Shown one piece after another: positions 1-52,515 of a DNA stretch of 52,515 bases. The translations under genes and the position numbers were made by a program. Source of the DNA: a virus; IMG/VR virus record IMGVR_UViG_3300030331_006073, positions 1 through 52,515 of that record; one strand, written 5' to 3'. Within the stretch, counting starts at the first letter, position 1. Every line of letters begins with the position of its first letter. The notes beneath the pieces are model-generated. The model was not told the origin of the DNA, did not search any database, and saw only the letters and a list, made by a program, of their open reading frames with translations.

Positions 1-3000
1 GAAGAGCCTTTGGGGTTCTTGGATAATTTTTATGGAATAAATATTCCATCTAATGGCTCCGGAGCAAATACGGAAACAAAAAGACCGACCTTGGTAGCGA
101 ATTCTTTGCTTGACGCGAACGACATAGATAAAAACACAGAACGTTTTTACTCCAGTGGTTACTTCTATAATGATATGCCACTCGCCACCAGCATGAAAAC
201 AAGTGCATATGTCGAAGCTCAAAAGAATATTAACCCTCCCTTCATGGCCTTCGCACAGGATAGGCTAATTCATTCGTCGATAGAGGGTAATCCTCAAGAG
301 ATATTTAAAAATTTATATGGAGACTTTGGAGAAAATGAGGAGCTTTTCGAAGAAGCAAAAGGCCTAATGGACGCCGGTATTCTTAGTAACAAATCATACA
401 TTGAGGAGACCTACTTGGAAACAGTGTTTAATTTTACAGACCTTGGTTCTTTAATTTGTGGTCTTCGAAGTTCTTATAACATTGCAGAAACTTTTGATAG
501 GTCAATATATAGCTTCGAGGCCTCCGAAGAGCTTAAAAGGACGTTTGAAGGTTCTCTAAAAAATGTTTTAACATCTCTTGGGTATGAGTATGAACAGAGT
601 AATACAAGCCACTTTGAAATAGATAATTTCAAGGACGAGAAACTAACACAATACGGTAGAACCTTTTTCAAAATAAAGTCAGAAGATGAGAATGAAATAG
701 GTGACATCCGCATCGCGCGCCCCATGGGCATAGACCCTAATTCAAACATTAATCTAACACAAAGGGTTATTGTCAAGACCCCGTGGTCCACCTGCGAAAG
801 TCCAGAAAATTTTGTGTCCCGCGACGGGGACCTTGTCCAGACCGACCACAATGACAACGAACACAGATATACAATAGATTCAGTGCCGGAATATTGGAAT
901 GATTTCAAAACAGGTGTTTGGTCGCAGACTGACATAAATCAAGATAATCGCACAGTGACATTCGGCCGCCGAAAAGATGCAGTAGGCATCGGCCGAGTCG
1001 AAGGAAAATTTGCCCTATTGGAAAACCCGGGCGGTACCCGCCCGGAGCTTTCGAAAAGAGAGGCTTTTGTTACAAGTAGAAACGTGTTTGAAGTATCTAA
1101 AAATCTTTTTGAAAAGCCAACACTTTCTTTTGACAGAGATAGTGGAAAACACTCTCTCGAACTGAGCAGCAAGTCGAACAGACTAGCACCAAATTTATAT
1201 AAAATACCATTCAGGGTCCTTTTAACTCAGATTTTTAGAGAAGATGAGACTACGCCCTCAGAAGTTTATTGTAAAGTAGTGCCACCGTTGTATTTTGAGC
1301 CTGACCGCACAAATCAAGAATTGAGTAACATTCACAGCAAAGCTAGAAATAGCAATATAGGACAATTAAATAGAGCAGTGAAGAAGATAGCAGAGGAATA
1401 TGTCCGCCTTGCAAGAAGTGTGTCGTCATCTTTAATAGAAGAGGGAATACAAGAAATACCAGAAGAACAGCTCGCAGCGCTTGAAGAAGCACTCAGACGT
1501 GACCCTCACGGCGACCCTGAAGGTCTACACTTTCAAAATAATATAGTCCTACCAGTTGACACAATAAGAAGCAGCCCCGGACTCTCCCATTTTCCAGATT
1601 TTACTACTGATTTTGGCAACGGCTCAGATGCTCGCGGTGATAGCTACAGGAGCCAAACAGACCAAAATCTTTTGACAAATAATGTTGATGATATTTTAAA
1701 ACAAAACAAGTCTCATTTAGACCCTGGAAACTCTCGATTTGGCGGAAATAATGGCTCAAAACCACAATTTTGTTCAATCGAAAGAATATACTCAGAAGTG
1801 TTTAAAATAGAGACAGATTCAGAAAGTTTTAATTCAAGAATCGAGCTTGATGCTCTTTTCGCCAACCGCGGGGCCCTTGTCAAGCGGGAGAGCAGTGAAA
1901 TAAAATCTTCTATAATGTCCGCGGCCGATGACAAACATAATGACAAGAGAAGTTATCTTGAATCTAAAAATTATTTCTATACCAACACAAGGTGGGACTC
2001 AACCGGTCCAAGAATAGAGCTTACATCAGACACCGCTTTTCATCGAATGATTTTTAGCATGCACAATGTTTTAAACGAGTACATGAATTTTCGAGCTGCC
2101 GGTAAGTCTAGCTTTTGGGGTCTTCTTACTGAATATAGAGAAAAATTTTATACAGCTATTCCCCGGGCCTTCGACCGCGAAGCAGGACCCGGCGGCGACG
2201 ACGACCGCCTTAAAACAACCGGGACGCTACGACAACACAGAGACGCCATGGCCACCAGCGCGAGAAGAAACACTCCACATGCATTATTGTTTTCTAGGAT
2301 TAGCACAAAATACTTGGAAGAATACTCTAAAAAATTTGTTTTGAATGAGATAGGGGACCTTAATAAACCTCACATTTTTGATGAAGATATTATAGACTTT
2401 CAAGGAAAAATACATGAGGCTTTCAGAAAGGACTCTGGAGGCGCCTGGGAACCGCCAGAACATATGTTTTTTCATAAGCTGAAATCTGTATCTTCTGTTC
2501 TTGCAGGTCCTGACCCGGCCGATGAAGAATATAAACATGGAGCACTAAATGCAAATTTGTTGTCTTTTGGGGACAACACGCTTAAAAATATCCCAGCCGG
2601 CGCTTTCGAAGGGATGAAAGTAAGAAGAGTCTTGGGAGGGCTAACCTCTCGCAAAAAAGTGGAGCTCCCCGTATTGCCTGGTATTTCTGGGGTGTCAATC
2701 GATGTAGATATACCAAGTGGGAACACTCCGGAGGTGTTTTCCGTAAACGAACCCGGGGTAGTTATGCAGATTCCAAATATGCAAGATATTATAGAATTAA
2801 GGTCACAATTTTACAGGCCTTATAAAATTGAAGACAACTTAAGGGACAATATATTGACAAACCAGTTTTGCTCTTTCAAAAATCTTCTCCCAAAGAACAC
2901 AAGACAGGCAAGTAATGGGTACTATTTTGACGGCACTGGATACAATTTTGTAAACTACAATCAAATATCAGACTGTCACATTGATAGAAGGTATTCTTCT

Positions 3001-6000
3001 ATGTACCACTGTTCAGGGAAAATTTCTCTAGTTGACTTATCTGTATTTATAAAAGCTTCAATAAAAAATGTAATGATACGCAGTGTCACCCCCGAGCAAA
3101 GGGAAGATGTGATAGACACCGTTTTCCGAGAAGATATTGACCCGTATGACTATTTTAAATTTGAGCCATTTTTTAGAAATGCTGAAAATATTAAAATAAT
3201 TAAGCAGCTATATAACGGTGCTGGATTAGATACAAATGATAGAACCAGAATAAATAGGTTTGAATTTGATGATGAAATGTTTTCTATTAATAGATTTATG
3301 GAGTTTCAAGGTAGAACTCAAAGAGGAATATCTTCAACACTAACAAACGACCTAGTAGACAACCTAGAGAGCGTTATATCTTCAATGACTTATATGCTTG
3401 GAATGCAAATGTCTTACAAGACTTTTAACGAAATGAATTCTAGAAAAGGACAAACAAAAGTAAAGACTTTAGCGCAGTTAATGCTCCTTCAGAGGATTGT
3501 AAAGAAGTTGAAAAATGATAGATATGCACCAGCAAACACTTTGGCTATACTTTCAATGATAAGTGACCCAATTGCTTTTGATGACGCCATGAGTGAGTCG
3601 TTCAGTAGAAAAATTTCAAACACTTACAGAGAGTCAATAAAGGATTGGGCATTGGCATGCTTGCACTTCTTAATAATTCATATGGCCAGAACCAATTTCG
3701 GGTATGGAAGCCACCAAGCGCAATGGAAAGATGCATACGATTTTGTAGGTTATGCAGACTTCTCCACCAATTTCGAAAACGGTATGATACCTTATATAGT
3801 GTTTTTGCAATCGATTGGAGTTCTTGCTAATTCCAATGACGAACAGGGATACCGTTTTCACCACCATCGCAACGACACCGATGATGATGGATTTTTAATG
3901 AGGCTAAATATTGCAGACCCCGATGACCCTGATGAAAAAGTTGCTGCATTTTGGACTCAAAGTAGAAAGCGTTCTCCCAAGATGGTTTCTTACATACTTG
4001 GAAATCAGTTTAGAGATTCTATTGTCCAAAACATAGACAGCCTTTCAACAGACAGCATGGAAAAAATAATTAATTTTGCAAATGTTTTCAGATACCAATA
4101 TTTAATGTTTTCGATTAATACGCAAACGGAGGGTCACTGGGTGCACGCGAACGACCGCGGCAAGCAAAGCTCCGTCCAAGCTATGCCAGTGTTACCACCT
4201 GGAAATTACGGTTCTTTGAGTAGAGGCGTGTTTCCAAATAACAACTCTTTAATACTTCAAGTGCTGAGAGAACATATCATACGCACAGATGTTTATCGGA
4301 GAAATCAGAAAGTGCCATATGTTGGAACAGAAGAAGACATAGCAATAGAAAATTCAGCATTCTACGAGCAAGCATTTAACAAATATATGGATGGATTTCT
4401 TTCGGTCTCCGATGATGAGCGTTTGAATGAAATTGCGGGCGATGCTGTCTCAAGAATTGAAAGGAAAAAAAGAAGACACTCTCGTAATTATCTCACTTCC
4501 GGTCAACTTGAGACAATTAAATTAGGTCAAATTGAAAATTTTGTGTCTAATTTAGATTTAAACTTGTTTTTTAATTTATTTTTAAGCTCAACTTCAAATG
4601 AAAACTATAATTCAAAAATTGAAAAAGGTCGAATAATAGACAGTCAAAATAATAATATAAAACCAGGCCCGCAGTATTCAAATGCAGCTCAATCTTTTGC
4701 TTCTATTTTTGGCTTCGCTGCAGACTCGAATTCGCCAATGGTCGAAATTCAAGCAGAGTCAGCTGATTTTCTTGATAATAGTCCACTTTTGCAAAAGTAT
4801 ATGATTGAGAAATACAACATGGGATACTTAGCGGACTCAGATAATATTCATGCCCGTAATATAACTCCATCTGAGGTTTACCAAGATATAGTTAAAAAGT
4901 GCTTGTTTGGTTCAAAGTCAGCATTGGGACACCTGACAGAAAAAGCACTAGACTCAGCAGCTTTCGCATCTGGACAACCGTCGTATTTAGACCAGATGGC
5001 ACTTGGTGTGGTGGAGATAGATAGAAGATATCGACAAAGCTTCCGGGCGTTTTCAGGGATAAGCCAAGATGTTCTAGACGCTAGCATGCTTGATGAGGCA
5101 TTTATTGACGGTGTTCTCGTAAAGGGTTTGATAAAGAGTTCAACAATAAAACAGGGATGTCGACTAATAGCTAATGTTTTCGAGGGCAGATGGGATGGAG
5201 ACCCAGACTCCATCAGTGATGGAATCCAGCTTAACCTTACAGATAACGAAGGCAAAAACGTCCTAAGAGGTTACAAAACAATACAAAATATATCAGAAGA
5301 GTATAGAACTTTCTATATGATAAATAAAAAATCAGGAAACAACACATTTTCAGTGCCTATGTCAAAATACGAATATGTGACCAGTCCTGAAGGCGAAGCT
5401 TACTTTGATGAGTGCTATGATTTGCCAGAATATCTTGAATTATATGAAGAACGGCGCCCACAACTTGTAGAGCACCTACTAGAAGACGCCAGCACTAAGC
5501 TTGTTTTTAATTATGCATTGCCAGTTAAAAGATATCAGTCTGTTGCTACAATATTTGGTACCGACGCGTTGGCTTCTTATAGTGATATGCCATCAGTTAT
5601 GGAATCTCCAAAGGCTACTTTGTCGTCAATAATAAACATAGCATCGATGAATAGAAAACAAAGAAATGAATTATTCAAAGATGTAAGCAAATCAGAATAT
5701 TTTAAAACAATGTTAGATGACGCGAACACAAACCCGGACGGTATGAGCTGCTTCAGCAACCCTTTTGATGAAAATCTATTTAGTGATTGGTGGGATATGT
5801 TTAAGGAGTTAATCGTACTGTTCCCGGCGATATTGTTTAGGGGGATTGCAAACGCTATCGACCCGGCGTACAAAGAAATGAAAGTGCACTGGTCGGCATG
5901 CCAAATAAAAGAATTAACTTTCGATGGGATGCGTCCGTGGGACAGTACTGCAGATATGAATTATGAAGATATGTCCGCTGGACTGTGGCTACCAGGGGAT

Positions 6001-6471
6001 TTGTCAGAGCAAGAAAGAAACAGCGGCCACGGTAGAGGCCTTTACTCTCCTATAATCCCACAAGCTGGTATTGATATCGTTGACAGTTTTGGAACAATAA
6101 TAGACTCTGGTTTTACAGACGGCTATGACAAACTTGGCAACACTTTAGCAAAAACTGTTGGATATGCCTATAAAGGCCCGATATCTTTAGTTGACGGATT
6201 GTTCGAATTTAACATTCCATGTGCCGGGATTGGCCCAGATGGCTCTTGGGGAGATAAGAGTTTTAATACAGGTCGCTATGGCCACCCTGTATCGCCTTTT
6301 ACCATCTTAGCGCTCTCAACACGACAGCTACCAGGAGACAAGAGAATAAGAAGAAATTCAGGCGCCTGCAGTGATGTGATACCGATACCGGCATTCCCAC
6401 CACCAGAAGAGGCATGCCCAGTGGAGGATGTACCTCCACCGTTTGGCAGATTTAACGATTCCGAAGACTAA
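1..6471 (+). CDS. Giant virion structural protein, 5' partial
   Basis: The reading frame is open to the left window edge, so the true start is probably upstream; the TTG at position 10 has no convincing ribosome site and I do not take it as the start. At least 2153 residues are visible. I do not recognise a named family. The protein is soluble, Asp/Asn/Ser/Phe-rich, with no signal peptide or membrane segment, and ends in a Pro-rich, Cys-containing tail before the stop. It lies 49 bases upstream of the gp25 baseplate gene on the same strand, so a tail or baseplate role is likely by position. An aligned search against structural proteins of other large myoviruses would be decisive. Codon use resembles its neighbours, with no sign of recent transfer. 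A tape measure is less likely, because the long uninterrupted helical heptads typical of those are not apparent. Confidence 0.7.
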   Translation, partial: EEPLGFLDNFYGINIPSNGSGANTETKRPTLVANSLLDANDIDKNTERFYSSGYFYNDMPLATSMKTSAYVEAQKNINPPFMAFAQDRLIHSSIEGNPQEIFKNLYGDFGENEELFEEAKGLMDAGILSNKSYIEETYLETVFNFTDLGSLICGLRSSYNIAETFDRSIYSFEASEELKRTFEGSLKNVLTSLGYEYEQSNTSHFEIDNFKDEKLTQYGRTFFKIKSEDENEIGDIRIARPMGIDPNSNINLTQRVIVKTPWSTCESPENFVSRDGDLVQTDHNDNEHRYTIDSVPEYWNDFKTGVWSQTDINQDNRTVTFGRRKDAVGIGRVEGKFALLENPGGTRPELSKREAFVTSRNVFEVSKNLFEKPTLSFDRDSGKHSLELSSKSNRLAPNLYKIPFRVLLTQIFREDETTPSEVYCKVVPPLYFEPDRTNQELSNIHSKARNSNIGQLNRAVKKIAEEYVRLARSVSSSLIEEGIQEIPEEQLAALEEALRRDPHGDPEGLHFQNNIVLPVDTIRSSPGLSHFPDFTTDFGNGSDARGDSYRSQTDQNLLTNNVDDILKQNKSHLDPGNSRFGGNNGSKPQFCSIERIYSEVFKIETDSESFNSRIELDALFANRGALVKRESSEIKSSIMSAADDKHNDKRSYLESKNYFYTNTRWDSTGPRIELTSDTAFHRMIFSMHNVLNEYMNFRAAGKSSFWGLLTEYREKFYTAIPRAFDREAGPGGDDDRLKTTGTLRQHRDAMATSARRNTPHALLFSRISTKYLEEYSKKFVLNEIGDLNKPHIFDEDIIDFQGKIHEAFRKDSGGAWEPPEHMFFHKLKSVSSVLAGPDPADEEYKHGALNANLLSFGDNTLKNIPAGAFEGMKVRRVLGGLTSRKKVELPVLPGISGVSIDVDIPSGNTPEVFSVNEPGVVMQIPNMQDIIELRSQFYRPYKIEDNLRDNILTNQFCSFKNLLPKNTRQASNGYYFDGTGYNFVNYNQISDCHIDRRYSSMYHCSGKISLVDLSVFIKASIKNVMIRSVTPEQREDVIDTVFREDIDPYDYFKFEPFFRNAENIKIIKQLYNGAGLDTNDRTRINRFEFDDEMFSINRFMEFQGRTQRGISSTLTNDLVDNLESVISSMTYMLGMQMSYKTFNEMNSRKGQTKVKTLAQLMLLQRIVKKLKNDRYAPANTLAILSMISDPIAFDDAMSESFSRKISNTYRESIKDWALACLHFLIIHMARTNFGYGSHQAQWKDAYDFVGYADFSTNFENGMIPYIVFLQSIGVLANSNDEQGYRFHHHRNDTDDDGFLMRLNIADPDDPDEKVAAFWTQSRKRSPKMVSYILGNQFRDSIVQNIDSLSTDSMEKIINFANVFRYQYLMFSINTQTEGHWVHANDRGKQSSVQAMPVLPPGNYGSLSRGVFPNNNSLILQVLREHIIRTDVYRRNQKVPYVGTEEDIAIENSAFYEQAFNKYMDGFLSVSDDERLNEIAGDAVSRIERKKRRHSRNYLTSGQLETIKLGQIENFVSNLDLNLFFNLFLSSTSNENYNSKIEKGRIIDSQNNNIKPGPQYSNAAQSFASIFGFAADSNSPMVEIQAESADFLDNSPLLQKYMIEKYNMGYLADSDNIHARNITPSEVYQDIVKKCLFGSKSALGHLTEKALDSAAFASGQPSYLDQMALGVVEIDRRYRQSFRAFSGISQDVLDASMLDEAFIDGVLVKGLIKSSTIKQGCRLIANVFEGRWDGDPDSISDGIQLNLTDNEGKNVLRGYKTIQNISEEYRTFYMINKKSGNNTFSVPMSKYEYVTSPEGEAYFDECYDLPEYLELYEERRPQLVEHLLEDASTKLVFNYALPVKRYQSVATIFGTDALASYSDMPSVMESPKATLSSIINIASMNRKQRNELFKDVSKSEYFKTMLDDANTNPDGMSCFSNPFDENLFSDWWDMFKELIVLFPAILFRGIANAIDPAYKEMKVHWSACQIKELTFDGMRPWDSTADMNYEDMSAGLWLPGDLSEQERNSGHGRGLYSPIIPQAGIDIVDSFGTIIDSGFTDGYDKLGNTLAKTVGYAYKGPISLVDGLFEFNIPCAGIGPDGSWGDKSFNTGRYGHPVSPFTILALSTRQLPGDKRIRRNSGACSDVIPIPAFPPPEEACPVEDVPPPFGRFNDSED

Positions 6472-6483
6472 AATCTTTAGGAC

Positions 6484-6491
6484 ACTATTTA
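6484..6491 (+). promoter_or_regulatory. Intergenic ACTATTTA motif upstream of gp25
   Basis: ACTATTTA lies in the 49-base gap between the giant upstream gene and gp25 and ends 29 bases before the ATG. The same octamer occurs in three other unusually long gaps (29520, 40663, 49564). Here it is followed after four bases by AGAAACTT (6496-6503), a downstream element also seen at 49577. It is a candidate phage late-promoter element. The position fits a -10 box or start site, but it is not the T4 late consensus TATAAATA. Confidence 0.4.
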
Positions 6492-6520
6492 CTAAAGAAA
6501 CTTAAGAGGTACTAATAAGT

Positions 6521-7021
6521 ATGACTGATTATGTCGGACCAGTTGGGCAAAGAATCGCACAACCAAATTGGCCCTTGTCTTTCGACGAGAACACGGGCCC
6601 TTACGCGCCAATCACAAATATAATTAAGTCAATAAGACAAGATTTTATAAACTTGTTAAGAACAAACCCAGGAGAATGGCCGAATGTTCCAGACCTGGGC
6701 GTCGGTCTAGAGAGACTTTTGTTCGAAAACTCACAACAGATAGACGTGGGAGACTTAAAGCAAAAAATACAAACTCAACTAAACAAGTATTTATCGTCTT
6801 TAAGAATAATTGATATCTCTTACGAGAGAATCCCGGATAACATAGATTTAAATTATGCTAAATTTACAGTGTTTTATTATATTGAAGACTTGGGCGAGGA
6901 CCAGACCTTAGTTGAATACGTTACAGACGCAGGCGGAAACTTTATTTTAGGTCGACAATCGGAACAATATGCAAGGCTGGCAACCTTTGCTCACGACCGC
7001 GGCCTGAGAGAGCAGCCATAG
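6521..7021 (+). CDS. gp25: gp25-like baseplate wedge subunit
   Basis: 166 aa, somewhat longer than T4 gp25. The protein has the gp25/W family layout: an N-terminal PLSFD stretch (18-22), GPYAPITNII (26-35), then the hallmark TNPGEWPNVPDLGVGL (48-63) and a FEN motif near residue 70. The family forms part of the baseplate wedge and contacts the first sheath ring, helping to start sheath assembly; it is structural despite older lysozyme labels. ATG 6521 follows AAGAGG. The gp6 gene begins 16 bases downstream, the same adjacency as in T4 and many contractile systems. A candidate late-promoter motif lies in the upstream gap. Confidence 0.93.
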   Translation: MTDYVGPVGQRIAQPNWPLSFDENTGPYAPITNIIKSIRQDFINLLRTNPGEWPNVPDLGVGLERLLFENSQQIDVGDLKQKIQTQLNKYLSSLRIIDISYERIPDNIDLNYAKFTVFYYIEDLGEDQTLVEYVTDAGGNFILGRQSEQYARLATFAHDRGLREQP

Positions 7022-7037
7022 TTACAGGAAACTATAA

Positions 7038-8858
7038 ATGAAAGATACAAAAGTAAGCAACAAAATAAAAGAAATAGATTATACAAAAACTAGTTTTTCC
7101 GAAATAAAAAATGAACTTGTTGGGTACATGAAGAGGCACTATCCCGATTCTTACAGGGACTTCAATAGAAGCTCCTTTGGTTCCTTGATGCTTGACCTTG
7201 TTTCGTATGTAGGTGACCAGCTGCACTATTATTCCGACCACAATGCTAATGAGGCAATACCAGCATTTACCAAAGACCCCGCCACCCTTATAAGCCATAT
7301 CAACTCTTTAGGAGGGGACCCACTAATAAATCCAGTTGCTGTTGGGTTTGTGGAGGTGCAAGTCTTGCGGCCTGCCATGGCCATCGGCCCCAGGGTAGAT
7401 TCTAAGTATGAAGTAGAGCTTCGTGCGGGCTCTAAGTATATGTCAAATGGTGGAACAGTTTACACACAAATAAAAGATATAACTTTAAGTGAGGCGAACT
7501 CAACCGTCATGGGTTATAATACGATTTTAGATGGTCGCAAAATAGAATTTTTTATTTTAAAAGCAAAAGTGCCTGTAATCTCGGGAGAAGAAAGAACCTA
7601 CACTGTCGATGTCGGAAACTTTCAAAGATTCTTAAAAATAGATGTACCTGATGATACTTTAACAGAAATTTTAAAAATAGAGGATAGCAACGGAAATGAA
7701 TACTTTCAAGTTGACCACCTAACACAAGATGTTATATATAAGCCGATACAAGACCCAATAAAAAGAGATTCCAATGTTTCTTCTATTTTGAAACCAACCC
7801 CGGTACCGAGAAGGTTTGTTGTGGAAAAATCACCATCAATAACAACGGTTGTATTCGGCCATGGCTCAGAAGAGGACCTAAACACAGCATCGGCTCTCGA
7901 CCCAAGCAAGGTCGCGCTGCAGCTTTCTGCAAAAAGTTACATATCCTCACAGAAAATTGACCCAAATAGATTACTCACAAATAATAAGTTGGGAGTTTCA
8001 CCACAAAATACCACCTTAACGATTACCTACAGAAGCAATACTTTGTTGAACACGAACGCAGCAGTAGGAACCATAACACAAGTTTTGGAGCCCATTTTAT
8101 TTTTTAAGAATGAAGAAGATTTAAATGAAGAAATTGTCAATTTTATAAGAGACAACGTACAGGTATTCAACGAAGAACCAATTAATGGAAACATCAGTAT
8201 ACCAACCACAGAAGAGTTAAAGAGAAGGTATCTAGGGGTATACGGAGCCCAAAATCGCGCGGTTACCAAGCAGGACTATGTTTCTGCCGTATATTCAATG
8301 CCGCCTATTTTTGGCTCTGTCAAGCGCGCCGCTGTTATCAGGGACACTAACGATTTAAAGAGAAATATAAATCTCTATTTAATATCGGAATCTGCAGCTG
8401 GAAAACTTGAAGCTCCGTCGGAACTGTTAAGAGAGAACACAAAAACATGGGTCGACTCAATAAGAATGATATCGGACAGCGTAGACATTTTTTCAGCAAA
8501 GATAATAAACTTCTCTATAGAATTCAATGTAAATTTGAAGACAAATGTGAATCAACAAACAACGCTGACGTTGATAAAAAACAAAATATTTGAAGAAATG
8601 TCAACTATTTTACCCGAAATAGGAGAACCGTTTTATATATCAAGTGTTATGAATATAATACAGAATATTCCAGAAGTTAGGAGCGTCCCTATAAGGGGCG
8701 GGGTAAAAATAAGAGCTCTATCTGGAGTGAATCATACAGATTTTAGATTTGATGTGAAAAGCAACACATCGCCTGACGAAAGCTTTATATATATACCAGA
8801 GGATGCTATTTGGGAGATTAAATTCATTGATGATATTAAAGGGACGGTTTCACAATAA
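7038..8858 (+). CDS. gp6: gp6-like baseplate wedge protein (baseplate J family)
   Basis: 606 aa, close to T4 gp6 length. The N-terminus (about 1-75) has the conserved pattern of gp6-type wedge proteins: YMKRHYPDSYRDFNRSSFG followed by LMLDLVSYVGDQLHYY and NEAIPAFT. The central segment has the YLGVYGAQNRAVTKQDYVSAV motif typical of baseplate J-like proteins, where a helical unit precedes the C-terminal dimerisation domain. Two gp6 copies per wedge form the iris that opens on contraction. The start ATG 7038 has AGGA upstream. The stop overlaps the next ATG by one base (TAATG), which implies translational coupling. Confidence 0.92.
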   Translation: MKDTKVSNKIKEIDYTKTSFSEIKNELVGYMKRHYPDSYRDFNRSSFGSLMLDLVSYVGDQLHYYSDHNANEAIPAFTKDPATLISHINSLGGDPLINPVAVGFVEVQVLRPAMAIGPRVDSKYEVELRAGSKYMSNGGTVYTQIKDITLSEANSTVMGYNTILDGRKIEFFILKAKVPVISGEERTYTVDVGNFQRFLKIDVPDDTLTEILKIEDSNGNEYFQVDHLTQDVIYKPIQDPIKRDSNVSSILKPTPVPRRFVVEKSPSITTVVFGHGSEEDLNTASALDPSKVALQLSAKSYISSQKIDPNRLLTNNKLGVSPQNTTLTITYRSNTLLNTNAAVGTITQVLEPILFFKNEEDLNEEIVNFIRDNVQVFNEEPINGNISIPTTEELKRRYLGVYGAQNRAVTKQDYVSAVYSMPPIFGSVKRAAVIRDTNDLKRNINLYLISESAAGKLEAPSELLRENTKTWVDSIRMISDSVDIFSAKIINFSIEFNVNLKTNVNQQTTLTLIKNKIFEEMSTILPEIGEPFYISSVMNIIQNIPEVRSVPIRGGVKIRALSGVNHTDFRFDVKSNTSPDESFIYIPEDAIWEIKFIDDIKGTVSQ

Positions 8859-10705
8859 TGAGCATAAAAAGATATAACTCCAATAAAGATAATACGATAG
8901 CTAATGCCTTGAGAGAAAATTTGTCTGCGCGCTCGAAACAGGCTAATATGGGAGCCAGTGATATATTAGAGTTATTCTCTATATTTGGACAAGCAAGTAG
9001 CAGTTCTTTGGAAAAAGCAAGAATTATCTTAGAGTTTCCAGTTAGTGATATAAATTTGGATAGGCAGTCCGGTATTATACCCGACTCTGGCTCTATTGAT
9101 TACGTTCTAAAAATGTGCAACACCCCACATGGTCAAACCACACCAGAAAACTTTACAGTAGTTGTACACCCAGTTGTTCAGCCCTGGAGCGAGGGCGACG
9201 GCCTTGATATGGAAAGCTATTTAGATTTAGAAGCAAGCAACTGGGCCTCTGCTTCCGAAGGCGTGGCCTGGCATTCTGCCGGCTCAGACTTTGTGACCAG
9301 CTCTTATGTTAGACAGGTTGACGTCCCATTGGTATATACTCAAGACTTAAAGAAGGGGACAGAAAATATTTCAATAAAAATAACACCCTGGGTTGAAGAG
9401 TGGCTTAAGCATGAAAATGGTGCATCGCTACCGGGTTCGGGTAGCATCTCCCTTTCGCAAAAGCCAGAAAAAGATGATGTCATTAAAATCTATTCTCACG
9501 AGGGACAAGAAGGCATCTTCAAATTTATTACCGGGTCTTCGCACATAGTTGGAAACATTGCATACATAAATACGGGAAGCAGTGCCGCAGAGGCCATAAG
9601 TGACCTTGAGGGCCATATAGACATATTATTTAATAATAAAATAATATCTAACTTAAACGACCCTGCAGACCAACATCTTGCACTAACCCAATCACAAGCA
9701 GGATTCCATGGAAATACGCTGATTAGTTCTAGTATTCCGTCTTCTAGGTCAACTATAGTTAATTTTTCTGGGGGTGTTGGGTTGCCAAATTACGGGGTCG
9801 TACTAAAACTTAGAGACGATTTTGAAGACGGCTCTAAAAAAAGGTCTTATTATACTAAGAAGTTTTATTCAAAAAGTTCCCATGAGTTTTTTTTAAAACC
9901 AAAAATTGAAGCTCAATGGGATTCCTCAAGAAAAGACGACAGAAATTATGTGATAAAGTCTAGCAGTCTTGCACCCTCATCAGAAAACCTTAATAATGTT
10001 TTTCACTATAACCGCTTTGGCGCAAGTATGGTGGACATTCCGAATACAGGCTCTAACTTAATCGTTAGATTTCTGACATCATCTTCCGGAGGAGATAGCG
10101 TGGGAGTAGTTACTTCAACCGGGGTAGAGCAAAACCACATAACAGCCAGCCGCGATAGCCTAGGCACCTACAAAGCTATTTTTGCATACTCAGGTTCAGA
10201 ATCGCAACTATATGATGTTTGGTATAGGTCTGTTAATGCACCAGGTCAAAACATAGTTGAGACTGGGCTTTTTACCGGTTCAGGATTCAGTGTTTATGAG
10301 GACAAACTAGACAACTACCATGTCGTACCATCTTACGTTGTTAATGTAACTAACTTGAAGAAATCTTATCTTCAAGAAGAAAAAACAACACTAAGAGTAT
10401 ACACTAGGGATAAAAACTGGCAGCCAAACATATACACAAAAGCAAACAACGAAGCGCCAGTAAATAATATTAAAAATCTCTTCTACAAAGTAGTAAGATT
10501 GTCAGATAGGTACGAGGTGATACCTTACTCTACAGGAAGTAATAGGCAGTACTCTTTGACTTCATATGACAGTCAGGGTTCTTATTTCGATTTAGATATG
10601 AAGCTTTTAGAGAAAAACGATGCTTATGAAATATCTTTTCTTTTCAAAGACGGGCCTAATTACCTGGAGTTGCCTGAGAAGTTTAAATTTAGAGTGGACC
10701 CATGA
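8858..10705 (+). CDS. Baseplate-associated protein, possible DNRLRE-like N-terminal domain
   Basis: 615 aa, translationally coupled at both ends (TAATG with gp6, ATGA with the giant gene downstream). I do not recognise a named phage family. The first 200 residues resemble a DNRLRE-type beta-sandwich: an early segment with NMGASDILELF, a conserved strand ending in ARIILEFPVSDI, an acidic Trp-rich stretch, and ISIKITPWVEEWL. This is a pattern-level impression only. The rest is rich in Ser, Gly and Tyr with alternating beta-type segments and no membrane region. Its position directly after gp25 and gp6 corresponds to the gp7/gp8 place in T4, so a wedge or adsorption-apparatus role is the simplest inference. 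Confidence 0.6.
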   Translation: MSIKRYNSNKDNTIANALRENLSARSKQANMGASDILELFSIFGQASSSSLEKARIILEFPVSDINLDRQSGIIPDSGSIDYVLKMCNTPHGQTTPENFTVVVHPVVQPWSEGDGLDMESYLDLEASNWASASEGVAWHSAGSDFVTSSYVRQVDVPLVYTQDLKKGTENISIKITPWVEEWLKHENGASLPGSGSISLSQKPEKDDVIKIYSHEGQEGIFKFITGSSHIVGNIAYINTGSSAAEAISDLEGHIDILFNNKIISNLNDPADQHLALTQSQAGFHGNTLISSSIPSSRSTIVNFSGGVGLPNYGVVLKLRDDFEDGSKKRSYYTKKFYSKSSHEFFLKPKIEAQWDSSRKDDRNYVIKSSSLAPSSENLNNVFHYNRFGASMVDIPNTGSNLIVRFLTSSSGGDSVGVVTSTGVEQNHITASRDSLGTYKAIFAYSGSESQLYDVWYRSVNAPGQNIVETGLFTGSGFSVYEDKLDNYHVVPSYVVNVTNLKKSYLQEEKTTLRVYTRDKNWQPNIYTKANNEAPVNNIKNLFYKVVRLSDRYEVIPYSTGSNRQYSLTSYDSQGSYFDLDMKLLEKNDAYEISFLFKDGPNYLELPEKFKFRVDP

Positions 10706-13700
10706 ACAACAAAGAAAAAAATTTACAGGACCTAAAAAGAAAAGAAAAGACCTTCCTTCAGCATTCAAATGTTAGGCAATCTGCAGAATCTTCAAAAAGA
10801 TACAATAGTGTTCTAGAGTCTCCAGAGTATGCACTAGCTTACAAGAAAATAAATGAAAGAATTTTTCCAAACTTTAATATAAGAAATCCCTCTACTTTCG
10901 CAAAGTACGGAAATGCAAAAAAATACTATGAAAATTCATACAAAAATATACACAATTCTTATCCTTATGATGGCTCCGGTCTCGAAAAAATAAACTGGTC
11001 ACTTAGCGCCTCCGCCGTTGACCTAGCGATACTGCAACATGAATACCCACTTGAAACTGGGCATGTAACATTTTGTTCTTCCGGATGGGGCACAGTATCA
11101 GCAACTGACGGAAGATATTCACTGCCCAGCAACCCCGAGTATATAAAATTTTCTGGGGGGCCGTATGCCAACACTGTTATTGATTCGAATACAAATCGTG
11201 AAAGTAGTCTGAAAATAGACCCATCATCCGGCAATACACTAGAATTTTGGATGAAAAAGTCCAACTTTGAGTCAACACTTACCCAGAATGAAGTTATTTT
11301 TGATTCTTACACTATTGATTTTCCTGAGGGCAACAATTCTCATGGAAGATTTTTGTTAGAGTTAGCTCCGAACGAGGGCTCATCCGGGAAATCGCCATTT
11401 TTCTTTACATACCTATCAGGAAATGTCGGCCTAGACAGAGTTAGGATAGGAGAAGGACTGAATAACAGTGCAGTGGCTGATGGAAAGTTTCATCATTATG
11501 CAATTTCCGTAGACTATAGAGAAAATTCAATATATGTTGATTTTTATGTAGATGGGTTTTTTAACAGTAAAAATGTAGTATCTTCGGTTCCATCGTTCGG
11601 CCCTGTTGAGGGGTACTTCGAGGGCGCCCTGGGGGCACTTGCGACCCCAAAAGATTCATTAGGTGGCTTAGGGTATGGCAAGCTATCAGCATCTTTAGAC
11701 GAAGTAAGGTTCTGGAAAACAAAAAGAAACGCGGAAGAAATAGGAAACTATTATGATTTTCCTGTTCATGGTGCTACGGATGAGGAAAACATAAGCAGTA
11801 ATCTGGGAATTTACTATAAATTCAACGAAGGAACAGTAGGGAACACAAACACAGATAAGATTATTCTTGATTATTCAGGAAGGCTTAATAATGGCACATT
11901 TGTGGGATACGCAGCCACCGCGCGCTCTGCAGACTCTGCAATAACCTTGTCAGACGCAACTCAACAAAAAGAGCCGGGAGACCCAATCATAAACCCCCTG
12001 AATCCAAAAGTGAAATCTACTCTTAACGAGCTAGTAGATTTGGCATTTTCTTATGATTTAAACAATAGCAACTCTATAATGAATAGCTTACCAACTTGGA
12101 CGAGAGAAAAGACAAGCAATTCAGTATCCAATGATAGCGACTTTGAAATATTGATGCAAGTTGTAGCAGAAAGATTTGACAGTATTTGGATGATTATTGA
12201 CCAGTTGCCTTCAATTGGGTTTACTCAATATAGGGACTTTGTTTATGGAAAGGCATCTATAGACCACAGAAGAAACTTTTCCTGCTTAGTTGGTTGTGAG
12301 AAAGACTTTGTTCATGCAAGCCATGGCTTAAACTCTTTTGATAATTTTTCGGTTCAGAATTTAATGGGCAGGGGCTTTTCTGTTGACGAAATGCCGTTAG
12401 TAAACAAATCATCTTTGAACGAGTACTTCAACAACTTAAGACTGGACCAGTATGACCAATCTTCAAATCAGTTTAGTAACCTTCTTTATTCAAAAATAGA
12501 TGCAATAAAAGACAAGATTTTAAATTCAGTTTATGTTAACTTGTCCAACATTTACAAAACAAAGGGCACTTTTCAGTCTTTTCGTAACCTAATGAGGTGC
12601 TTTGGTGTAGATGAGAGGCTTTTAATTCCAAACATATATGGACAAAACGTCGAAAAAGATATATCCGCAAGCAAGGGTAAGAACTACGAATCACTAGAGA
12701 TAAAATCTTTTTCTTTTTCGAACAAAAACAGGGCAGCAACATTAGTGCCGAAATCAAACTCATCGGAAGAGAAAAAGTTTATAGAGGGCCAATCCACACC
12801 AGTGGAGTATACAATAGAAACAAAAGCTATATTACCAAAACTAACAGACATCACGCTTACTCAAACAACATCTTCTATTTTTGGAATTAGGGATGTTCAG
12901 TCCCCATCTGGCTTGGCTTCGTCGGTAAATACGGCTGGCGTGACAGTCGAATCAGTAAAGTCGTCTGGCACAAACAAGGGTGCCTACTTTATGCTAAAAT
13001 CTAAAGCGGGCTTATTTGCTGATATAAAGACAGAGTATTTTAAAGATGTTTTCAACAACACACCATGGTATCTGGCTGTTAAATTTTGCGAAGACGAAGA
13101 CCTATCTTTCCAAAAAGCAAACACTTCGACAGTAAAAAAATATAAAGTAGAGTTTTCCGGATACAGGTACGATACAGATGTTCTACTTCAATCATTTAAC
13201 CACAGTGCCTCTATTAGTCAAGCTAATTACAACACTTTTTCTGCGAAACATAAAGGCGTTTACTGCGGCGCGGAAAGGGCCAACTTAACTGGAGATGTAG
13301 TGCAAAATGCAGAATCACGAATGCTGTATTTGAATTTTTGGACCTCAAAGATATCAGAGGATGATTCAAAAATTCATGCTCAAAATATAAAAAGTGTAGG
13401 TCTGAGTAATCCTATGGACTACAACTTACCAAAAGAAGACCGGCAGACTCAACTAGATACCCTGGCCTTTAGTTGGCAATTTGACAACCCAACAAGAAGC
13501 TCTACAACCTATTCTATACAGGACGCATCTGGAGGGTCACTAGACAAAATATCAGAATACGGTAACATCAACGGTGCAAAGTATCCAGCAGAAACAATTG
13601 GTGTTGTTGATGTTGGTTCTTTTTCTGACACAGAGCACATAACAACAGTGACAGAGTACCAAATTGATAACTTAAAATCGGAATCTATGGTAGAACTCAA

Positions 13701-16700
13701 AGAAAGAGAGGTAGACAGATTTTTATTATCGTCCCGCCCGGTTACTTATTTGTTTACTTATGAGAAAAGCATGTATCAGGTGATTTCCAAAGAGATGCTT
13801 AATATGATTGGCGGTGTTATTGCTTACAACAAACTAATAGGAGAGCCAATTAACAAGTATCGCCCTGAATACAAAAATCTTGAAAAATTAAGAGATAAAT
13901 TTTTTGCCAACGTTGAAAATGACATTAGTCTGGAAAGGTTTGTAAGGTATTTCAAGTGGATTGACTCTTCACTAGGTAGCATGCTAGAAAGCTTGCAGCC
14001 TGCAACTTCGCAAATGGACATGACTCTTAAGGATATTGTGGAGAGTCACTCTCTAGAAAGAAACAAATACAAGCATCAACTACCTCAGTTTGATTACAAG
14101 GACCCAGACTTAGAAGGGCAAATATTAGCCATAAACGAGCTTTTATATGACTGGGAGCACGGCCATGCACCGGTGGGAGGTTCTTTTGCTGAAGGTGCAA
14201 GAGCCTCAGCAACAATCACTACCACCGGTAACCCGTCAAATAATGAAGAATTTACCCTGACTGATGGTGACTTACTTTCTGTTACTTATATATTCAAAAC
14301 AGCAGTATCCACAGTAGATGGAAGCAAAGACTCTGGTAAGGTTATAATTGGAATCAAAAACGCCACTGGGCATGCCGCATCTGTGGGAGACAGGATGCGC
14401 GCAGCCCTCATTGCGTCGGACCTTAATGCGACAGTAGAAGAGGTCTCAGCCGGTGTTATGAAGCTAACACAAAATACAAAAGGCTCAAACGGTAACACTG
14501 AAATAGATATGTCATCGGTCACGACCGTTACCGCAACTAACTTTTCTGGTGGGATTACCCCGGCCGATGAGTCAGATAACTGCTTGTGGTGGCGAGATAG
14601 AGCGGAAAGAACAGAAGCTCTATCTATTACTGGTGCACCAAACTCACTAAGAGAAGAGATTAGAACTAAGACGAATAATATATCAGTCAGCGGCTCAACA
14701 TACGTGCTAAGAAAGCTTATTCGTCCGTATATCTTTACATCAGATAGGCAAAGAGTCTACAATCTTGGCTCAAATAGGAACTCAAATAAAAATAAGCAGT
14801 TGTATAAAGTAGTAAACACTGGAAAAAATATAGAAATTGAAAAGACAGACATATTTGAGTTCAAGCAATGTGGAGATATAATAGACCCTCATAGCGAAAA
14901 GATATATACAGCAAAAACAAACACCACAGGCACTAAAGGGTACTTGGATGCCGACGCAGACATGATATTTCCTTTTACTCTTTATAGTTCTTCAGTGGGT
15001 AGCGACTTTAGCAACTTTAAAGAAAAGATGATTATTACCAATAATCATGACGACCATACCGAGTCACTTCAGAGTGCTTGGGCGTTTTCGCACAATGGCA
15101 TGCCACATAGAAGGGTGAAGGTTGGAACACCTCCGGGAGACGACCGCCCGGAAGCATACAACATAGATGCCACAGCAAGCAAGTTTATTATTAGTCAAGC
15201 TTCCGGGCCCCGTTCGATAGCCTCGATTGGCCCTACGCCTAGTTCTGCCTATCATATCGGGAACATAAAAACAAACAGAGAATCTATCCCTATAGTTTTA
15301 GGAAACTATGATAAAGTTTATGAAATTGTCCAAACCCATGGAAGGCACTTAAACAACAGATACTTGACTAAGAGTGGAAGCTTTGATATCACGCCAATAA
15401 CTCCCTCAAGGGTGTATGGTTCTACAGACTATACGCCTGTGGAAAGATTTAGAAGTGAGCACGTTTTCGTTAATAGGTTTTCAGCGCTCGGCGCCCCTGA
15501 AAACTCGGGAATGTATACAAGAGATTTAGAAACAGAAGAGTATTCTATATATAACACAATAAATTACAGAAATCAGCTTGTACGCGGCATAAGCAACCTG
15601 CTTTCGGCTGAGTATTCTGAAAAGTTTGGATACAGAACTTTACCAGTTGCACTAGCAGCAACTGGAACCATAACCACAACAGGAAACCCTGGCAATAATG
15701 AGGAATTCACTCTTACGGATGCAGACGGTCTGTCAGTTATTTATATATTCAAAACAGGTGTCGCAACAGTTGATGGGAGCAAGGATTCAGGAAAGGTAAT
15801 AATCGGCCTCAACGGCGCCAGCGGCCACGCTCCATCAGTCGGTGACCGCATCCGAGCAGCTATTAGCGCATCGGACCTCAATGTAACAGTGGAAGAGGTT
15901 TCGGGTGGTGTTATGAAGCTAACACAAAATACGAAAGGCTCAAGCGGAAACACTGAAATAGATATGTCATCGGTGGCCACCACGACGTCAACCAACTTTT
16001 CATCAGGTCGAGACTTGACAATGGCCAGCACCCATATGACGAATCGTAACTATTTTCACTACACTGCGTCAGGTGGAGAGTTATCAAGACCTGATAATTT
16101 CTTTGTGCAACACCCTATTCCTCAAAATGATTTTTCATATTCTTGGATTACAGCCTCCGCAGAGGATGACAAGCATTCGTTTGTTAACAGGAATGACGGA
16201 TTTGGGCACGAACACAATTTTCATACGTCCAGCAAGCCAGGAATAACATTTTTGTCTTCATCGCAAAGAGTCGAAAACCTAGACTTCGCAAGAACAAACT
16301 TTAATATAATAGACAATGTTTTGACGGGTTCGAATTTTATATCCAGCTCTCTAAATACCTATAACTTAAATGACATTCTTTTAAACAGAAATGGCCCATA
16401 TGGGTGGCCAACCTGGAAGCAACTAAGAAATTCTTGGAACCCTCTAGTAATAAAGCACATGAGGAATAATATATATTCTAGAACTTTTTATGGCATTGAA
16501 GATGAGGACTTTGAAGGTCAACAGCCCTTTAGTGCTCAGTCAAAGACTCCATCAATGAATGCTATGATGAATATGCCAAACTTTGCTCGCGAATTCCATA
16601 ATTCTGATGACCCTTACGTTGCATCGACAGAGGTTAACAAGAGAGAGGATTTGATTTCAAGGTCAGGGCCGGCCCAAAGAAGAGTATCAGTCAACTACAA

Positions 16701-19700
16701 AGAGAATCCATTGACTGATAGATTTAGGGCAGCCTCAATTACGATACACAATGCACTAAGACCAAACCCAGACTTTGAACAAAGAATCGTCGCACAGGCC
16801 CAATTGCTAGAATTCGGCCTAAATGTAGACCCAAATGACCCGAACTCATTTCCAATTATGGATACTGCTCCGATAGCAATACAACAAATCAGAAATTCTA
16901 GATGGTGGTCTGACGCACTTTATTATGAAAGTTTAGACGAGTCTGATGAGAACGTCGACTTATCTTACTCGATTAGCCCCCTAGAGCGCCAACGAACGAG
17001 AATAAGTGACCCTGAAAGTTATTTGCAAAATGTTACCATTAGAAAAACATTCCAAAATGATATCAGTATGTTTTCAAATATGCAAATACAAATAGACCAG
17101 AACTTAAAAGATAGAATTGAAAATAGCAACTTCTTTGATTTTATTTCACAACTTGAAGTAGAAAACCAGATAAAAGACAACAAGCTCATTGAGGTAAACT
17201 ATATCGAAAAGATATACCCAAGAGAAATTAACACTTTTACAAAAAATGTAAGAACAAGAGAATATTTTGATTATTTTCCATGGAAAAGTGCCAGGACAAA
17301 TAGAAACATAGTCCTTACTGGTAGCGTATCCTATAGTTCGGACTTCGCTGCACTCAGACTTGCGTCTTTGAAAGCATTTCCTAGGATTACGGTCGAATCG
17401 GGAGACAAGAAAAAGACAACATATTTGGAAAGGTATGATGCTGTTGATGTTTCTCATATTGGCTCTAAGACTGGTCCTGTCGTCGAAGACAGAATCAGCG
17501 GGTCAGCATGGCCCTTAGACTCCAGAAAAGACTTCTCGCAACAGCCTACAAACATAGCATCTGGCTTTGTAAACACGGGTCCAGGCTTTATCAAGTCAAG
17601 GGACCAGGCAACGAGGCATGAAGGAATTCTACAGAATGACTTTAGTACATGGCCCCTGGGATATAATGGCCTATATGGCACTCCGCCATTTTCTCTGGTT
17701 TACAACAGGAGAATACCGCAAGAGCACTCCTCTAAAGTTTTGCTTTCTGGTGAAGCAATGTGGGAGGCCGCAACGTCAAGCCACAGTCCTTTTCATTATG
17801 ATAACTATGTGGATTATGCGCATCACGATATTCGACTCGTGGGCCAAGACCACTCAATAGTGCCAGAATTTAGAATCAGCGAATTCGTAGAAGATATTTT
17901 GCTTGGTGAGAGGGATTACCCAAACATAGGAAATGATTATCTATCTTTAACTGGTGCCATATATCATAATTCTTCAGGAGATTTAAATGTAGGGGGTCAA
18001 TTTTTTAAAACATATTCTAACAGCGACTTTTTAAAATACTTCAAAGACTATGATGAAGAAATAGCAGACTTGCCGTTCTCACATACAAGAATTAATTTCC
18101 GGTGTGTCGCAGCGATGAAGTTTATACCATATGATGGTCTGTATCCAGCAGAAAGAACAGTAAAGCTTGCGACGATGTTTTCTGAAAATTATTTACCACA
18201 AAGAACTCTTTTGGGTGCGGAATTCCGAGAAAATGCTCTTGCTGACGTCGACGTCAGCAAGACTTACCTATCGTTAAGGGCTAACTCTTGTAAGTACCAG
18301 GCTAGTAAGCCATTCTTTGGCCCTGGCGTACTCTACAACTCGATTAAAGCAGGAGTGGCAGTAGATTACCCAGTTTTCCAGGCATCCTTTGCAAATGTGT
18401 CAAATTTACCCGCAGCCGCACCACTTCGAGATTATTCAGCACTTAATTTAAATTCAGGAGTAGCTTTTACTGGCTCTATCCTCAACAGTACTAAAGACTG
18501 CGGAATTCCTAGAATAAAAAGTACGGTTACAAAAAGAATTGAATTTGAAGATATATTAAGTCCAGCCAGATTGCACGGAGAGTTGATTTATGACAACGAG
18601 CCTCACCCAAGCGCCAGTTTAATATATGGCAATAAGCACTGGGAGAAGATTATAGAAAGACCAACGTCTTTTGGAAGATTTAATTTAGACCAACTAGTTC
18701 GAACGCTGGGTATAGTCCACCGTAACCCCGAAGAAGATTTCGCAATGCAAATGGCACCATATACAATGGCTATGCAAAATTTTGCATCAGAGACAGTAAA
18801 CTTTTTTGTTGATAATGGCAAATTAACAACTATGGTGTCAAAACCTGTTAATAGGTTTTTCAAACAAGGCACAAATCATAAAATGCGAGTGTATTTAACA
18901 AACGTAGAGACAATGATGTATGACAGACACTCTGCTTTTGGTCCACCGGTTCATGACGGGTCAACTTCTAAAACAAACGTTCAAAATACATCAGCAGGCA
19001 CTGCCGAATCAACAACGATAACATTCAACAATCCGGCTACCTTCAGCTTAAATACTATAACAAGCGAAGACAATCTGCCAAGGATAACGATTGTCGACGG
19101 TTTAGACAATAGTGCAGAGGTCTTTTTGTTTGAAAATGGAACTTCAGCCGGCACAAACACTACAAATCGTATATTCATTGATACTAGTAGTGCTTCTGCC
19201 GCCGACGTTGCAGCCTCTATGAGGACTTTCTTGTTGGCTTCTAGCTTGGACGTTACAGCAACCGTTAACGGTTCGGGGGCTATAACAATCGCCCTTGCAT
19301 CCCCGGGTAAGTCTATATCAAATTCAGTAGCTCTGAGAAATGGTAATTTAGGCTCAGCCGGAACAATCACAGTTTCAAATTTCGGTGCGGTAGATATTAC
19401 TAACAACTCATCATTTGGGTTTAGCGGCGACGTAGCCGGAACACAGTTCTCGACATCTGTTAAATTCAGCACTAGTTTAGTAAACGCCAAATCGGGCCTC
19501 AGTGCGCTATGCCCAGCAAGTGCAGCTGCCTATCCAAGTTTGAAAGTAGTAGACGAAGCAAGTAATCAGAAGACTATTAGGTTTTATAATTCTGCCGCTG
19601 GAGGCCCGTGTACTCACGGTGAACCAACTGTGTCAAATGTAATTTATATAGATTTAGATGGAATCAGTGGAAGCTCAAGTATCGCAAATGAAGTGATTAC

Positions 19701-22023
19701 TGCCTTAACCGGACAGGGGCTCGGCATGACCTTCGCTGCAGGGTCAAACCCTGGAGAGGTTGTTTTTACTTTGTCCGGGGTGGGTACCCCATCAAATGCG
19801 GAACTCATCGCTGCAAATGGAGCTTTGAATGATGGTTCAAACAATAGAGTTATAGCTGATTCTTCAATTACTGCGTTCTCTGGCACGCCAGTGGGGACTG
19901 GAACAGAACAAATACAATTTAGAGCAGCATCGGTGTACTTTAGTGAACTGGAAAAAATAAATATCGCGGCTAATTTGCCAAAAATAGTTATAACTGACCA
20001 TGCTGGCACCTCAAGAACATATAAATTCCGCGCATCGACAAGAAGCTATGCAGCCGAGACTGGTACAACTTTCTTTGCCGTAACATCTTCATGGACGGCC
20101 CCCCAAGTGGCGTCAAACTTTGCAAGCACCGTAAATACGGATATATCAGGCGGAAACATAAATTTAGCAACTACAGGCGTATCTACTGACACGGTGACAT
20201 TGACCCTAAATGTAGCCGGCGCCTCGACTTCGGACGCAATAGTGGTTTCTGACGGTACCGTTCCAGGTACAATCGTCACTGGCGGAAGTGTAATCGCAGA
20301 ATCAAACCCAGGCTTCAGTGTTGGTAACGACCCAGATTCTTCTGATTTTGCAAATGACTCAACAGTAGATACTGATGAGTGTACTCACGGATATATGCCA
20401 TATGTTCCGCCTTTCTTAGATGCAGGCGCAGAACCATATGTTGAAGTAACTTTTACACCAAGTAGAAGCGCTAATTATACAGCAAAAGAAATTATAGAAG
20501 AATGTGCCTTTTCTTATAGTAACTTTAAAGAGCAGCCAAGTAATCCTGGACAAAATACAAATTACATTAATTCAATGTCCTTATCAGCGTCATTAAATCT
20601 TGGAATGGCAGTGACTTTGAGAACGGACAATGAGTCTTATGATTACGTTAAGAACCCGAACACTAATTTGTTTGAAAAGCAAAACATTGTTCCGTTTGCC
20701 GGAGACCCCAATAATAAGCTGTCTAGGTGGGTGATACAATCCAAATGGGAGACACCAGTTCTTGACTTTTTAAACGTAACATCTTCGGCTTTAGACCTGG
20801 ACACCAACTCTGTAAGAGAAGTCAGCGGCTCTCCGTGGAAAGAGAGGTATTGGGATGTTTATTATAAGAAAAACTTTGAAAGACAGAACCAAACTAGTGG
20901 AAACTTTCTTACTTCATCGACTGGAATGTGGCACCAAAAAGGAGAGGTGGTTAACACAGCCGCGCTCCAAGAAAAACAAAAAGGTTACTTTTTAAGAATA
21001 GAGGACGTAGAAACAGGAGATTCCTCAGGCCTCGCAACAATAATGGGATTCAATGAGCCTGTAGATGAAGAAGAAAGAGAGCAGAAGTCTCTAAATCTGC
21101 CAATTGCTCCGGAAACGCGTAATAGAATAGGCCCAGTCGAGGACAAAAAGCTAGTAAAAGAAGCAGTAGTGGCAATACCTTATGTTTTTATGAAAGAGAA
21201 AGACGACCCTGTTCAATTTGTTAATTTTAGACCAGGGTTCTATAGAATGGCCTTAGAATCTAGAGAAAGAAAAATTACAGACTTGAATAATCTGCTTTTG
21301 TCTAACCAGGTTTCCACAAGAGAGGAGGTCGCAGCACAAAGAAGGTTGTATCAAATTTTGGAGTCTAGCCCAATGAGTGACTCACCAGTAAATGCAATAG
21401 AGTATCAACTTAATATGATGGACGAATTTGTCCTACCGCCTCAGCTGGATTTTAGAGTAACAGGTGAAAGTCCATATATGATGTACTTTTTTCAGTTCCA
21501 TGCAGAGTTTGATATTGACGATGTTTCAAATGTCTGGCAAAACTTATCACCTGTTTCTGCCGGCTCGACGGCTTCACCAAGATATACAAGCAGCTCAAAG
21601 TCATTTAACAACAGAGACAACACAACACTGTTTGATGTTTCATACGTCAGTCACTATCTAGACACAGTAGAGCTCAATGGTCTTGAGTTGTCCCCAGTAA
21701 GTGATTATAGGAGTCTTTTTTCTCCAGATAGTGGCGCCAAGCATGAAACTCGTTGGCTGATTTTTAAAGTTAAACAAAGAGCGGAGCACAATTTTGAAAA
21801 AATAAGACTGAAATCAATTGACAGCCGCATTCACAACATAGAGGGTGGGATACAATATATAAAATCTTCAAAAGACTCCAAAATAAACCAAGAACAGTTG
21901 AAAAATGTTCCAGGCTTGCAGGATGGCCACCTTCACTTTAACTGGCCATATGATTACTTTTCCTTTGTAGAGCTAATTAAATTAGAGACCAAGATTGATA
22001 CATTCAACAATAGGCAAAAGTAG
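10702..22023 (+). CDS. 3773-aa giant tail/adsorption protein with LamG-like domain and repeated modules
   Basis: Very large virion protein starting at ATG 10702, overlapping the previous stop by four bases. Residues about 140-410 look like a LamG/concanavalin-like sandwich: an EFWMKKS strand, FHHYAISVDY, a YVDFYVDGF strand, SLDEVRFWKTKRNAEEI, then YYKFNEG and DYSGRLNNGTF. Such domains bind glycans or proteins. Residues about 1171-1284 and 1656-1769 are two copies of one 114-aa domain with no gaps between them and about 82% identity. Residues about 2766-3203 hold three more distant relatives of that fold. The remainder is unrecognised, mixed and soluble, with no membrane or signal segment. Context between gp6 and other tail genes suggests a long baseplate-anchored appendage or hub, with the repeats as add-on binding units. 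Confidence 0.75.
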   Translation: MNNKEKNLQDLKRKEKTFLQHSNVRQSAESSKRYNSVLESPEYALAYKKINERIFPNFNIRNPSTFAKYGNAKKYYENSYKNIHNSYPYDGSGLEKINWSLSASAVDLAILQHEYPLETGHVTFCSSGWGTVSATDGRYSLPSNPEYIKFSGGPYANTVIDSNTNRESSLKIDPSSGNTLEFWMKKSNFESTLTQNEVIFDSYTIDFPEGNNSHGRFLLELAPNEGSSGKSPFFFTYLSGNVGLDRVRIGEGLNNSAVADGKFHHYAISVDYRENSIYVDFYVDGFFNSKNVVSSVPSFGPVEGYFEGALGALATPKDSLGGLGYGKLSASLDEVRFWKTKRNAEEIGNYYDFPVHGATDEENISSNLGIYYKFNEGTVGNTNTDKIILDYSGRLNNGTFVGYAATARSADSAITLSDATQQKEPGDPIINPLNPKVKSTLNELVDLAFSYDLNNSNSIMNSLPTWTREKTSNSVSNDSDFEILMQVVAERFDSIWMIIDQLPSIGFTQYRDFVYGKASIDHRRNFSCLVGCEKDFVHASHGLNSFDNFSVQNLMGRGFSVDEMPLVNKSSLNEYFNNLRLDQYDQSSNQFSNLLYSKIDAIKDKILNSVYVNLSNIYKTKGTFQSFRNLMRCFGVDERLLIPNIYGQNVEKDISASKGKNYESLEIKSFSFSNKNRAATLVPKSNSSEEKKFIEGQSTPVEYTIETKAILPKLTDITLTQTTSSIFGIRDVQSPSGLASSVNTAGVTVESVKSSGTNKGAYFMLKSKAGLFADIKTEYFKDVFNNTPWYLAVKFCEDEDLSFQKANTSTVKKYKVEFSGYRYDTDVLLQSFNHSASISQANYNTFSAKHKGVYCGAERANLTGDVVQNAESRMLYLNFWTSKISEDDSKIHAQNIKSVGLSNPMDYNLPKEDRQTQLDTLAFSWQFDNPTRSSTTYSIQDASGGSLDKISEYGNINGAKYPAETIGVVDVGSFSDTEHITTVTEYQIDNLKSESMVELKEREVDRFLLSSRPVTYLFTYEKSMYQVISKEMLNMIGGVIAYNKLIGEPINKYRPEYKNLEKLRDKFFANVENDISLERFVRYFKWIDSSLGSMLESLQPATSQMDMTLKDIVESHSLERNKYKHQLPQFDYKDPDLEGQILAINELLYDWEHGHAPVGGSFAEGARASATITTTGNPSNNEEFTLTDGDLLSVTYIFKTAVSTVDGSKDSGKVIIGIKNATGHAASVGDRMRAALIASDLNATVEEVSAGVMKLTQNTKGSNGNTEIDMSSVTTVTATNFSGGITPADESDNCLWWRDRAERTEALSITGAPNSLREEIRTKTNNISVSGSTYVLRKLIRPYIFTSDRQRVYNLGSNRNSNKNKQLYKVVNTGKNIEIEKTDIFEFKQCGDIIDPHSEKIYTAKTNTTGTKGYLDADADMIFPFTLYSSSVGSDFSNFKEKMIITNNHDDHTESLQSAWAFSHNGMPHRRVKVGTPPGDDRPEAYNIDATASKFIISQASGPRSIASIGPTPSSAYHIGNIKTNRESIPIVLGNYDKVYEIVQTHGRHLNNRYLTKSGSFDITPITPSRVYGSTDYTPVERFRSEHVFVNRFSALGAPENSGMYTRDLETEEYSIYNTINYRNQLVRGISNLLSAEYSEKFGYRTLPVALAATGTITTTGNPGNNEEFTLTDADGLSVIYIFKTGVATVDGSKDSGKVIIGLNGASGHAPSVGDRIRAAISASDLNVTVEEVSGGVMKLTQNTKGSSGNTEIDMSSVATTTSTNFSSGRDLTMASTHMTNRNYFHYTASGGELSRPDNFFVQHPIPQNDFSYSWITASAEDDKHSFVNRNDGFGHEHNFHTSSKPGITFLSSSQRVENLDFARTNFNIIDNVLTGSNFISSSLNTYNLNDILLNRNGPYGWPTWKQLRNSWNPLVIKHMRNNIYSRTFYGIEDEDFEGQQPFSAQSKTPSMNAMMNMPNFAREFHNSDDPYVASTEVNKREDLISRSGPAQRRVSVNYKENPLTDRFRAASITIHNALRPNPDFEQRIVAQAQLLEFGLNVDPNDPNSFPIMDTAPIAIQQIRNSRWWSDALYYESLDESDENVDLSYSISPLERQRTRISDPESYLQNVTIRKTFQNDISMFSNMQIQIDQNLKDRIENSNFFDFISQLEVENQIKDNKLIEVNYIEKIYPREINTFTKNVRTREYFDYFPWKSARTNRNIVLTGSVSYSSDFAALRLASLKAFPRITVESGDKKKTTYLERYDAVDVSHIGSKTGPVVEDRISGSAWPLDSRKDFSQQPTNIASGFVNTGPGFIKSRDQATRHEGILQNDFSTWPLGYNGLYGTPPFSLVYNRRIPQEHSSKVLLSGEAMWEAATSSHSPFHYDNYVDYAHHDIRLVGQDHSIVPEFRISEFVEDILLGERDYPNIGNDYLSLTGAIYHNSSGDLNVGGQFFKTYSNSDFLKYFKDYDEEIADLPFSHTRINFRCVAAMKFIPYDGLYPAERTVKLATMFSENYLPQRTLLGAEFRENALADVDVSKTYLSLRANSCKYQASKPFFGPGVLYNSIKAGVAVDYPVFQASFANVSNLPAAAPLRDYSALNLNSGVAFTGSILNSTKDCGIPRIKSTVTKRIEFEDILSPARLHGELIYDNEPHPSASLIYGNKHWEKIIERPTSFGRFNLDQLVRTLGIVHRNPEEDFAMQMAPYTMAMQNFASETVNFFVDNGKLTTMVSKPVNRFFKQGTNHKMRVYLTNVETMMYDRHSAFGPPVHDGSTSKTNVQNTSAGTAESTTITFNNPATFSLNTITSEDNLPRITIVDGLDNSAEVFLFENGTSAGTNTTNRIFIDTSSASAADVAASMRTFLLASSLDVTATVNGSGAITIALASPGKSISNSVALRNGNLGSAGTITVSNFGAVDITNNSSFGFSGDVAGTQFSTSVKFSTSLVNAKSGLSALCPASAAAYPSLKVVDEASNQKTIRFYNSAAGGPCTHGEPTVSNVIYIDLDGISGSSSIANEVITALTGQGLGMTFAAGSNPGEVVFTLSGVGTPSNAELIAANGALNDGSNNRVIADSSITAFSGTPVGTGTEQIQFRAASVYFSELEKINIAANLPKIVITDHAGTSRTYKFRASTRSYAAETGTTFFAVTSSWTAPQVASNFASTVNTDISGGNINLATTGVSTDTVTLTLNVAGASTSDAIVVSDGTVPGTIVTGGSVIAESNPGFSVGNDPDSSDFANDSTVDTDECTHGYMPYVPPFLDAGAEPYVEVTFTPSRSANYTAKEIIEECAFSYSNFKEQPSNPGQNTNYINSMSLSASLNLGMAVTLRTDNESYDYVKNPNTNLFEKQNIVPFAGDPNNKLSRWVIQSKWETPVLDFLNVTSSALDLDTNSVREVSGSPWKERYWDVYYKKNFERQNQTSGNFLTSSTGMWHQKGEVVNTAALQEKQKGYFLRIEDVETGDSSGLATIMGFNEPVDEEEREQKSLNLPIAPETRNRIGPVEDKKLVKEAVVAIPYVFMKEKDDPVQFVNFRPGFYRMALESRERKITDLNNLLLSNQVSTREEVAAQRRLYQILESSPMSDSPVNAIEYQLNMMDEFVLPPQLDFRVTGESPYMMYFFQFHAEFDIDDVSNVWQNLSPVSAGSTASPRYTSSSKSFNNRDNTTLFDVSYVSHYLDTVELNGLELSPVSDYRSLFSPDSGAKHETRWLIFKVKQRAEHNFEKIRLKSIDSRIHNIEGGIQYIKSSKDSKINQEQLKNVPGLQDGHLHFNWPYDYFSFVELIKLETKIDTFNNRQK
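14212..14553 (+). repeat. Internal domain repeat, copy A
   Basis: 342 bases encoding 114 residues, from TITTTGNP to NFSGG. It aligns without gaps to copy B at 15667-16008, with 21 amino-acid differences counted by eye. Some stretches, such as the VMKLTQNTKG and NTEIDMSSV coding regions, are almost identical in DNA, which indicates recent duplication or gene conversion. Confidence 0.9.
15667..16008 (+). repeat. Internal domain repeat, copy B
   Basis: 342-base partner of copy A, in the same reading frame, with 1113 bases between the two copies. Residues at strand and turn positions (FTLTD, YIFKT, VDGSKDSGKVIIG, SVGDR, LTQNTKG) are conserved. Differences cluster around the presumed loops. Confidence 0.9.
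18997..20310 (+). repeat. Cluster of three diverged domains of the same general type
   Basis: Within the giant gene, three consecutive units of about 130-150 residues each show the order: beta strands, a LPRITIVDG / PSLKVVDEASN / LPKIVITDHAG motif, an aromatic strand (VFLFENG, TIRFYNS, TYKFRAS), an Ala-rich helix, then a T/V/A-rich strand pair. This resembles copies A and B at the level of layout but with low identity. The Ala, Thr and Ser content is higher than in the rest of the protein. Confidence 0.55.
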
Positions 22024-22032
22024 GAGGTTTTT

Positions 22033-22875
22033 GTGAGTTTTTTTGACAAACAACAAGAAGTGATTGATATAAAACTAACACAATTTGGAAAAAACCTCCT
22101 AAGCAGGGGAAAATTCAAGCCAGTTTTTTATCAATTTTTTGACGATGGGGTCCTGTATAACTCTGATTTTTGTGGAAATCCAGAAGAGCAAAATCGTTCA
22201 GAGGATAGAATTTTCGAGGCGCCACAGAGAAAAACACAACACCTAGCTTCATCCGTAGATGGAGGCTTCAATGATTTTGAATATGAATCACCGGTTACAG
22301 ACCCAGAAAAGGAACTAGCAGTGGTATCGCCAGAGACACATACAACTAACAAGATATTGAGATATCCACTTAGGAATTCAAGTATAGATTCCCAAAACGC
22401 GCCTCAGTTTTATCTTGTTGCAACAGAAAACAAAATAGAATCCTCCAAAGACAAATATATAACTGAAGTTGGCTCTTTTGATGTGCCTCAAATAAATTTT
22501 TCTTCTTCTTATAATATTTCTAGAAACATTCATGACGCTATACCTGTGAATGAGGTTGCAAGTTCGGTAAGAGATTTTAGACGATATTTTGATTTGACAT
22601 CTAGTAAAATAGTGTTTTTAAATAATAGCTTTATAGAAGTGTCCGGGGGAGATGTGTCGATAGAACTAGAGGAGTTAAACACTCTAAATGTGTTAGAAAA
22701 TTTTGAAATAGAAGTATTCGAGATACATGAAGTTGAAAATAGAGACACCAAAGAGTCTCTAACTAGGCTTTCCGAGACCAAAGTAAAAGAGCTTTTTGAT
22801 ATAAGCGTAGATAAAGAAGTTTCAAGCACAAGAATAACTGACCAAAGAAATAGTATATTTGACGGAGACCGCTAA
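22033..22875 (+). CDS. Tail structural protein sharing an N-terminal motif with the 29562 gene
   Basis: 280 aa from a GTG start at 22033 with a strong AGGAGG six bases upstream. The N-terminus has the pattern M-x-F-F-D, VIDIKLTQFGKNLLSRGKF, FYQFFDDG and YN, which matches the first 50 residues of the product at 29562 in spacing and key residues (LT, G, K/R, RG, FK, D, Y). I recall this N-terminal block only as a recurrent feature of uncharacterised tail proteins in large phages; no precise function is assigned. The C-terminal half is acidic and Val/Glu-rich. It stands between giant tail genes, with the next ATG four bases after its stop region. Confidence 0.65.
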   Translation: MSFFDKQQEVIDIKLTQFGKNLLSRGKFKPVFYQFFDDGVLYNSDFCGNPEEQNRSEDRIFEAPQRKTQHLASSVDGGFNDFEYESPVTDPEKELAVVSPETHTTNKILRYPLRNSSIDSQNAPQFYLVATENKIESSKDKYITEVGSFDVPQINFSSSYNISRNIHDAIPVNEVASSVRDFRRYFDLTSSKIVFLNNSFIEVSGGDVSIELEELNTLNVLENFEIEVFEIHEVENRDTKESLTRLSETKVKELFDISVDKEVSSTRITDQRNSIFDGDR

Positions 22876-22878
22876 AAG

Positions 22879-25800
22879 ATGCCACAAAACTTTGACTTCG
22901 AAGTGCCGTTCCCAGACTATAGTGTGGAGAGGATTGTTTTTGAAGAAAAAAAAGTAACCTTACTTTGTTCAATGATGAGACCTCGAAACCAGAATAATTC
23001 AAGTTGGTTTTTATCGAGCAGGTTTCATCAATATATAAAGGTGTTTTTTGTAGTAAGCGAAAAGTTATCAGAAGAGCAGCTGATTAAATATAACTATCCG
23101 CAGTTCAGGGTTTCGGAGTGGTCATCAGCCTTAGAGGTGCCCCTTGAATCCTGGGAAGCTTGTACAGAAATTAACGAAGGTAGCAACGGCCGCCCAGCAA
23201 TATTTGGAAGAACGATAACTAGCTTAGAAGAACTGGTACAACAAAAGCAGTTGCTTCAACAAAATTTATACGCATCTATTAACGATGATGCAGTAACACA
23301 AGAGAATATCGTAGGTTCAATATCTAGTGACCACTATTTTGAAGTTGAGGTAGATTTCCCTTCTATAGAAAAATTAGACTTGGACGCTTACAGTAGCTCT
23401 TCTCTTGACGTTTTTTCTTTTATGCATATAGATGTTGAAAGAATGAAAGAAGATTTCAACTTAGGTGTAAATGCTGGTGAGATTATTGGCATCGGCGGCC
23501 GCTTTAAGTACGACAAATGCTTGAGAAAAGTAGACGAAGATATGCCCAGCGAAAGACTAGAGGTCATCGAAAACGTAAATGCACTTTTCAGGGAAAACGG
23601 CAGTGCATATAGCGGCATGGCGCACTACCATAGAGACGAAGACGGCGAACGCGGCCCTGGTGGCTATGTTGGTTGGATGTCCGGACCCGGTCCCGGCCTC
23701 GGCTTTCCAGGGGTGGTAGAGGAGATGGAGAATAGAGAGAGGCTCACGGCGCGCCCAGTTAAGAATACAAAAGTTGTCTATAACCTTGTACATAACCCGC
23801 TAGATTACACAGGTCAGTCGCTTTTGGGTAACAGAAATTTACAAAACACATACGACGGGTATGAGATTGGCCAATCTTTTGGCTTAGGTCTCTTGGCCCC
23901 CGTTAATACTCCTCATGTTTCCTTGGGAGAAGAGTTGATAGCCCACGTCCGCGCACAAATAGGCCAAATTGGCATGGTTGGAGATATAGGAACTTCAATA
24001 TATAGAGAAAAATTAGAGAATGCCGCAATAGGCTCAATAAGAAATAGTAAATTTAGCGTGATGGATACTTCTGTCGACCCCGACCTTTTATCTTCCTTGA
24101 TAACAGAACCGTTTACCGACAGGACACATTACCTGTCTATAATGACGATTAATTGTGATGATGTGCTAATGCACAATTCTAGATTCGGTCACATATTCCG
24201 CAATATTATGGAAAATACACTACCTGAAATATCCAACCCAATCCTTGACGACATGATTGCGCTTTGTGAAATTTCCGATTTTACAGTAAAAAGAAGAAGA
24301 GTAACAAGAATGCCATTATCTAATAATTTTTCGTCAACGGGTAAAAGGGAAGAATACGACTCTGATGAGCCTAGAAAGTTAATGATTTACTGCCCCGGCG
24401 ATTCAGAGCCCGATAATGTACGAGCTGGCTTCTCAATAGCAACCAGAGAGAATCAAAGGTGCTCAATAAGTCAGTCGCAATCTCCAGATAGGCTCAAAAG
24501 GGTGTACCAATTTAAAGATTATGACCTCTGGGAGAACATAGACTATGGAACTTACGAATACATAGTAAGCATCAACTTCAAAGACGGCGTAAGGGAATAT
24601 CTTGTCAGTCTGTATCAGGAATATTCTCGTTTTCTTGCAGAATATTTAGACTTTGTAAAGGAGGCGTCAATACCATATTTGGACTACAGGAACTCAGACT
24701 ACTACCAGGGTCATCAATTTGAAGACTTATTTGCTGAGCGCGTTGCCCAAAGGCAGTTTAGGAGTTCTGGAAATTATATAATTGGCCAAGATAGATTTAC
24801 AAGAGAATTTGCACAAGCAAAAAACAGGGGGGACCTTCCTCCTCAATCGGTCGAAAATATTGTTAATGTATACCTGAGAACACTGATTATACTTGGGATA
24901 ACACCTTTTAGCCTTAGTCTTCTCGACCCAAACGCGGCCGTACAACAAGAAGACATGAGAACACTTTTGCTCGAAAAGCTCAAAGTAAATAAAGCCACCT
25001 TAAAAACTTATGAATTTTTCTATGAACTCTTCTCTTACACATTAAAAGTTTTAGAGAAAGTCACATTTTTAAGAAAATACAGCAGATACTCACAGCTGAA
25101 CTTTGACAGCTCTTCAAAGTCTTTAAAATCAACCATTGACGTTCCTTCAAACCAAGTATCGCTAGAAGCTCCGTGCAATGCTTCGGTTAATACTATTCCT
25201 AAAAATGCAATTTTAGTGGAACCAGCAATTCCAATAGTAGGAGATGTTGTTGAGATACCAGGGGCTTTTTCTCCCAACGCAGGTCTGGGTGCAGTATTTT
25301 CAATAAGAAATTTTCGCGGTGGCTTAAATTCAGATAATCCCAATTTTCGGGCAATAAGCGGCAACCGTATAGAAATTGTTTCCCCTGTTGAGGTTTTTGA
25401 TGGTTCGGTTTCTAGGGCGGATGCAGAAGCAAGAATTTTCGCAGCAATAGAAGCATCAACAGTGGGCTCTATTGATATTCCTGGTAGAGAGCTTATGAGA
25501 GACCCTTTAAAGCTTTTCAATAACACCATGGCATCCCAGGGGGGCATCACCTTTGAATCTATGGCAACAAAGATTATGGTTATAAGGGAAGACGAGACGA
25601 CAAGCGAGAAAAACAACCACATGAACGTAGACATGCAGAAAACTCTTTTAACAGAAATATTGAACTCTGAATCCGGTGAAGATTTTGAAAAGAGGATTGA
25701 TGATGTGTATAAGGATTATTACTACACAAAGGAGGGTCTGGGGACCTTGTTTGATACAGTAAAGAGTGTTATGACGATTGCAAAAGTTTCACAAAAAATA

Positions 25801-26193
25801 AGCACAAAGTCTACGTTTAAGGATATAGTCATGTCCGGAGATACCGAGTCAGACTACAGGCACAATCAGCGCGACCGACGGAATTCCGCAAGAACATCAA
25901 TTATGGATATTGGTTTTGTTTTAAGTAAGTATGTTATAGGCTCTGGCCTTCAAATCTCTGGGGCAGATTCAAATATTGGTATATATATTCCAGAATCCAA
26001 ATTACCAGCCGGATTACATTTAGTTAATAAAATAGTAGTTTCCTCTGGTTCACTGAACGGTGCAGTAGCTCAAAGCAATTCCCCTACTCGACGGGCTTCA
26101 ACAAGCGCAACCACCCCTACAGGCACAGGTGCACAAACATCTGGACGTACCACTAGTTCAAATTATGGAGGAGGAGGAGGTTCTAGTTACTAA
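22879..26193 (+). CDS. Large tail/baseplate structural protein, function unknown
   Basis: 1104 aa, ATG 22879. No family recognised. The first 170 residues have a compact mixed fold (VERIVFEEKKVTLLCSM, then an acidic beta region). The central part (about 530-740) is strongly helical, with many Tyr and Glu residues and possible coiled segments around the LLLEKLKVNKATLKTYEF region. The last 45 residues are Ser/Thr/Gly-rich and end in a run of Gly followed by Ser-Ser-Tyr, a flexible low-complexity tail. No signal peptide or membrane segment. Its location among tail genes makes a virion role likely. Alternatives such as an enzyme are not supported by any visible catalytic motif. Confidence 0.65.
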   Translation: MPQNFDFEVPFPDYSVERIVFEEKKVTLLCSMMRPRNQNNSSWFLSSRFHQYIKVFFVVSEKLSEEQLIKYNYPQFRVSEWSSALEVPLESWEACTEINEGSNGRPAIFGRTITSLEELVQQKQLLQQNLYASINDDAVTQENIVGSISSDHYFEVEVDFPSIEKLDLDAYSSSSLDVFSFMHIDVERMKEDFNLGVNAGEIIGIGGRFKYDKCLRKVDEDMPSERLEVIENVNALFRENGSAYSGMAHYHRDEDGERGPGGYVGWMSGPGPGLGFPGVVEEMENRERLTARPVKNTKVVYNLVHNPLDYTGQSLLGNRNLQNTYDGYEIGQSFGLGLLAPVNTPHVSLGEELIAHVRAQIGQIGMVGDIGTSIYREKLENAAIGSIRNSKFSVMDTSVDPDLLSSLITEPFTDRTHYLSIMTINCDDVLMHNSRFGHIFRNIMENTLPEISNPILDDMIALCEISDFTVKRRRVTRMPLSNNFSSTGKREEYDSDEPRKLMIYCPGDSEPDNVRAGFSIATRENQRCSISQSQSPDRLKRVYQFKDYDLWENIDYGTYEYIVSINFKDGVREYLVSLYQEYSRFLAEYLDFVKEASIPYLDYRNSDYYQGHQFEDLFAERVAQRQFRSSGNYIIGQDRFTREFAQAKNRGDLPPQSVENIVNVYLRTLIILGITPFSLSLLDPNAAVQQEDMRTLLLEKLKVNKATLKTYEFFYELFSYTLKVLEKVTFLRKYSRYSQLNFDSSSKSLKSTIDVPSNQVSLEAPCNASVNTIPKNAILVEPAIPIVGDVVEIPGAFSPNAGLGAVFSIRNFRGGLNSDNPNFRAISGNRIEIVSPVEVFDGSVSRADAEARIFAAIEASTVGSIDIPGRELMRDPLKLFNNTMASQGGITFESMATKIMVIREDETTSEKNNHMNVDMQKTLLTEILNSESGEDFEKRIDDVYKDYYYTKEGLGTLFDTVKSVMTIAKVSQKISTKSTFKDIVMSGDTESDYRHNQRDRRNSARTSIMDIGFVLSKYVIGSGLQISGADSNIGIYIPESKLPAGLHLVNKIVVSSGSLNGAVAQSNSPTRRASTSATTPTGTGAQTSGRTTSSNYGGGGGSSY

Positions 26194-26220
26194 TAAGTAA
26201 TTTTATCTAGATTTAAAACT

Positions 26221-29200
26221 ATGGCACACGACAACGACAACGACCCAAGAGAAAACCCTTGTACAGATGAGTTACTCGATGACCCAACAGGAACTGACCC
26301 GCCCGGGAATCTCCCACCTCCTGGTGGGGGCTTTGAGGCTGAGCCGCCTCAGCCGCCGCGACCGCCCGCGGGCGAGCAACCATTTCCAAGCCCAGCGCGA
26401 AATGAAGATTTTTCTAACCCTGGCGCCCCTGACCCTGCCGCACCAGACAGGATGGAGGACAACGCTGCTATCAACGAGATTGGTTTCTCTTCTGCAACTA
26501 GAGAGGTTTCAACTTTTAATGGTCGAAACTTTGTACCTTTGGCTTCTTTGTATAATAGCTTGCTTGGAAGCACATCATACAATTTTAATCACACAGCAGT
26601 TAAATCTGCGGCCGCCACTGTTGGTACTACTCCCCAAGCCAATCCCGGAGATAATTTTAGAGAATCAATGTTAAGCTTTTTTACTGACGGCGGCGACGTC
26701 GATGAAATTGCAAAAGAGATTGAGAGAATAGACCTGCAATTTGAAGAAGGAATTTTCCAAGACCGATTTCCAGGCCCTGGTGCATTCATGCTTCGACATA
26801 AAAGAGAGACATTCTTTTATTCTCCGTTCGGTCGCGACCCAAGTCATGTGAATTTTCAAAATAGTAACGTTTTTGGATTCAACATACCATTTGAGGCACT
26901 AGACCGAATGGTCCGACCTAGGAGCGACCCAGCCAACCTAGTAATAGAGGGAGAATCTCGTAGTGCCTTGTTTGAACAATATATTTTTAAGTTTAGAGAA
27001 GACACTTATTTAAATGCAACATCGCCAAATCGAGAAGCAGAAACTTATGTAGATACAATGCCTGCAGGAATAAAAAAAGAAGAATTTTACGATATTTTTT
27101 GCCTTGGGAGCCGCTCCTCTGCGTGGCGAACTATTAGCGAAGACCTAAGCCAAGAGGCCAAAGATTTCTACAGACCTGGGCTTTTTAGGTTTCCTTTGAA
27201 CGATGAAAAACATATTTTTTCTGATTTTTGCTTCGATGCTCCCGCCTCTTTTTATGAAAAGGAAGTAAATAATATTTTAATTTCTCCTTCGCACATGGCG
27301 GATGTAGAGGCAGAAGTAAAAAATCCATCTTTCTATTCAGAGTCCGAGCTTCTTATATCTGAGTCTGAAATTCCTAATATATATAAGTTTTATGATGCAA
27401 AGCAGACTATTAAAAATTTAACGGAGAGAACAGAAGATGGTACAATAAGAGACATAGACGGCCTCACGGAACAGCAAGAGTCCTCACTGTCTGCAGCCCG
27501 CCGAGTTATTCAATCGTACACAGACATAAACGAGAGAGATAATGTATACCAGACGCCAGAAGTGCTGAAGTTTACTCACAGAAAAGTCGAAAAGCTTAAA
27601 GAAATAAATGATTTAATTTTTAAAAAAAGAACTTTAAAAAGAAAAGATACATCACTTGCCCAATTTTTAGATGAAGATATAGATATTACACCTGAAAATT
27701 ACGTCAGAATCAAAATTAGCTCCTCCGAGATTGGAATAGTTAATAATTTTTTGAAAAAAAATAACTTGGATTTAGCAATACTAGAATATATATCATCCCC
27801 GGCCGGCCCAGACGGAAAAAGGAGAATCACAAGTCTTTTAGACGACAAATTTATTACAAATGATTTAAATCCAACTTCAGAGGGGACGGTTGATATAACA
27901 AACAATGATGTTGTTGTCAACAATATTAAACTTGATTTTCATCCAAAGTTTTCAACGCAAGGTCTCGGGCCGATTGTAGGAAAAATACAAAATGACCAAA
28001 TAAATATCGAAGAGTATCCCTTGAAGTACGATAACTGGGATAACAAACAGCTGCTGTCTCTTGACACCTTAATACAAAAAAATGTATTTATGGACCAGTT
28101 AAATTCCTATATTGCAGAAACAGGAATCCAAAGAAATTTTCATGACATGATGTCAGGAAAAAAAGCATACTCAGAGGTAATAGGGTATAAGGTTTTAAAA
28201 TATAAAGCACTCTCAGAAGAAGAATTTAGCAATCGGCAGAGCATTTTAGATAGTGACAGGGCAAATCGTAGCCCTTTTGCTCCACGAGAATTAGCTTCCC
28301 CGCGCGAGCTAGTGCAGACATTTTATTTTATGGACTCCGACGGAGTTGAAGAATTTGAGTATATAGATTCTCAAGTTGTGCCCGGTAGAGAGTATGAATA
28401 CGAAATATATACAATAAATTTTGTTATTGCAACAGACTACAGATATATACGAAGCCAAACATATTTTAACTGGCAACGCCCCACGGGACTGGAAGGCACC
28501 CCCCTAGTGTCAGAAGAGGGTTTGCGTAGAATTTATCCGGGTATTGATGATGTGCGCCACAGCGCCATCACCTTAGGCATAATTTCAGATAAAAACCTCT
28601 GCTTGATTCCTGCGCCGTTTTTTAAGAAAACTATCCGTCCGGAAGATGCACGCCCAATGGCCCCACAGGTTACTTTTTTGCCATATCAAGGTGTCGAAGA
28701 TAAGTTTGCAATATTGTTTGATACAAACTATGGAGAAGTAAGAGAAAACAGAATATGGTTTAGAACAGGCGTTCAAAACTATAAAATAAACTTTAAAACA
28801 GATACACTGCCATCGCACTTCTTGTGTGTAAGGATAGAGGAAGAGCCTAGCCGGTGGCAGGATTTTTATACCTCTAGAACCAGAAGAGACTTTGTTGTGC
28901 CTTCATATGGCAAGACTGGCTTTCTTATGCAAGACATAGAGCCAAACAAAACTTATTATTATGTTTTTCGTGCCCTTGATAATTATGACCCGTCCGAAGA
29001 TGGAGAATTGCCAAAAGATTTGTCGAGTCTACCAGATGTCAAGGCCATAAGCTCTAATCCAACATCTATATATAAGGTAAGGATTGTTAGTTATGATGCT
29101 GGAATTTTCATGGAACTAGATGTACATGAGATGAATCCTAGCTCAAGCAAGTTTGTTAAAAAGTTTGAAAACATACTTAAGATATCACCAGCAATGAGGC

Positions 29201-29490
29201 AAAAAGTTATAAACTTCACCCGGGTGCTAAACATTGAAGCATCTGAAGATGAAAGTACAATGAACAGACTAAGAAAGGAGCTGCAGCTAATTAATCCTGG
29301 AGACAATTTTGAGTTCCAAAAATCAGCACCTCAACTGGGCTTATTGTCCCTTGGGCCATCGCAGCCTACGCGTTCAGTTTGGGGGAGAAAATTTAAATTT
29401 AGAATAACGTCAAAAAAGACAGGAAAGAAGATAGATTTGAATATCGGGTTTAAGCAAAGCAAGGACCCTTCACCCGAACCGCTTTCTTGA
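26221..29490 (+). CDS. Large structural protein with Pro-rich N-terminus and FnIII-like C-terminal half
   Basis: 1089 aa, ATG 26221. No obvious Shine-Dalgarno sequence precedes this ATG, unlike most neighbours, so expression may be lower or the start may differ. Residues 1-75 are Asp/Pro/Gly-rich and probably disordered. Residues about 647-750 and 814-957 each show a fibronectin-III-like strand order (VIGYKVLKYK ... VVPGREYEYEIYTIN, and RIEEEP ... IEPNKTYYYVFRALDN ... IYKVRIVSYD). Such Ig-like sandwiches are common on phage tails and often mediate weak surface binding. The central part is unknown and soluble. Position and domains point to a tail or baseplate component. Confidence 0.65.
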   Translation: MAHDNDNDPRENPCTDELLDDPTGTDPPGNLPPPGGGFEAEPPQPPRPPAGEQPFPSPARNEDFSNPGAPDPAAPDRMEDNAAINEIGFSSATREVSTFNGRNFVPLASLYNSLLGSTSYNFNHTAVKSAAATVGTTPQANPGDNFRESMLSFFTDGGDVDEIAKEIERIDLQFEEGIFQDRFPGPGAFMLRHKRETFFYSPFGRDPSHVNFQNSNVFGFNIPFEALDRMVRPRSDPANLVIEGESRSALFEQYIFKFREDTYLNATSPNREAETYVDTMPAGIKKEEFYDIFCLGSRSSAWRTISEDLSQEAKDFYRPGLFRFPLNDEKHIFSDFCFDAPASFYEKEVNNILISPSHMADVEAEVKNPSFYSESELLISESEIPNIYKFYDAKQTIKNLTERTEDGTIRDIDGLTEQQESSLSAARRVIQSYTDINERDNVYQTPEVLKFTHRKVEKLKEINDLIFKKRTLKRKDTSLAQFLDEDIDITPENYVRIKISSSEIGIVNNFLKKNNLDLAILEYISSPAGPDGKRRITSLLDDKFITNDLNPTSEGTVDITNNDVVVNNIKLDFHPKFSTQGLGPIVGKIQNDQINIEEYPLKYDNWDNKQLLSLDTLIQKNVFMDQLNSYIAETGIQRNFHDMMSGKKAYSEVIGYKVLKYKALSEEEFSNRQSILDSDRANRSPFAPRELASPRELVQTFYFMDSDGVEEFEYIDSQVVPGREYEYEIYTINFVIATDYRYIRSQTYFNWQRPTGLEGTPLVSEEGLRRIYPGIDDVRHSAITLGIISDKNLCLIPAPFFKKTIRPEDARPMAPQVTFLPYQGVEDKFAILFDTNYGEVRENRIWFRTGVQNYKINFKTDTLPSHFLCVRIEEEPSRWQDFYTSRTRRDFVVPSYGKTGFLMQDIEPNKTYYYVFRALDNYDPSEDGELPKDLSSLPDVKAISSNPTSIYKVRIVSYDAGIFMELDVHEMNPSSSKFVKKFENILKISPAMRQKVINFTRVLNIEASEDESTMNRLRKELQLINPGDNFEFQKSAPQLGLLSLGPSQPTRSVWGRKFKFRITSKKTGKKIDLNIGFKQSKDPSPEPLS

Positions 29491-29492
29491 AT

Positions 29493-29512
29493 ATTAAAAG
29501 CATTATTTTAAT
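29493..29512 (+). other. AT-only inverted repeat after the 1089-aa gene
   Basis: ATTAAAA and TTTTAAT flank a 6-base loop three bases after the stop. The stem has only A-U pairs and there is no long T run, so this is at most a weak terminator or RNA end. Confidence 0.25.
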
Positions 29513-29519
29513 TTGAATA

Positions 29520-29527
29520 ACTATTTA
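29520..29527 (+). promoter_or_regulatory. Intergenic ACTATTTA motif
   Basis: Octamer identical to those at 6484, 40663 and 49564. It lies in a 71-base gap after a weak AT hairpin, and its end is 34 bases before the ATG at 29562. It is a candidate late-promoter element that would start a transcript covering 29562-33025. Confidence 0.4.
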
Positions 29528-29561
29528 TTAATGAATTTTAGCTTATAAAGAGGAGTTATGT

Positions 29562-30638
29562 ATGGCTTTTTTAGATAATTCGGGAGATATAATACTAGAT
29601 GCGGTCTTGACCGATGCAGGCCGCCAAAGAATGGCAAGGGGTAATTTTAAGATTACAAAGTTTGCCCTGGGGGATGAAGAGATAAATTATGGTCTATACA
29701 ATTCAAATCACCCAAGTGGCTCAGCTTTTTATGATTTAACAATCATGCAAACGCCTGTTTTGGAGGCTTTTACTGATAACGCCTCTATGATGAAAAGCCG
29801 ACTAGTCACAATGATTAGGAATAATATACTTTTCTTGCCAACACTTAAGCTTAATAACGATTCCGATAATAAAACAGCATTGCACTCAGATAAGGTTTAT
29901 TACCTTTTGGCAGATGTCAAAACCCAAGAAGATATAAATGACGCAAACCTTGCTGAGCACCGCAATTTCTTGTCAGGATTCCTCAGAGGCCATGGGGTGA
30001 AGAACATAAATTCAGACCCAACTAATCACATAGCAATAGACCAAGGAATTGACAGTACAGATGGCGGAATAACCTATAAAACGATTATGCCTGAAGACCT
30101 AGTAGAAACAGCATATATAATAAGAGCAGACCACAGACTTCTTAGAATAAATGTCCCAGACGCAACATTAAATACTGCAAATACCGCCTTGGTGAATCAA
30201 TTTGTTGACGATGATGGGATTGCTACCTATTACGTTTCACTAGGGGATAGGAATGGCGCCGTCGAGCAAAATCCGACACCTGACTTTAGTTCACCATTCA
30301 AGGATGAGCGTCACCGCGGCAACGTTGCAATTGGAAACGCCTCGCTTTTTAATGACGACGTCGCCGGAAACGACAAGGCTGCAATAAATGAAGCTTTCGC
30401 GGGCCCCCTTGGAAGTATTCTAAGAATATATCCTAGAACGTCAGTGCATGTACAAAATAGTGAAACTTTGTTCGATGAAATTGGGCAAGTTGGCACAGGT
30501 AATCTTCAAATCACGAGCCAAGACCACGATAAGCTAACGAGTTGGAAATATATTGATACGGTGATTAACGTGGTTGGAGTTACAACAGGTTACTCTATAG
30601 ACATACCAATTAGAATAGTTAGAAAAGTAGTAAGTTAA
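29562..30638 (+). CDS. Tail structural protein, paralogue of the 22033 N-terminus
   Basis: 358 aa, ATG 29562 with GAGGAG upstream. The N-terminus reads M-A-F-L-D, then ILDAVLTDAGRQRMARGNF and KFALGDEEINYGLY, which aligns to residues 1-50 of the 22033 product. The block is followed by a LTIMQTPVLEAFTDN segment and a long beta-rich region ending in VTTGYSIDIPIRIVRKVVS. I know this layout as an uncharacterised structural protein of large marine-type myoviruses, but I cannot assign a T4 counterpart. It is the first gene after a 71-base gap with a candidate promoter and is followed by two paralogous structural genes. Confidence 0.65.
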   Translation: MAFLDNSGDIILDAVLTDAGRQRMARGNFKITKFALGDEEINYGLYNSNHPSGSAFYDLTIMQTPVLEAFTDNASMMKSRLVTMIRNNILFLPTLKLNNDSDNKTALHSDKVYYLLADVKTQEDINDANLAEHRNFLSGFLRGHGVKNINSDPTNHIAIDQGIDSTDGGITYKTIMPEDLVETAYIIRADHRLLRINVPDATLNTANTALVNQFVDDDGIATYYVSLGDRNGAVEQNPTPDFSSPFKDERHRGNVAIGNASLFNDDVAGNDKAAINEAFAGPLGSILRIYPRTSVHVQNSETLFDEIGQVGTGNLQITSQDHDKLTSWKYIDTVINVVGVTTGYSIDIPIRIVRKVVS

Positions 30639-30654
30639 ATATTAGGAGCATATA

Positions 30655-31818
30655 ATGGCCAATACATTTTTTAAAAGTTTTGCAGAGAATGACAGAACTA
30701 GCACAAGAACCCTTTTGCACGAGAATATACCAATCACTGGGACTATAGTTTCAGGCACTTATACGAATGCAGACAAGACAGCACAGAAAAATATAAAATC
30801 TTTTTCTCATGGAATGTTTAAGTCGGTGTATGACTACCCGTATGCTAGTTCTTCTGCTAATCATATATTTGACGTTTCATATGGCATCTTGACTTCTGCC
30901 TCCTTTATACATTATGGGGGAACTAAGCTAGGCCATGCAACCAACAAAGACGGAAATGCGGCACTTGATTTATTTGACTACGACATAAGAAATATAGTAA
31001 CAGGCTCAGAATTTGGGCAAATGTTAGATAAAAAGAGCAACCTCTATTCTCAGATGGCACAAATTTTAATGGGCTTTAATACGGACGGTGACGTTCGTCT
31101 TTTTGATTTGGACGGAAACTTATCGGCCGGCCGCAAAATAGGGTCCGCATTTTTTATCAACCTTTCAAGGTTAATAGTTAAGGACGAAATTAAAAAGGGG
31201 ACCTTTTCTCTAACTATGGGTTCGGCTAACTCTTATGATGCACCCTTTGCGTCAACATTCACCCTTGCTGATTTGGAGGCTGGAAATAAATATTTCACTA
31301 ATTCTCCCGCCGGCGAATTTGGGATATTATATACTGGCTCGTCCGCGGACGGAACAACGTTTGGGGACTCACGAGGCTTAATATTTTACCAAGCCGGCGT
31401 GGCTGTGATACCTGCTGCGTCAAACGTGGCCGGAGGGGATATGGTCAACGCTGTTTGGCAATCAAACGGACAAACAAAAGTCCAAACACTGGTAACCGCT
31501 TCTATGGATACAGTCGCAGATAGCTTTCTGCACAGACTTGATAAGGTTCAATTTAATAATACAACAGAGTTAAACTCAACAATATACTTTTGCAGAGCAA
31601 ACCACAATGAATTTAATTACAGCTCTAACCCAACATACCTTAGTCAGAGCAAAATAGTAGTAAAGGGAGACAATGTCTTGGCACCACCGCGCTCTTATGT
31701 CACGACTGTTGGACTTTATTCTGCTGACAATGAGCTTCTCGCGGTTGCTAAGCTGTCAGAGCCCTTAAGAAAAGACCCAACAAACGAACTAACATTACGA
31801 GTTAGATTGGACTACTAA
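30655..31818 (+). CDS. Virion structural protein, first of a paralogous pair
   Basis: 387 aa, ATG 30655 with AGGAG upstream. Ser/Thr/Asn-rich and beta-type, with no membrane segment. The last 75 residues (FNYSSNPTYL ... YVTTVGLYSADNELLAVAKLSEPL ... LRVRLDY) are clearly related to the C-terminus of the next gene product. A C-terminal conserved block with a variable N-terminal part is usual in tail spike or baseplate decoration proteins, where the common end docks onto the particle. No enzymatic motif is seen. It ends one base before the ATG of its paralogue, so the two are surely co-expressed. Confidence 0.65.
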   Translation: MANTFFKSFAENDRTSTRTLLHENIPITGTIVSGTYTNADKTAQKNIKSFSHGMFKSVYDYPYASSSANHIFDVSYGILTSASFIHYGGTKLGHATNKDGNAALDLFDYDIRNIVTGSEFGQMLDKKSNLYSQMAQILMGFNTDGDVRLFDLDGNLSAGRKIGSAFFINLSRLIVKDEIKKGTFSLTMGSANSYDAPFASTFTLADLEAGNKYFTNSPAGEFGILYTGSSADGTTFGDSRGLIFYQAGVAVIPAASNVAGGDMVNAVWQSNGQTKVQTLVTASMDTVADSFLHRLDKVQFNNTTELNSTIYFCRANHNEFNYSSNPTYLSQSKIVVKGDNVLAPPRSYVTTVGLYSADNELLAVAKLSEPLRKDPTNELTLRVRLDY

Positions 31819-31819
31819 A

Positions 31820-33025
31820 ATGTCTCTCAAAAGGTTTGGACCAAATGACCTGATTTACAGTTCTCTGGTTACTAAGCCACAATACAGTTTCATAGTTCAC
31901 AGCGGCTCTCACTACAGAGATAATGAAATATTATCGGATGGAAACTTTTCTAATAAGATAAAGCACATTGAAGATGGTCACATTAGCTTACATGAACTTA
32001 ATGTAGATAGGCCGGCCAACTCTATGATTTACGGCTTCATAGAAAAAAATACAACCAGATACTCATTTAGAACTGTAAGTGTCCAAGAATTTGATGATAA
32101 TACAGAGATTCAATATGGAAACAGGATAACTCAAAGTTACCCAGTCAAAGCCGGCCTAAGTAGAATATTTATAGATTCTGGTCAAGAGTTTGATGTTCAG
32201 AATTTTGAAAATATTGGTTCGGCTACATTCGCAGCCCCAAATAAAAAATATATTCGAGCACTTAGGTCACTAGTCGAAACTAGCGAGACCTTTGGCCAAG
32301 TAAAAGAATATGGAGCCCTTGGTACAAGCAAGGTAAATCTAGTTTGTATTCCAGGAATATTTTATGGCTCAAAAGTTGAAAAAGGCTCAGTGGAACTAAA
32401 TTACTACATCACTGGAGCTCTCGCTGGAACATTAAGGGACACAGCTAAAGACGGACTACTGGTTCAAACTCACGGCAATAATAAGGGCTCAACAGCCGGC
32501 TACGTTCTCTATAACCAGGGTATAATAATGTTGTCCGGCTCTTGGAATCTTTCAGTTGGCGGATATGTAGACAATTTTTTTTCAGATTCTGCCACTGAGT
32601 TCCCTACCTGGCTCAGTTTTGGAACCGGAATTCCCACCGTGGGAACCCCAGTGACAACAGGCTCTGTCGCATCCTCAGCTTATGAAATAAAGTTCAAAGG
32701 CTACAATAAGATACCAACCTTGACAATGATGGCTCATTCTGAGAAAAATGAAGAAAACTTCTCTACTAATCCAACATTTTTAGAATCATCGAGTGTCAAA
32801 TCTCAAAGCTCAGAAAGAATGTACCTTGCGCCTCGCAGAAGAATTAAAAATATAAATAAATCAGACTTTGCAAATCACAGCGCGTCATTTGAAAGCAATA
32901 CTTTTATAACTAAAGTTGGCATATATGATGAAGACCAAAACTTAATAGCTGTTGCCTCTTTGGCAAACCCAATCAAAAAGAGAAGAGAAAGAGATTATAT
33001 GATAAAGATGCGAATGGATTTTTAG
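31820..33025 (+). CDS. Virion structural protein, second of a paralogous pair
   Basis: 401 aa, ATG 31820 immediately after the upstream stop; ribosomes probably reinitiate. The C-terminal block (FSTNPTFL ... FITKVGIYDEDQNLIAVASLANPIKK ... MIKMRMDF) matches the preceding protein. Here an extra basic segment of about 20 residues (around APRRRIKNINKS) interrupts the motif. N-terminal halves do not align by eye. It is the last of the tail module; the next gene starts two bases after its stop and encodes a J-domain protein. Confidence 0.65.
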   Translation: MSLKRFGPNDLIYSSLVTKPQYSFIVHSGSHYRDNEILSDGNFSNKIKHIEDGHISLHELNVDRPANSMIYGFIEKNTTRYSFRTVSVQEFDDNTEIQYGNRITQSYPVKAGLSRIFIDSGQEFDVQNFENIGSATFAAPNKKYIRALRSLVETSETFGQVKEYGALGTSKVNLVCIPGIFYGSKVEKGSVELNYYITGALAGTLRDTAKDGLLVQTHGNNKGSTAGYVLYNQGIIMLSGSWNLSVGGYVDNFFSDSATEFPTWLSFGTGIPTVGTPVTTGSVASSAYEIKFKGYNKIPTLTMMAHSEKNEENFSTNPTFLESSSVKSQSSERMYLAPRRRIKNINKSDFANHSASFESNTFITKVGIYDEDQNLIAVASLANPIKKRRERDYMIKMRMDF

Positions 33026-33026
33026 C

Positions 33027-33704
33027 ATGGATGCAAAGGACAGATTCTTTTCAGTTCTGATGAGGACGAAGTATCTAAAAAGTACTTTAGAAATCACAAG
33101 ACAAATAGCTATGCAGGCTCATGATATATTTGCTAGGTATTTAAATGAAAGACTCAGCACTGAATACCCCCAAGAAGAGAGTAAGCAAGAAAGTCCAAGA
33201 CCAGCCCAACCTAATCAAGACTTTGCAGATGACACCAGCGAATCAGAACACAACCACAATCAGGCTGACAGTCCAATAGAGCAAGGCTATTCGTACTCAG
33301 AAGAAGACGTACAAAGTAAAGTGGAGAGTGAAGAAAAAGAAGAAAACATAAAAAAAGTTTTTCGAAAAATAGTTTTTGAAGTGCACCCCGATAGGCTCGG
33401 AGGTACCTCTAATTTCGAGAAGTCTGCGAAAAAAGTGCTTTTTGAAAAAGCAAGAGAATCTTTTGAAAAAGATGATTATTATGGTATAATAGAAATTGCA
33501 GAACAGTTAAATATAGATTTTCCGCCGCCAACAAGTAAGCAAATTGAGGCCATGAAACTAATGAACCTAGAAATGGAAAGAGAAATCTACACCTTAAAGA
33601 ACTCTGTAGTTTGGCAGTGGCATCACGCAGATACTGACGACGTAAGAAAAGAAATAATGGACAACTACATTGAGTACACCAGAGAAAACAATCTTAGGAC
33701 TTGA
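33027..33704 (+). CDS. J-domain (DnaJ-like) protein
   Basis: 225 aa, ATG 33027. Residues about 105-165 match a J-domain: VFRKIVFEVHPDRLGG with the invariant His-Pro-Asp at 120-122, then an Asn/Phe turn and a helix (KKVLFEKARESFEKDDYYGIIEIAEQL). The N-terminal 45 residues are helical. Residues 46-105 are acidic, Glu/Ser/Gln-rich and probably disordered. The C-terminal 60 residues are helical. J-domains stimulate the ATPase of host DnaK, so the protein may recruit the host chaperone to tail or head assembly or to replication proteins. There is no Gly/Phe region or zinc-binding Cys cluster, so it is a specialised type III J-protein rather than full DnaJ. Its last 35 bases overlap the start of the resolvase gene. 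Confidence 0.8.
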   Translation: MDAKDRFFSVLMRTKYLKSTLEITRQIAMQAHDIFARYLNERLSTEYPQEESKQESPRPAQPNQDFADDTSESEHNHNQADSPIEQGYSYSEEDVQSKVESEEKEENIKKVFRKIVFEVHPDRLGGTSNFEKSAKKVLFEKARESFEKDDYYGIIEIAEQLNIDFPPPTSKQIEAMKLMNLEMEREIYTLKNSVVWQWHHADTDDVRKEIMDNYIEYTRENNLRT

Positions 33705-34221
33705 CATATCAACCTCTATAACCGGGATTGCAGTTATCCACGCCGGAGAAATAAGAGAAAGTTTTTTCTGGGACACTAGAAATAAAAATAAGTTTCCATC
33801 TCTTTATGATAAGGCGGCCTTTCTAAAAGAAAATTTAATTAAACTTAGAAAACAGTATGAAATATCAGATATTTACATAGAGCAGTCGCTCCATTCTTTT
33901 CGTTCTGGGTTTTCTTCTGCACAAACACTATCGACATTATCTCGTTTTAATGGTATAGTGTCATGGTTATGTTACGAAATATTTGGTACTCAGCCCAAGA
34001 TGATTGCGGCCACATCAGCGAGAAAGCAAGCTGGTGTTGGTATCAAACGAGGCGATAATGCTAAAGAAAAAGTTTTACAGTTTGTTGTTGACAATTACCC
34101 CGATATCGAGATAATATATACGAAGCATGGAAATCCAAAACCAGGAGTGTTGGATATGTGCGATAGTATTATTATAGCTTTGGCAGGTGACAAAATTGCA
34201 AGAGAAGAGGGAAATACTTAA
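33670..34221 (+). CDS. RuvC-like Holliday junction resolvase
   Basis: 183 aa from a TTG start at 33670, overlapping the J-domain gene by 35 bases; the conserved first strand begins at residue 7, so no later start is plausible. RNase H-fold signature: ILGLDISTSITGIAVI with Asp12, Glu71 in IYIEQS, and Asp162/Asp165 in LDMCDSI. These are the four acidic residues expected for two-metal catalysis in RuvC. The family cleaves branched DNA. In a phage it would resolve recombination and replication junctions before packaging, the task of endonuclease VII (gp49) in T4. Its reading frame overlaps that of the primase downstream by 35 bases. Confidence 0.82.
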   Translation: MSTPEKTILGLDISTSITGIAVIHAGEIRESFFWDTRNKNKFPSLYDKAAFLKENLIKLRKQYEISDIYIEQSLHSFRSGFSSAQTLSTLSRFNGIVSWLCYEIFGTQPKMIAATSARKQAGVGIKRGDNAKEKVLQFVVDNYPDIEIIYTKHGNPKPGVLDMCDSIIIALAGDKIAREEGNT

Positions 34222-35113
34222 AAAAGCCTTTGGAAGACCATGGTTTAGTGGAGGCGAGATGCTTTTCCATTGCCCTAAGTGCGACCACGACAAAAAGAAA
34301 ATGTCAGTCAATATTGACAAGAATGCTTTTAAATGTTGGATTTGCGGCTACTCAGGCAACAAAATTTCCTACCTTATTGCTAAACACGCTTCAGAGTATT
34401 ACGCAGAGTGGTCCAGTATCGCAGAAGAAGTTGACTTATCGAAGTATGAATTTATTTTCGACGAGCCAGACGAACTGCCAGACCAAATAATTAATTTTCC
34501 ACAAGAATTTAAATCACTTACAGGTCCAAAGACAGGAGATAAGAGAAAAGCACTAGAGTATCTATATTCCAGAGATATCACAGATTTAGACATTCTTCGA
34601 TGGAAGATAGGCTTTTGTGATTTTGGCGAATACCAAGGCAGGGTAATAATTCCATCGTTCAATACAAAAGGTCAGCTCAATTACTTTGTAGCGCGCTCTT
34701 ATACTGAAGATTGGATGAAGTATAAAAACCCTAGAGCAAGTAAAGACTTGGTATTCAATGACTTAAATATTGATTGGGATGATGATATAGTAATTGTAGA
34801 AGGAGCGTTCGATGCAATACGACACAAAAACTGCATTCCCATTCTTGGGTCTAGCTTGCGAGAGAATCACAAACTATTCCAAAAGATATGTCGGAGCAAA
34901 CGTGAGGTATTCCTTGCTCTTGACGAGGATGCGAAAAGCAAAGAGTTTTCTATAGCAAAGAAGTTTCATGAATATGGAGTTGCTTGCAAGAGTATTCCAG
35001 TGAACCCATATCCAGACCTTGCAGAGATGCCACGAGATGAGTTTTTGACCAGAAAACAAAATGCTGACTTTATAACAGATTTAGACTATTTAGAATATAA
35101 ACTTGATTTTTAG
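34187..35113 (+). CDS. DNA primase with CHC2-type zinc finger and TOPRIM domain
   Basis: 308 aa, GTG start at 34187 inside the resolvase gene. The zinc-binding module uses Cys29, Cys32, Cys50 and Cys53 (HCPKCDH ... FKCWICGYSGN). The TOPRIM domain shows VIVEGAFDA with Glu205 and LALDEDA with Asp246/Asp248, the metal-binding triad for primer synthesis. There is no fused helicase domain, so a separate gp41-like helicase must be encoded elsewhere. The length fits phage gp61-type primases. The enzyme lays RNA primers on the lagging strand. The next gene starts 17 bases downstream. Confidence 0.85.
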   Translation: MTKLQEKREILKKAFGRPWFSGGEMLFHCPKCDHDKKKMSVNIDKNAFKCWICGYSGNKISYLIAKHASEYYAEWSSIAEEVDLSKYEFIFDEPDELPDQIINFPQEFKSLTGPKTGDKRKALEYLYSRDITDLDILRWKIGFCDFGEYQGRVIIPSFNTKGQLNYFVARSYTEDWMKYKNPRASKDLVFNDLNIDWDDDIVIVEGAFDAIRHKNCIPILGSSLRENHKLFQKICRSKREVFLALDEDAKSKEFSIAKKFHEYGVACKSIPVNPYPDLAEMPRDEFLTRKQNADFITDLDYLEYKLDF

Positions 35114-35130
35114 CTTATGAGGGATATTGA

Positions 35131-35826
35131 GTGAGCACTACTAAAAAGAAACAAATAAAAGAAGAGAAGAAGTGGTACCAGAAAACCAAACAAGACCTTA
35201 AGAAGACCTACCGCTCCGCCCGAGGGCGCCCGGGCTCTGCTGGAGACAGGGAACTGGACCATGCGAAGAAGCTAGCAATAAAAAAAGCCTCGACAGCAAT
35301 TCAAAATATCATTGACAAGCGCGCTGAAGCCTCCCTCGTGGCTGCCGCGGCCGAAGTGGACAAAGATATACAAAACTCCACACCAGACTTAAACCTCGAA
35401 GAGCTTGCCTTCGCGGCCTTGGAGAAGGAATATTTTAAGGTATACAACAGCGTTATGAAAACCATAGAATTGCAGAGCCCCGGGGCCCTTACAGTTGGAA
35501 ACCCTGGGTACATCTCGACAGAAGAAATATTTAATATAGTCGATAACCAGTTTGCAAAAGAATACGCCGGCGCCACGTTGGTTAAGACTGACAACGGTTT
35601 TCAGTGGGTTTTTGATAATACCAGTACGACACCTGTAAACGTATATGATTATGAAGTCCCAGTGTATGACACGATGGGTAATGACTTAACTGGTCGAGGA
35701 AAAGACAAAATGGTCAACCCCTATATGGAAAGTGTTAAACACAACAATCAGCTTATTTTAGAAAACCATAGAAAAAACAGAAAAGTACACCCAGCTGCTA
35801 AAAACAACTGGTGGTATGACGCTTAA
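35131..35826 (+). CDS. Conserved-looking hypothetical protein
   Basis: 231 aa from GTG 35131, with GAGGGA upstream. Not recognised. The first 60 residues are highly basic (Lys/Arg-rich, KKWYQKTKQDLKKTYRSARG), which suggests nucleic-acid contact. Residues 60-120 are Ala-rich helix. The rest is mixed and ends in an unusual Lys/His/Asn/Trp tail (NNWWYDA). Its place between the primase and the Mre11/Rad50 fusion makes a replication or recombination accessory role possible, but that is inference from position. The DNA of the first 250 bases is more GC-rich than the flanks. Confidence 0.55.
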   Translation: MSTTKKKQIKEEKKWYQKTKQDLKKTYRSARGRPGSAGDRELDHAKKLAIKKASTAIQNIIDKRAEASLVAAAAEVDKDIQNSTPDLNLEELAFAALEKEYFKVYNSVMKTIELQSPGALTVGNPGYISTEEIFNIVDNQFAKEYAGATLVKTDNGFQWVFDNTSTTPVNVYDYEVPVYDTMGNDLTGRGKDKMVNPYMESVKHNNQLILENHRKNRKVHPAAKNNWWYDA

Positions 35827-35840
35827 TAAGGGATAACATT

Positions 35841-36011
35841 ATGCAAATCACCAAAAGAAGACTAAAAGAAATCATCAAAGAAGAGATGGACCACCTTGCA
35901 GAAACCGGGGACCTGGAAGCGCTCACCGAATCAGAAAAAATGGCGTTTGAAATCATTCTAGAAAAACTCTCACCAGAACAATTAAAAGAATTGGGACTAA
36001 AAAGAATTTAG
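35841..36011 (+). CDS. Small protein with LKEIIKEE N-terminal motif
   Basis: 56 aa, ATG 35841, AAGGGA upstream. The sequence starts MQITKRRLKEIIKEEM and continues as an acidic helix with several L-x-E triplets (for example LTE) and a Pro before the last helix. A similar opening (SELKALIKQ) appears in the head gene at 47211. I cannot assign a function. One possibility is a small internal head peptide carrying a prohead-targeting sequence. The stop codon abuts the -35 box of the next promoter. Confidence 0.6.
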   Translation: MQITKRRLKEIIKEEMDHLAETGDLEALTESEKMAFEIILEKLSPEQLKELGLKRI

Positions 36012-36040
36012 TTGACACTCTTAGCAATCCCTGATATACT
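36012..36040 (+). promoter_or_regulatory. Sigma-70-type promoter
   Basis: TTGACA at 36012-36017 (perfect -35), 17-base spacer, TATACT at 36035-36040 (5 of 6 for -10), with TG one base upstream of the -10 (extended -10). A start point near 36047 would give a short leader that contains GGAGG (36061-36065) before ATG 36070. The promoter begins directly after the stop of the preceding gene. Confidence 0.82.
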
Positions 36041-36069
36041 ACATCCAGAACATAATTATCGGAGGATAA

Positions 36070-39000
36070 ATGAGATTTGCTCATATTGCGGATACCCATA
36101 TCCGGAATCTAAAATATCACTTTGAATATAGAGAAATATTCAAGCAATTATATAAATCATTAAAAGAAGAAAAAGTAGATTACATTATTCATTGCGGAGA
36201 TATCGCACATACCAAAACACAAATATCGCCAGAGTTTGTGGATATGTGTCGTGAGTTTTTTGAAAACTTAGCAGCTATTGCACCAACATATATTATATTG
36301 GGAAACCATGACGGCAATTTAAGAAACGACAGCAGACAAGATGCTCTGTCTCCAATAGTTAAAGCTATTAATAATTCAAACTTATCATTGATTAAAAATG
36401 CAGGAGAAGTTAAGCTTAACAGTGACTTCTGTTTAAATGTGCTATCAGTATTCGATGAGGATAACTGGACCAAGCCAACAGACAAAAGCCTTGTTAATAT
36501 TGCGCTTTATCATGGAGCAATAAACAAATCTAAGACGGATAGTAATTGGACTCTGGGCGGAGACCACAGTATAGAAATTTTTGAAGAGTTTGACTTTGCC
36601 TTCCTTGGAGATATTCACAAAACACAAAAATTAGACAAAGATGGTCGAATTTGGTATGCTGGTTCAACTGTTCAGCAAAACTTTGGTGAATCTCTAGATA
36701 AGGGTTATTTACTTTGGGATATAGAAAGTAAAAACGAGTTCACTAACAAGCTTATTACTTTTAATAATCCAAAGCCTTTTGTAACGCTAGAACTAACCAA
36801 AGCAGGGAATTTACCAAGAAAGAAACCACCGGCAGGTGCCAGACTTCGTATTGTTTCCGACGAGAATGTGACCCTTGACAAAGTAAGAAAAGCAGTTGAT
36901 ATTGTTAAATACAAATATAAGCCAGAGTCAGTAACTTATCTTAACAGAGCCGCCGGCAAACAGATAACAGTTCAAGCGCCTAAGGGTTTAAAAAAACAAG
37001 ACCTTCGTGACCTCAAAACACAAGAGATTCTAATGCAAGAGTATTTAAAAGAATACGATGTCACCGATGAAGTTATGGCCAAGGTCTATGATTTGAACAA
37101 AAAGTACAATGTTCAAATTGAAGAAGGAGAAGATGTACTTAGAAATGTACACTGGTCCCTGCAAAGCTTAGAGTGGGATAATTTATTTAACTACGGAGAG
37201 GGAAATAATATTGATTTCACCAAACTAGAGGGGATTGTAGGTATTTTCGGCAAAAACTATTCAGGTAAGTCTTCTATTGTAGATACTTTGTTGTATTCTC
37301 TTTATAATTCAACTAGTAAATCTATTAGAAAAAATTTAAATATTATAAATCAGAACCGTGATAATTGCACAGCCACCGCAACCATAAAGATTGATGATAA
37401 TGAATATGTTGTAGAGAGGGTCTCTAAGAAATATACCAAGCGCCTTAAGGGGGCCGAGACTCTAGAGGCGAGCACTGACCTTGAGTTTTACAGAAAAGAC
37501 CTCACAGGAAATGTAGAGGGCCTCAATGGAACCTCCCGACAAGATACAGACAAGAACGTAAGAAAGTATTTTGGCACATTAAGTGATTTTCTTATGACTT
37601 CTATGGCTAGTCAGCTTGATTCACTATCGTTTATTAACGAGGGCTCCACAAAGCGTAAAGAATTCTTGGCTAAATTTCTTGACCTACAAATCTTTGATAA
37701 GAAGTTTAAAATGGCAAAAGAAGATTCTGCTATGACTAAGGTAGCCCTAAGAAGACTAGAGGGTACCGACTTTGAGACACAAATATCTGAACTCAAAAGA
37801 GATATCATAAAAAGCGAGCTTAGTATTGAATCTAACAAGGCATCATGTTCAGATATCAGGGCTGTTATATTAGACGCTAACAAAGAATTGTTGGCAGTAG
37901 AAGCAAAGATTGAGTCGGTACCAGCTGAAATTATAGACCCTGTAATGACCTCACGCGCTATCAAAACAAAAGAAAAAACAATTCTTGGTATTACTTCTAA
38001 AAAAACAAAATCTATAGAAGAGCTTAGGCTTAGTGAAGAGAGGTATGAAAAGATTGCAAGCTTTGTAGGAAAGTTTGATATTGCATCATATACGCAAAAG
38101 AAAGAGCTTATTACTCAGAATAAGAAAAAGATAGAAGAACTTATTCATAGTATTAAGCTACAAAGCGAAGAGAGGGATAGAAACCTGAAAAAACAAAACC
38201 TACTGAAAGAGGTACCTTGCGGCTCTCAATTTCCTTCTTGCAGATTTATTAAAGACGCACACCAAGCAGGAGACTTAATTCAGATTTGTGAGTCTAGAAT
38301 TGCTACACTATCTAGAGATGTGAACAAAACAGGAGAAGCTTTAAATCAGAATGACCCAGAAACAATTGAAAGCCATATAGAGAAATATAATCTACTTCTA
38401 GAGAAAAGAAACGTTTTAGCTACAAGTATCGCTAACAACAAGTTGTTTATTGAAAAAGCAGAAAGTTCTTTATTTAAAGAACAAGTTGAGTTACAGGAGC
38501 TTCAAAGCAAGAGCTTTGAGTACGAGCAAAACAAAGATGCAATTGAAAACTTAAAAGACCTAATTAAGTCTCGAGATGAAAAAAAAATATTTATTCAAGA
38601 GTGTGAATTGAAATTACAAGATTGTGAAAATAAAATTATGACTTTACATAAGAGACACGGTTCGTTAGAGCAAAAATTGAGGCACCTAGAGCAGGGCTTT
38701 GAAGAATATGAAACCCTTAAAGATGATTTTGCGGCTTATCACCTGCTTATGACCTGTTGCCACCCTAATGGTGTTTCATATGAGATTATTAAAGAGAGGC
38801 TGCCTTTTATTAATCAAGAAATTGCCAAGATACTTACAAATATTGTTGACTTTGAGGTTTTTATTACTAATTCTGATGACAAGCTTGATATTCTTATTAA
38901 ACACCCTAGACATGATGCAAGACCACTAGAGATGGGTTCCGGCGCAGAAAAGACTATTGCAGCAATGGCAATTAGGCTAGCCTTTCTTACAGTTTCAAGT

Positions 39001-39207
39001 TTACCAAAGTCCGACCTATTTATATTAGATGAACCCGGCACCGCCCTTGATGAAGAAAATATGGAGGGCTTTGTTAGGATTTTAGATATGATAAAGGGAT
39101 ATTTTAAGACAGTTATTCTTATTTCACATCTAGACAATTTAAAAGATTGTGTTGATATGCAAATTAATATCGAGAGAAAAGATGGATTTGCATACGTTAA
39201 TGTATAG
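36070..39207 (+). CDS. gp47/gp46: Fused Mre11/SbcD-Rad50/SbcC recombination nuclease (gp47-gp46 fusion)
   Basis: 1045 aa in one chain. The N-terminal phosphoesterase has every Mre11 motif: D8-x-H10 (ADTH), GDIAH with D44, GNHD at 78-81, His148 in LYHGA and GDIH at 180-183. A linker region (about 235-360) corresponds to the capping domain. The Rad50 part begins with Walker A GKNYSGKSS (394-402). It continues through two long charged coiled coils around a Cys pair at 717 and 724, and ends with signature GSGAEK (956-961), Walker B FILDEP (984-989), D-loop ALDEEN and His1020. In T4, separate gp46 and gp47 process DNA ends for recombination-dependent replication and degrade host DNA. The gene has its own sigma-70-type promoter and a strong GGAGG. 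Confidence 0.92.
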   Translation: MRFAHIADTHIRNLKYHFEYREIFKQLYKSLKEEKVDYIIHCGDIAHTKTQISPEFVDMCREFFENLAAIAPTYIILGNHDGNLRNDSRQDALSPIVKAINNSNLSLIKNAGEVKLNSDFCLNVLSVFDEDNWTKPTDKSLVNIALYHGAINKSKTDSNWTLGGDHSIEIFEEFDFAFLGDIHKTQKLDKDGRIWYAGSTVQQNFGESLDKGYLLWDIESKNEFTNKLITFNNPKPFVTLELTKAGNLPRKKPPAGARLRIVSDENVTLDKVRKAVDIVKYKYKPESVTYLNRAAGKQITVQAPKGLKKQDLRDLKTQEILMQEYLKEYDVTDEVMAKVYDLNKKYNVQIEEGEDVLRNVHWSLQSLEWDNLFNYGEGNNIDFTKLEGIVGIFGKNYSGKSSIVDTLLYSLYNSTSKSIRKNLNIINQNRDNCTATATIKIDDNEYVVERVSKKYTKRLKGAETLEASTDLEFYRKDLTGNVEGLNGTSRQDTDKNVRKYFGTLSDFLMTSMASQLDSLSFINEGSTKRKEFLAKFLDLQIFDKKFKMAKEDSAMTKVALRRLEGTDFETQISELKRDIIKSELSIESNKASCSDIRAVILDANKELLAVEAKIESVPAEIIDPVMTSRAIKTKEKTILGITSKKTKSIEELRLSEERYEKIASFVGKFDIASYTQKKELITQNKKKIEELIHSIKLQSEERDRNLKKQNLLKEVPCGSQFPSCRFIKDAHQAGDLIQICESRIATLSRDVNKTGEALNQNDPETIESHIEKYNLLLEKRNVLATSIANNKLFIEKAESSLFKEQVELQELQSKSFEYEQNKDAIENLKDLIKSRDEKKIFIQECELKLQDCENKIMTLHKRHGSLEQKLRHLEQGFEEYETLKDDFAAYHLLMTCCHPNGVSYEIIKERLPFINQEIAKILTNIVDFEVFITNSDDKLDILIKHPRHDARPLEMGSGAEKTIAAMAIRLAFLTVSSLPKSDLFILDEPGTALDEENMEGFVRILDMIKGYFKTVILISHLDNLKDCVDMQINIERKDGFAYVNV

Positions 39208-39216
39208 GAGGATAAA

Positions 39217-39423
39217 ATGGTGGCAGAGGTAAAAGCATTCGCGGACAAGTATACAGAAAAATTTATATCTAGAAAATTTCTTGCTTGGATTACAGGAACA
39301 GGACTTTGCATGTATGGTACAGTAACAAGCAGTGACTGGGTTGCAGTTACATTGGCTTATATTGGCTCGCAAGCACTAGTTGACCTTGCTGTTAAGTGGA
39401 AGCATGGACCAAGTGAACAATGA
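39217..39423 (+). CDS. Small two-span membrane protein, holin-like
   Basis: 68 aa, ATG 39217 with AGGAGG. Basic/amphipathic N-terminus (KAFADKYTEKFISRK), two hydrophobic segments at about 21-37 and 41-59, charged C-terminus (KWKHGPSEQ). Size and topology are those of small class II-like holins, and the sequence pattern FISRKFLAWITG ... W ... YIGSQ recalls phage holin-like proteins. Two more membrane-linked genes follow, overlapping, as in lysis cassettes. No endolysin lies in the window, so the lysis role is inferred. Its stop overlaps the next start (ATGA). Confidence 0.6.
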   Translation: MVAEVKAFADKYTEKFISRKFLAWITGTGLCMYGTVTSSDWVAVTLAYIGSQALVDLAVKWKHGPSEQ

Positions 39424-39824
39424 GTTGGATTTTAATTAAAACTTCTTTAAAGAAGTGTTACATTTGGTTAAAAGAATATTGGCAAGTGCCTTTTATTGTT
39501 TTTTGGACGGTTTTAGTTTATGTGGTGACCAGAAGGAATACAGATGCTTTAGTTGAAGTTATTCACTCAAGGAAAGAATCGTATAAAAAGCAAATAGAAA
39601 CTTTAAAGAAGAGCCACGCTGATGAGCTATTAAAGAGAGACAAACTTTTAGTGACCTATCAAGATACAATCATTGAGCTTGAAAATAAATATTTGCAACA
39701 GGAAAAGCAACTTTCTGAAATGCAGAAAGAAGAAGTCAAGCAAATTGTTATAAAATCTAAAGGAAACCCCAATGAAATTAAAAAAAGAATACAAAAAGAA
39801 TTCGGCTTTCAGTTTGTTGAATAA
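39420..39824 (+). CDS. Membrane-anchored coiled-coil protein, possible inner-membrane spanin
   Basis: 134 aa, ATG overlapping the previous stop by four bases. One membrane segment near the N-terminus (about 23-37, VPFIVFWTVLVYVV) is followed by a long charged coiled coil (42-115). This is the layout of Rz-type inner-membrane spanins: cytoplasmic tip, one span, periplasmic coil. The last 53 bases overlap the next gene in another frame, which recalls Rz/Rz1 nesting. No sequence match to a named spanin is recognised. It could instead be a generic phage membrane protein. Confidence 0.55.
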   Translation: MSWILIKTSLKKCYIWLKEYWQVPFIVFWTVLVYVVTRRNTDALVEVIHSRKESYKKQIETLKKSHADELLKRDKLLVTYQDTIIELENKYLQQEKQLSEMQKEEVKQIVIKSKGNPNEIKKRIQKEFGFQFVE

Positions 39825-40296
39825 AATTATAGCACTAAGTCTGGCTTTTATGATGGTGTTACCAGCATCTGCTTTAGCTGACCCTGTAATTGGAGAAACA
39901 GTACTGCCCCCAGCCTCATTTACGCACGTACAAGATTATGATACGCTAGTTAAGATTGGACTCGACGGCGCCGGCGGCGCATGGTGTTATGACGACCATG
40001 CAAACGCGCTGCTAATAACGGCCGCCGGCCAAGCACAGGCTCGTTGCGAATTAAAACTTAAATATGAAGTGGAAAAAGAAAAAGCAAAATGTCAATTTGA
40101 AATTGAAAAGTTAAATATAAGGGTGCAGTCTTTAATTAAGCAACACCAAGAAATAAACCTTATAAAAGATAATGAAATAGAACAACTAACCGCTGCAGCT
40201 ATGAAGCGGCCAAGCGACTATTCTGTGTGGTGGGCTACCGGCGGTATTTTGGTTGGCGCCTTGTCAACGTTAGCAATTGTTTTTGCGGTAAAATGA
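39772..40296 (+). CDS. Exported coiled-coil protein with C-terminal membrane span
   Basis: 174 aa. ATG 39772 lies inside the upstream gene (53-base overlap) with AGGA in front. Residues 1-36 form a signal peptide: Lys-rich start, hydrophobic core (LLNKIIALSLAFMMVLP) and an Ala-Leu-Ala cleavage motif before Asp37. No lipobox Cys is present. The mature part has a Gly/Ala-rich segment, then a Glu/Lys coiled region (about 85-135), and ends with a membrane span (about 152-173) starting Trp-Trp. Both ends are thus directed to membranes, as in unimolecular spanins, except that the lipid anchor is missing. A lysis function fits the two preceding genes but is inference. Confidence 0.6.
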   Translation: MKLKKEYKKNSAFSLLNKIIALSLAFMMVLPASALADPVIGETVLPPASFTHVQDYDTLVKIGLDGAGGAWCYDDHANALLITAAGQAQARCELKLKYEVEKEKAKCQFEIEKLNIRVQSLIKQHQEINLIKDNEIEQLTAAAMKRPSDYSVWWATGGILVGALSTLAIVFAVK

Positions 40297-40297
40297 C

Positions 40298-40663
40298 ATG
40301 GATTACAACGAAGTAGCTAAAATAGAAAAAGCTATAAAAGACAAGTATGGTAAGCAAGCGATTCAAAACCCAAAAAGCAACTGGGATGAACACAAGGAGC
40401 AAAAATATCTTAACGATTTAAAGGACTTCTATAATAAAAATAGAAAAAATTCTAAAAAACCTCAAGAAGCAGAAGGTTTTGAAATCATAGATAAAAAAAC
40501 AAGTAAAAGAGTAAAAAGAACATGTCCAGTTTGTTCAACCTTTTCCATAAAAATTCAGGATGACCTATACATGAATAAATTTGATTGTTGTTATAGATGT
40601 TATATAGAATATGTCGAAGACCGCGAAGAAAGATGGAAAATGGGGTGGAGACCGAACAACTGA
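40298..40663 (+). CDS. Small zinc-ribbon protein
   Basis: 121 aa, ATG 40298 one base after the upstream stop. The N-terminal half is Lys-rich and helical. The C-terminal half holds two Cys knuckles, CPVC (76-79) and CCYRC (97-101), spaced like a zinc ribbon. Such small phage zinc-ribbon proteins often accompany nucleic-acid enzymes, but no target can be read from the sequence. It is the last gene before a 42-base gap with a candidate promoter motif and the head module. Confidence 0.6.
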   Translation: MDYNEVAKIEKAIKDKYGKQAIQNPKSNWDEHKEQKYLNDLKDFYNKNRKNSKKPQEAEGFEIIDKKTSKRVKRTCPVCSTFSIKIQDDLYMNKFDCCYRCYIEYVEDREERWKMGWRPNN

Positions 40664-40670
40664 CTATTTA
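40663..40670 (+). promoter_or_regulatory. Intergenic ACTATTTA motif before the head module
   Basis: The octamer overlaps the last base of the preceding TGA stop and ends 35 bases before ATG 40706. The same motif occurs at 6484, 29520 and 49564. It would start the terminase-portal transcript. Confidence 0.4.
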
Positions 40671-40705
40671 TATTATAAGCTATCTGTATTGAGGTAAAAA
40701 AATTT

Positions 40706-41221
40706 ATGGCTACAACTTTAGAAATTATAAACGGAATATCACAGGTCTTGGCAAATTCATACGATGGGGCTCTGGATGAAGCAGGGGAGCCTGTTAAGAT
40801 TGGTCTCAGGAGAGAAGAGGGTAACCCACTCATAGACTCCAGAATCATGGATGGCTTCGGCGCTCACATTTCCGGAAATAGGCTTCACATTAAATATCAT
40901 GTAGAAATCCCTCTAAAAGAGGTGCACTCTAACGGTTTCGAGGGAGAGATGGAGTCAATGGTTGAAAAGGTCAAGTCATTCATCCAGAAGGAATATAACA
41001 AGATTGCAAAAGACTCGCTTTCGCTTTCTGACCCAAGCGAAGTCGATGTTCTTGTGGAATATATATCCCGCATTCGCTGCAGCGTAAAGGTTCACAAGTG
41101 TTATAAGATTGGAGGAGTACCCACCGAGCCGGAAAAGGAGATAGACCCAGCTTACGAAAAAATGGTAGCTCTCAGCGGTTTAGGTGGCGCTCGACCACGG
41201 AATGAAAAAATAAGCAGCTAG
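40706..41221 (+). CDS. Hypothetical protein directly upstream of the large terminase
   Basis: 171 aa, ATG 40706, GAGG upstream. Mixed alpha/beta sequence with strands (HISGNRLHIKYHVEIPL, RIRCSVKVHKCYKIGG) around a central helix (MESMVEKVKSFIQKEYNKIAKD). Its size and position equal those of T4 gp16, the small terminase. Small terminases are mainly helical, with a DNA-binding helix-turn-helix and coiled coil, which is not evident here. A neck or connector-type protein is an alternative. The function is left open. The terminase gene starts two bases after its stop. Confidence 0.6.
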   Translation: MATTLEIINGISQVLANSYDGALDEAGEPVKIGLRREEGNPLIDSRIMDGFGAHISGNRLHIKYHVEIPLKEVHSNGFEGEMESMVEKVKSFIQKEYNKIAKDSLSLSDPSEVDVLVEYISRIRCSVKVHKCYKIGGVPTEPEKEIDPAYEKMVALSGLGGARPRNEKISS

Positions 41222-41222
41222 C

Positions 41223-42809
41223 ATGTCTTTCTCTCTTTCCAAGAAAGAAGTGATGAGAGAAATAGTCAAGTGCGGCAAAACTCCGGATTATTTTATAAAT
41301 ACATACGCTAAAATAACCCATCCGCAAAAGGGCTTGATTCCTTTTCACTTATATGATTTCCAAAAAAAACTATTGGAAGACTTTCAGGATTATAGATTCA
41401 ACGTTATATTGAAAGCCCGGCAGCTTGGAATATCTACAATTTCCGCGGCGTATGTTGCTTGGCTAATGATGTTCCACAGAGAAAAAAATGTATTAGTTAT
41501 AGCGACAAAGTTTAATACGGCAGCAAATTTAGTAAAAAAAGTAAAAGCAATAATAAAGAACCTTCCAGACTGGCTCAGAATATCGAATGTAGACATAGAC
41601 AATAGGACAAGCTTCGTATTATCAAACGGCTCTCAGATAAAAGCGTCGTCAACCTCTGGTGACGCTGGCCGCTCCGAGGCTTTGTCTTTACTGGTGATAG
41701 ACGAAGCTGCCCACGTTGAGGGCCTTGAGGAGCTCTGGATGGGCCTTTATCCAACTCTATCAACAGGCGGCCGCTGCATCGCACTCTCAACGCCAAACGG
41801 CGTCGGAAATTGGTTTCATAAGATATATAGCGAATCTGACTCCGGGGAAAATGATTTTCACCCTACTGTGCTCCCATGGAGTGTGCACCCAGATAGAGAT
41901 AAAGCCTGGTTTGAGAAAGAGACTAGAAACATGTCTCGCAGGGAGATTGCTCAAGAGTTAGAGTGCAATTTCAACATGTCCGGTGAGACGGTCTTTTCTC
42001 CTGAAGACTTAGAAAAATATGGTAACCTTTGTGTCGACCCCGAATATAGGACTGGTTTTGATAGAAATCTTTGGATTTGGGAAAAGAGGAAAGACGAAAA
42101 GAGTTACTTTATATCGGCTGATGTTGCTCGTGGGGATGGCAAGGATTATTCCACAGCGATAGTTTTTTGCACAGAAACTATGACCGCAGTAGCAGAGTAC
42201 AAAGGCAAGTGCACTCCAGATATATTCTCTAGGGTCTTATATGACCTAGGAGTTGAATACGGAAACGCGCTTTTAGTGGTTGAAAACAACACAGTTGGCT
42301 TTGCTGTGTTAGAAAAATTGAGAGAATCAGAGTATCCCAATCTTTACTATTCTATAAAGAGTACACATGAGTTTGTCGAAGAGTACCAAGCAGAAAACAT
42401 GAACAACGCTGTTGCGGGCTTCTCAATGACTTCTAAGACACGTCCGCTAATAGTCGCAAAGATGGAAGAATTTATAAGAAATGGCCTAATTACATTGTAT
42501 TCAGCCAGAATGTTGTCGGAAATGAGGACATTTATTTGGAACAATGGGCGCCCAGAGGCTATGAGGTCGTATAACGATGATTTAATAATGGCTTGTGCAG
42601 TTGGTTGCTGGATTAGAGACACTGCTCTATCGGCTAATAAGAGACAATTAGAGTATAACAAAGCGTTCATTGGTGGTATAATGAGAAGCACCAACGAACT
42701 CGACACCAGAATAAAAGGAATGATAGGCACAAAGAACATGAAAATGTCAGAAACCCTAAAAAATCATCAAAAAGTAAGCACGCAGTTCCCATGGTTATTG
42801 AAGGGGTAA
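41223..42809 (+). CDS. gp17: Terminase large subunit
   Basis: 528 aa, ATG 41223. N-terminal ATPase: a Walker A variant KARQLGIST (64-72) of the kind found in T4-type terminases, Walker B LLVIDEAA with Asp160/Glu161, and coupling motif STPNGVGNWF (189-198). C-terminal RNase H-fold nuclease: Asp300 in SADVARGDG, Glu354 in LVVEN and Asp452/Asp453 in YNDDL form the metal site. The enzyme cuts concatemeric DNA and drives it through the portal by ATP hydrolysis (headful packaging in T4). It is slightly shorter than T4 gp17. The portal gene begins after three bases; sheath and tube genes, which lie here in T4, are absent. Confidence 0.97.
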   Translation: MSFSLSKKEVMREIVKCGKTPDYFINTYAKITHPQKGLIPFHLYDFQKKLLEDFQDYRFNVILKARQLGISTISAAYVAWLMMFHREKNVLVIATKFNTAANLVKKVKAIIKNLPDWLRISNVDIDNRTSFVLSNGSQIKASSTSGDAGRSEALSLLVIDEAAHVEGLEELWMGLYPTLSTGGRCIALSTPNGVGNWFHKIYSESDSGENDFHPTVLPWSVHPDRDKAWFEKETRNMSRREIAQELECNFNMSGETVFSPEDLEKYGNLCVDPEYRTGFDRNLWIWEKRKDEKSYFISADVARGDGKDYSTAIVFCTETMTAVAEYKGKCTPDIFSRVLYDLGVEYGNALLVVENNTVGFAVLEKLRESEYPNLYYSIKSTHEFVEEYQAENMNNAVAGFSMTSKTRPLIVAKMEEFIRNGLITLYSARMLSEMRTFIWNNGRPEAMRSYNDDLIMACAVGCWIRDTALSANKRQLEYNKAFIGGIMRSTNELDTRIKGMIGTKNMKMSETLKNHQKVSTQFPWLLKG

Positions 42810-42812
42810 TAA

Positions 42813-44831
42813 ATGTCAAACAATAAAAATAAAAATAATCCAAGAAACACTCAAAGTGTCCTCTTTAGGCGCCTAACCAGACTCCTGTCCGGACCATTAG
42901 TCAACTACAGGACACAGACAAGTCACAGGCTGAGAAGAATGGATTTGGACAGGTATGCCACAAAGTTCACTTCAGCTTCTGGGGCGGACTTCAAGAAAAC
43001 AGCGTATAACCCATATGACAATCTCCAGGCCCAAGCGATGGCAGCGCAAGCTAGAACGGAAAGGTATGTCGATTTTGACCAAATGGAGTACACACCAGAA
43101 ATAGCCTCTGCTCTAGATATATTTGCAGACGAGATGACAACTTATAGTGCCTTGAATAAAGTTCTAGGTATAAATTGTGATAATGAAGAGATAAAGCTAA
43201 TTTTAGAATCGTTATATTATGATATACTAAACATAGAATATAATTTGTTTTCTTGGTGCCGGTCGATGTGTAAATACGGGGACTTTTTCCTGTACTTGGA
43301 CATTGATGAAAATTTAGGAATAACCTCAGCAATTGGGCTACCCACCTCAGAATTGGAAAGAATGGAGGGCGAAGATAAGACAAACCCCAACTATGTCCAA
43401 TTTCAGTGGAATTCAGCAGGCTTAACATTAGAGAATTGGCAGATAGCACACTTTAGAGTTCTCGGTAACGATAAATATAACCCTTACGGAACATCAGTGC
43501 TGGAACCAGCCAGAAGAATCTGGCGCCAGCTGACTCTTTTAGAGGATGCAATGATGGCTTACAGGATTGTTCGTTCTCCTGAGCGCCGCGCTTTCTATAT
43601 TGATGTTGGTAATATACCTCCACAAGACGTAGAGCAGTATATGCAAAAAGCTATGACACAAATGAAGAGAAATCAAGTGGTCGACCCAGATACTGGCAGG
43701 GTAGATTTAAGGTATAACCCACTCTCAGTAGAGGAGGACTATTTTATACCCGTTCGTGGAGGTACGAGCGGAACTAAAATAGAGTCTATTGCAGGGGGAA
43801 AGTACACCGGAGATATAGATGATGTTAAGTATCTTAGAGATAAACTCTTTTCTGCATTAAAAATTCCAGCTTCTTATTTAAGCTCCGATGCAGAAAAAGC
43901 CCAAGAAGATAAATCAACTTTGGCGCAAAAAGATATTAGATTTGCCAGAACAGTGCAGAGGCTTCAAAGGTCAATAATTTCTGAGTTGGAAAAGATAGGC
44001 GTAATTCACCTTTATACTCTGGGGTATAGAAGTGAAGACTTGGTCAGCTTCAAGGTTAAGTTAAATAATCCATCAAAGATATCAGAGATGCAAGAATTGG
44101 AACACTGGAAAACCAAGTTTGATATAGCCTCTTCAGCGACAGAAGGGTTCTTCTCGAAACAATGGCTAGCGAAAAGATTGTTTGGTATGAGTGATGATGA
44201 ATTCCTGAGAAACAGAAGGGAGATGTTCTATGATAGGCGCTTCGAAGCCGCTTTAGAGACTGCAGCAGAAGCAGAACAGGCTGCAGCGACAGCCCCCGGA
44301 GGAGAGTTCGCAGCTGATATGGGCGAACCAGGAGGCACAGGCACGGCTGGAATGGAACCAGAACTAGGCGCCCCAACGACCGAGACCCCAGGGGCCCCAC
44401 CTGAAGCAGCGCCGGCTGCAGCCCCAGACGCTGGCGGCGCCGCCCCTGATGGTGGCCTTTTGGCAGCTCCTCCAGCAAAGAGAGACGACAAAGGACGCCA
44501 AGTAAAAAAGGAAAAAGGCAAGGTTAAAACTACGACAGAGAAGTCTCACGGCTGGTACGAGCCTAGGTTAAACTCCCCGGGTGGAGACAGAAGAGGCACT
44601 TCCGGCCCGAGAAAGAAGAATATGAATAGAGCAGCTACACCAGAAACCGGAACATCAAGGAAAGTATACCCAGGATATAGCGAATTAACGGGCTTGGCCA
44701 AGGGAACTAGTATTTACGAATCAAAGAAAACTAATTACTCTGAAGAGGAAGAAAAAAGACTCTTTGAACAAGAAGAGGAGCTAAAGAAACTGTTTGAAAA
44801 TTTAGACTTTACATCGAGGAAAAATAAATAA
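42813..44831 (+). CDS. gp20: Portal vertex protein
   Basis: 672 aa, ATG 42813, AAGGGG upstream. T4 gp20-type portal: residues 70-95 DFDQMEYTPEIASALDIFAD, then CRSMCKYGDFFLYLDI, HFRVLGNDKYNPYG and ARRIWRQLTLLEDAMMAYRIVRSPERRAFYIDVGN (here split only for naming), and KIPASYLSSDAEKAQEDKSTL. The dodecamer forms the DNA channel, nucleates the prohead and docks the terminase. After residue about 480 the chain becomes Ala/Pro/Gly-rich, then Lys-rich and Glu-rich, an extension of about 150 residues that looks disordered. Its stop overlaps the next ATG by one base. Confidence 0.96.
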   Translation: MSNNKNKNNPRNTQSVLFRRLTRLLSGPLVNYRTQTSHRLRRMDLDRYATKFTSASGADFKKTAYNPYDNLQAQAMAAQARTERYVDFDQMEYTPEIASALDIFADEMTTYSALNKVLGINCDNEEIKLILESLYYDILNIEYNLFSWCRSMCKYGDFFLYLDIDENLGITSAIGLPTSELERMEGEDKTNPNYVQFQWNSAGLTLENWQIAHFRVLGNDKYNPYGTSVLEPARRIWRQLTLLEDAMMAYRIVRSPERRAFYIDVGNIPPQDVEQYMQKAMTQMKRNQVVDPDTGRVDLRYNPLSVEEDYFIPVRGGTSGTKIESIAGGKYTGDIDDVKYLRDKLFSALKIPASYLSSDAEKAQEDKSTLAQKDIRFARTVQRLQRSIISELEKIGVIHLYTLGYRSEDLVSFKVKLNNPSKISEMQELEHWKTKFDIASSATEGFFSKQWLAKRLFGMSDDEFLRNRREMFYDRRFEAALETAAEAEQAAATAPGGEFAADMGEPGGTGTAGMEPELGAPTTETPGAPPEAAPAAAPDAGGAAPDGGLLAAPPAKRDDKGRQVKKEKGKVKTTTEKSHGWYEPRLNSPGGDRRGTSGPRKKNMNRAATPETGTSRKVYPGYSELTGLAKGTSIYESKKTNYSEEEEKRLFEQEEELKKLFENLDFTSRKNK

Positions 44832-45667
44832 TGAGGCTAAAGCACAATAAAAAAAGAAATACTGCATTTGTTTATGAGGCCCTGGTTAGAGAGCTAGCCA
44901 AATCAATTATCAAAAACAATAAAAACAAACAAAATAAAATTGTTAAGATTATGAAGGAACACTTCTCCCCCAACAAAGAACTTAAAAAAGAGTTAGGTTT
45001 ATACAAGACGATATATGAAACAAAAGATTTAGAGAAGAACACCGCGGAAAAGCTCTTGAGAGAGGCAAAAGCAGAATATTCCTCGCTCAATAAGTCTACA
45101 ATTTTTCGAGAGCAGTCTGCCCTCATCAACAAGATAAACAAAACGCTGTCAAAAGACCTTTTTAAAAATTTCGTTCCAAATTACAAAAATATTGCAACAG
45201 TATATTCTATATTTCAGGAGGCATTGCCGGTAAAAGATAGGGTCCTCCTAGAAGAAAATATAATAGAGCAGATGTCATCATCAGCAGAAATTCCAACTGA
45301 CGACAAAGAACCTATTGATAATATTGTCTACAATACGTTTGTAAACAAGTTTAATGAAGAGTATGCGAGTAGTTTAAACGAAAGTCAAAAAACGCTATTT
45401 AAAAAATATATTTCATCATTTTCGGACAACGGATTGGAGATGAAGTACTATATAAACGAAGAGATAAGTAACCTAAAAACAAAGTTAGATTCCTCAAAAA
45501 ATTTAGACTATATAGTAGAAGATAATGATTTAAAAGTAAAAATAGATGAGGTATACTCCTTGTTGGATTCCTATAAAGATAAAGAGGTGGATACTGACTT
45601 GCTAGAAATCATACTTAAAACTCAACTTTTAGTAGACGAGATTGAAAAAGATGACGATATCAGTTGA
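44831..45667 (+). CDS. Head-module hypothetical protein, helical
   Basis: 278 aa, ATG 44831 coupled to the portal stop (TAATG). Lys/Glu-rich and almost entirely helical; basic first third (RLKHNKKRNTAF, NKNKQNKIVKIMKEHF), acidic C-terminus ending VDEIEKDDDIS. T4 places the prohead core proteins gp67 and gp68 between gp20 and gp21, and this gene is in that interval, so a core or assembly role is reasonable. It is much longer than gp67, and no sequence match is visible. The next gene starts within its last 20 bases. Confidence 0.6.
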   Translation: MRLKHNKKRNTAFVYEALVRELAKSIIKNNKNKQNKIVKIMKEHFSPNKELKKELGLYKTIYETKDLEKNTAEKLLREAKAEYSSLNKSTIFREQSALINKINKTLSKDLFKNFVPNYKNIATVYSIFQEALPVKDRVLLEENIIEQMSSSAEIPTDDKEPIDNIVYNTFVNKFNEEYASSLNESQKTLFKKYISSFSDNGLEMKYYINEEISNLKTKLDSSKNLDYIVEDNDLKVKIDEVYSLLDSYKDKEVDTDLLEIILKTQLLVDEIEKDDDIS

Positions 45668-46199
45668 TATACAGATGGACCCCAGGGTCCGCCTTAAGGC
45701 AAGAAGGACACTAGATGGAAAAATAATGATTTTCGACCATGAAGATATAGACATTATTTTATCACCCAGCGATAAAAAGTGCATTTCTTTCCCCAAGGAC
45801 CAACTTACTGACAAGGTGTACGAAGCTCAGGACCGAATGTTTAACTTTCTCAGCCGCGCCGGCGTTATTGATAAGGCTACCATCAGGGGGGGGAACATCC
45901 ACGGTTCTTTGGAGGCTAGTATCCTAGAGAGCTCCATAAAAGGTATAGACGAGACACAGGCTTTTATATATTCTCTAGATAGATATCTAAATGATGAAAA
46001 GCCTTACTTCACCAGTAGTAAGAAACTTCAAGATGACTACTTGGACAGCCTGCTCAAGCCGGATGCAGAAGACTCAACAGAGTTAGGAGATGTACCACAT
46101 TCCGATAAGAAGGGTTCACATGGCTTTACTAGGGGCCCATACGGATTCATGTACAATTACTCTCTTGTACGAGAACACAACGCAAAAGAGAAAGAATGA
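45651..46199 (+). CDS. Head-module hypothetical protein
   Basis: 182 aa from ATG 45651, which I prefer to an upstream in-frame TTG at 45642 because no better ribosome site supports the TTG. It overlaps the previous gene by 17 bases. N-terminal beta segment (SVDIQMDPRVRLKARRTLDGKI), a conserved-looking ATIRGGNIHGSLEA block near the middle, then a helical region and a Gly/Tyr-rich end (GFTRGPYGFMYNYSLVRE). I have a weak impression that this type recurs next to portals in large phages, but no function is known to me. Its stop overlaps the next start (ATGA). Confidence 0.6.
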   Translation: MTISVDIQMDPRVRLKARRTLDGKIMIFDHEDIDIILSPSDKKCISFPKDQLTDKVYEAQDRMFNFLSRAGVIDKATIRGGNIHGSLEASILESSIKGIDETQAFIYSLDRYLNDEKPYFTSSKKLQDDYLDSLLKPDAEDSTELGDVPHSDKKGSHGFTRGPYGFMYNYSLVREHNAKEKE

Positions 46200-46492
46200 A
46201 TTTAATCTATTTTTCTCTTTGTTGTGCCGGTCTCACACAAATATTGGTTTATGGTAAAATCTTTGATAAAATACGCCCGACCAAGGGCTGGTTTGGTCAG
46301 CTCTTTTCTTGTCCCATGTGCACCGGTTTCTGGTCGGGACTATTTTTGTGGGCAGCAAACAAACACACAGAACTATTTACTTTTGATTACTCTTTGACAA
46401 CAGGGTTATTCTTGGGTTGCCTGGGGTCTCTTGTAAGTTATATTTTTTCTGTATCTTTTACAGATGATGGAATAAGAATTGATAATAATTGA
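46196..46492 (+). CDS. Small membrane protein with CPMC motif (DUF1360-like)
   Basis: 98 aa, ATG 46196 overlapping the upstream stop. Three hydrophobic segments (about 3-20, 43-54, 66-86) surround Phe-Ser-Cys-Pro-Met-Cys-Thr-Gly-Phe-Trp-Ser-Gly at 37-48. This Cys-Pro-x-Cys-x-Gly-Phe-Trp pattern recalls the DUF1360 family of small membrane proteins. Prohead assembly in T4 starts at the inner membrane, so a membrane protein between portal and protease could serve as an assembly anchor, but that is speculative. Function unknown. Confidence 0.6.
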   Translation: MNLIYFSLCCAGLTQILVYGKIFDKIRPTKGWFGQLFSCPMCTGFWSGLFLWAANKHTELFTFDYSLTTGLFLGCLGSLVSYIFSVSFTDDGIRIDNN

Positions 46493-46501
46493 GGAGTTTT
46501 T

Positions 46502-46567
46502 ATGAAGCCTTTCGCTACTATAAGATGGATGATACGCCCAGTTGCTAACTGCTGCAAGGGGTCGTAA
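46502..46567 (+). CDS. 21-aa leader-type peptide ORF
   Basis: ATG 46502 with an excellent AGGAG (46492-46496) five bases upstream, ending TAA 46565-46567: MKPFATIRWMIRPVANCCKGS. The peptide is basic, with Trp and a Cys pair. It is followed at once by a GC hairpin and then the prohead protease gene, which itself has a weak ribosome site. It may be a translated leader controlling gp21, a short functional peptide, or chance. Confidence 0.45.
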   Translation: MKPFATIRWMIRPVANCCKGS

Positions 46568-46572
46568 ATGAC

Positions 46573-46587
46573 GCGGGTAGCCCCCGC
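46573..46587 (+). promoter_or_regulatory. GC hairpin upstream of gp21
   Basis: GCGGG and CCCGC form a five-pair all-GC stem with a TAGCC loop, six bases after the leader ORF stop and 18 bases before the gp21 ATG. No T run follows, so a simple intrinsic terminator is unlikely. An RNA control element or processing site is possible. Confidence 0.4.
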
Positions 46588-46605
46588 TAAATTGGAAAAT
46601 TTATT

Positions 46606-47214
46606 ATGAAGTTAATAAGAGAATATTACGAATTATGTGACGGTGGAATTTGCCAAGACTTACTGACAGAGTCAGAAAAGAAGTTTGTTGCTGAAGGCGG
46701 CTGTATTTTGTCTGGGCTGATGCAGGAGGCAGAAGTCAAGAACGGCAACGGTCGAACTTATCCGCTATCAGTTTTGCAGAGAGAAGTTGCGCTTTATGAG
46801 AAGCTCGTTAGAGAGGGGCGCGCCCTTGGTGAGTTGGACCATCCTGAGTCTTCTGTAATCAATTTGGTAAATGCCTCTCATATTGTTACCGCAATATGGA
46901 TGGACGGCCCAAAGTGTTATGGTAAGATAAAGGTCCTGCCCACCCCGTCCGGAAAGATACTGCGGTCGCTAGTAGAAAGTGGAGTATCTCTTGGCATATC
47001 TTCCAGAGGCCTGGGGTCCCTGGAAGAGAGAAATGGAATATCAGAAGTTCAGGACGACTTTCAGTTAATATGTTTTGATATGGTGTCAGACCCATCTACA
47101 CCCGGAGCGTTTATGGGACTCACAGAATCTAAAGACCGCCCAAATATATTTACCAAAAATGACAAAGTCAACAGAGCGCTTGATAATATATTGTATAAGT
47201 TCGGCAAGAAATGA
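46606..47214 (+). CDS. gp21: Prohead maturation protease
   Basis: 202 aa, close to T4 gp21. Herpesvirus-assemblin-like serine protease signature: LSGLMQEAEVKNGNGRTYP, then GELDHPESS with the likely catalytic His79, SHIVTAIW, and SLGISSRGLGSL with the nucleophile Ser132 or Ser133. The protease is built into the core, cleaves scaffold and capsid proteins after L/I-x-E motifs, and then destroys itself. Expected targets in this window are gp22 and gp23, and the latter has LRE and LLE sites near residues 48-59. Ribosome site is weak; a leader ORF and a hairpin precede it. Its stop overlaps the next start (ATGA). Confidence 0.93.
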   Translation: MKLIREYYELCDGGICQDLLTESEKKFVAEGGCILSGLMQEAEVKNGNGRTYPLSVLQREVALYEKLVREGRALGELDHPESSVINLVNASHIVTAIWMDGPKCYGKIKVLPTPSGKILRSLVESGVSLGISSRGLGSLEERNGISEVQDDFQLICFDMVSDPSTPGAFMGLTESKDRPNIFTKNDKVNRALDNILYKFGKK

Positions 47215-47624
47215 AAAAATCAGAATTAAAAGCACTCATTAAGCAGTGTGTTAAAGAAGCATTATTCGAAGAAGGCGTCCTCTCGGAGATTATTGCAGAG
47301 GTAGCTTTTGGGCTAACGAAGGCCCAAACCATAATGCTTGAGCAAAAATCTAAAAAAGAACCGGAAGACTTTACAAAGCAAATTGCTGCAGAAAGAGAAG
47401 AAAACAGCAGAAAGTCTTTGGCAGAAGCAAAAAAGAAAATATTAAACGCTATCGGAAAAGAAAGCATGTCAGGCGTTTTCGAAGGTACCGAGCCTTTAAA
47501 GAGTGCTCCATCACCGTCGGCATCTCCCCATAGCCCTTTGGCCAATAGGGACCCTAGTGATTCAGGAGTAGACATATCTGGTCTCTTTAGTCTCGCGGGT
47601 AAGAAATGGAATGCACTAAAATGA
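47211..47624 (+). CDS. Head-module protein with LKALIKQ N-terminal motif
   Basis: 137 aa, ATG 47211 overlapping the gp21 stop. Opens MKKSELKALIKQCVKEALFEEG, an amphipathic helix like the start of the small protein at 35841. It continues as a Glu/Lys helix, then turns Ser/Pro-rich (about 100-120) and ends near SLAGKKWNALK. Such short helical proteins beside the protease in T4-like phages are often prohead core or internal head proteins. That is an inference from position and composition. Confidence 0.6.
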   Translation: MKKSELKALIKQCVKEALFEEGVLSEIIAEVAFGLTKAQTIMLEQKSKKEPEDFTKQIAAEREENSRKSLAEAKKKILNAIGKESMSGVFEGTEPLKSAPSPSASPHSPLANRDPSDSGVDISGLFSLAGKKWNALK

Positions 47625-47648
47625 AAACAGAAAAAAGGATACTTTAAA

Positions 47649-47888
47649 ATGGGAAAGAGAACTCCAGTACACGCAGAAGTGTATATAAGAGACCAGCAGC
47701 AGTTTGAGAGAATGCTTAAAAAGTTTACTAAAAAAGTAAAAAAATGTGGTATTCTTGATGAAGTCAAAGAAAGAAGATACTATACAAAACCTTCAGTTAA
47801 AAGAAGAAACAAAAAATTAGAAAAGAAGAGACTAATTAAAAAAGCTGTGGAAAAAGAAAAAAATAAACTTTCCAACGAATATAAGTAG
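47649..47888 (+). CDS. rpsU: Ribosomal protein bS21 homologue
   Basis: 79 aa, ATG 47649 with AAGGA. Highly basic. The pattern of bS21 is present throughout: FERMLKKFTKKVKKCGILDEVKERRYY, then KPSVKRRNKK followed by a Lys/Arg helix. It compares closely with the bacterial pattern F-x-x-x-L-x-R-F-K-R ... G-[IV]-L-x-E-[VL]-[RK]-x-R-x-[YF]-x-K-P. Bacterial bS21 is about 70 aa and sits on the 30S platform near the anti-Shine-Dalgarno end of 16S rRNA. Phage copies are known from other large aquatic phages and may replace the host protein to bias initiation toward phage mRNAs. It lies in the head operon, 24 bases after the previous gene, and would thus be made late. Confidence 0.9.
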   Translation: MGKRTPVHAEVYIRDQQQFERMLKKFTKKVKKCGILDEVKERRYYTKPSVKRRNKKLEKKRLIKKAVEKEKNKLSNEYK

Positions 47889-47900
47889 AGGTATTATATA

Positions 47901-48368
47901 ATGGCAGGCAAAGGATTTAGTCACACACCAAACGCAGGAGAGTTCAGAACTGCGTCAAGCTGGGGTCGAACTCGTAGACCAAAAAATTTAAATGGTGCTA
48001 GTTCCACTGCCCAGGCCCAGATAGGAAAGGTCGCCGGCGCTAAGACCGCGGCCCCTACAGTTGTCGGCGATGGACACGTAACTGAAAATCAAAGGTATTT
48101 GCACCTCGCTCTCATAGCCGATGCAACTGTGGCGACTAGGCAAATTACAGTCTGGGCGTGGAGCCATGCGTTTGAAACCTGGGCAATTCTTAGACCTGTC
48201 GGCACACCGGCCACCAACGCAGTTATCGGAGCAACCGCATCACAAGCAAACTATTCAGTGTTTGAGATAAGTGGAGTTGACAAAGTTTACTTTCAGGACA
48301 CTGGAGCTGGTGGAGCTGGGGCCATTCAAGTCGGCGACGAATTTTACGCTGCATGTTCCACATTTTAA
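47901..48368 (+). CDS. Capsid-proximal protein, short paralogue
   Basis: 155 aa, ATG 47901, AGAGG upstream. Begins with a Gly/Ser/Thr/Arg segment (TASSWGRTRRPKNL), followed by an Ala-rich linker and a beta-rich domain of about 90 residues (TENQRYLHLALI ... ITVWAWSHAFETWAIL ... ISGVDKVYF ... FYAACSTF). The first and last parts are clearly related to the next gene product, which has a lectin-like domain between them. Small beta proteins encoded just before scaffold and capsid genes are often head decoration or fibre proteins. That role is inferred. Confidence 0.7.
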   Translation: MAGKGFSHTPNAGEFRTASSWGRTRRPKNLNGASSTAQAQIGKVAGAKTAAPTVVGDGHVTENQRYLHLALIADATVATRQITVWAWSHAFETWAILRPVGTPATNAVIGATASQANYSVFEISGVDKVYFQDTGAGGAGAIQVGDEFYAACSTF

Positions 48369-48378
48369 GGTTTAAGTA

Positions 48379-49527
48379 ATGTCAAGCTTTCATACCTACA
48401 GCAGCTGGGGCAAAACAAGAGGCACTAAGAATATATTATCGGAAGCCTCGATAACTCCACCCACAAACTTTCCAGCAACCAAAGTGATGGCATTTGATGG
48501 CACTGATGACTTTGTTCGTGTGTCGGATGACGATGTTTTTACATTTACAGATGGCACCCAAAATGTCGGAAGTGATAAGCCTTTCTCCATACAAGCTTGG
48601 GTAATGATAGACGAGCCTGACCTTAATCTTGATGGCGCAAGGCAGGGTGTTTTTGTTTCTAAATTTCGTGGAAACACTAATGTAGAATATTTTTTTGGCC
48701 AATTGGATGGCAGAGTGCTTTGGAACCTGTACGATAATAATGCCCCAAACAATACTGATGACCCAGGCCAAGGGCACCCAGCAAAGTCATCAAATCGTAT
48801 TAAAGCTACAAGTGGCGTTATAGCGCATGATGTTTGGAACCACGTAGTTGTTACCTATGATGGGTCAAAACATGAGAATGGCCTAAACATTTATGTCAAT
48901 GCAGTGCTCAACGTCACCGCACGGGAAGACACGAATGACAACTATAACGGAATGGTTAACACTAATTTGGATGTAGTTATAGGGTCTACCGATGATGGCA
49001 GCGCAGATTTTGAAAAGAAGATGACAAACGTTGCAATGTTCAACAAAGAACTATCAGTAACAGAGGTATCCGAGCTTTATAACAATGGTCGAGTTTTAAA
49101 TCTTACAACTTTTAGTGATTATAATAGTGTTATCGCCTGGTGGAAACTTGGAGATGGAGACACTTTACCAACCGCTATAGACTCTAAAGGCGGCAGAAAT
49201 GGCACAGTAACAAACGCAACATTGGTAGACGAACCCGGAGCTGCAAGGCCTGGCATATTTGCGACAGATGGATTCTCTACTGAAAATCAAAGATACTTAA
49301 ACTTAAGAATATCCGAAGCAGGTGACAACGCACAGCCGGCAGTAACAGTGTGGCTTAAATCTTATGGTATGGGCTATGACAGGTGGGCAAAGCTAGACAC
49401 TTTTAGCGGAGTGCAAAACTCTGTTGTTACTCATGTAATAGATATTAACGGCGCCGATAGGGCCCTTCTAATTTGGGACGGTAATGGCAATGATGTTAAA
49501 ATTTCTGCTGGATGTTCAACTTTTTGA
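48379..49527 (+). CDS. Capsid-proximal protein with inserted LamG domain
   Basis: 382 aa, ATG 48379, ten bases after its shorter paralogue. Residues 1-25 (YSSWGKTRGTKNI) and about 295-382 (TENQRYLNLRI ... VTVWLKSYGMGYDRWAKL ... INGADRALLIW ... SAGCSTF) match the 47901 product. Between them, about residues 35-285, lies a LamG/concanavalin-like domain: MAFDGTDDFVRV, FSIQAWVMID, WNHVVVTYDG, GLNIYVNAVLN, VAMFNKELSVTEVSELYN, WWKLGDG and DSKGGRNGTVTNAT. The likely product is a head surface protein that presents a carbohydrate-binding domain. A tail fibre is possible but less consistent with the position next to gp22 and gp23. Confidence 0.75.
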   Translation: MSSFHTYSSWGKTRGTKNILSEASITPPTNFPATKVMAFDGTDDFVRVSDDDVFTFTDGTQNVGSDKPFSIQAWVMIDEPDLNLDGARQGVFVSKFRGNTNVEYFFGQLDGRVLWNLYDNNAPNNTDDPGQGHPAKSSNRIKATSGVIAHDVWNHVVVTYDGSKHENGLNIYVNAVLNVTAREDTNDNYNGMVNTNLDVVIGSTDDGSADFEKKMTNVAMFNKELSVTEVSELYNNGRVLNLTTFSDYNSVIAWWKLGDGDTLPTAIDSKGGRNGTVTNATLVDEPGAARPGIFATDGFSTENQRYLNLRISEAGDNAQPAVTVWLKSYGMGYDRWAKLDTFSGVQNSVVTHVIDINGADRALLIWDGNGNDVKISAGCSTF

Positions 49528-49563
49528 CCATTCAAAAAAATCTTTCTCTTAAAAAAACGAAAT

Positions 49564-49571
49564 ACTATTTA
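49564..49571 (+). promoter_or_regulatory. Intergenic ACTATTTA motif upstream of gp22-gp23
   Basis: Lies in a 102-base gap and ends 58 bases before ATG 49630. AGAAACTT follows after five bases (49577-49584), as at the gp25 site. This is a candidate late promoter for scaffold and major capsid genes, which need the highest expression. Confidence 0.42.
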
Positions 49572-49629
49572 TTTAGAGAAACTTTTGTTATCGGTGTATT
49601 AGTGTAATATTTTCGGGAGTTAAAACACA

Positions 49630-50838
49630 ATGTCAAGTTTATTAGAAAGAGCCATTATTGATGCCACAGCGCTTAAGGAAGCTGCCCTTAAGACCGCAGA
49701 AAATACAATAATTGAGAAATATTCCAACGAAGTTAAAGATGCGATGGATAGGCTCTTGGAGCAAGAGGGCGACCCTTTCGCAGCCACAGACGCGTCGCTT
49801 TCCGACCCAAACCCAATGGGAATGGGCAATATGGAGCTAGATACCGACACCGACATGGGCATGGAAGATGCTGGAATGGACCCCGGCTTAGAAGATGACC
49901 TCGATACAGATACACCAGAAGAGGAAGAAGATAACTTTTTTGACCAAATTCCAACAGGTTTTGACCCGGACCTCACTGACCCAGAAGATGAAATCATCAA
50001 CATAAAGTTAGATTCTCTAAGAGCCGAGCTTCCAGATGAAGAAGAGGTTGGTGTTTTCGGCGGAGATGACGAACTTGAGGATGACGAAATTGGAATTGAC
50101 GTTCAAGACGATGATGAAGAGTTAGACTTTGAAAATGAGTTTGGCGATGACGATGATGGGCTTGAGATAGAAGATGACGATGTTGAGGTAAATGCAGACG
50201 AACTAGAGGGCATGATATCAGAAATCATAAACAACCTAGACCTTGACGACGATACTGATTCCGAGCTTGAAGAAGCCGTCAGGGTTGACTTCGAGCCTCA
50301 AAAAAGCGGATGGGCAGGAACCCCTGAGTCTATCATGCGCGAATACGAATCTATGTTACTTGCGAGAGAGCAAGATAGCGAAGTAAAAGAAGAAAACGAA
50401 GAGCTGCGCAAAACAGTAGCAGCCTTACAGAAAGAAAACAAAACTTTAGGAACTGTTGCCACAAAATTAAAGGCACAGATAGAAAAATACTCTACAACAC
50501 TTGAAACTTTGCAAGAAAAGTTGGAAACCACGAATGTTTCTAACGCGAAGTTGTTGTACATTAACAGAGCTTTAGAAAATGCCTCCCTGAATGAGCGACA
50601 AAAAGAGAAAATTGTCGAAGCCATTTCAAAAGCCGAAACAATACAAGAAGCAAAGATAGTTTTTGATACACTCGAAGATACAATCACTTCTTCCCCTGCA
50701 GAGAAGAGGTCTGGTGGTTTAAACGAGGCCGTTTCAAGACGTTCAACGTTGCTTGTAAATGCTCGAAGCGAGCAAAGGCAAAAGGTTGCTAATCCTGTGT
50801 ATGATAGATTACAGAAATTAGCAGGGATAAAAACATAA
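49630..50838 (+). CDS. gp22: Prohead core scaffolding protein
   Basis: 402 aa, ATG 49630, GGGAG upstream. Helical N-terminus (SSLLERAIIDATALKEAALK), an extremely acidic middle (about 55-220, runs of Asp/Glu), then a coiled coil (about 240-325) and a basic C-terminal helix (YDRLQKLAGIKT). Acidic, helical, and immediately upstream of gp23: the standard profile of the T4 gp22 core protein that shapes the prohead and is later degraded by gp21. The C-terminal segment with NRALENASLNERQKEKIVEA is typical of gp22-like proteins. The family is recognised by layout more than by motif. Confidence 0.85.
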   Translation: MSSLLERAIIDATALKEAALKTAENTIIEKYSNEVKDAMDRLLEQEGDPFAATDASLSDPNPMGMGNMELDTDTDMGMEDAGMDPGLEDDLDTDTPEEEEDNFFDQIPTGFDPDLTDPEDEIINIKLDSLRAELPDEEEVGVFGGDDELEDDEIGIDVQDDDEELDFENEFGDDDDGLEIEDDDVEVNADELEGMISEIINNLDLDDDTDSELEEAVRVDFEPQKSGWAGTPESIMREYESMLLAREQDSEVKEENEELRKTVAALQKENKTLGTVATKLKAQIEKYSTTLETLQEKLETTNVSNAKLLYINRALENASLNERQKEKIVEAISKAETIQEAKIVFDTLEDTITSSPAEKRSGGLNEAVSRRSTLLVNARSEQRQKVANPVYDRLQKLAGIKT

Positions 50839-50864
50839 AATAACATTTTTGGAGGTAATATATA

Positions 50865-52515
50865 ATGTCTGTTTTACAGAGACTTACAGAAGGTGTTGTT
50901 CAGCGTAACGTTCAGAAGGAAGGTGAAGCTCTACTTAACAAGTGGGAGCAGACCGGTCTTCTTGAAGGTCTTAACGAGGGACAGCAGAAGCAGGGAATGG
51001 CCGTCCTGCTTGAAAACCAGGCTAAGGAGCTTCTCCGTGAGGCTTCATCTATGGCAGCTGGCGATGTCGAAGGCTTCGCAGCAGTTGCTTTCCCAATCGT
51101 TCGTCGTGTATTCGGTGGATTGATTGCAAACGATTTAATCTCGGTTCAGCCGATGAGCTTGCCATCTGGCCTCATCTTCTTCCTTGATTTTACGCATGAA
51201 TCAGCTCGTGGCGGAGCCGCGGCTGGCGAGTCGGTATACGGCGGAAACGTTGTTGCACGCGGCTTGACTGGCGGTGTGGACCTTTCTGGTCCTGCAGGAC
51301 GCCTAGGGGCAGACGGCCCAGGTGGACATTACGATATGGGCCATCGCGCCGCTCAGGCAACGGCATCGGTTTTTCTCGCAATAGACTCATTCGCCCCGGC
51401 CGACGCAACGACTGCCTTGGGCTTGGTCACTGACGTGTCAGCTTCTCTTGTTTCTGGATTAACAGAAGTTCAAAAGAAAGCTATTAGATACGATGCTGAT
51501 ATTCTAGCCGATGGCGGTGTTGTTACAATTTTGGCACACACCGGGACTGTTGCTACTTTAAATGCGAAAATTGGTTCACCAATTGATGAAGAAGCTCTCG
51601 CTGCTTTCGGAACTGATTACTCGCCAGCTGCCGACCGCGCCTCTACTATCGTCCGTCGTCTCACTCGTGTTGAGGGAGATAAGGTAATTGTAGTTCTTCA
51701 CGATAAAGATGGCACTGCAGGCCTTGCCAACCAAGGCTTCACATCAGGTTCTATCGGCGGCGGCGGCGCGGGTATTGATGAGGCCATGGCATTTAAGTTT
51801 CCAATCAAGGACGACTTGCAGCCAGGTAATGGTCTTGGGTCTGTTATTGGTCAGGATGTTTGGGGCCTTGAAGAGCCACAGCCTGGTACCGGAAATGCTG
51901 GTAACAGCGTAGGCAAGAACACGATTCCAGAAATCGACATCAAGGTTGACAGCATCGCTGTTACCGCTCAGACAAAGAAGTTGAAGGCAAAGTGGTCCCC
52001 AGAATTGGGTCAGGACCTCAATGCTTATCACAACTTGGACGCTGAGGTTGAGTTGACTGGTATTCTTTCTGAGCAAATTGCTTTGGAAATTGACCGTGAG
52101 CTTCTTGGTGAGCTTGTTCAGGGTGCAACCGCCGGTACTCGTTACTGGAGCCGTGCACCAGGTCTTTTTGTTGACAGCAATGGTGCCGAACTCGGCGCCC
52201 AATCTGCAGCACCTGACTTCACTGGTACGGTTAGTGAGTGGTATGAGACACTCATTGAAACCATCAATGACGTTAGCGCTCAGATTCACAGAAAGACACT
52301 TCGCGGTGGTGCAAACTTTGTTGTTTGTTCACCAGAAGTTGCTAACATCCTTGAGTTCACCAGTGGTTTCCGCGCAAGCGTAACTGCTGACCAGGACCGT
52401 GGCACCATCGGTGCTGTTAAGGCTGGTAGCTTGAGTAAGAAGTTCGACGTTTACGTTGACCCATACTTCTTGCGAAACGTAATCCTCGTTGGCCGTAAGG
52501 GTAGCTCGTTCCTCA
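50865..52515 (+). CDS. gp23: Major capsid protein, 3' partial
   Basis: ATG 50865 with GGAGGT at 50851-50856; 550 codons are open to the window end. T4 gp23-type HK97-fold capsid protein: FAAVAFPIVRRVFGGLIAND (71-90), then LISVQPMSLPSGLIFFLDF (91-109), a hallmark of the family. The first 60 residues form the delta domain, with gp21-type cleavage candidates LLE (48-50) and LRE (57-59); cutting at the latter would start the mature protein at Ala60. Codon choice differs from all neighbours, with many CGT, GGT, CTT and CAG codons and few AGA, as expected for the most abundant product. The missing part lies beyond the right edge. Confidence 0.97.
   Translation, partial: MSVLQRLTEGVVQRNVQKEGEALLNKWEQTGLLEGLNEGQQKQGMAVLLENQAKELLREASSMAAGDVEGFAAVAFPIVRRVFGGLIANDLISVQPMSLPSGLIFFLDFTHESARGGAAAGESVYGGNVVARGLTGGVDLSGPAGRLGADGPGGHYDMGHRAAQATASVFLAIDSFAPADATTALGLVTDVSASLVSGLTEVQKKAIRYDADILADGGVVTILAHTGTVATLNAKIGSPIDEEALAAFGTDYSPAADRASTIVRRLTRVEGDKVIVVLHDKDGTAGLANQGFTSGSIGGGGAGIDEAMAFKFPIKDDLQPGNGLGSVIGQDVWGLEEPQPGTGNAGNSVGKNTIPEIDIKVDSIAVTAQTKKLKAKWSPELGQDLNAYHNLDAEVELTGILSEQIALEIDRELLGELVQGATAGTRYWSRAPGLFVDSNGAELGAQSAAPDFTGTVSEWYETLIETINDVSAQIHRKTLRGGANFVVCSPEVANILEFTSGFRASVTADQDRGTIGAVKAGSLSKKFDVYVDPYFLRNVILVGRKGSSFL

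Follow-up and report, generated by a model that had tools for sequence, protein, structure and literature searches.

A T4-like phage genome free of GATC, probably through long selection by GATC-specific restriction

The DNA considered in this study, referred to below as the window, is the full 52,515 bp of IMG/VR virus record IMGVR_UViG_3300030331_006073, which is classed as linear. It carries a set of T4-like genes, all of them on the plus strand. Two baseplate genes of a T4-like structural module occupy positions 6521–8858, one gp25-like (6521–7021, PF04965) and the other Baseplate_J-like (7038–8858, PF04865). A gene for an SbcCD-like nuclease (36070–39207) and the gene for the terminase large subunit (41223–42809) were recognised by PHROG matches, and the latter was used, with a tree, to place the virus among its relatives. 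There follow genes for a T4-like portal protein (42813–44831, phrog_213), which itself lacks GATC, for a head maturation protease (46606–47214, phrog_207), and for a Gp23-like major capsid protein (50865–52514; PF07068, E = 7e-56, and PHROG) that continues past the end of the window.

Two further contigs extend the window. IMGVR_UViG_3300030099_008032 (G001, 68,582 bp) is 99.998% identical to it over 52,507 bp, lengthens it by 16 kb, and contains the capsid gene whole (L086:10858–12693). IMGVR_UViG_3300030331_006142 (G035, 130,653 bp), reached via a non-structural gene of a relative, overlaps G001 by 16,173 bp at 99.994% identity and contributes 114 kb more. Summed contig by contig with overlaps counted once, the total comes to 183,062 bp. 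This uncultured marine phage is a T4-like myovirus with a genome of at least about 183 kb; it is probably lytic, and its hosts are probably marine Bacteroidota. The nearest cultured phages, judged by terminase, are the Flavobacterium immuto phages, at 44.7% identity. Positions 1–25,000 of the window found no near match at the DNA level among named phages, and a tail protein (22879–26193), when used as a query for relatives, matched only the virus itself.

The additional 114 kb (L339–L344) encode GroEL-like, GroES-like and small heat-shock proteins, a B12-dependent ribonucleotide reductase, a DnaE-type polymerase, IMPDH, a PurA-like protein, UvdE, and NeuB and other polysaccharide genes. There is also a tmRNA (L340:16487–16797; Rfam RF00023, 128 bits), with the tag ANDDVENFEDFALAA. 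Similar tags occur in the tmRNAs of four relatives, G010, G012, G015 and G005 (L103, L138, L153 and L093), and the tag might prove useful in tracing the host.

An earlier note, made from the sequence of the window alone, had claimed that GATC is completely absent from its 52.5 kb. A string count bears this out: 0 instances, where a maximal-order (trinucleotide) Markov model predicts 123.8 and base composition 185.5. GATC is its own reverse complement, so the window is without it on both strands. When all tetramers are compared with expectation, the lowest after GATC is CACG, at 0.70, and the remaining 15 palindromic tetramers, including the GGCC, CATG, AGCT and TCGA that the note had seen to be present, range from 0.92 to 1.23. 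The extension contributed by each of the two further contigs also has 0 GATC. Over the whole virus the expectation is 461 (Markov) or 651 (composition), and GATC is the sole depleted tetramer in the window and extension contigs together. Depletion of GANTC has been described in one pelagiphage subgroup (PMC9516812); in the virus this sequence occurs 644 times against an expected 652, nor is any palindromic tetramer besides GATC depleted.

The loss is equally plain in the choice of codons. In a control that permutes synonymous codons, keeping the proteins and the overall codon pool fixed, 200 shuffles of the window gave 151.9 ± 8.9 GATC with a minimum of 122, which places the observed 0 at z = −17. 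Two parts of the whole virus gave 191 ± 10 and 286 ± 13 by the same procedure. The erasure is detectable in each of the three codon frames. Aspartate before C is encoded in the window by GAC 154 times and by GAT 0 times, just as the earlier note had read it for codons starting with C, whereas asparagine in the same position is encoded by AAC 81 times and by AAT 90 times. Isoleucine after G is ATC in 0 of 180 cases, and serine after xGA is TCN in 0 of 24. In the whole virus the corresponding figures are 418 GAC and 0 GAT for aspartate before C, and 0 ATC in 562 for isoleucine after G. About 8,700 tetramers of the virus are one substitution short of GATC, so new sites must arise continually, and their absence implies that they are continually being purged.

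Could the absence have been produced by sequencing, assembly, library preparation or composition? I regard this as scarcely credible. The Markov comparison and the codon shuffles rule out an effect of composition or codon use, and all other tetramers are normal. The virus was recovered from two datasets, at 99.99% identity and with its reading frames intact, and a viral contig (L213) from the dataset that yielded G001 (3300030099) has 36 GATC in 7.2 kb, a normal content that rules out a fault of that dataset.

To see how sites were lost one must turn to relatives, which were gathered from IMG/VR, 80 by terminase and a further 80 loci by the SbcCD-like protein. Those with terminases 81–84% identical to that of the virus have mostly near-normal GATC. 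A set of 33 relatives forms the sister group of the virus in the terminase tree, and most of these again have near-normal GATC. The loss is therefore specific to the lineage, and the GATC-keeping relatives in this range of identity allow the mutational path to be read site by site. In DNA alignments, the window has kept none of the GATC positions of four relatives: 0 of 30 (G015), 0 of 51 (G010), 0 of 38 (G011) and 0 of 47 (G014). Control palindromes at aligned positions are mostly retained at about 10–55%. The single-base differences found at the relatives' GATC sites are in the majority synonymous (20:3, 28:5, 21:6 and 23:4), and third-base T-to-C changes are among the most frequent. The loss of GATC is thus specific to a palindrome, largely synonymous and confined to the lineage.

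The SbcCD-like protein may have a different history from that of the terminase. It is 91–92% identical to proteins of three loci (L179, L180 and L013) whose contigs bear GATC at 0.65, 0.64 and 0.23 of expectation. Set against the placement of the virus in the terminase tree, this match suggests gene exchange with GATC-bearing relatives, in which the imported genes would have been cleaned of the site as well.

In order to view the loss in a wider setting, I surveyed 132 distinct contigs of the clade, each of at least 10 kb, counting a tetramer as eliminated if it fell to 5% of expectation or less. Eliminations number 29 out of 2040 testable palindromic tetramers but only 6 out of 31,157 non-palindromic ones. 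The palindromes lost are GGCC (11 contigs), GATC (6), CGCG (6), AGCT (4), TCGA (1) and CCGG (1). These are tallies of contigs rather than of independent events: the virus itself accounts for two of the six GATC contigs, and losses are shared between kindred contigs. Among the six non-palindromic eliminations, four concern AGCC or GGCT and fall in contigs where AGCT too is missing; taken together, these sequences make up RGCY, a specificity known for CviJI. The other two are of GACC, with both strands depleted.

Several members of the clade deserve individual mention. A 184-kb relative (G008; L111–L120) has 0 of 589 expected AGCT and 11 of 531 GGCC with normal GATC, and it encodes two families of adenine methyltransferase, PF05869 (Dam) and PF02086. 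A 75-kb contig (G036) is without GATC, CCGG, CGCG and GGCC, and its AGCT is nearly gone. In L207, L272, L288 and G036 (L346–L349), AGCT, GGCC, AGCC and GGCT are nearly or wholly missing, which fits avoidance of RGCY by a CviJI-like specificity. Both GACC and GGTC are down in L216, L217 and L073 (in L216, GACC 1 of 44 and GGTC 6 of 39); a loss from one strand only, considered for L216 and L217, is ruled out by the depletion of both. In relative G005, where GATC stands at 0.24 of expectation, a gene for a Mom-family DNA-modification protein lies at about 66,570–67,400 (L255–L257). Finally, two more distant relatives of low GC content come from bins labelled Flavobacteriales (L359; GATC 0 of 45, TCGA 0 of 20) and Pelagibacteraceae (L360; GATC 1 of 35, TCGA 1 of 12); their deficits indicate that loss of GATC is recurrent in the wider group.

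The variety of palindromes lost across the clade is what restriction predicts, and not what would be predicted by a process specific to GATC, such as mismatch repair. This bears on the alternative offered by the earlier note, that the virus avoids Dam-dependent functions of its host, either escaping nicking by MutH during methyl-directed mismatch repair or evading sequestration by SeqA. A precedent exists in phiX174, which lacks GATC completely and whose mutation rate is lowered, via MutH, when sites are restored (PMC5014478), and in the present virus it is indeed GATC alone that is missing. Nonetheless, the authors of that work doubt that mismatch repair was the only driver even in phiX174, and the loss of GATC alone that the alternative predicts across kin is not what is found, since related lineages have lost GGCC, CGCG, AGCT, TCGA, CCGG or RGCY, instead or in addition. 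I consider avoidance of Dam-dependent functions unlikely.

A phage may be protected from restriction by modifying its DNA. The earlier note had proposed looking for a phage Dam gene, and none was recognised: profile searches and protein scans of G001 and G035 revealed no DNA methyltransferase (PF02086, PF05869, PF01555 for N4/N6, PF00145 for C5), nor was any Mom protein or restriction nuclease recognised in the virus by these means. The PF05869 and Mom profiles were searched against contigs G000 and G001, and G035 was covered by general Pfam scans, one of which took in the best 25 of 29 families. DNA containing 2-aminoadenine was also considered and rejected: the adenylosuccinate synthetase of the virus scores 277 bits as PurA and 137 bits as PurZ. 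With self-protection by Dam, another methyltransferase, Mom or PurZ thus finding no counterpart in G001 and G035, the virus, to judge from its gene content, seems to rely for protection on having no sites.

Having no sites would equally protect a phage that attacked the DNA of its host or of rival phages with a GATC-specific nuclease of its own. Many small genes of G035 (about 55–79 kb) belong to no recognised family, and restriction nucleases evolve fast enough that profiles can miss them. Pfam and PADLOC searches of the virus, though, gave no match to DpnII, MutH/Sau3AI, DpnI or PADLOC restriction families, and I judge a nuclease of this kind to be very unlikely. Were there one, lineages of the clade that lack a different palindrome would be expected to encode nucleases of correspondingly different specificity.

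Restriction by a host supposes hosts with the appropriate enzyme. A scan of bacterial genomes by terminase alignment found related terminases in six metagenome bins, at 44–70% identity, two of them labelled Flavobacteriaceae or Flavobacteriales. This, together with the infection of Flavobacterium by the immuto phages, places the host, weakly, in Flavobacteriia. One related terminase, 67% identical to that of the window, is found within a record of 2.8 Mb that bears the title candidate division WOR-3 bacterium chromosome (L357), probably phage sequence that was merged into a genome bin.

I surveyed candidate enzymes in 399 genomes from the family of the first terminase bin. DpnII-family nucleases with strong scores occur in about 8 of these flavobacterial genomes, and in both loci read by eye a D12-type methyltransferase adjoins the nuclease gene. 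Two-domain nucleases of the MutH family occur in 13, their reading frames mostly 463–481 amino acids long. That is the size of Sau3AI and not of MutH, a further point against a role for mismatch repair. Full-length or near-full-length matches to DpnI were found in 2. The DpnI matches lend something to the idea that a different defence keyed to GATC was responsible, either DpnI-type restriction acting on phage DNA that a previous host had methylated, or restriction based on phosphorothioation at GATC, and the signature of selection would be identical; yet DpnI is much rarer in these genomes than DpnII and Sau3AI-type genes, and I give such a defence a low probability. Altogether, GATC restriction genes are present in about 5% of the sampled genomes, a rarity that requires exposure to have been locally strong or repeated. 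The GATC-specific systems that the earlier note proposed looking for in candidate hosts do occur among flavobacteria, as DpnII and Sau3AI types, but four bacterial genomes bearing related terminases gave no match to DpnII, and no GATC restriction gene was found in them.

The absence of GATC is, in my judgement, best accounted for by long selection by GATC-specific restriction in past hosts, an explanation I hold to be quite probable. It is argued for by a loss that is complete, palindrome-specific, largely synonymous and confined to the lineage, by the loss of other restriction-type sites among kin, and by the lack of a recognisable methyltransferase. Three marks of Type II site avoidance are found here: near-complete genome-wide absence, specificity for a palindrome and point changes that spare proteins. 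Host lineages with a Type II enzyme of the DpnII/MboI or Sau3AI type would cut incoming unmethylated phage DNA, and phages with fewer GATC sites would more frequently survive entry. Point mutations that destroy sites would be retained and fresh sites purged, and genes acquired from GATC-bearing relatives would need the same cleaning. The earlier note had favoured restriction too, and the pattern of sites and the losses across the clade support it best; the agent and the host are themselves inferred. Its corollary, that the absence constrains the range of hosts, finds no support, because the loss of sites takes away a barrier and would give wider access to restricting hosts. The missing sites differ by lineage (GATC, GGCC, CGCG, AGCT, TCGA, RGCY). 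Taken as traces of the restriction specificities that each lineage encountered, they provide a computable clue to the hosts and defence history of uncultured phages.

Adaptation of this kind, against restriction, is already known, and the virus is an unusually complete and very clean case of it. In each of the 46 phages with a host that encodes the enzyme, GATC is rarer than expected, and about one tenth of viral genomes have completely or almost completely lost an orthodox Type II site (PMC6286503). The present case differs from these in its length, since its 183 kb are among the longer stretches without GATC that were counted in this study, and in having GATC-bearing relatives against which individual sites can be compared. 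Closest in kind is Staphylococcus phage K (Kayvirus), which is reported to have eliminated GATC from its 140-kb genome, avoiding Sau3A (PMC6532042); I counted 0 in 50 kb, with 112 expected. Both are large phage genomes from which GATC has been eliminated, but the two are unrelated, and the host and enzyme, known for phage K, are here inferred. PhiX174 shares the total absence of GATC; it differs in being a 5.4-kb enterobacterial phage of a host with Dam and MutH, whereas the clade of the present virus loses further palindromes lineage by lineage. The closest cultured relative, Flavobacterium phage vB_FspM_immuto, is likewise T4-like, but its GATC content is normal, with 172 instances observed and 178 expected in 50 kb.

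Follow-up and report, generated by a model that had tools for sequence, protein, structure and literature searches.

A phage-specialised ribosomal protein bS21 encoded in the head-gene block of a lineage of large T4-like phages

Introduction

Ribosomal protein bS21 belongs to the 30S subunit, where its neighbour is the 3ʹ end of 16S rRNA, which holds the anti-Shine-Dalgarno (anti-SD) sequence. The presence of bS21 in phages, its late expression and a model of ribosome takeover have already been published (PMC9723584; Mizuno 2019, PMC6375957; PMC7162821). In the survey of Chen 2022 (PMC9723584), bS21 had the prohead protease gene no more than ten genes away in 310 of 900 phages and the capsid gene near it in 154 of 900. 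Here we analysed a window of 52,515 nucleotides (the whole stretch of DNA under study), which is an entire IMG/VR virus record, and in which the first-pass annotation, made from the letters alone, had reported a bS21 gene and had noted that such genes occur in other large aquatic phages. A 68.6-kb contig of the same phage (L001) reaches beyond the window.

In Microcystis phage Mel-JY01 (PP395634, RpsU) the order is the same as in the window, i.e. protease, hypothetical gene, bS21, two ORFs, scaffold and capsid on one strand; however, its host is cyanobacterial, its bS21 is 42% identical over 50 aa and its terminase large subunit (TerL) is 43% identical. The freshwater Bacteroidetes bS21 phages of clades a-e, for which late ribosome takeover was proposed (Chen 2022, PMC9723584), likewise carry bS21 a few genes from the terminase, portal, protease and capsid genes, but there it is Bacteroidetes-like and lies on the strand opposite to the structural genes, whereas in the window it is co-directional and the phage uses SD sites. 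The head block of Flavobacterium phage immuto and its relatives, which includes portal, protease, scaffold and capsid genes, is related to that of the window, but the slot of these phages contained no bS21 in any of 65 loci, and their genes are without Shine-Dalgarno sites.

Pelagibacter phage HTVC008M is, like the phage of the window, T4-like and equipped with bS21, and its protein is the one shown to enter ribosomes (PMC6375957). Its gene, in contrast, is separated from that for the capsid protein by 16 kb; it has a CobS gene on one side and, one gene further on at the other side, a heat-shock gene, and the protein groups with a set of Pseudomonadota bS21s. A second recurring setting of bS21 was observed in HTVC008M and Pseudomonas phage PA5oct (L174 27858-30415, L172 2734-5478), in which it is next to a CobS or ClpX ATPase gene, a gene for a hypothetical protein of ~111 aa and a heat-shock gene. 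In huge phages, rpS21 has basic N-terminal extensions, as in the window, and competition with host S21 was proposed; that study (Al-Shayeb 2020, PMC7162821) lists S21 among the translation genes, in passages that do not describe the head-block slot. One genome among the huge phages, the 484-kb LR756508, carries bS21 in the same slot as the window, directly before the scaffold gene. We also observed that the protease (L268 1481-3205, 574 aa) and the portal protein (L092 7764-11924, >1300 aa) of this phage match in separated pieces, as if they contained large insertions such as inteins.

Results

Head-gene block around bS21

The window contains a T4-like head module with homologues of gp17, gp20, gp21 and gp23 in order (Terminase_6N, Portal_T4, Peptidase_S77 and Gp23). 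The features of the block are as follows:

41223..42809, + strand: terminase large subunit, T4 gp17 type (Pfam Terminase_6N, 2.2e-10; used for the lineage tree)
42813..44831, + strand: portal protein, T4 gp20 type (Pfam Portal_T4, 3.1e-83)
46606..47214, + strand: prohead (head maturation) protease, T4 gp21 type (Peptidase_S77, 4.3e-28; PHROG 207, 3.5e-54)
47211..47624, + strand: gpD, small lineage-conserved ORF between protease and bS21
47627..47648, + strand: bS21 upstream leader with an AGGA Shine-Dalgarno-like site ~10 nt before the ATG (from the sequence)
47649..47888, + strand: phage bS21 (rpsU-like), 79 aa, ATG start (Pfam PF01165, PHROG 21469, TIGR00030)
47901..48368, + strand: small ORF directly 3ʹ of bS21, partly resembling the next ORF (32% over 101 aa)
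48379..49527, + strand: ORF with a Laminin_G_3 / concanavalin-like (LamG) domain (Pfam PF13385, 3e-12)
49630..50838, + strand: scaffold-like acidic coiled-coil ORF in the T4 gp22 position, directly 5ʹ of the capsid gene and conserved in relatives
50865..52515, + strand: major capsid protein, T4 gp23 type (Pfam Gp23, 7.1e-56), cut by the window end and longer in L001

The order on the + strand is terminase, portal, three ORFs, protease, gpD, bS21, two ORFs, scaffold-like ORF and gp23-type capsid gene, and the gaps flanking bS21 are 24 nt and 12 nt. The first-pass annotation had located bS21 between the protease and scaffold genes and considered its tight linkage to head genes worth attention. 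The same-strand slot and the co-directional linkage within a T4-type head block are indeed there, but gpD upstream and the two ORFs before the scaffold separate bS21 from both named genes, and the linkage is not new in kind (310 of 900 phages, as above). For gpD, searches of Pfam, PHROG and NCBIfam gave no confident family match, and it was found in nearly all related loci that reach past the protease; for the scaffold-like ORF, Pfam and PHROG searches gave no specific family match. Between 46,702 and 51,821 the + strand showed no terminator-like site, so that a single transcript carrying bS21 with the head genes is plausible.

The two ORFs following bS21 (47901-49527) share a related stretch, which suggests duplicated surface or decoration proteins, variable among relatives; a decoration-type role for the first of them is a guess. 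In T4, gp47 and gp46 are two separate genes. In the window, one ORF of 1045 aa (36070-39207, + strand) fuses an N-terminal Mre11/gp47-like metallophosphoesterase to a C-terminal Rad50/gp46-like ATPase, and the single ORF was also present in Mel-JY01 and a 175-kb relative. A giant ORF of 3773 aa (10702-22023, + strand) is located downstream of baseplate-like genes, and its homologue in the 175-kb relative is split over two ORFs.

Identity and origin of the window bS21

A full-length bS21 ORF had been annotated, and it is present exactly as described. The HMM search that the first-pass annotation had named as a possible refutation placed the protein inside the family, with a Pfam Ribosomal_S21 (PF01165) match of 1.9e-13 and 50.3 bits (cut-off 27) over profile positions 1-52 of 55, and an NCBIfam TIGR00030 S21p match of 45.1 bits (cut-off 28.95). 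It also matched PHROG 21469, ribosomal protein S21 (1.2e-9), and bS21 chains in solved ribosomes (1.7e-7). Since all these sources agree, the ORF is not a chance one, and on its sequence we assign it as a true bS21. The core residues are kept: F26 in helix 1, R42, and K47, P48 and S49, which form the K-P-S motif before the long helix; across 50 phage bS21 sequences the corresponding conservation was 100% for F, 90% for R, 98% for K, 76% for P and 94% for S, and 28/28 scanned phage members matched the Ribosomal_S21 model. The AlphaFold model (mean pLDDT 88) has three helices (16-33, 35-43 and 48-78), and its best fold match, a weak one (E 0.49), was the mitoribosomal small-subunit chain 5aj3_U (bS21m). 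The protein is strongly basic, with a net charge of +18.

The nearest relatives of the window bS21 were phage bS21s in the same slot, with the top identity of 75% (L023), whereas the best bacterial match in our sample reached 41% over 56 aa. This sample consisted of 64 proteins of Pseudomonadota and Bacillota, and in the tree built with them the window bS21 fell with the phage bS21s. In comparison with these 64 proteins, helix 1 of the phage group has M/L in place of A and K in place of S/Q and of E/Q, and R replaces E before the K-P-S motif; the group also showed a higher net charge (18.2 vs 14.0) and, in most members, an N-terminal extension. As judged from these features, the window bS21 is a phage-specialised protein and not a recent host-type copy, contrary to the label given in the first-pass annotation. 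The proposed use of the gene as a host marker did not hold either, and the suggested phylogeny yielded no donor: the closest proteins are those of phages, and no donor lineage can be named because the sample is one of Pseudomonadota and Bacillota, with Bacteroidota and Cyanobacteriota left out. A scan of genome contigs for a bacterial donor returned two loci only, a Clostridia bS21 and L093, itself a phage of this lineage. The latter is 24 kb long and was assigned to an Acidiferrobacteraceae MAG, although its positions 1-6141 are a phage head block of the window lineage with bS21; the assignment is either a binning error or a weak hint of the host. A phage search with the L030 bS21 as the query gave no matches.

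A fixed slot across relatives

Relatives were retrieved via the protease and not via bS21, so that loci without bS21 could turn up; the alignment used as the query came, however, from loci that carry bS21, and matches beyond the best 80 were discarded. Loci were regarded as informative when the protease was followed downstream by a scaffold or capsid gene. Among these best 80 protease matches, bS21 was found between the protease and the scaffold or capsid gene, on the same strand, in 46 of 47 informative loci, the single exception being Flavobacterium phage immuto. The 46 loci include Mel-JY01, one contig fetched twice (L002, L020) and the phage of the window itself (L013), and several carry identical bS21s; the number of independent cases is therefore below 46. 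In the same set, every locus without a recognised scaffold or capsid gene but with more than 1.92 kb past the protease also carries bS21. Further Mel-JY01-like contigs had bS21 in the slot in 7/7 cases, in the order protease, gpD, bS21, scaffold. Mel-JY01, the 484-kb phage and each of 14 viral contigs of 68-190 kb carry exactly one bS21. Unlike in clades a-e (PMC9723584), where the orientation is opposite, bS21 of the window and of every informative relative was co-directional with the structural genes; a host with a sequestered anti-SD, another trait of those clades, does not fit here, as judged from the SD-using genes of the phage itself.

In the TerL tree the window lineage forms one clade (99/99), the 484-kb phage and the bS21 carrier L265 branch outside the Mel-like/immuto-like group (95/83 and 95/93), and the immuto-like phages, which lack bS21, are nested inside bS21 carriers. 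Together with the slot occupancy, the simplest reading of this tree suggests that bS21 was gained at the slot once, long ago, and that the immuto-like phages later lost it, again in a single event. One clade for all head-slot bS21s was not rejected (AU p = 0.31), the gene being too short for the test to say more; as its tree is not resolved at depth, independent gains at the same slot are possible. The dN/dS of bS21 was 0.02-0.22 in pairs with usable dS, indicating purifying selection. The distance matrix of bS21 correlated with those of its neighbours at 0.41-0.70, and the neighbours among themselves at 0.40-0.88, i.e. the divergence of bS21 tracks the neighbouring genes about as well as they track each other.

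Shine-Dalgarno sites and late promoters

The genes of the window use SD sites (mean anti-SD duplex energy of -5.05 vs -2.13 kcal/mol for the background), and the bS21 leader, at -5.4 kcal/mol, is at the 12th percentile of the background. The first-pass annotation had suggested comparing SD strength between early and late genes; in the 175-kb relative, SD sites of structural-gene homologues were not significantly stronger than those of other genes (p = 0.17), and SD strength was therefore dropped as the basis of a late-gene preference. The T4 late promoter TATAAATA occurred 7 times vs 3.9 expected, which is near chance, with no copy just upstream of bS21, and it was likewise rejected.

Every sampled locus of the window lineage and of the Mel-like phages used SD sites, whereas all sampled immuto-like loci were SD-depleted, as expected for phages of Bacteroidota hosts. 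A strict correlation of SD use with bS21 presence holds for these three groups but is broken by the 484-kb phage, in which bS21 is present yet the genes are SD-depleted. The association, drawn from essentially one contrast and from simple ORF starts, would suit an anti-SD role, but it is not strict, and since the SD-depleted 484-kb phage keeps bS21 in the slot, the function of the protein is not simply to favour SD messages.

Discussion

Our preferred reading, to which we give a probability of roughly 0.7, is that a phage-specialised bS21, vertically inherited in the head block of large T4-like phages, exchanges onto 30S subunits late in infection. The gene would be transcribed with the late head genes, so that bS21 is made when capsid protein is needed; the protein would then exchange onto 30S subunits, close to the 3ʹ end of 16S rRNA, where it could keep or bias initiation towards the abundant late phage messages as the host supply falls. 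The exchange step is drawn from the established biology of bS21 and from earlier studies (PMC6375957, PMC9723584, PMC9976891). In lake phages transcripts of bS21 and of structural genes are abundant together (PMC9723584), in Flavobacterium bS21 mutants mRNA selectivity is altered (PMC9976891), and the HTVC008M bS21 enters E. coli 70S ribosomes (PMC6375957). However, E. coli ribosomes with the HTVC008M protein supported GFP translation at only ~5% (PMC6375957), so that a translational benefit of phage bS21 stays hypothetical. Late exchange into host ribosomes is plausible, and the late co-expression and ribosome exchange put forward by the first-pass annotation coincide with the published working model (PMC9723584, PMC6375957 and PMC7162821).

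The conserved slot between protease and scaffold adjoins the core genes of T4-like heads, and bS21 is strongly basic (net charge +18), so it could also be packaged in the capsid as a core or internal protein, delivered with the DNA and active on host ribosomes at the start of infection, a possibility raised by Chen 2022 (PMC9723584). We consider this unlikely: no T4-type capsid-targeting sequence was recognised in inspection by eye, and the bS21 record of PA5oct is without a mass-spectrometry note, which some of its neighbours have, although in that phage bS21 is located outside the head block. Searching the literature for S21 in virion proteomes gave no result. The fixed location would also fit a bS21 that has taken on another task, in head assembly or on nucleic acids, with no relation to ribosomes, as would the changes at positions near-invariant in the sampled bacteria (A to M/L, G to R/K), but every scanned member still matches Ribosomal_S21 with the F, R and K-P-S core kept, and related immuto-like phages build heads without bS21, which leaves such a role very unlikely. 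Transfers of bS21 between hosts and phages have occurred repeatedly (PMC6375957), and the HTVC008M protein groups with a set of Pseudomonadota bS21s; a recent host-derived moron sitting by chance in the head block is nevertheless disfavoured and the least likely of these explanations, given the same slot in all 46 informative lineage loci and in deep TerL-tree branches, the low identity to the sampled bacteria (41% over 56 aa), the phage-specific residues and the correlation of bS21 distances with those of head genes.

A broader version of the vertical-inheritance reading, which is tentative and rather unlikely, would make bS21 a core late head-module gene, gained once at this slot in an ancestor of several large-phage lineages, kept in phages whose hosts differ widely and lost a single time, in the lineage entering Bacteroidota hosts with a hidden anti-SD; it may then act jointly with head assembly, for instance by being packaged and injected.

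The usual view of phage bS21 is that of an auxiliary gene acquired from the host, whereas across the lineage studied here it has the behaviour of a core head-block gene. What is new is that in this lineage bS21 is a long-standing component of the head block, fixed in place and co-directional, not host-type, with a natural sister group free of it. This bS21-free sister group, the immuto-like phages, and the cultured carrier Mel-JY01 provide a ready comparison for testing whether phage bS21 exchanges into ribosomes and which messages would be affected.
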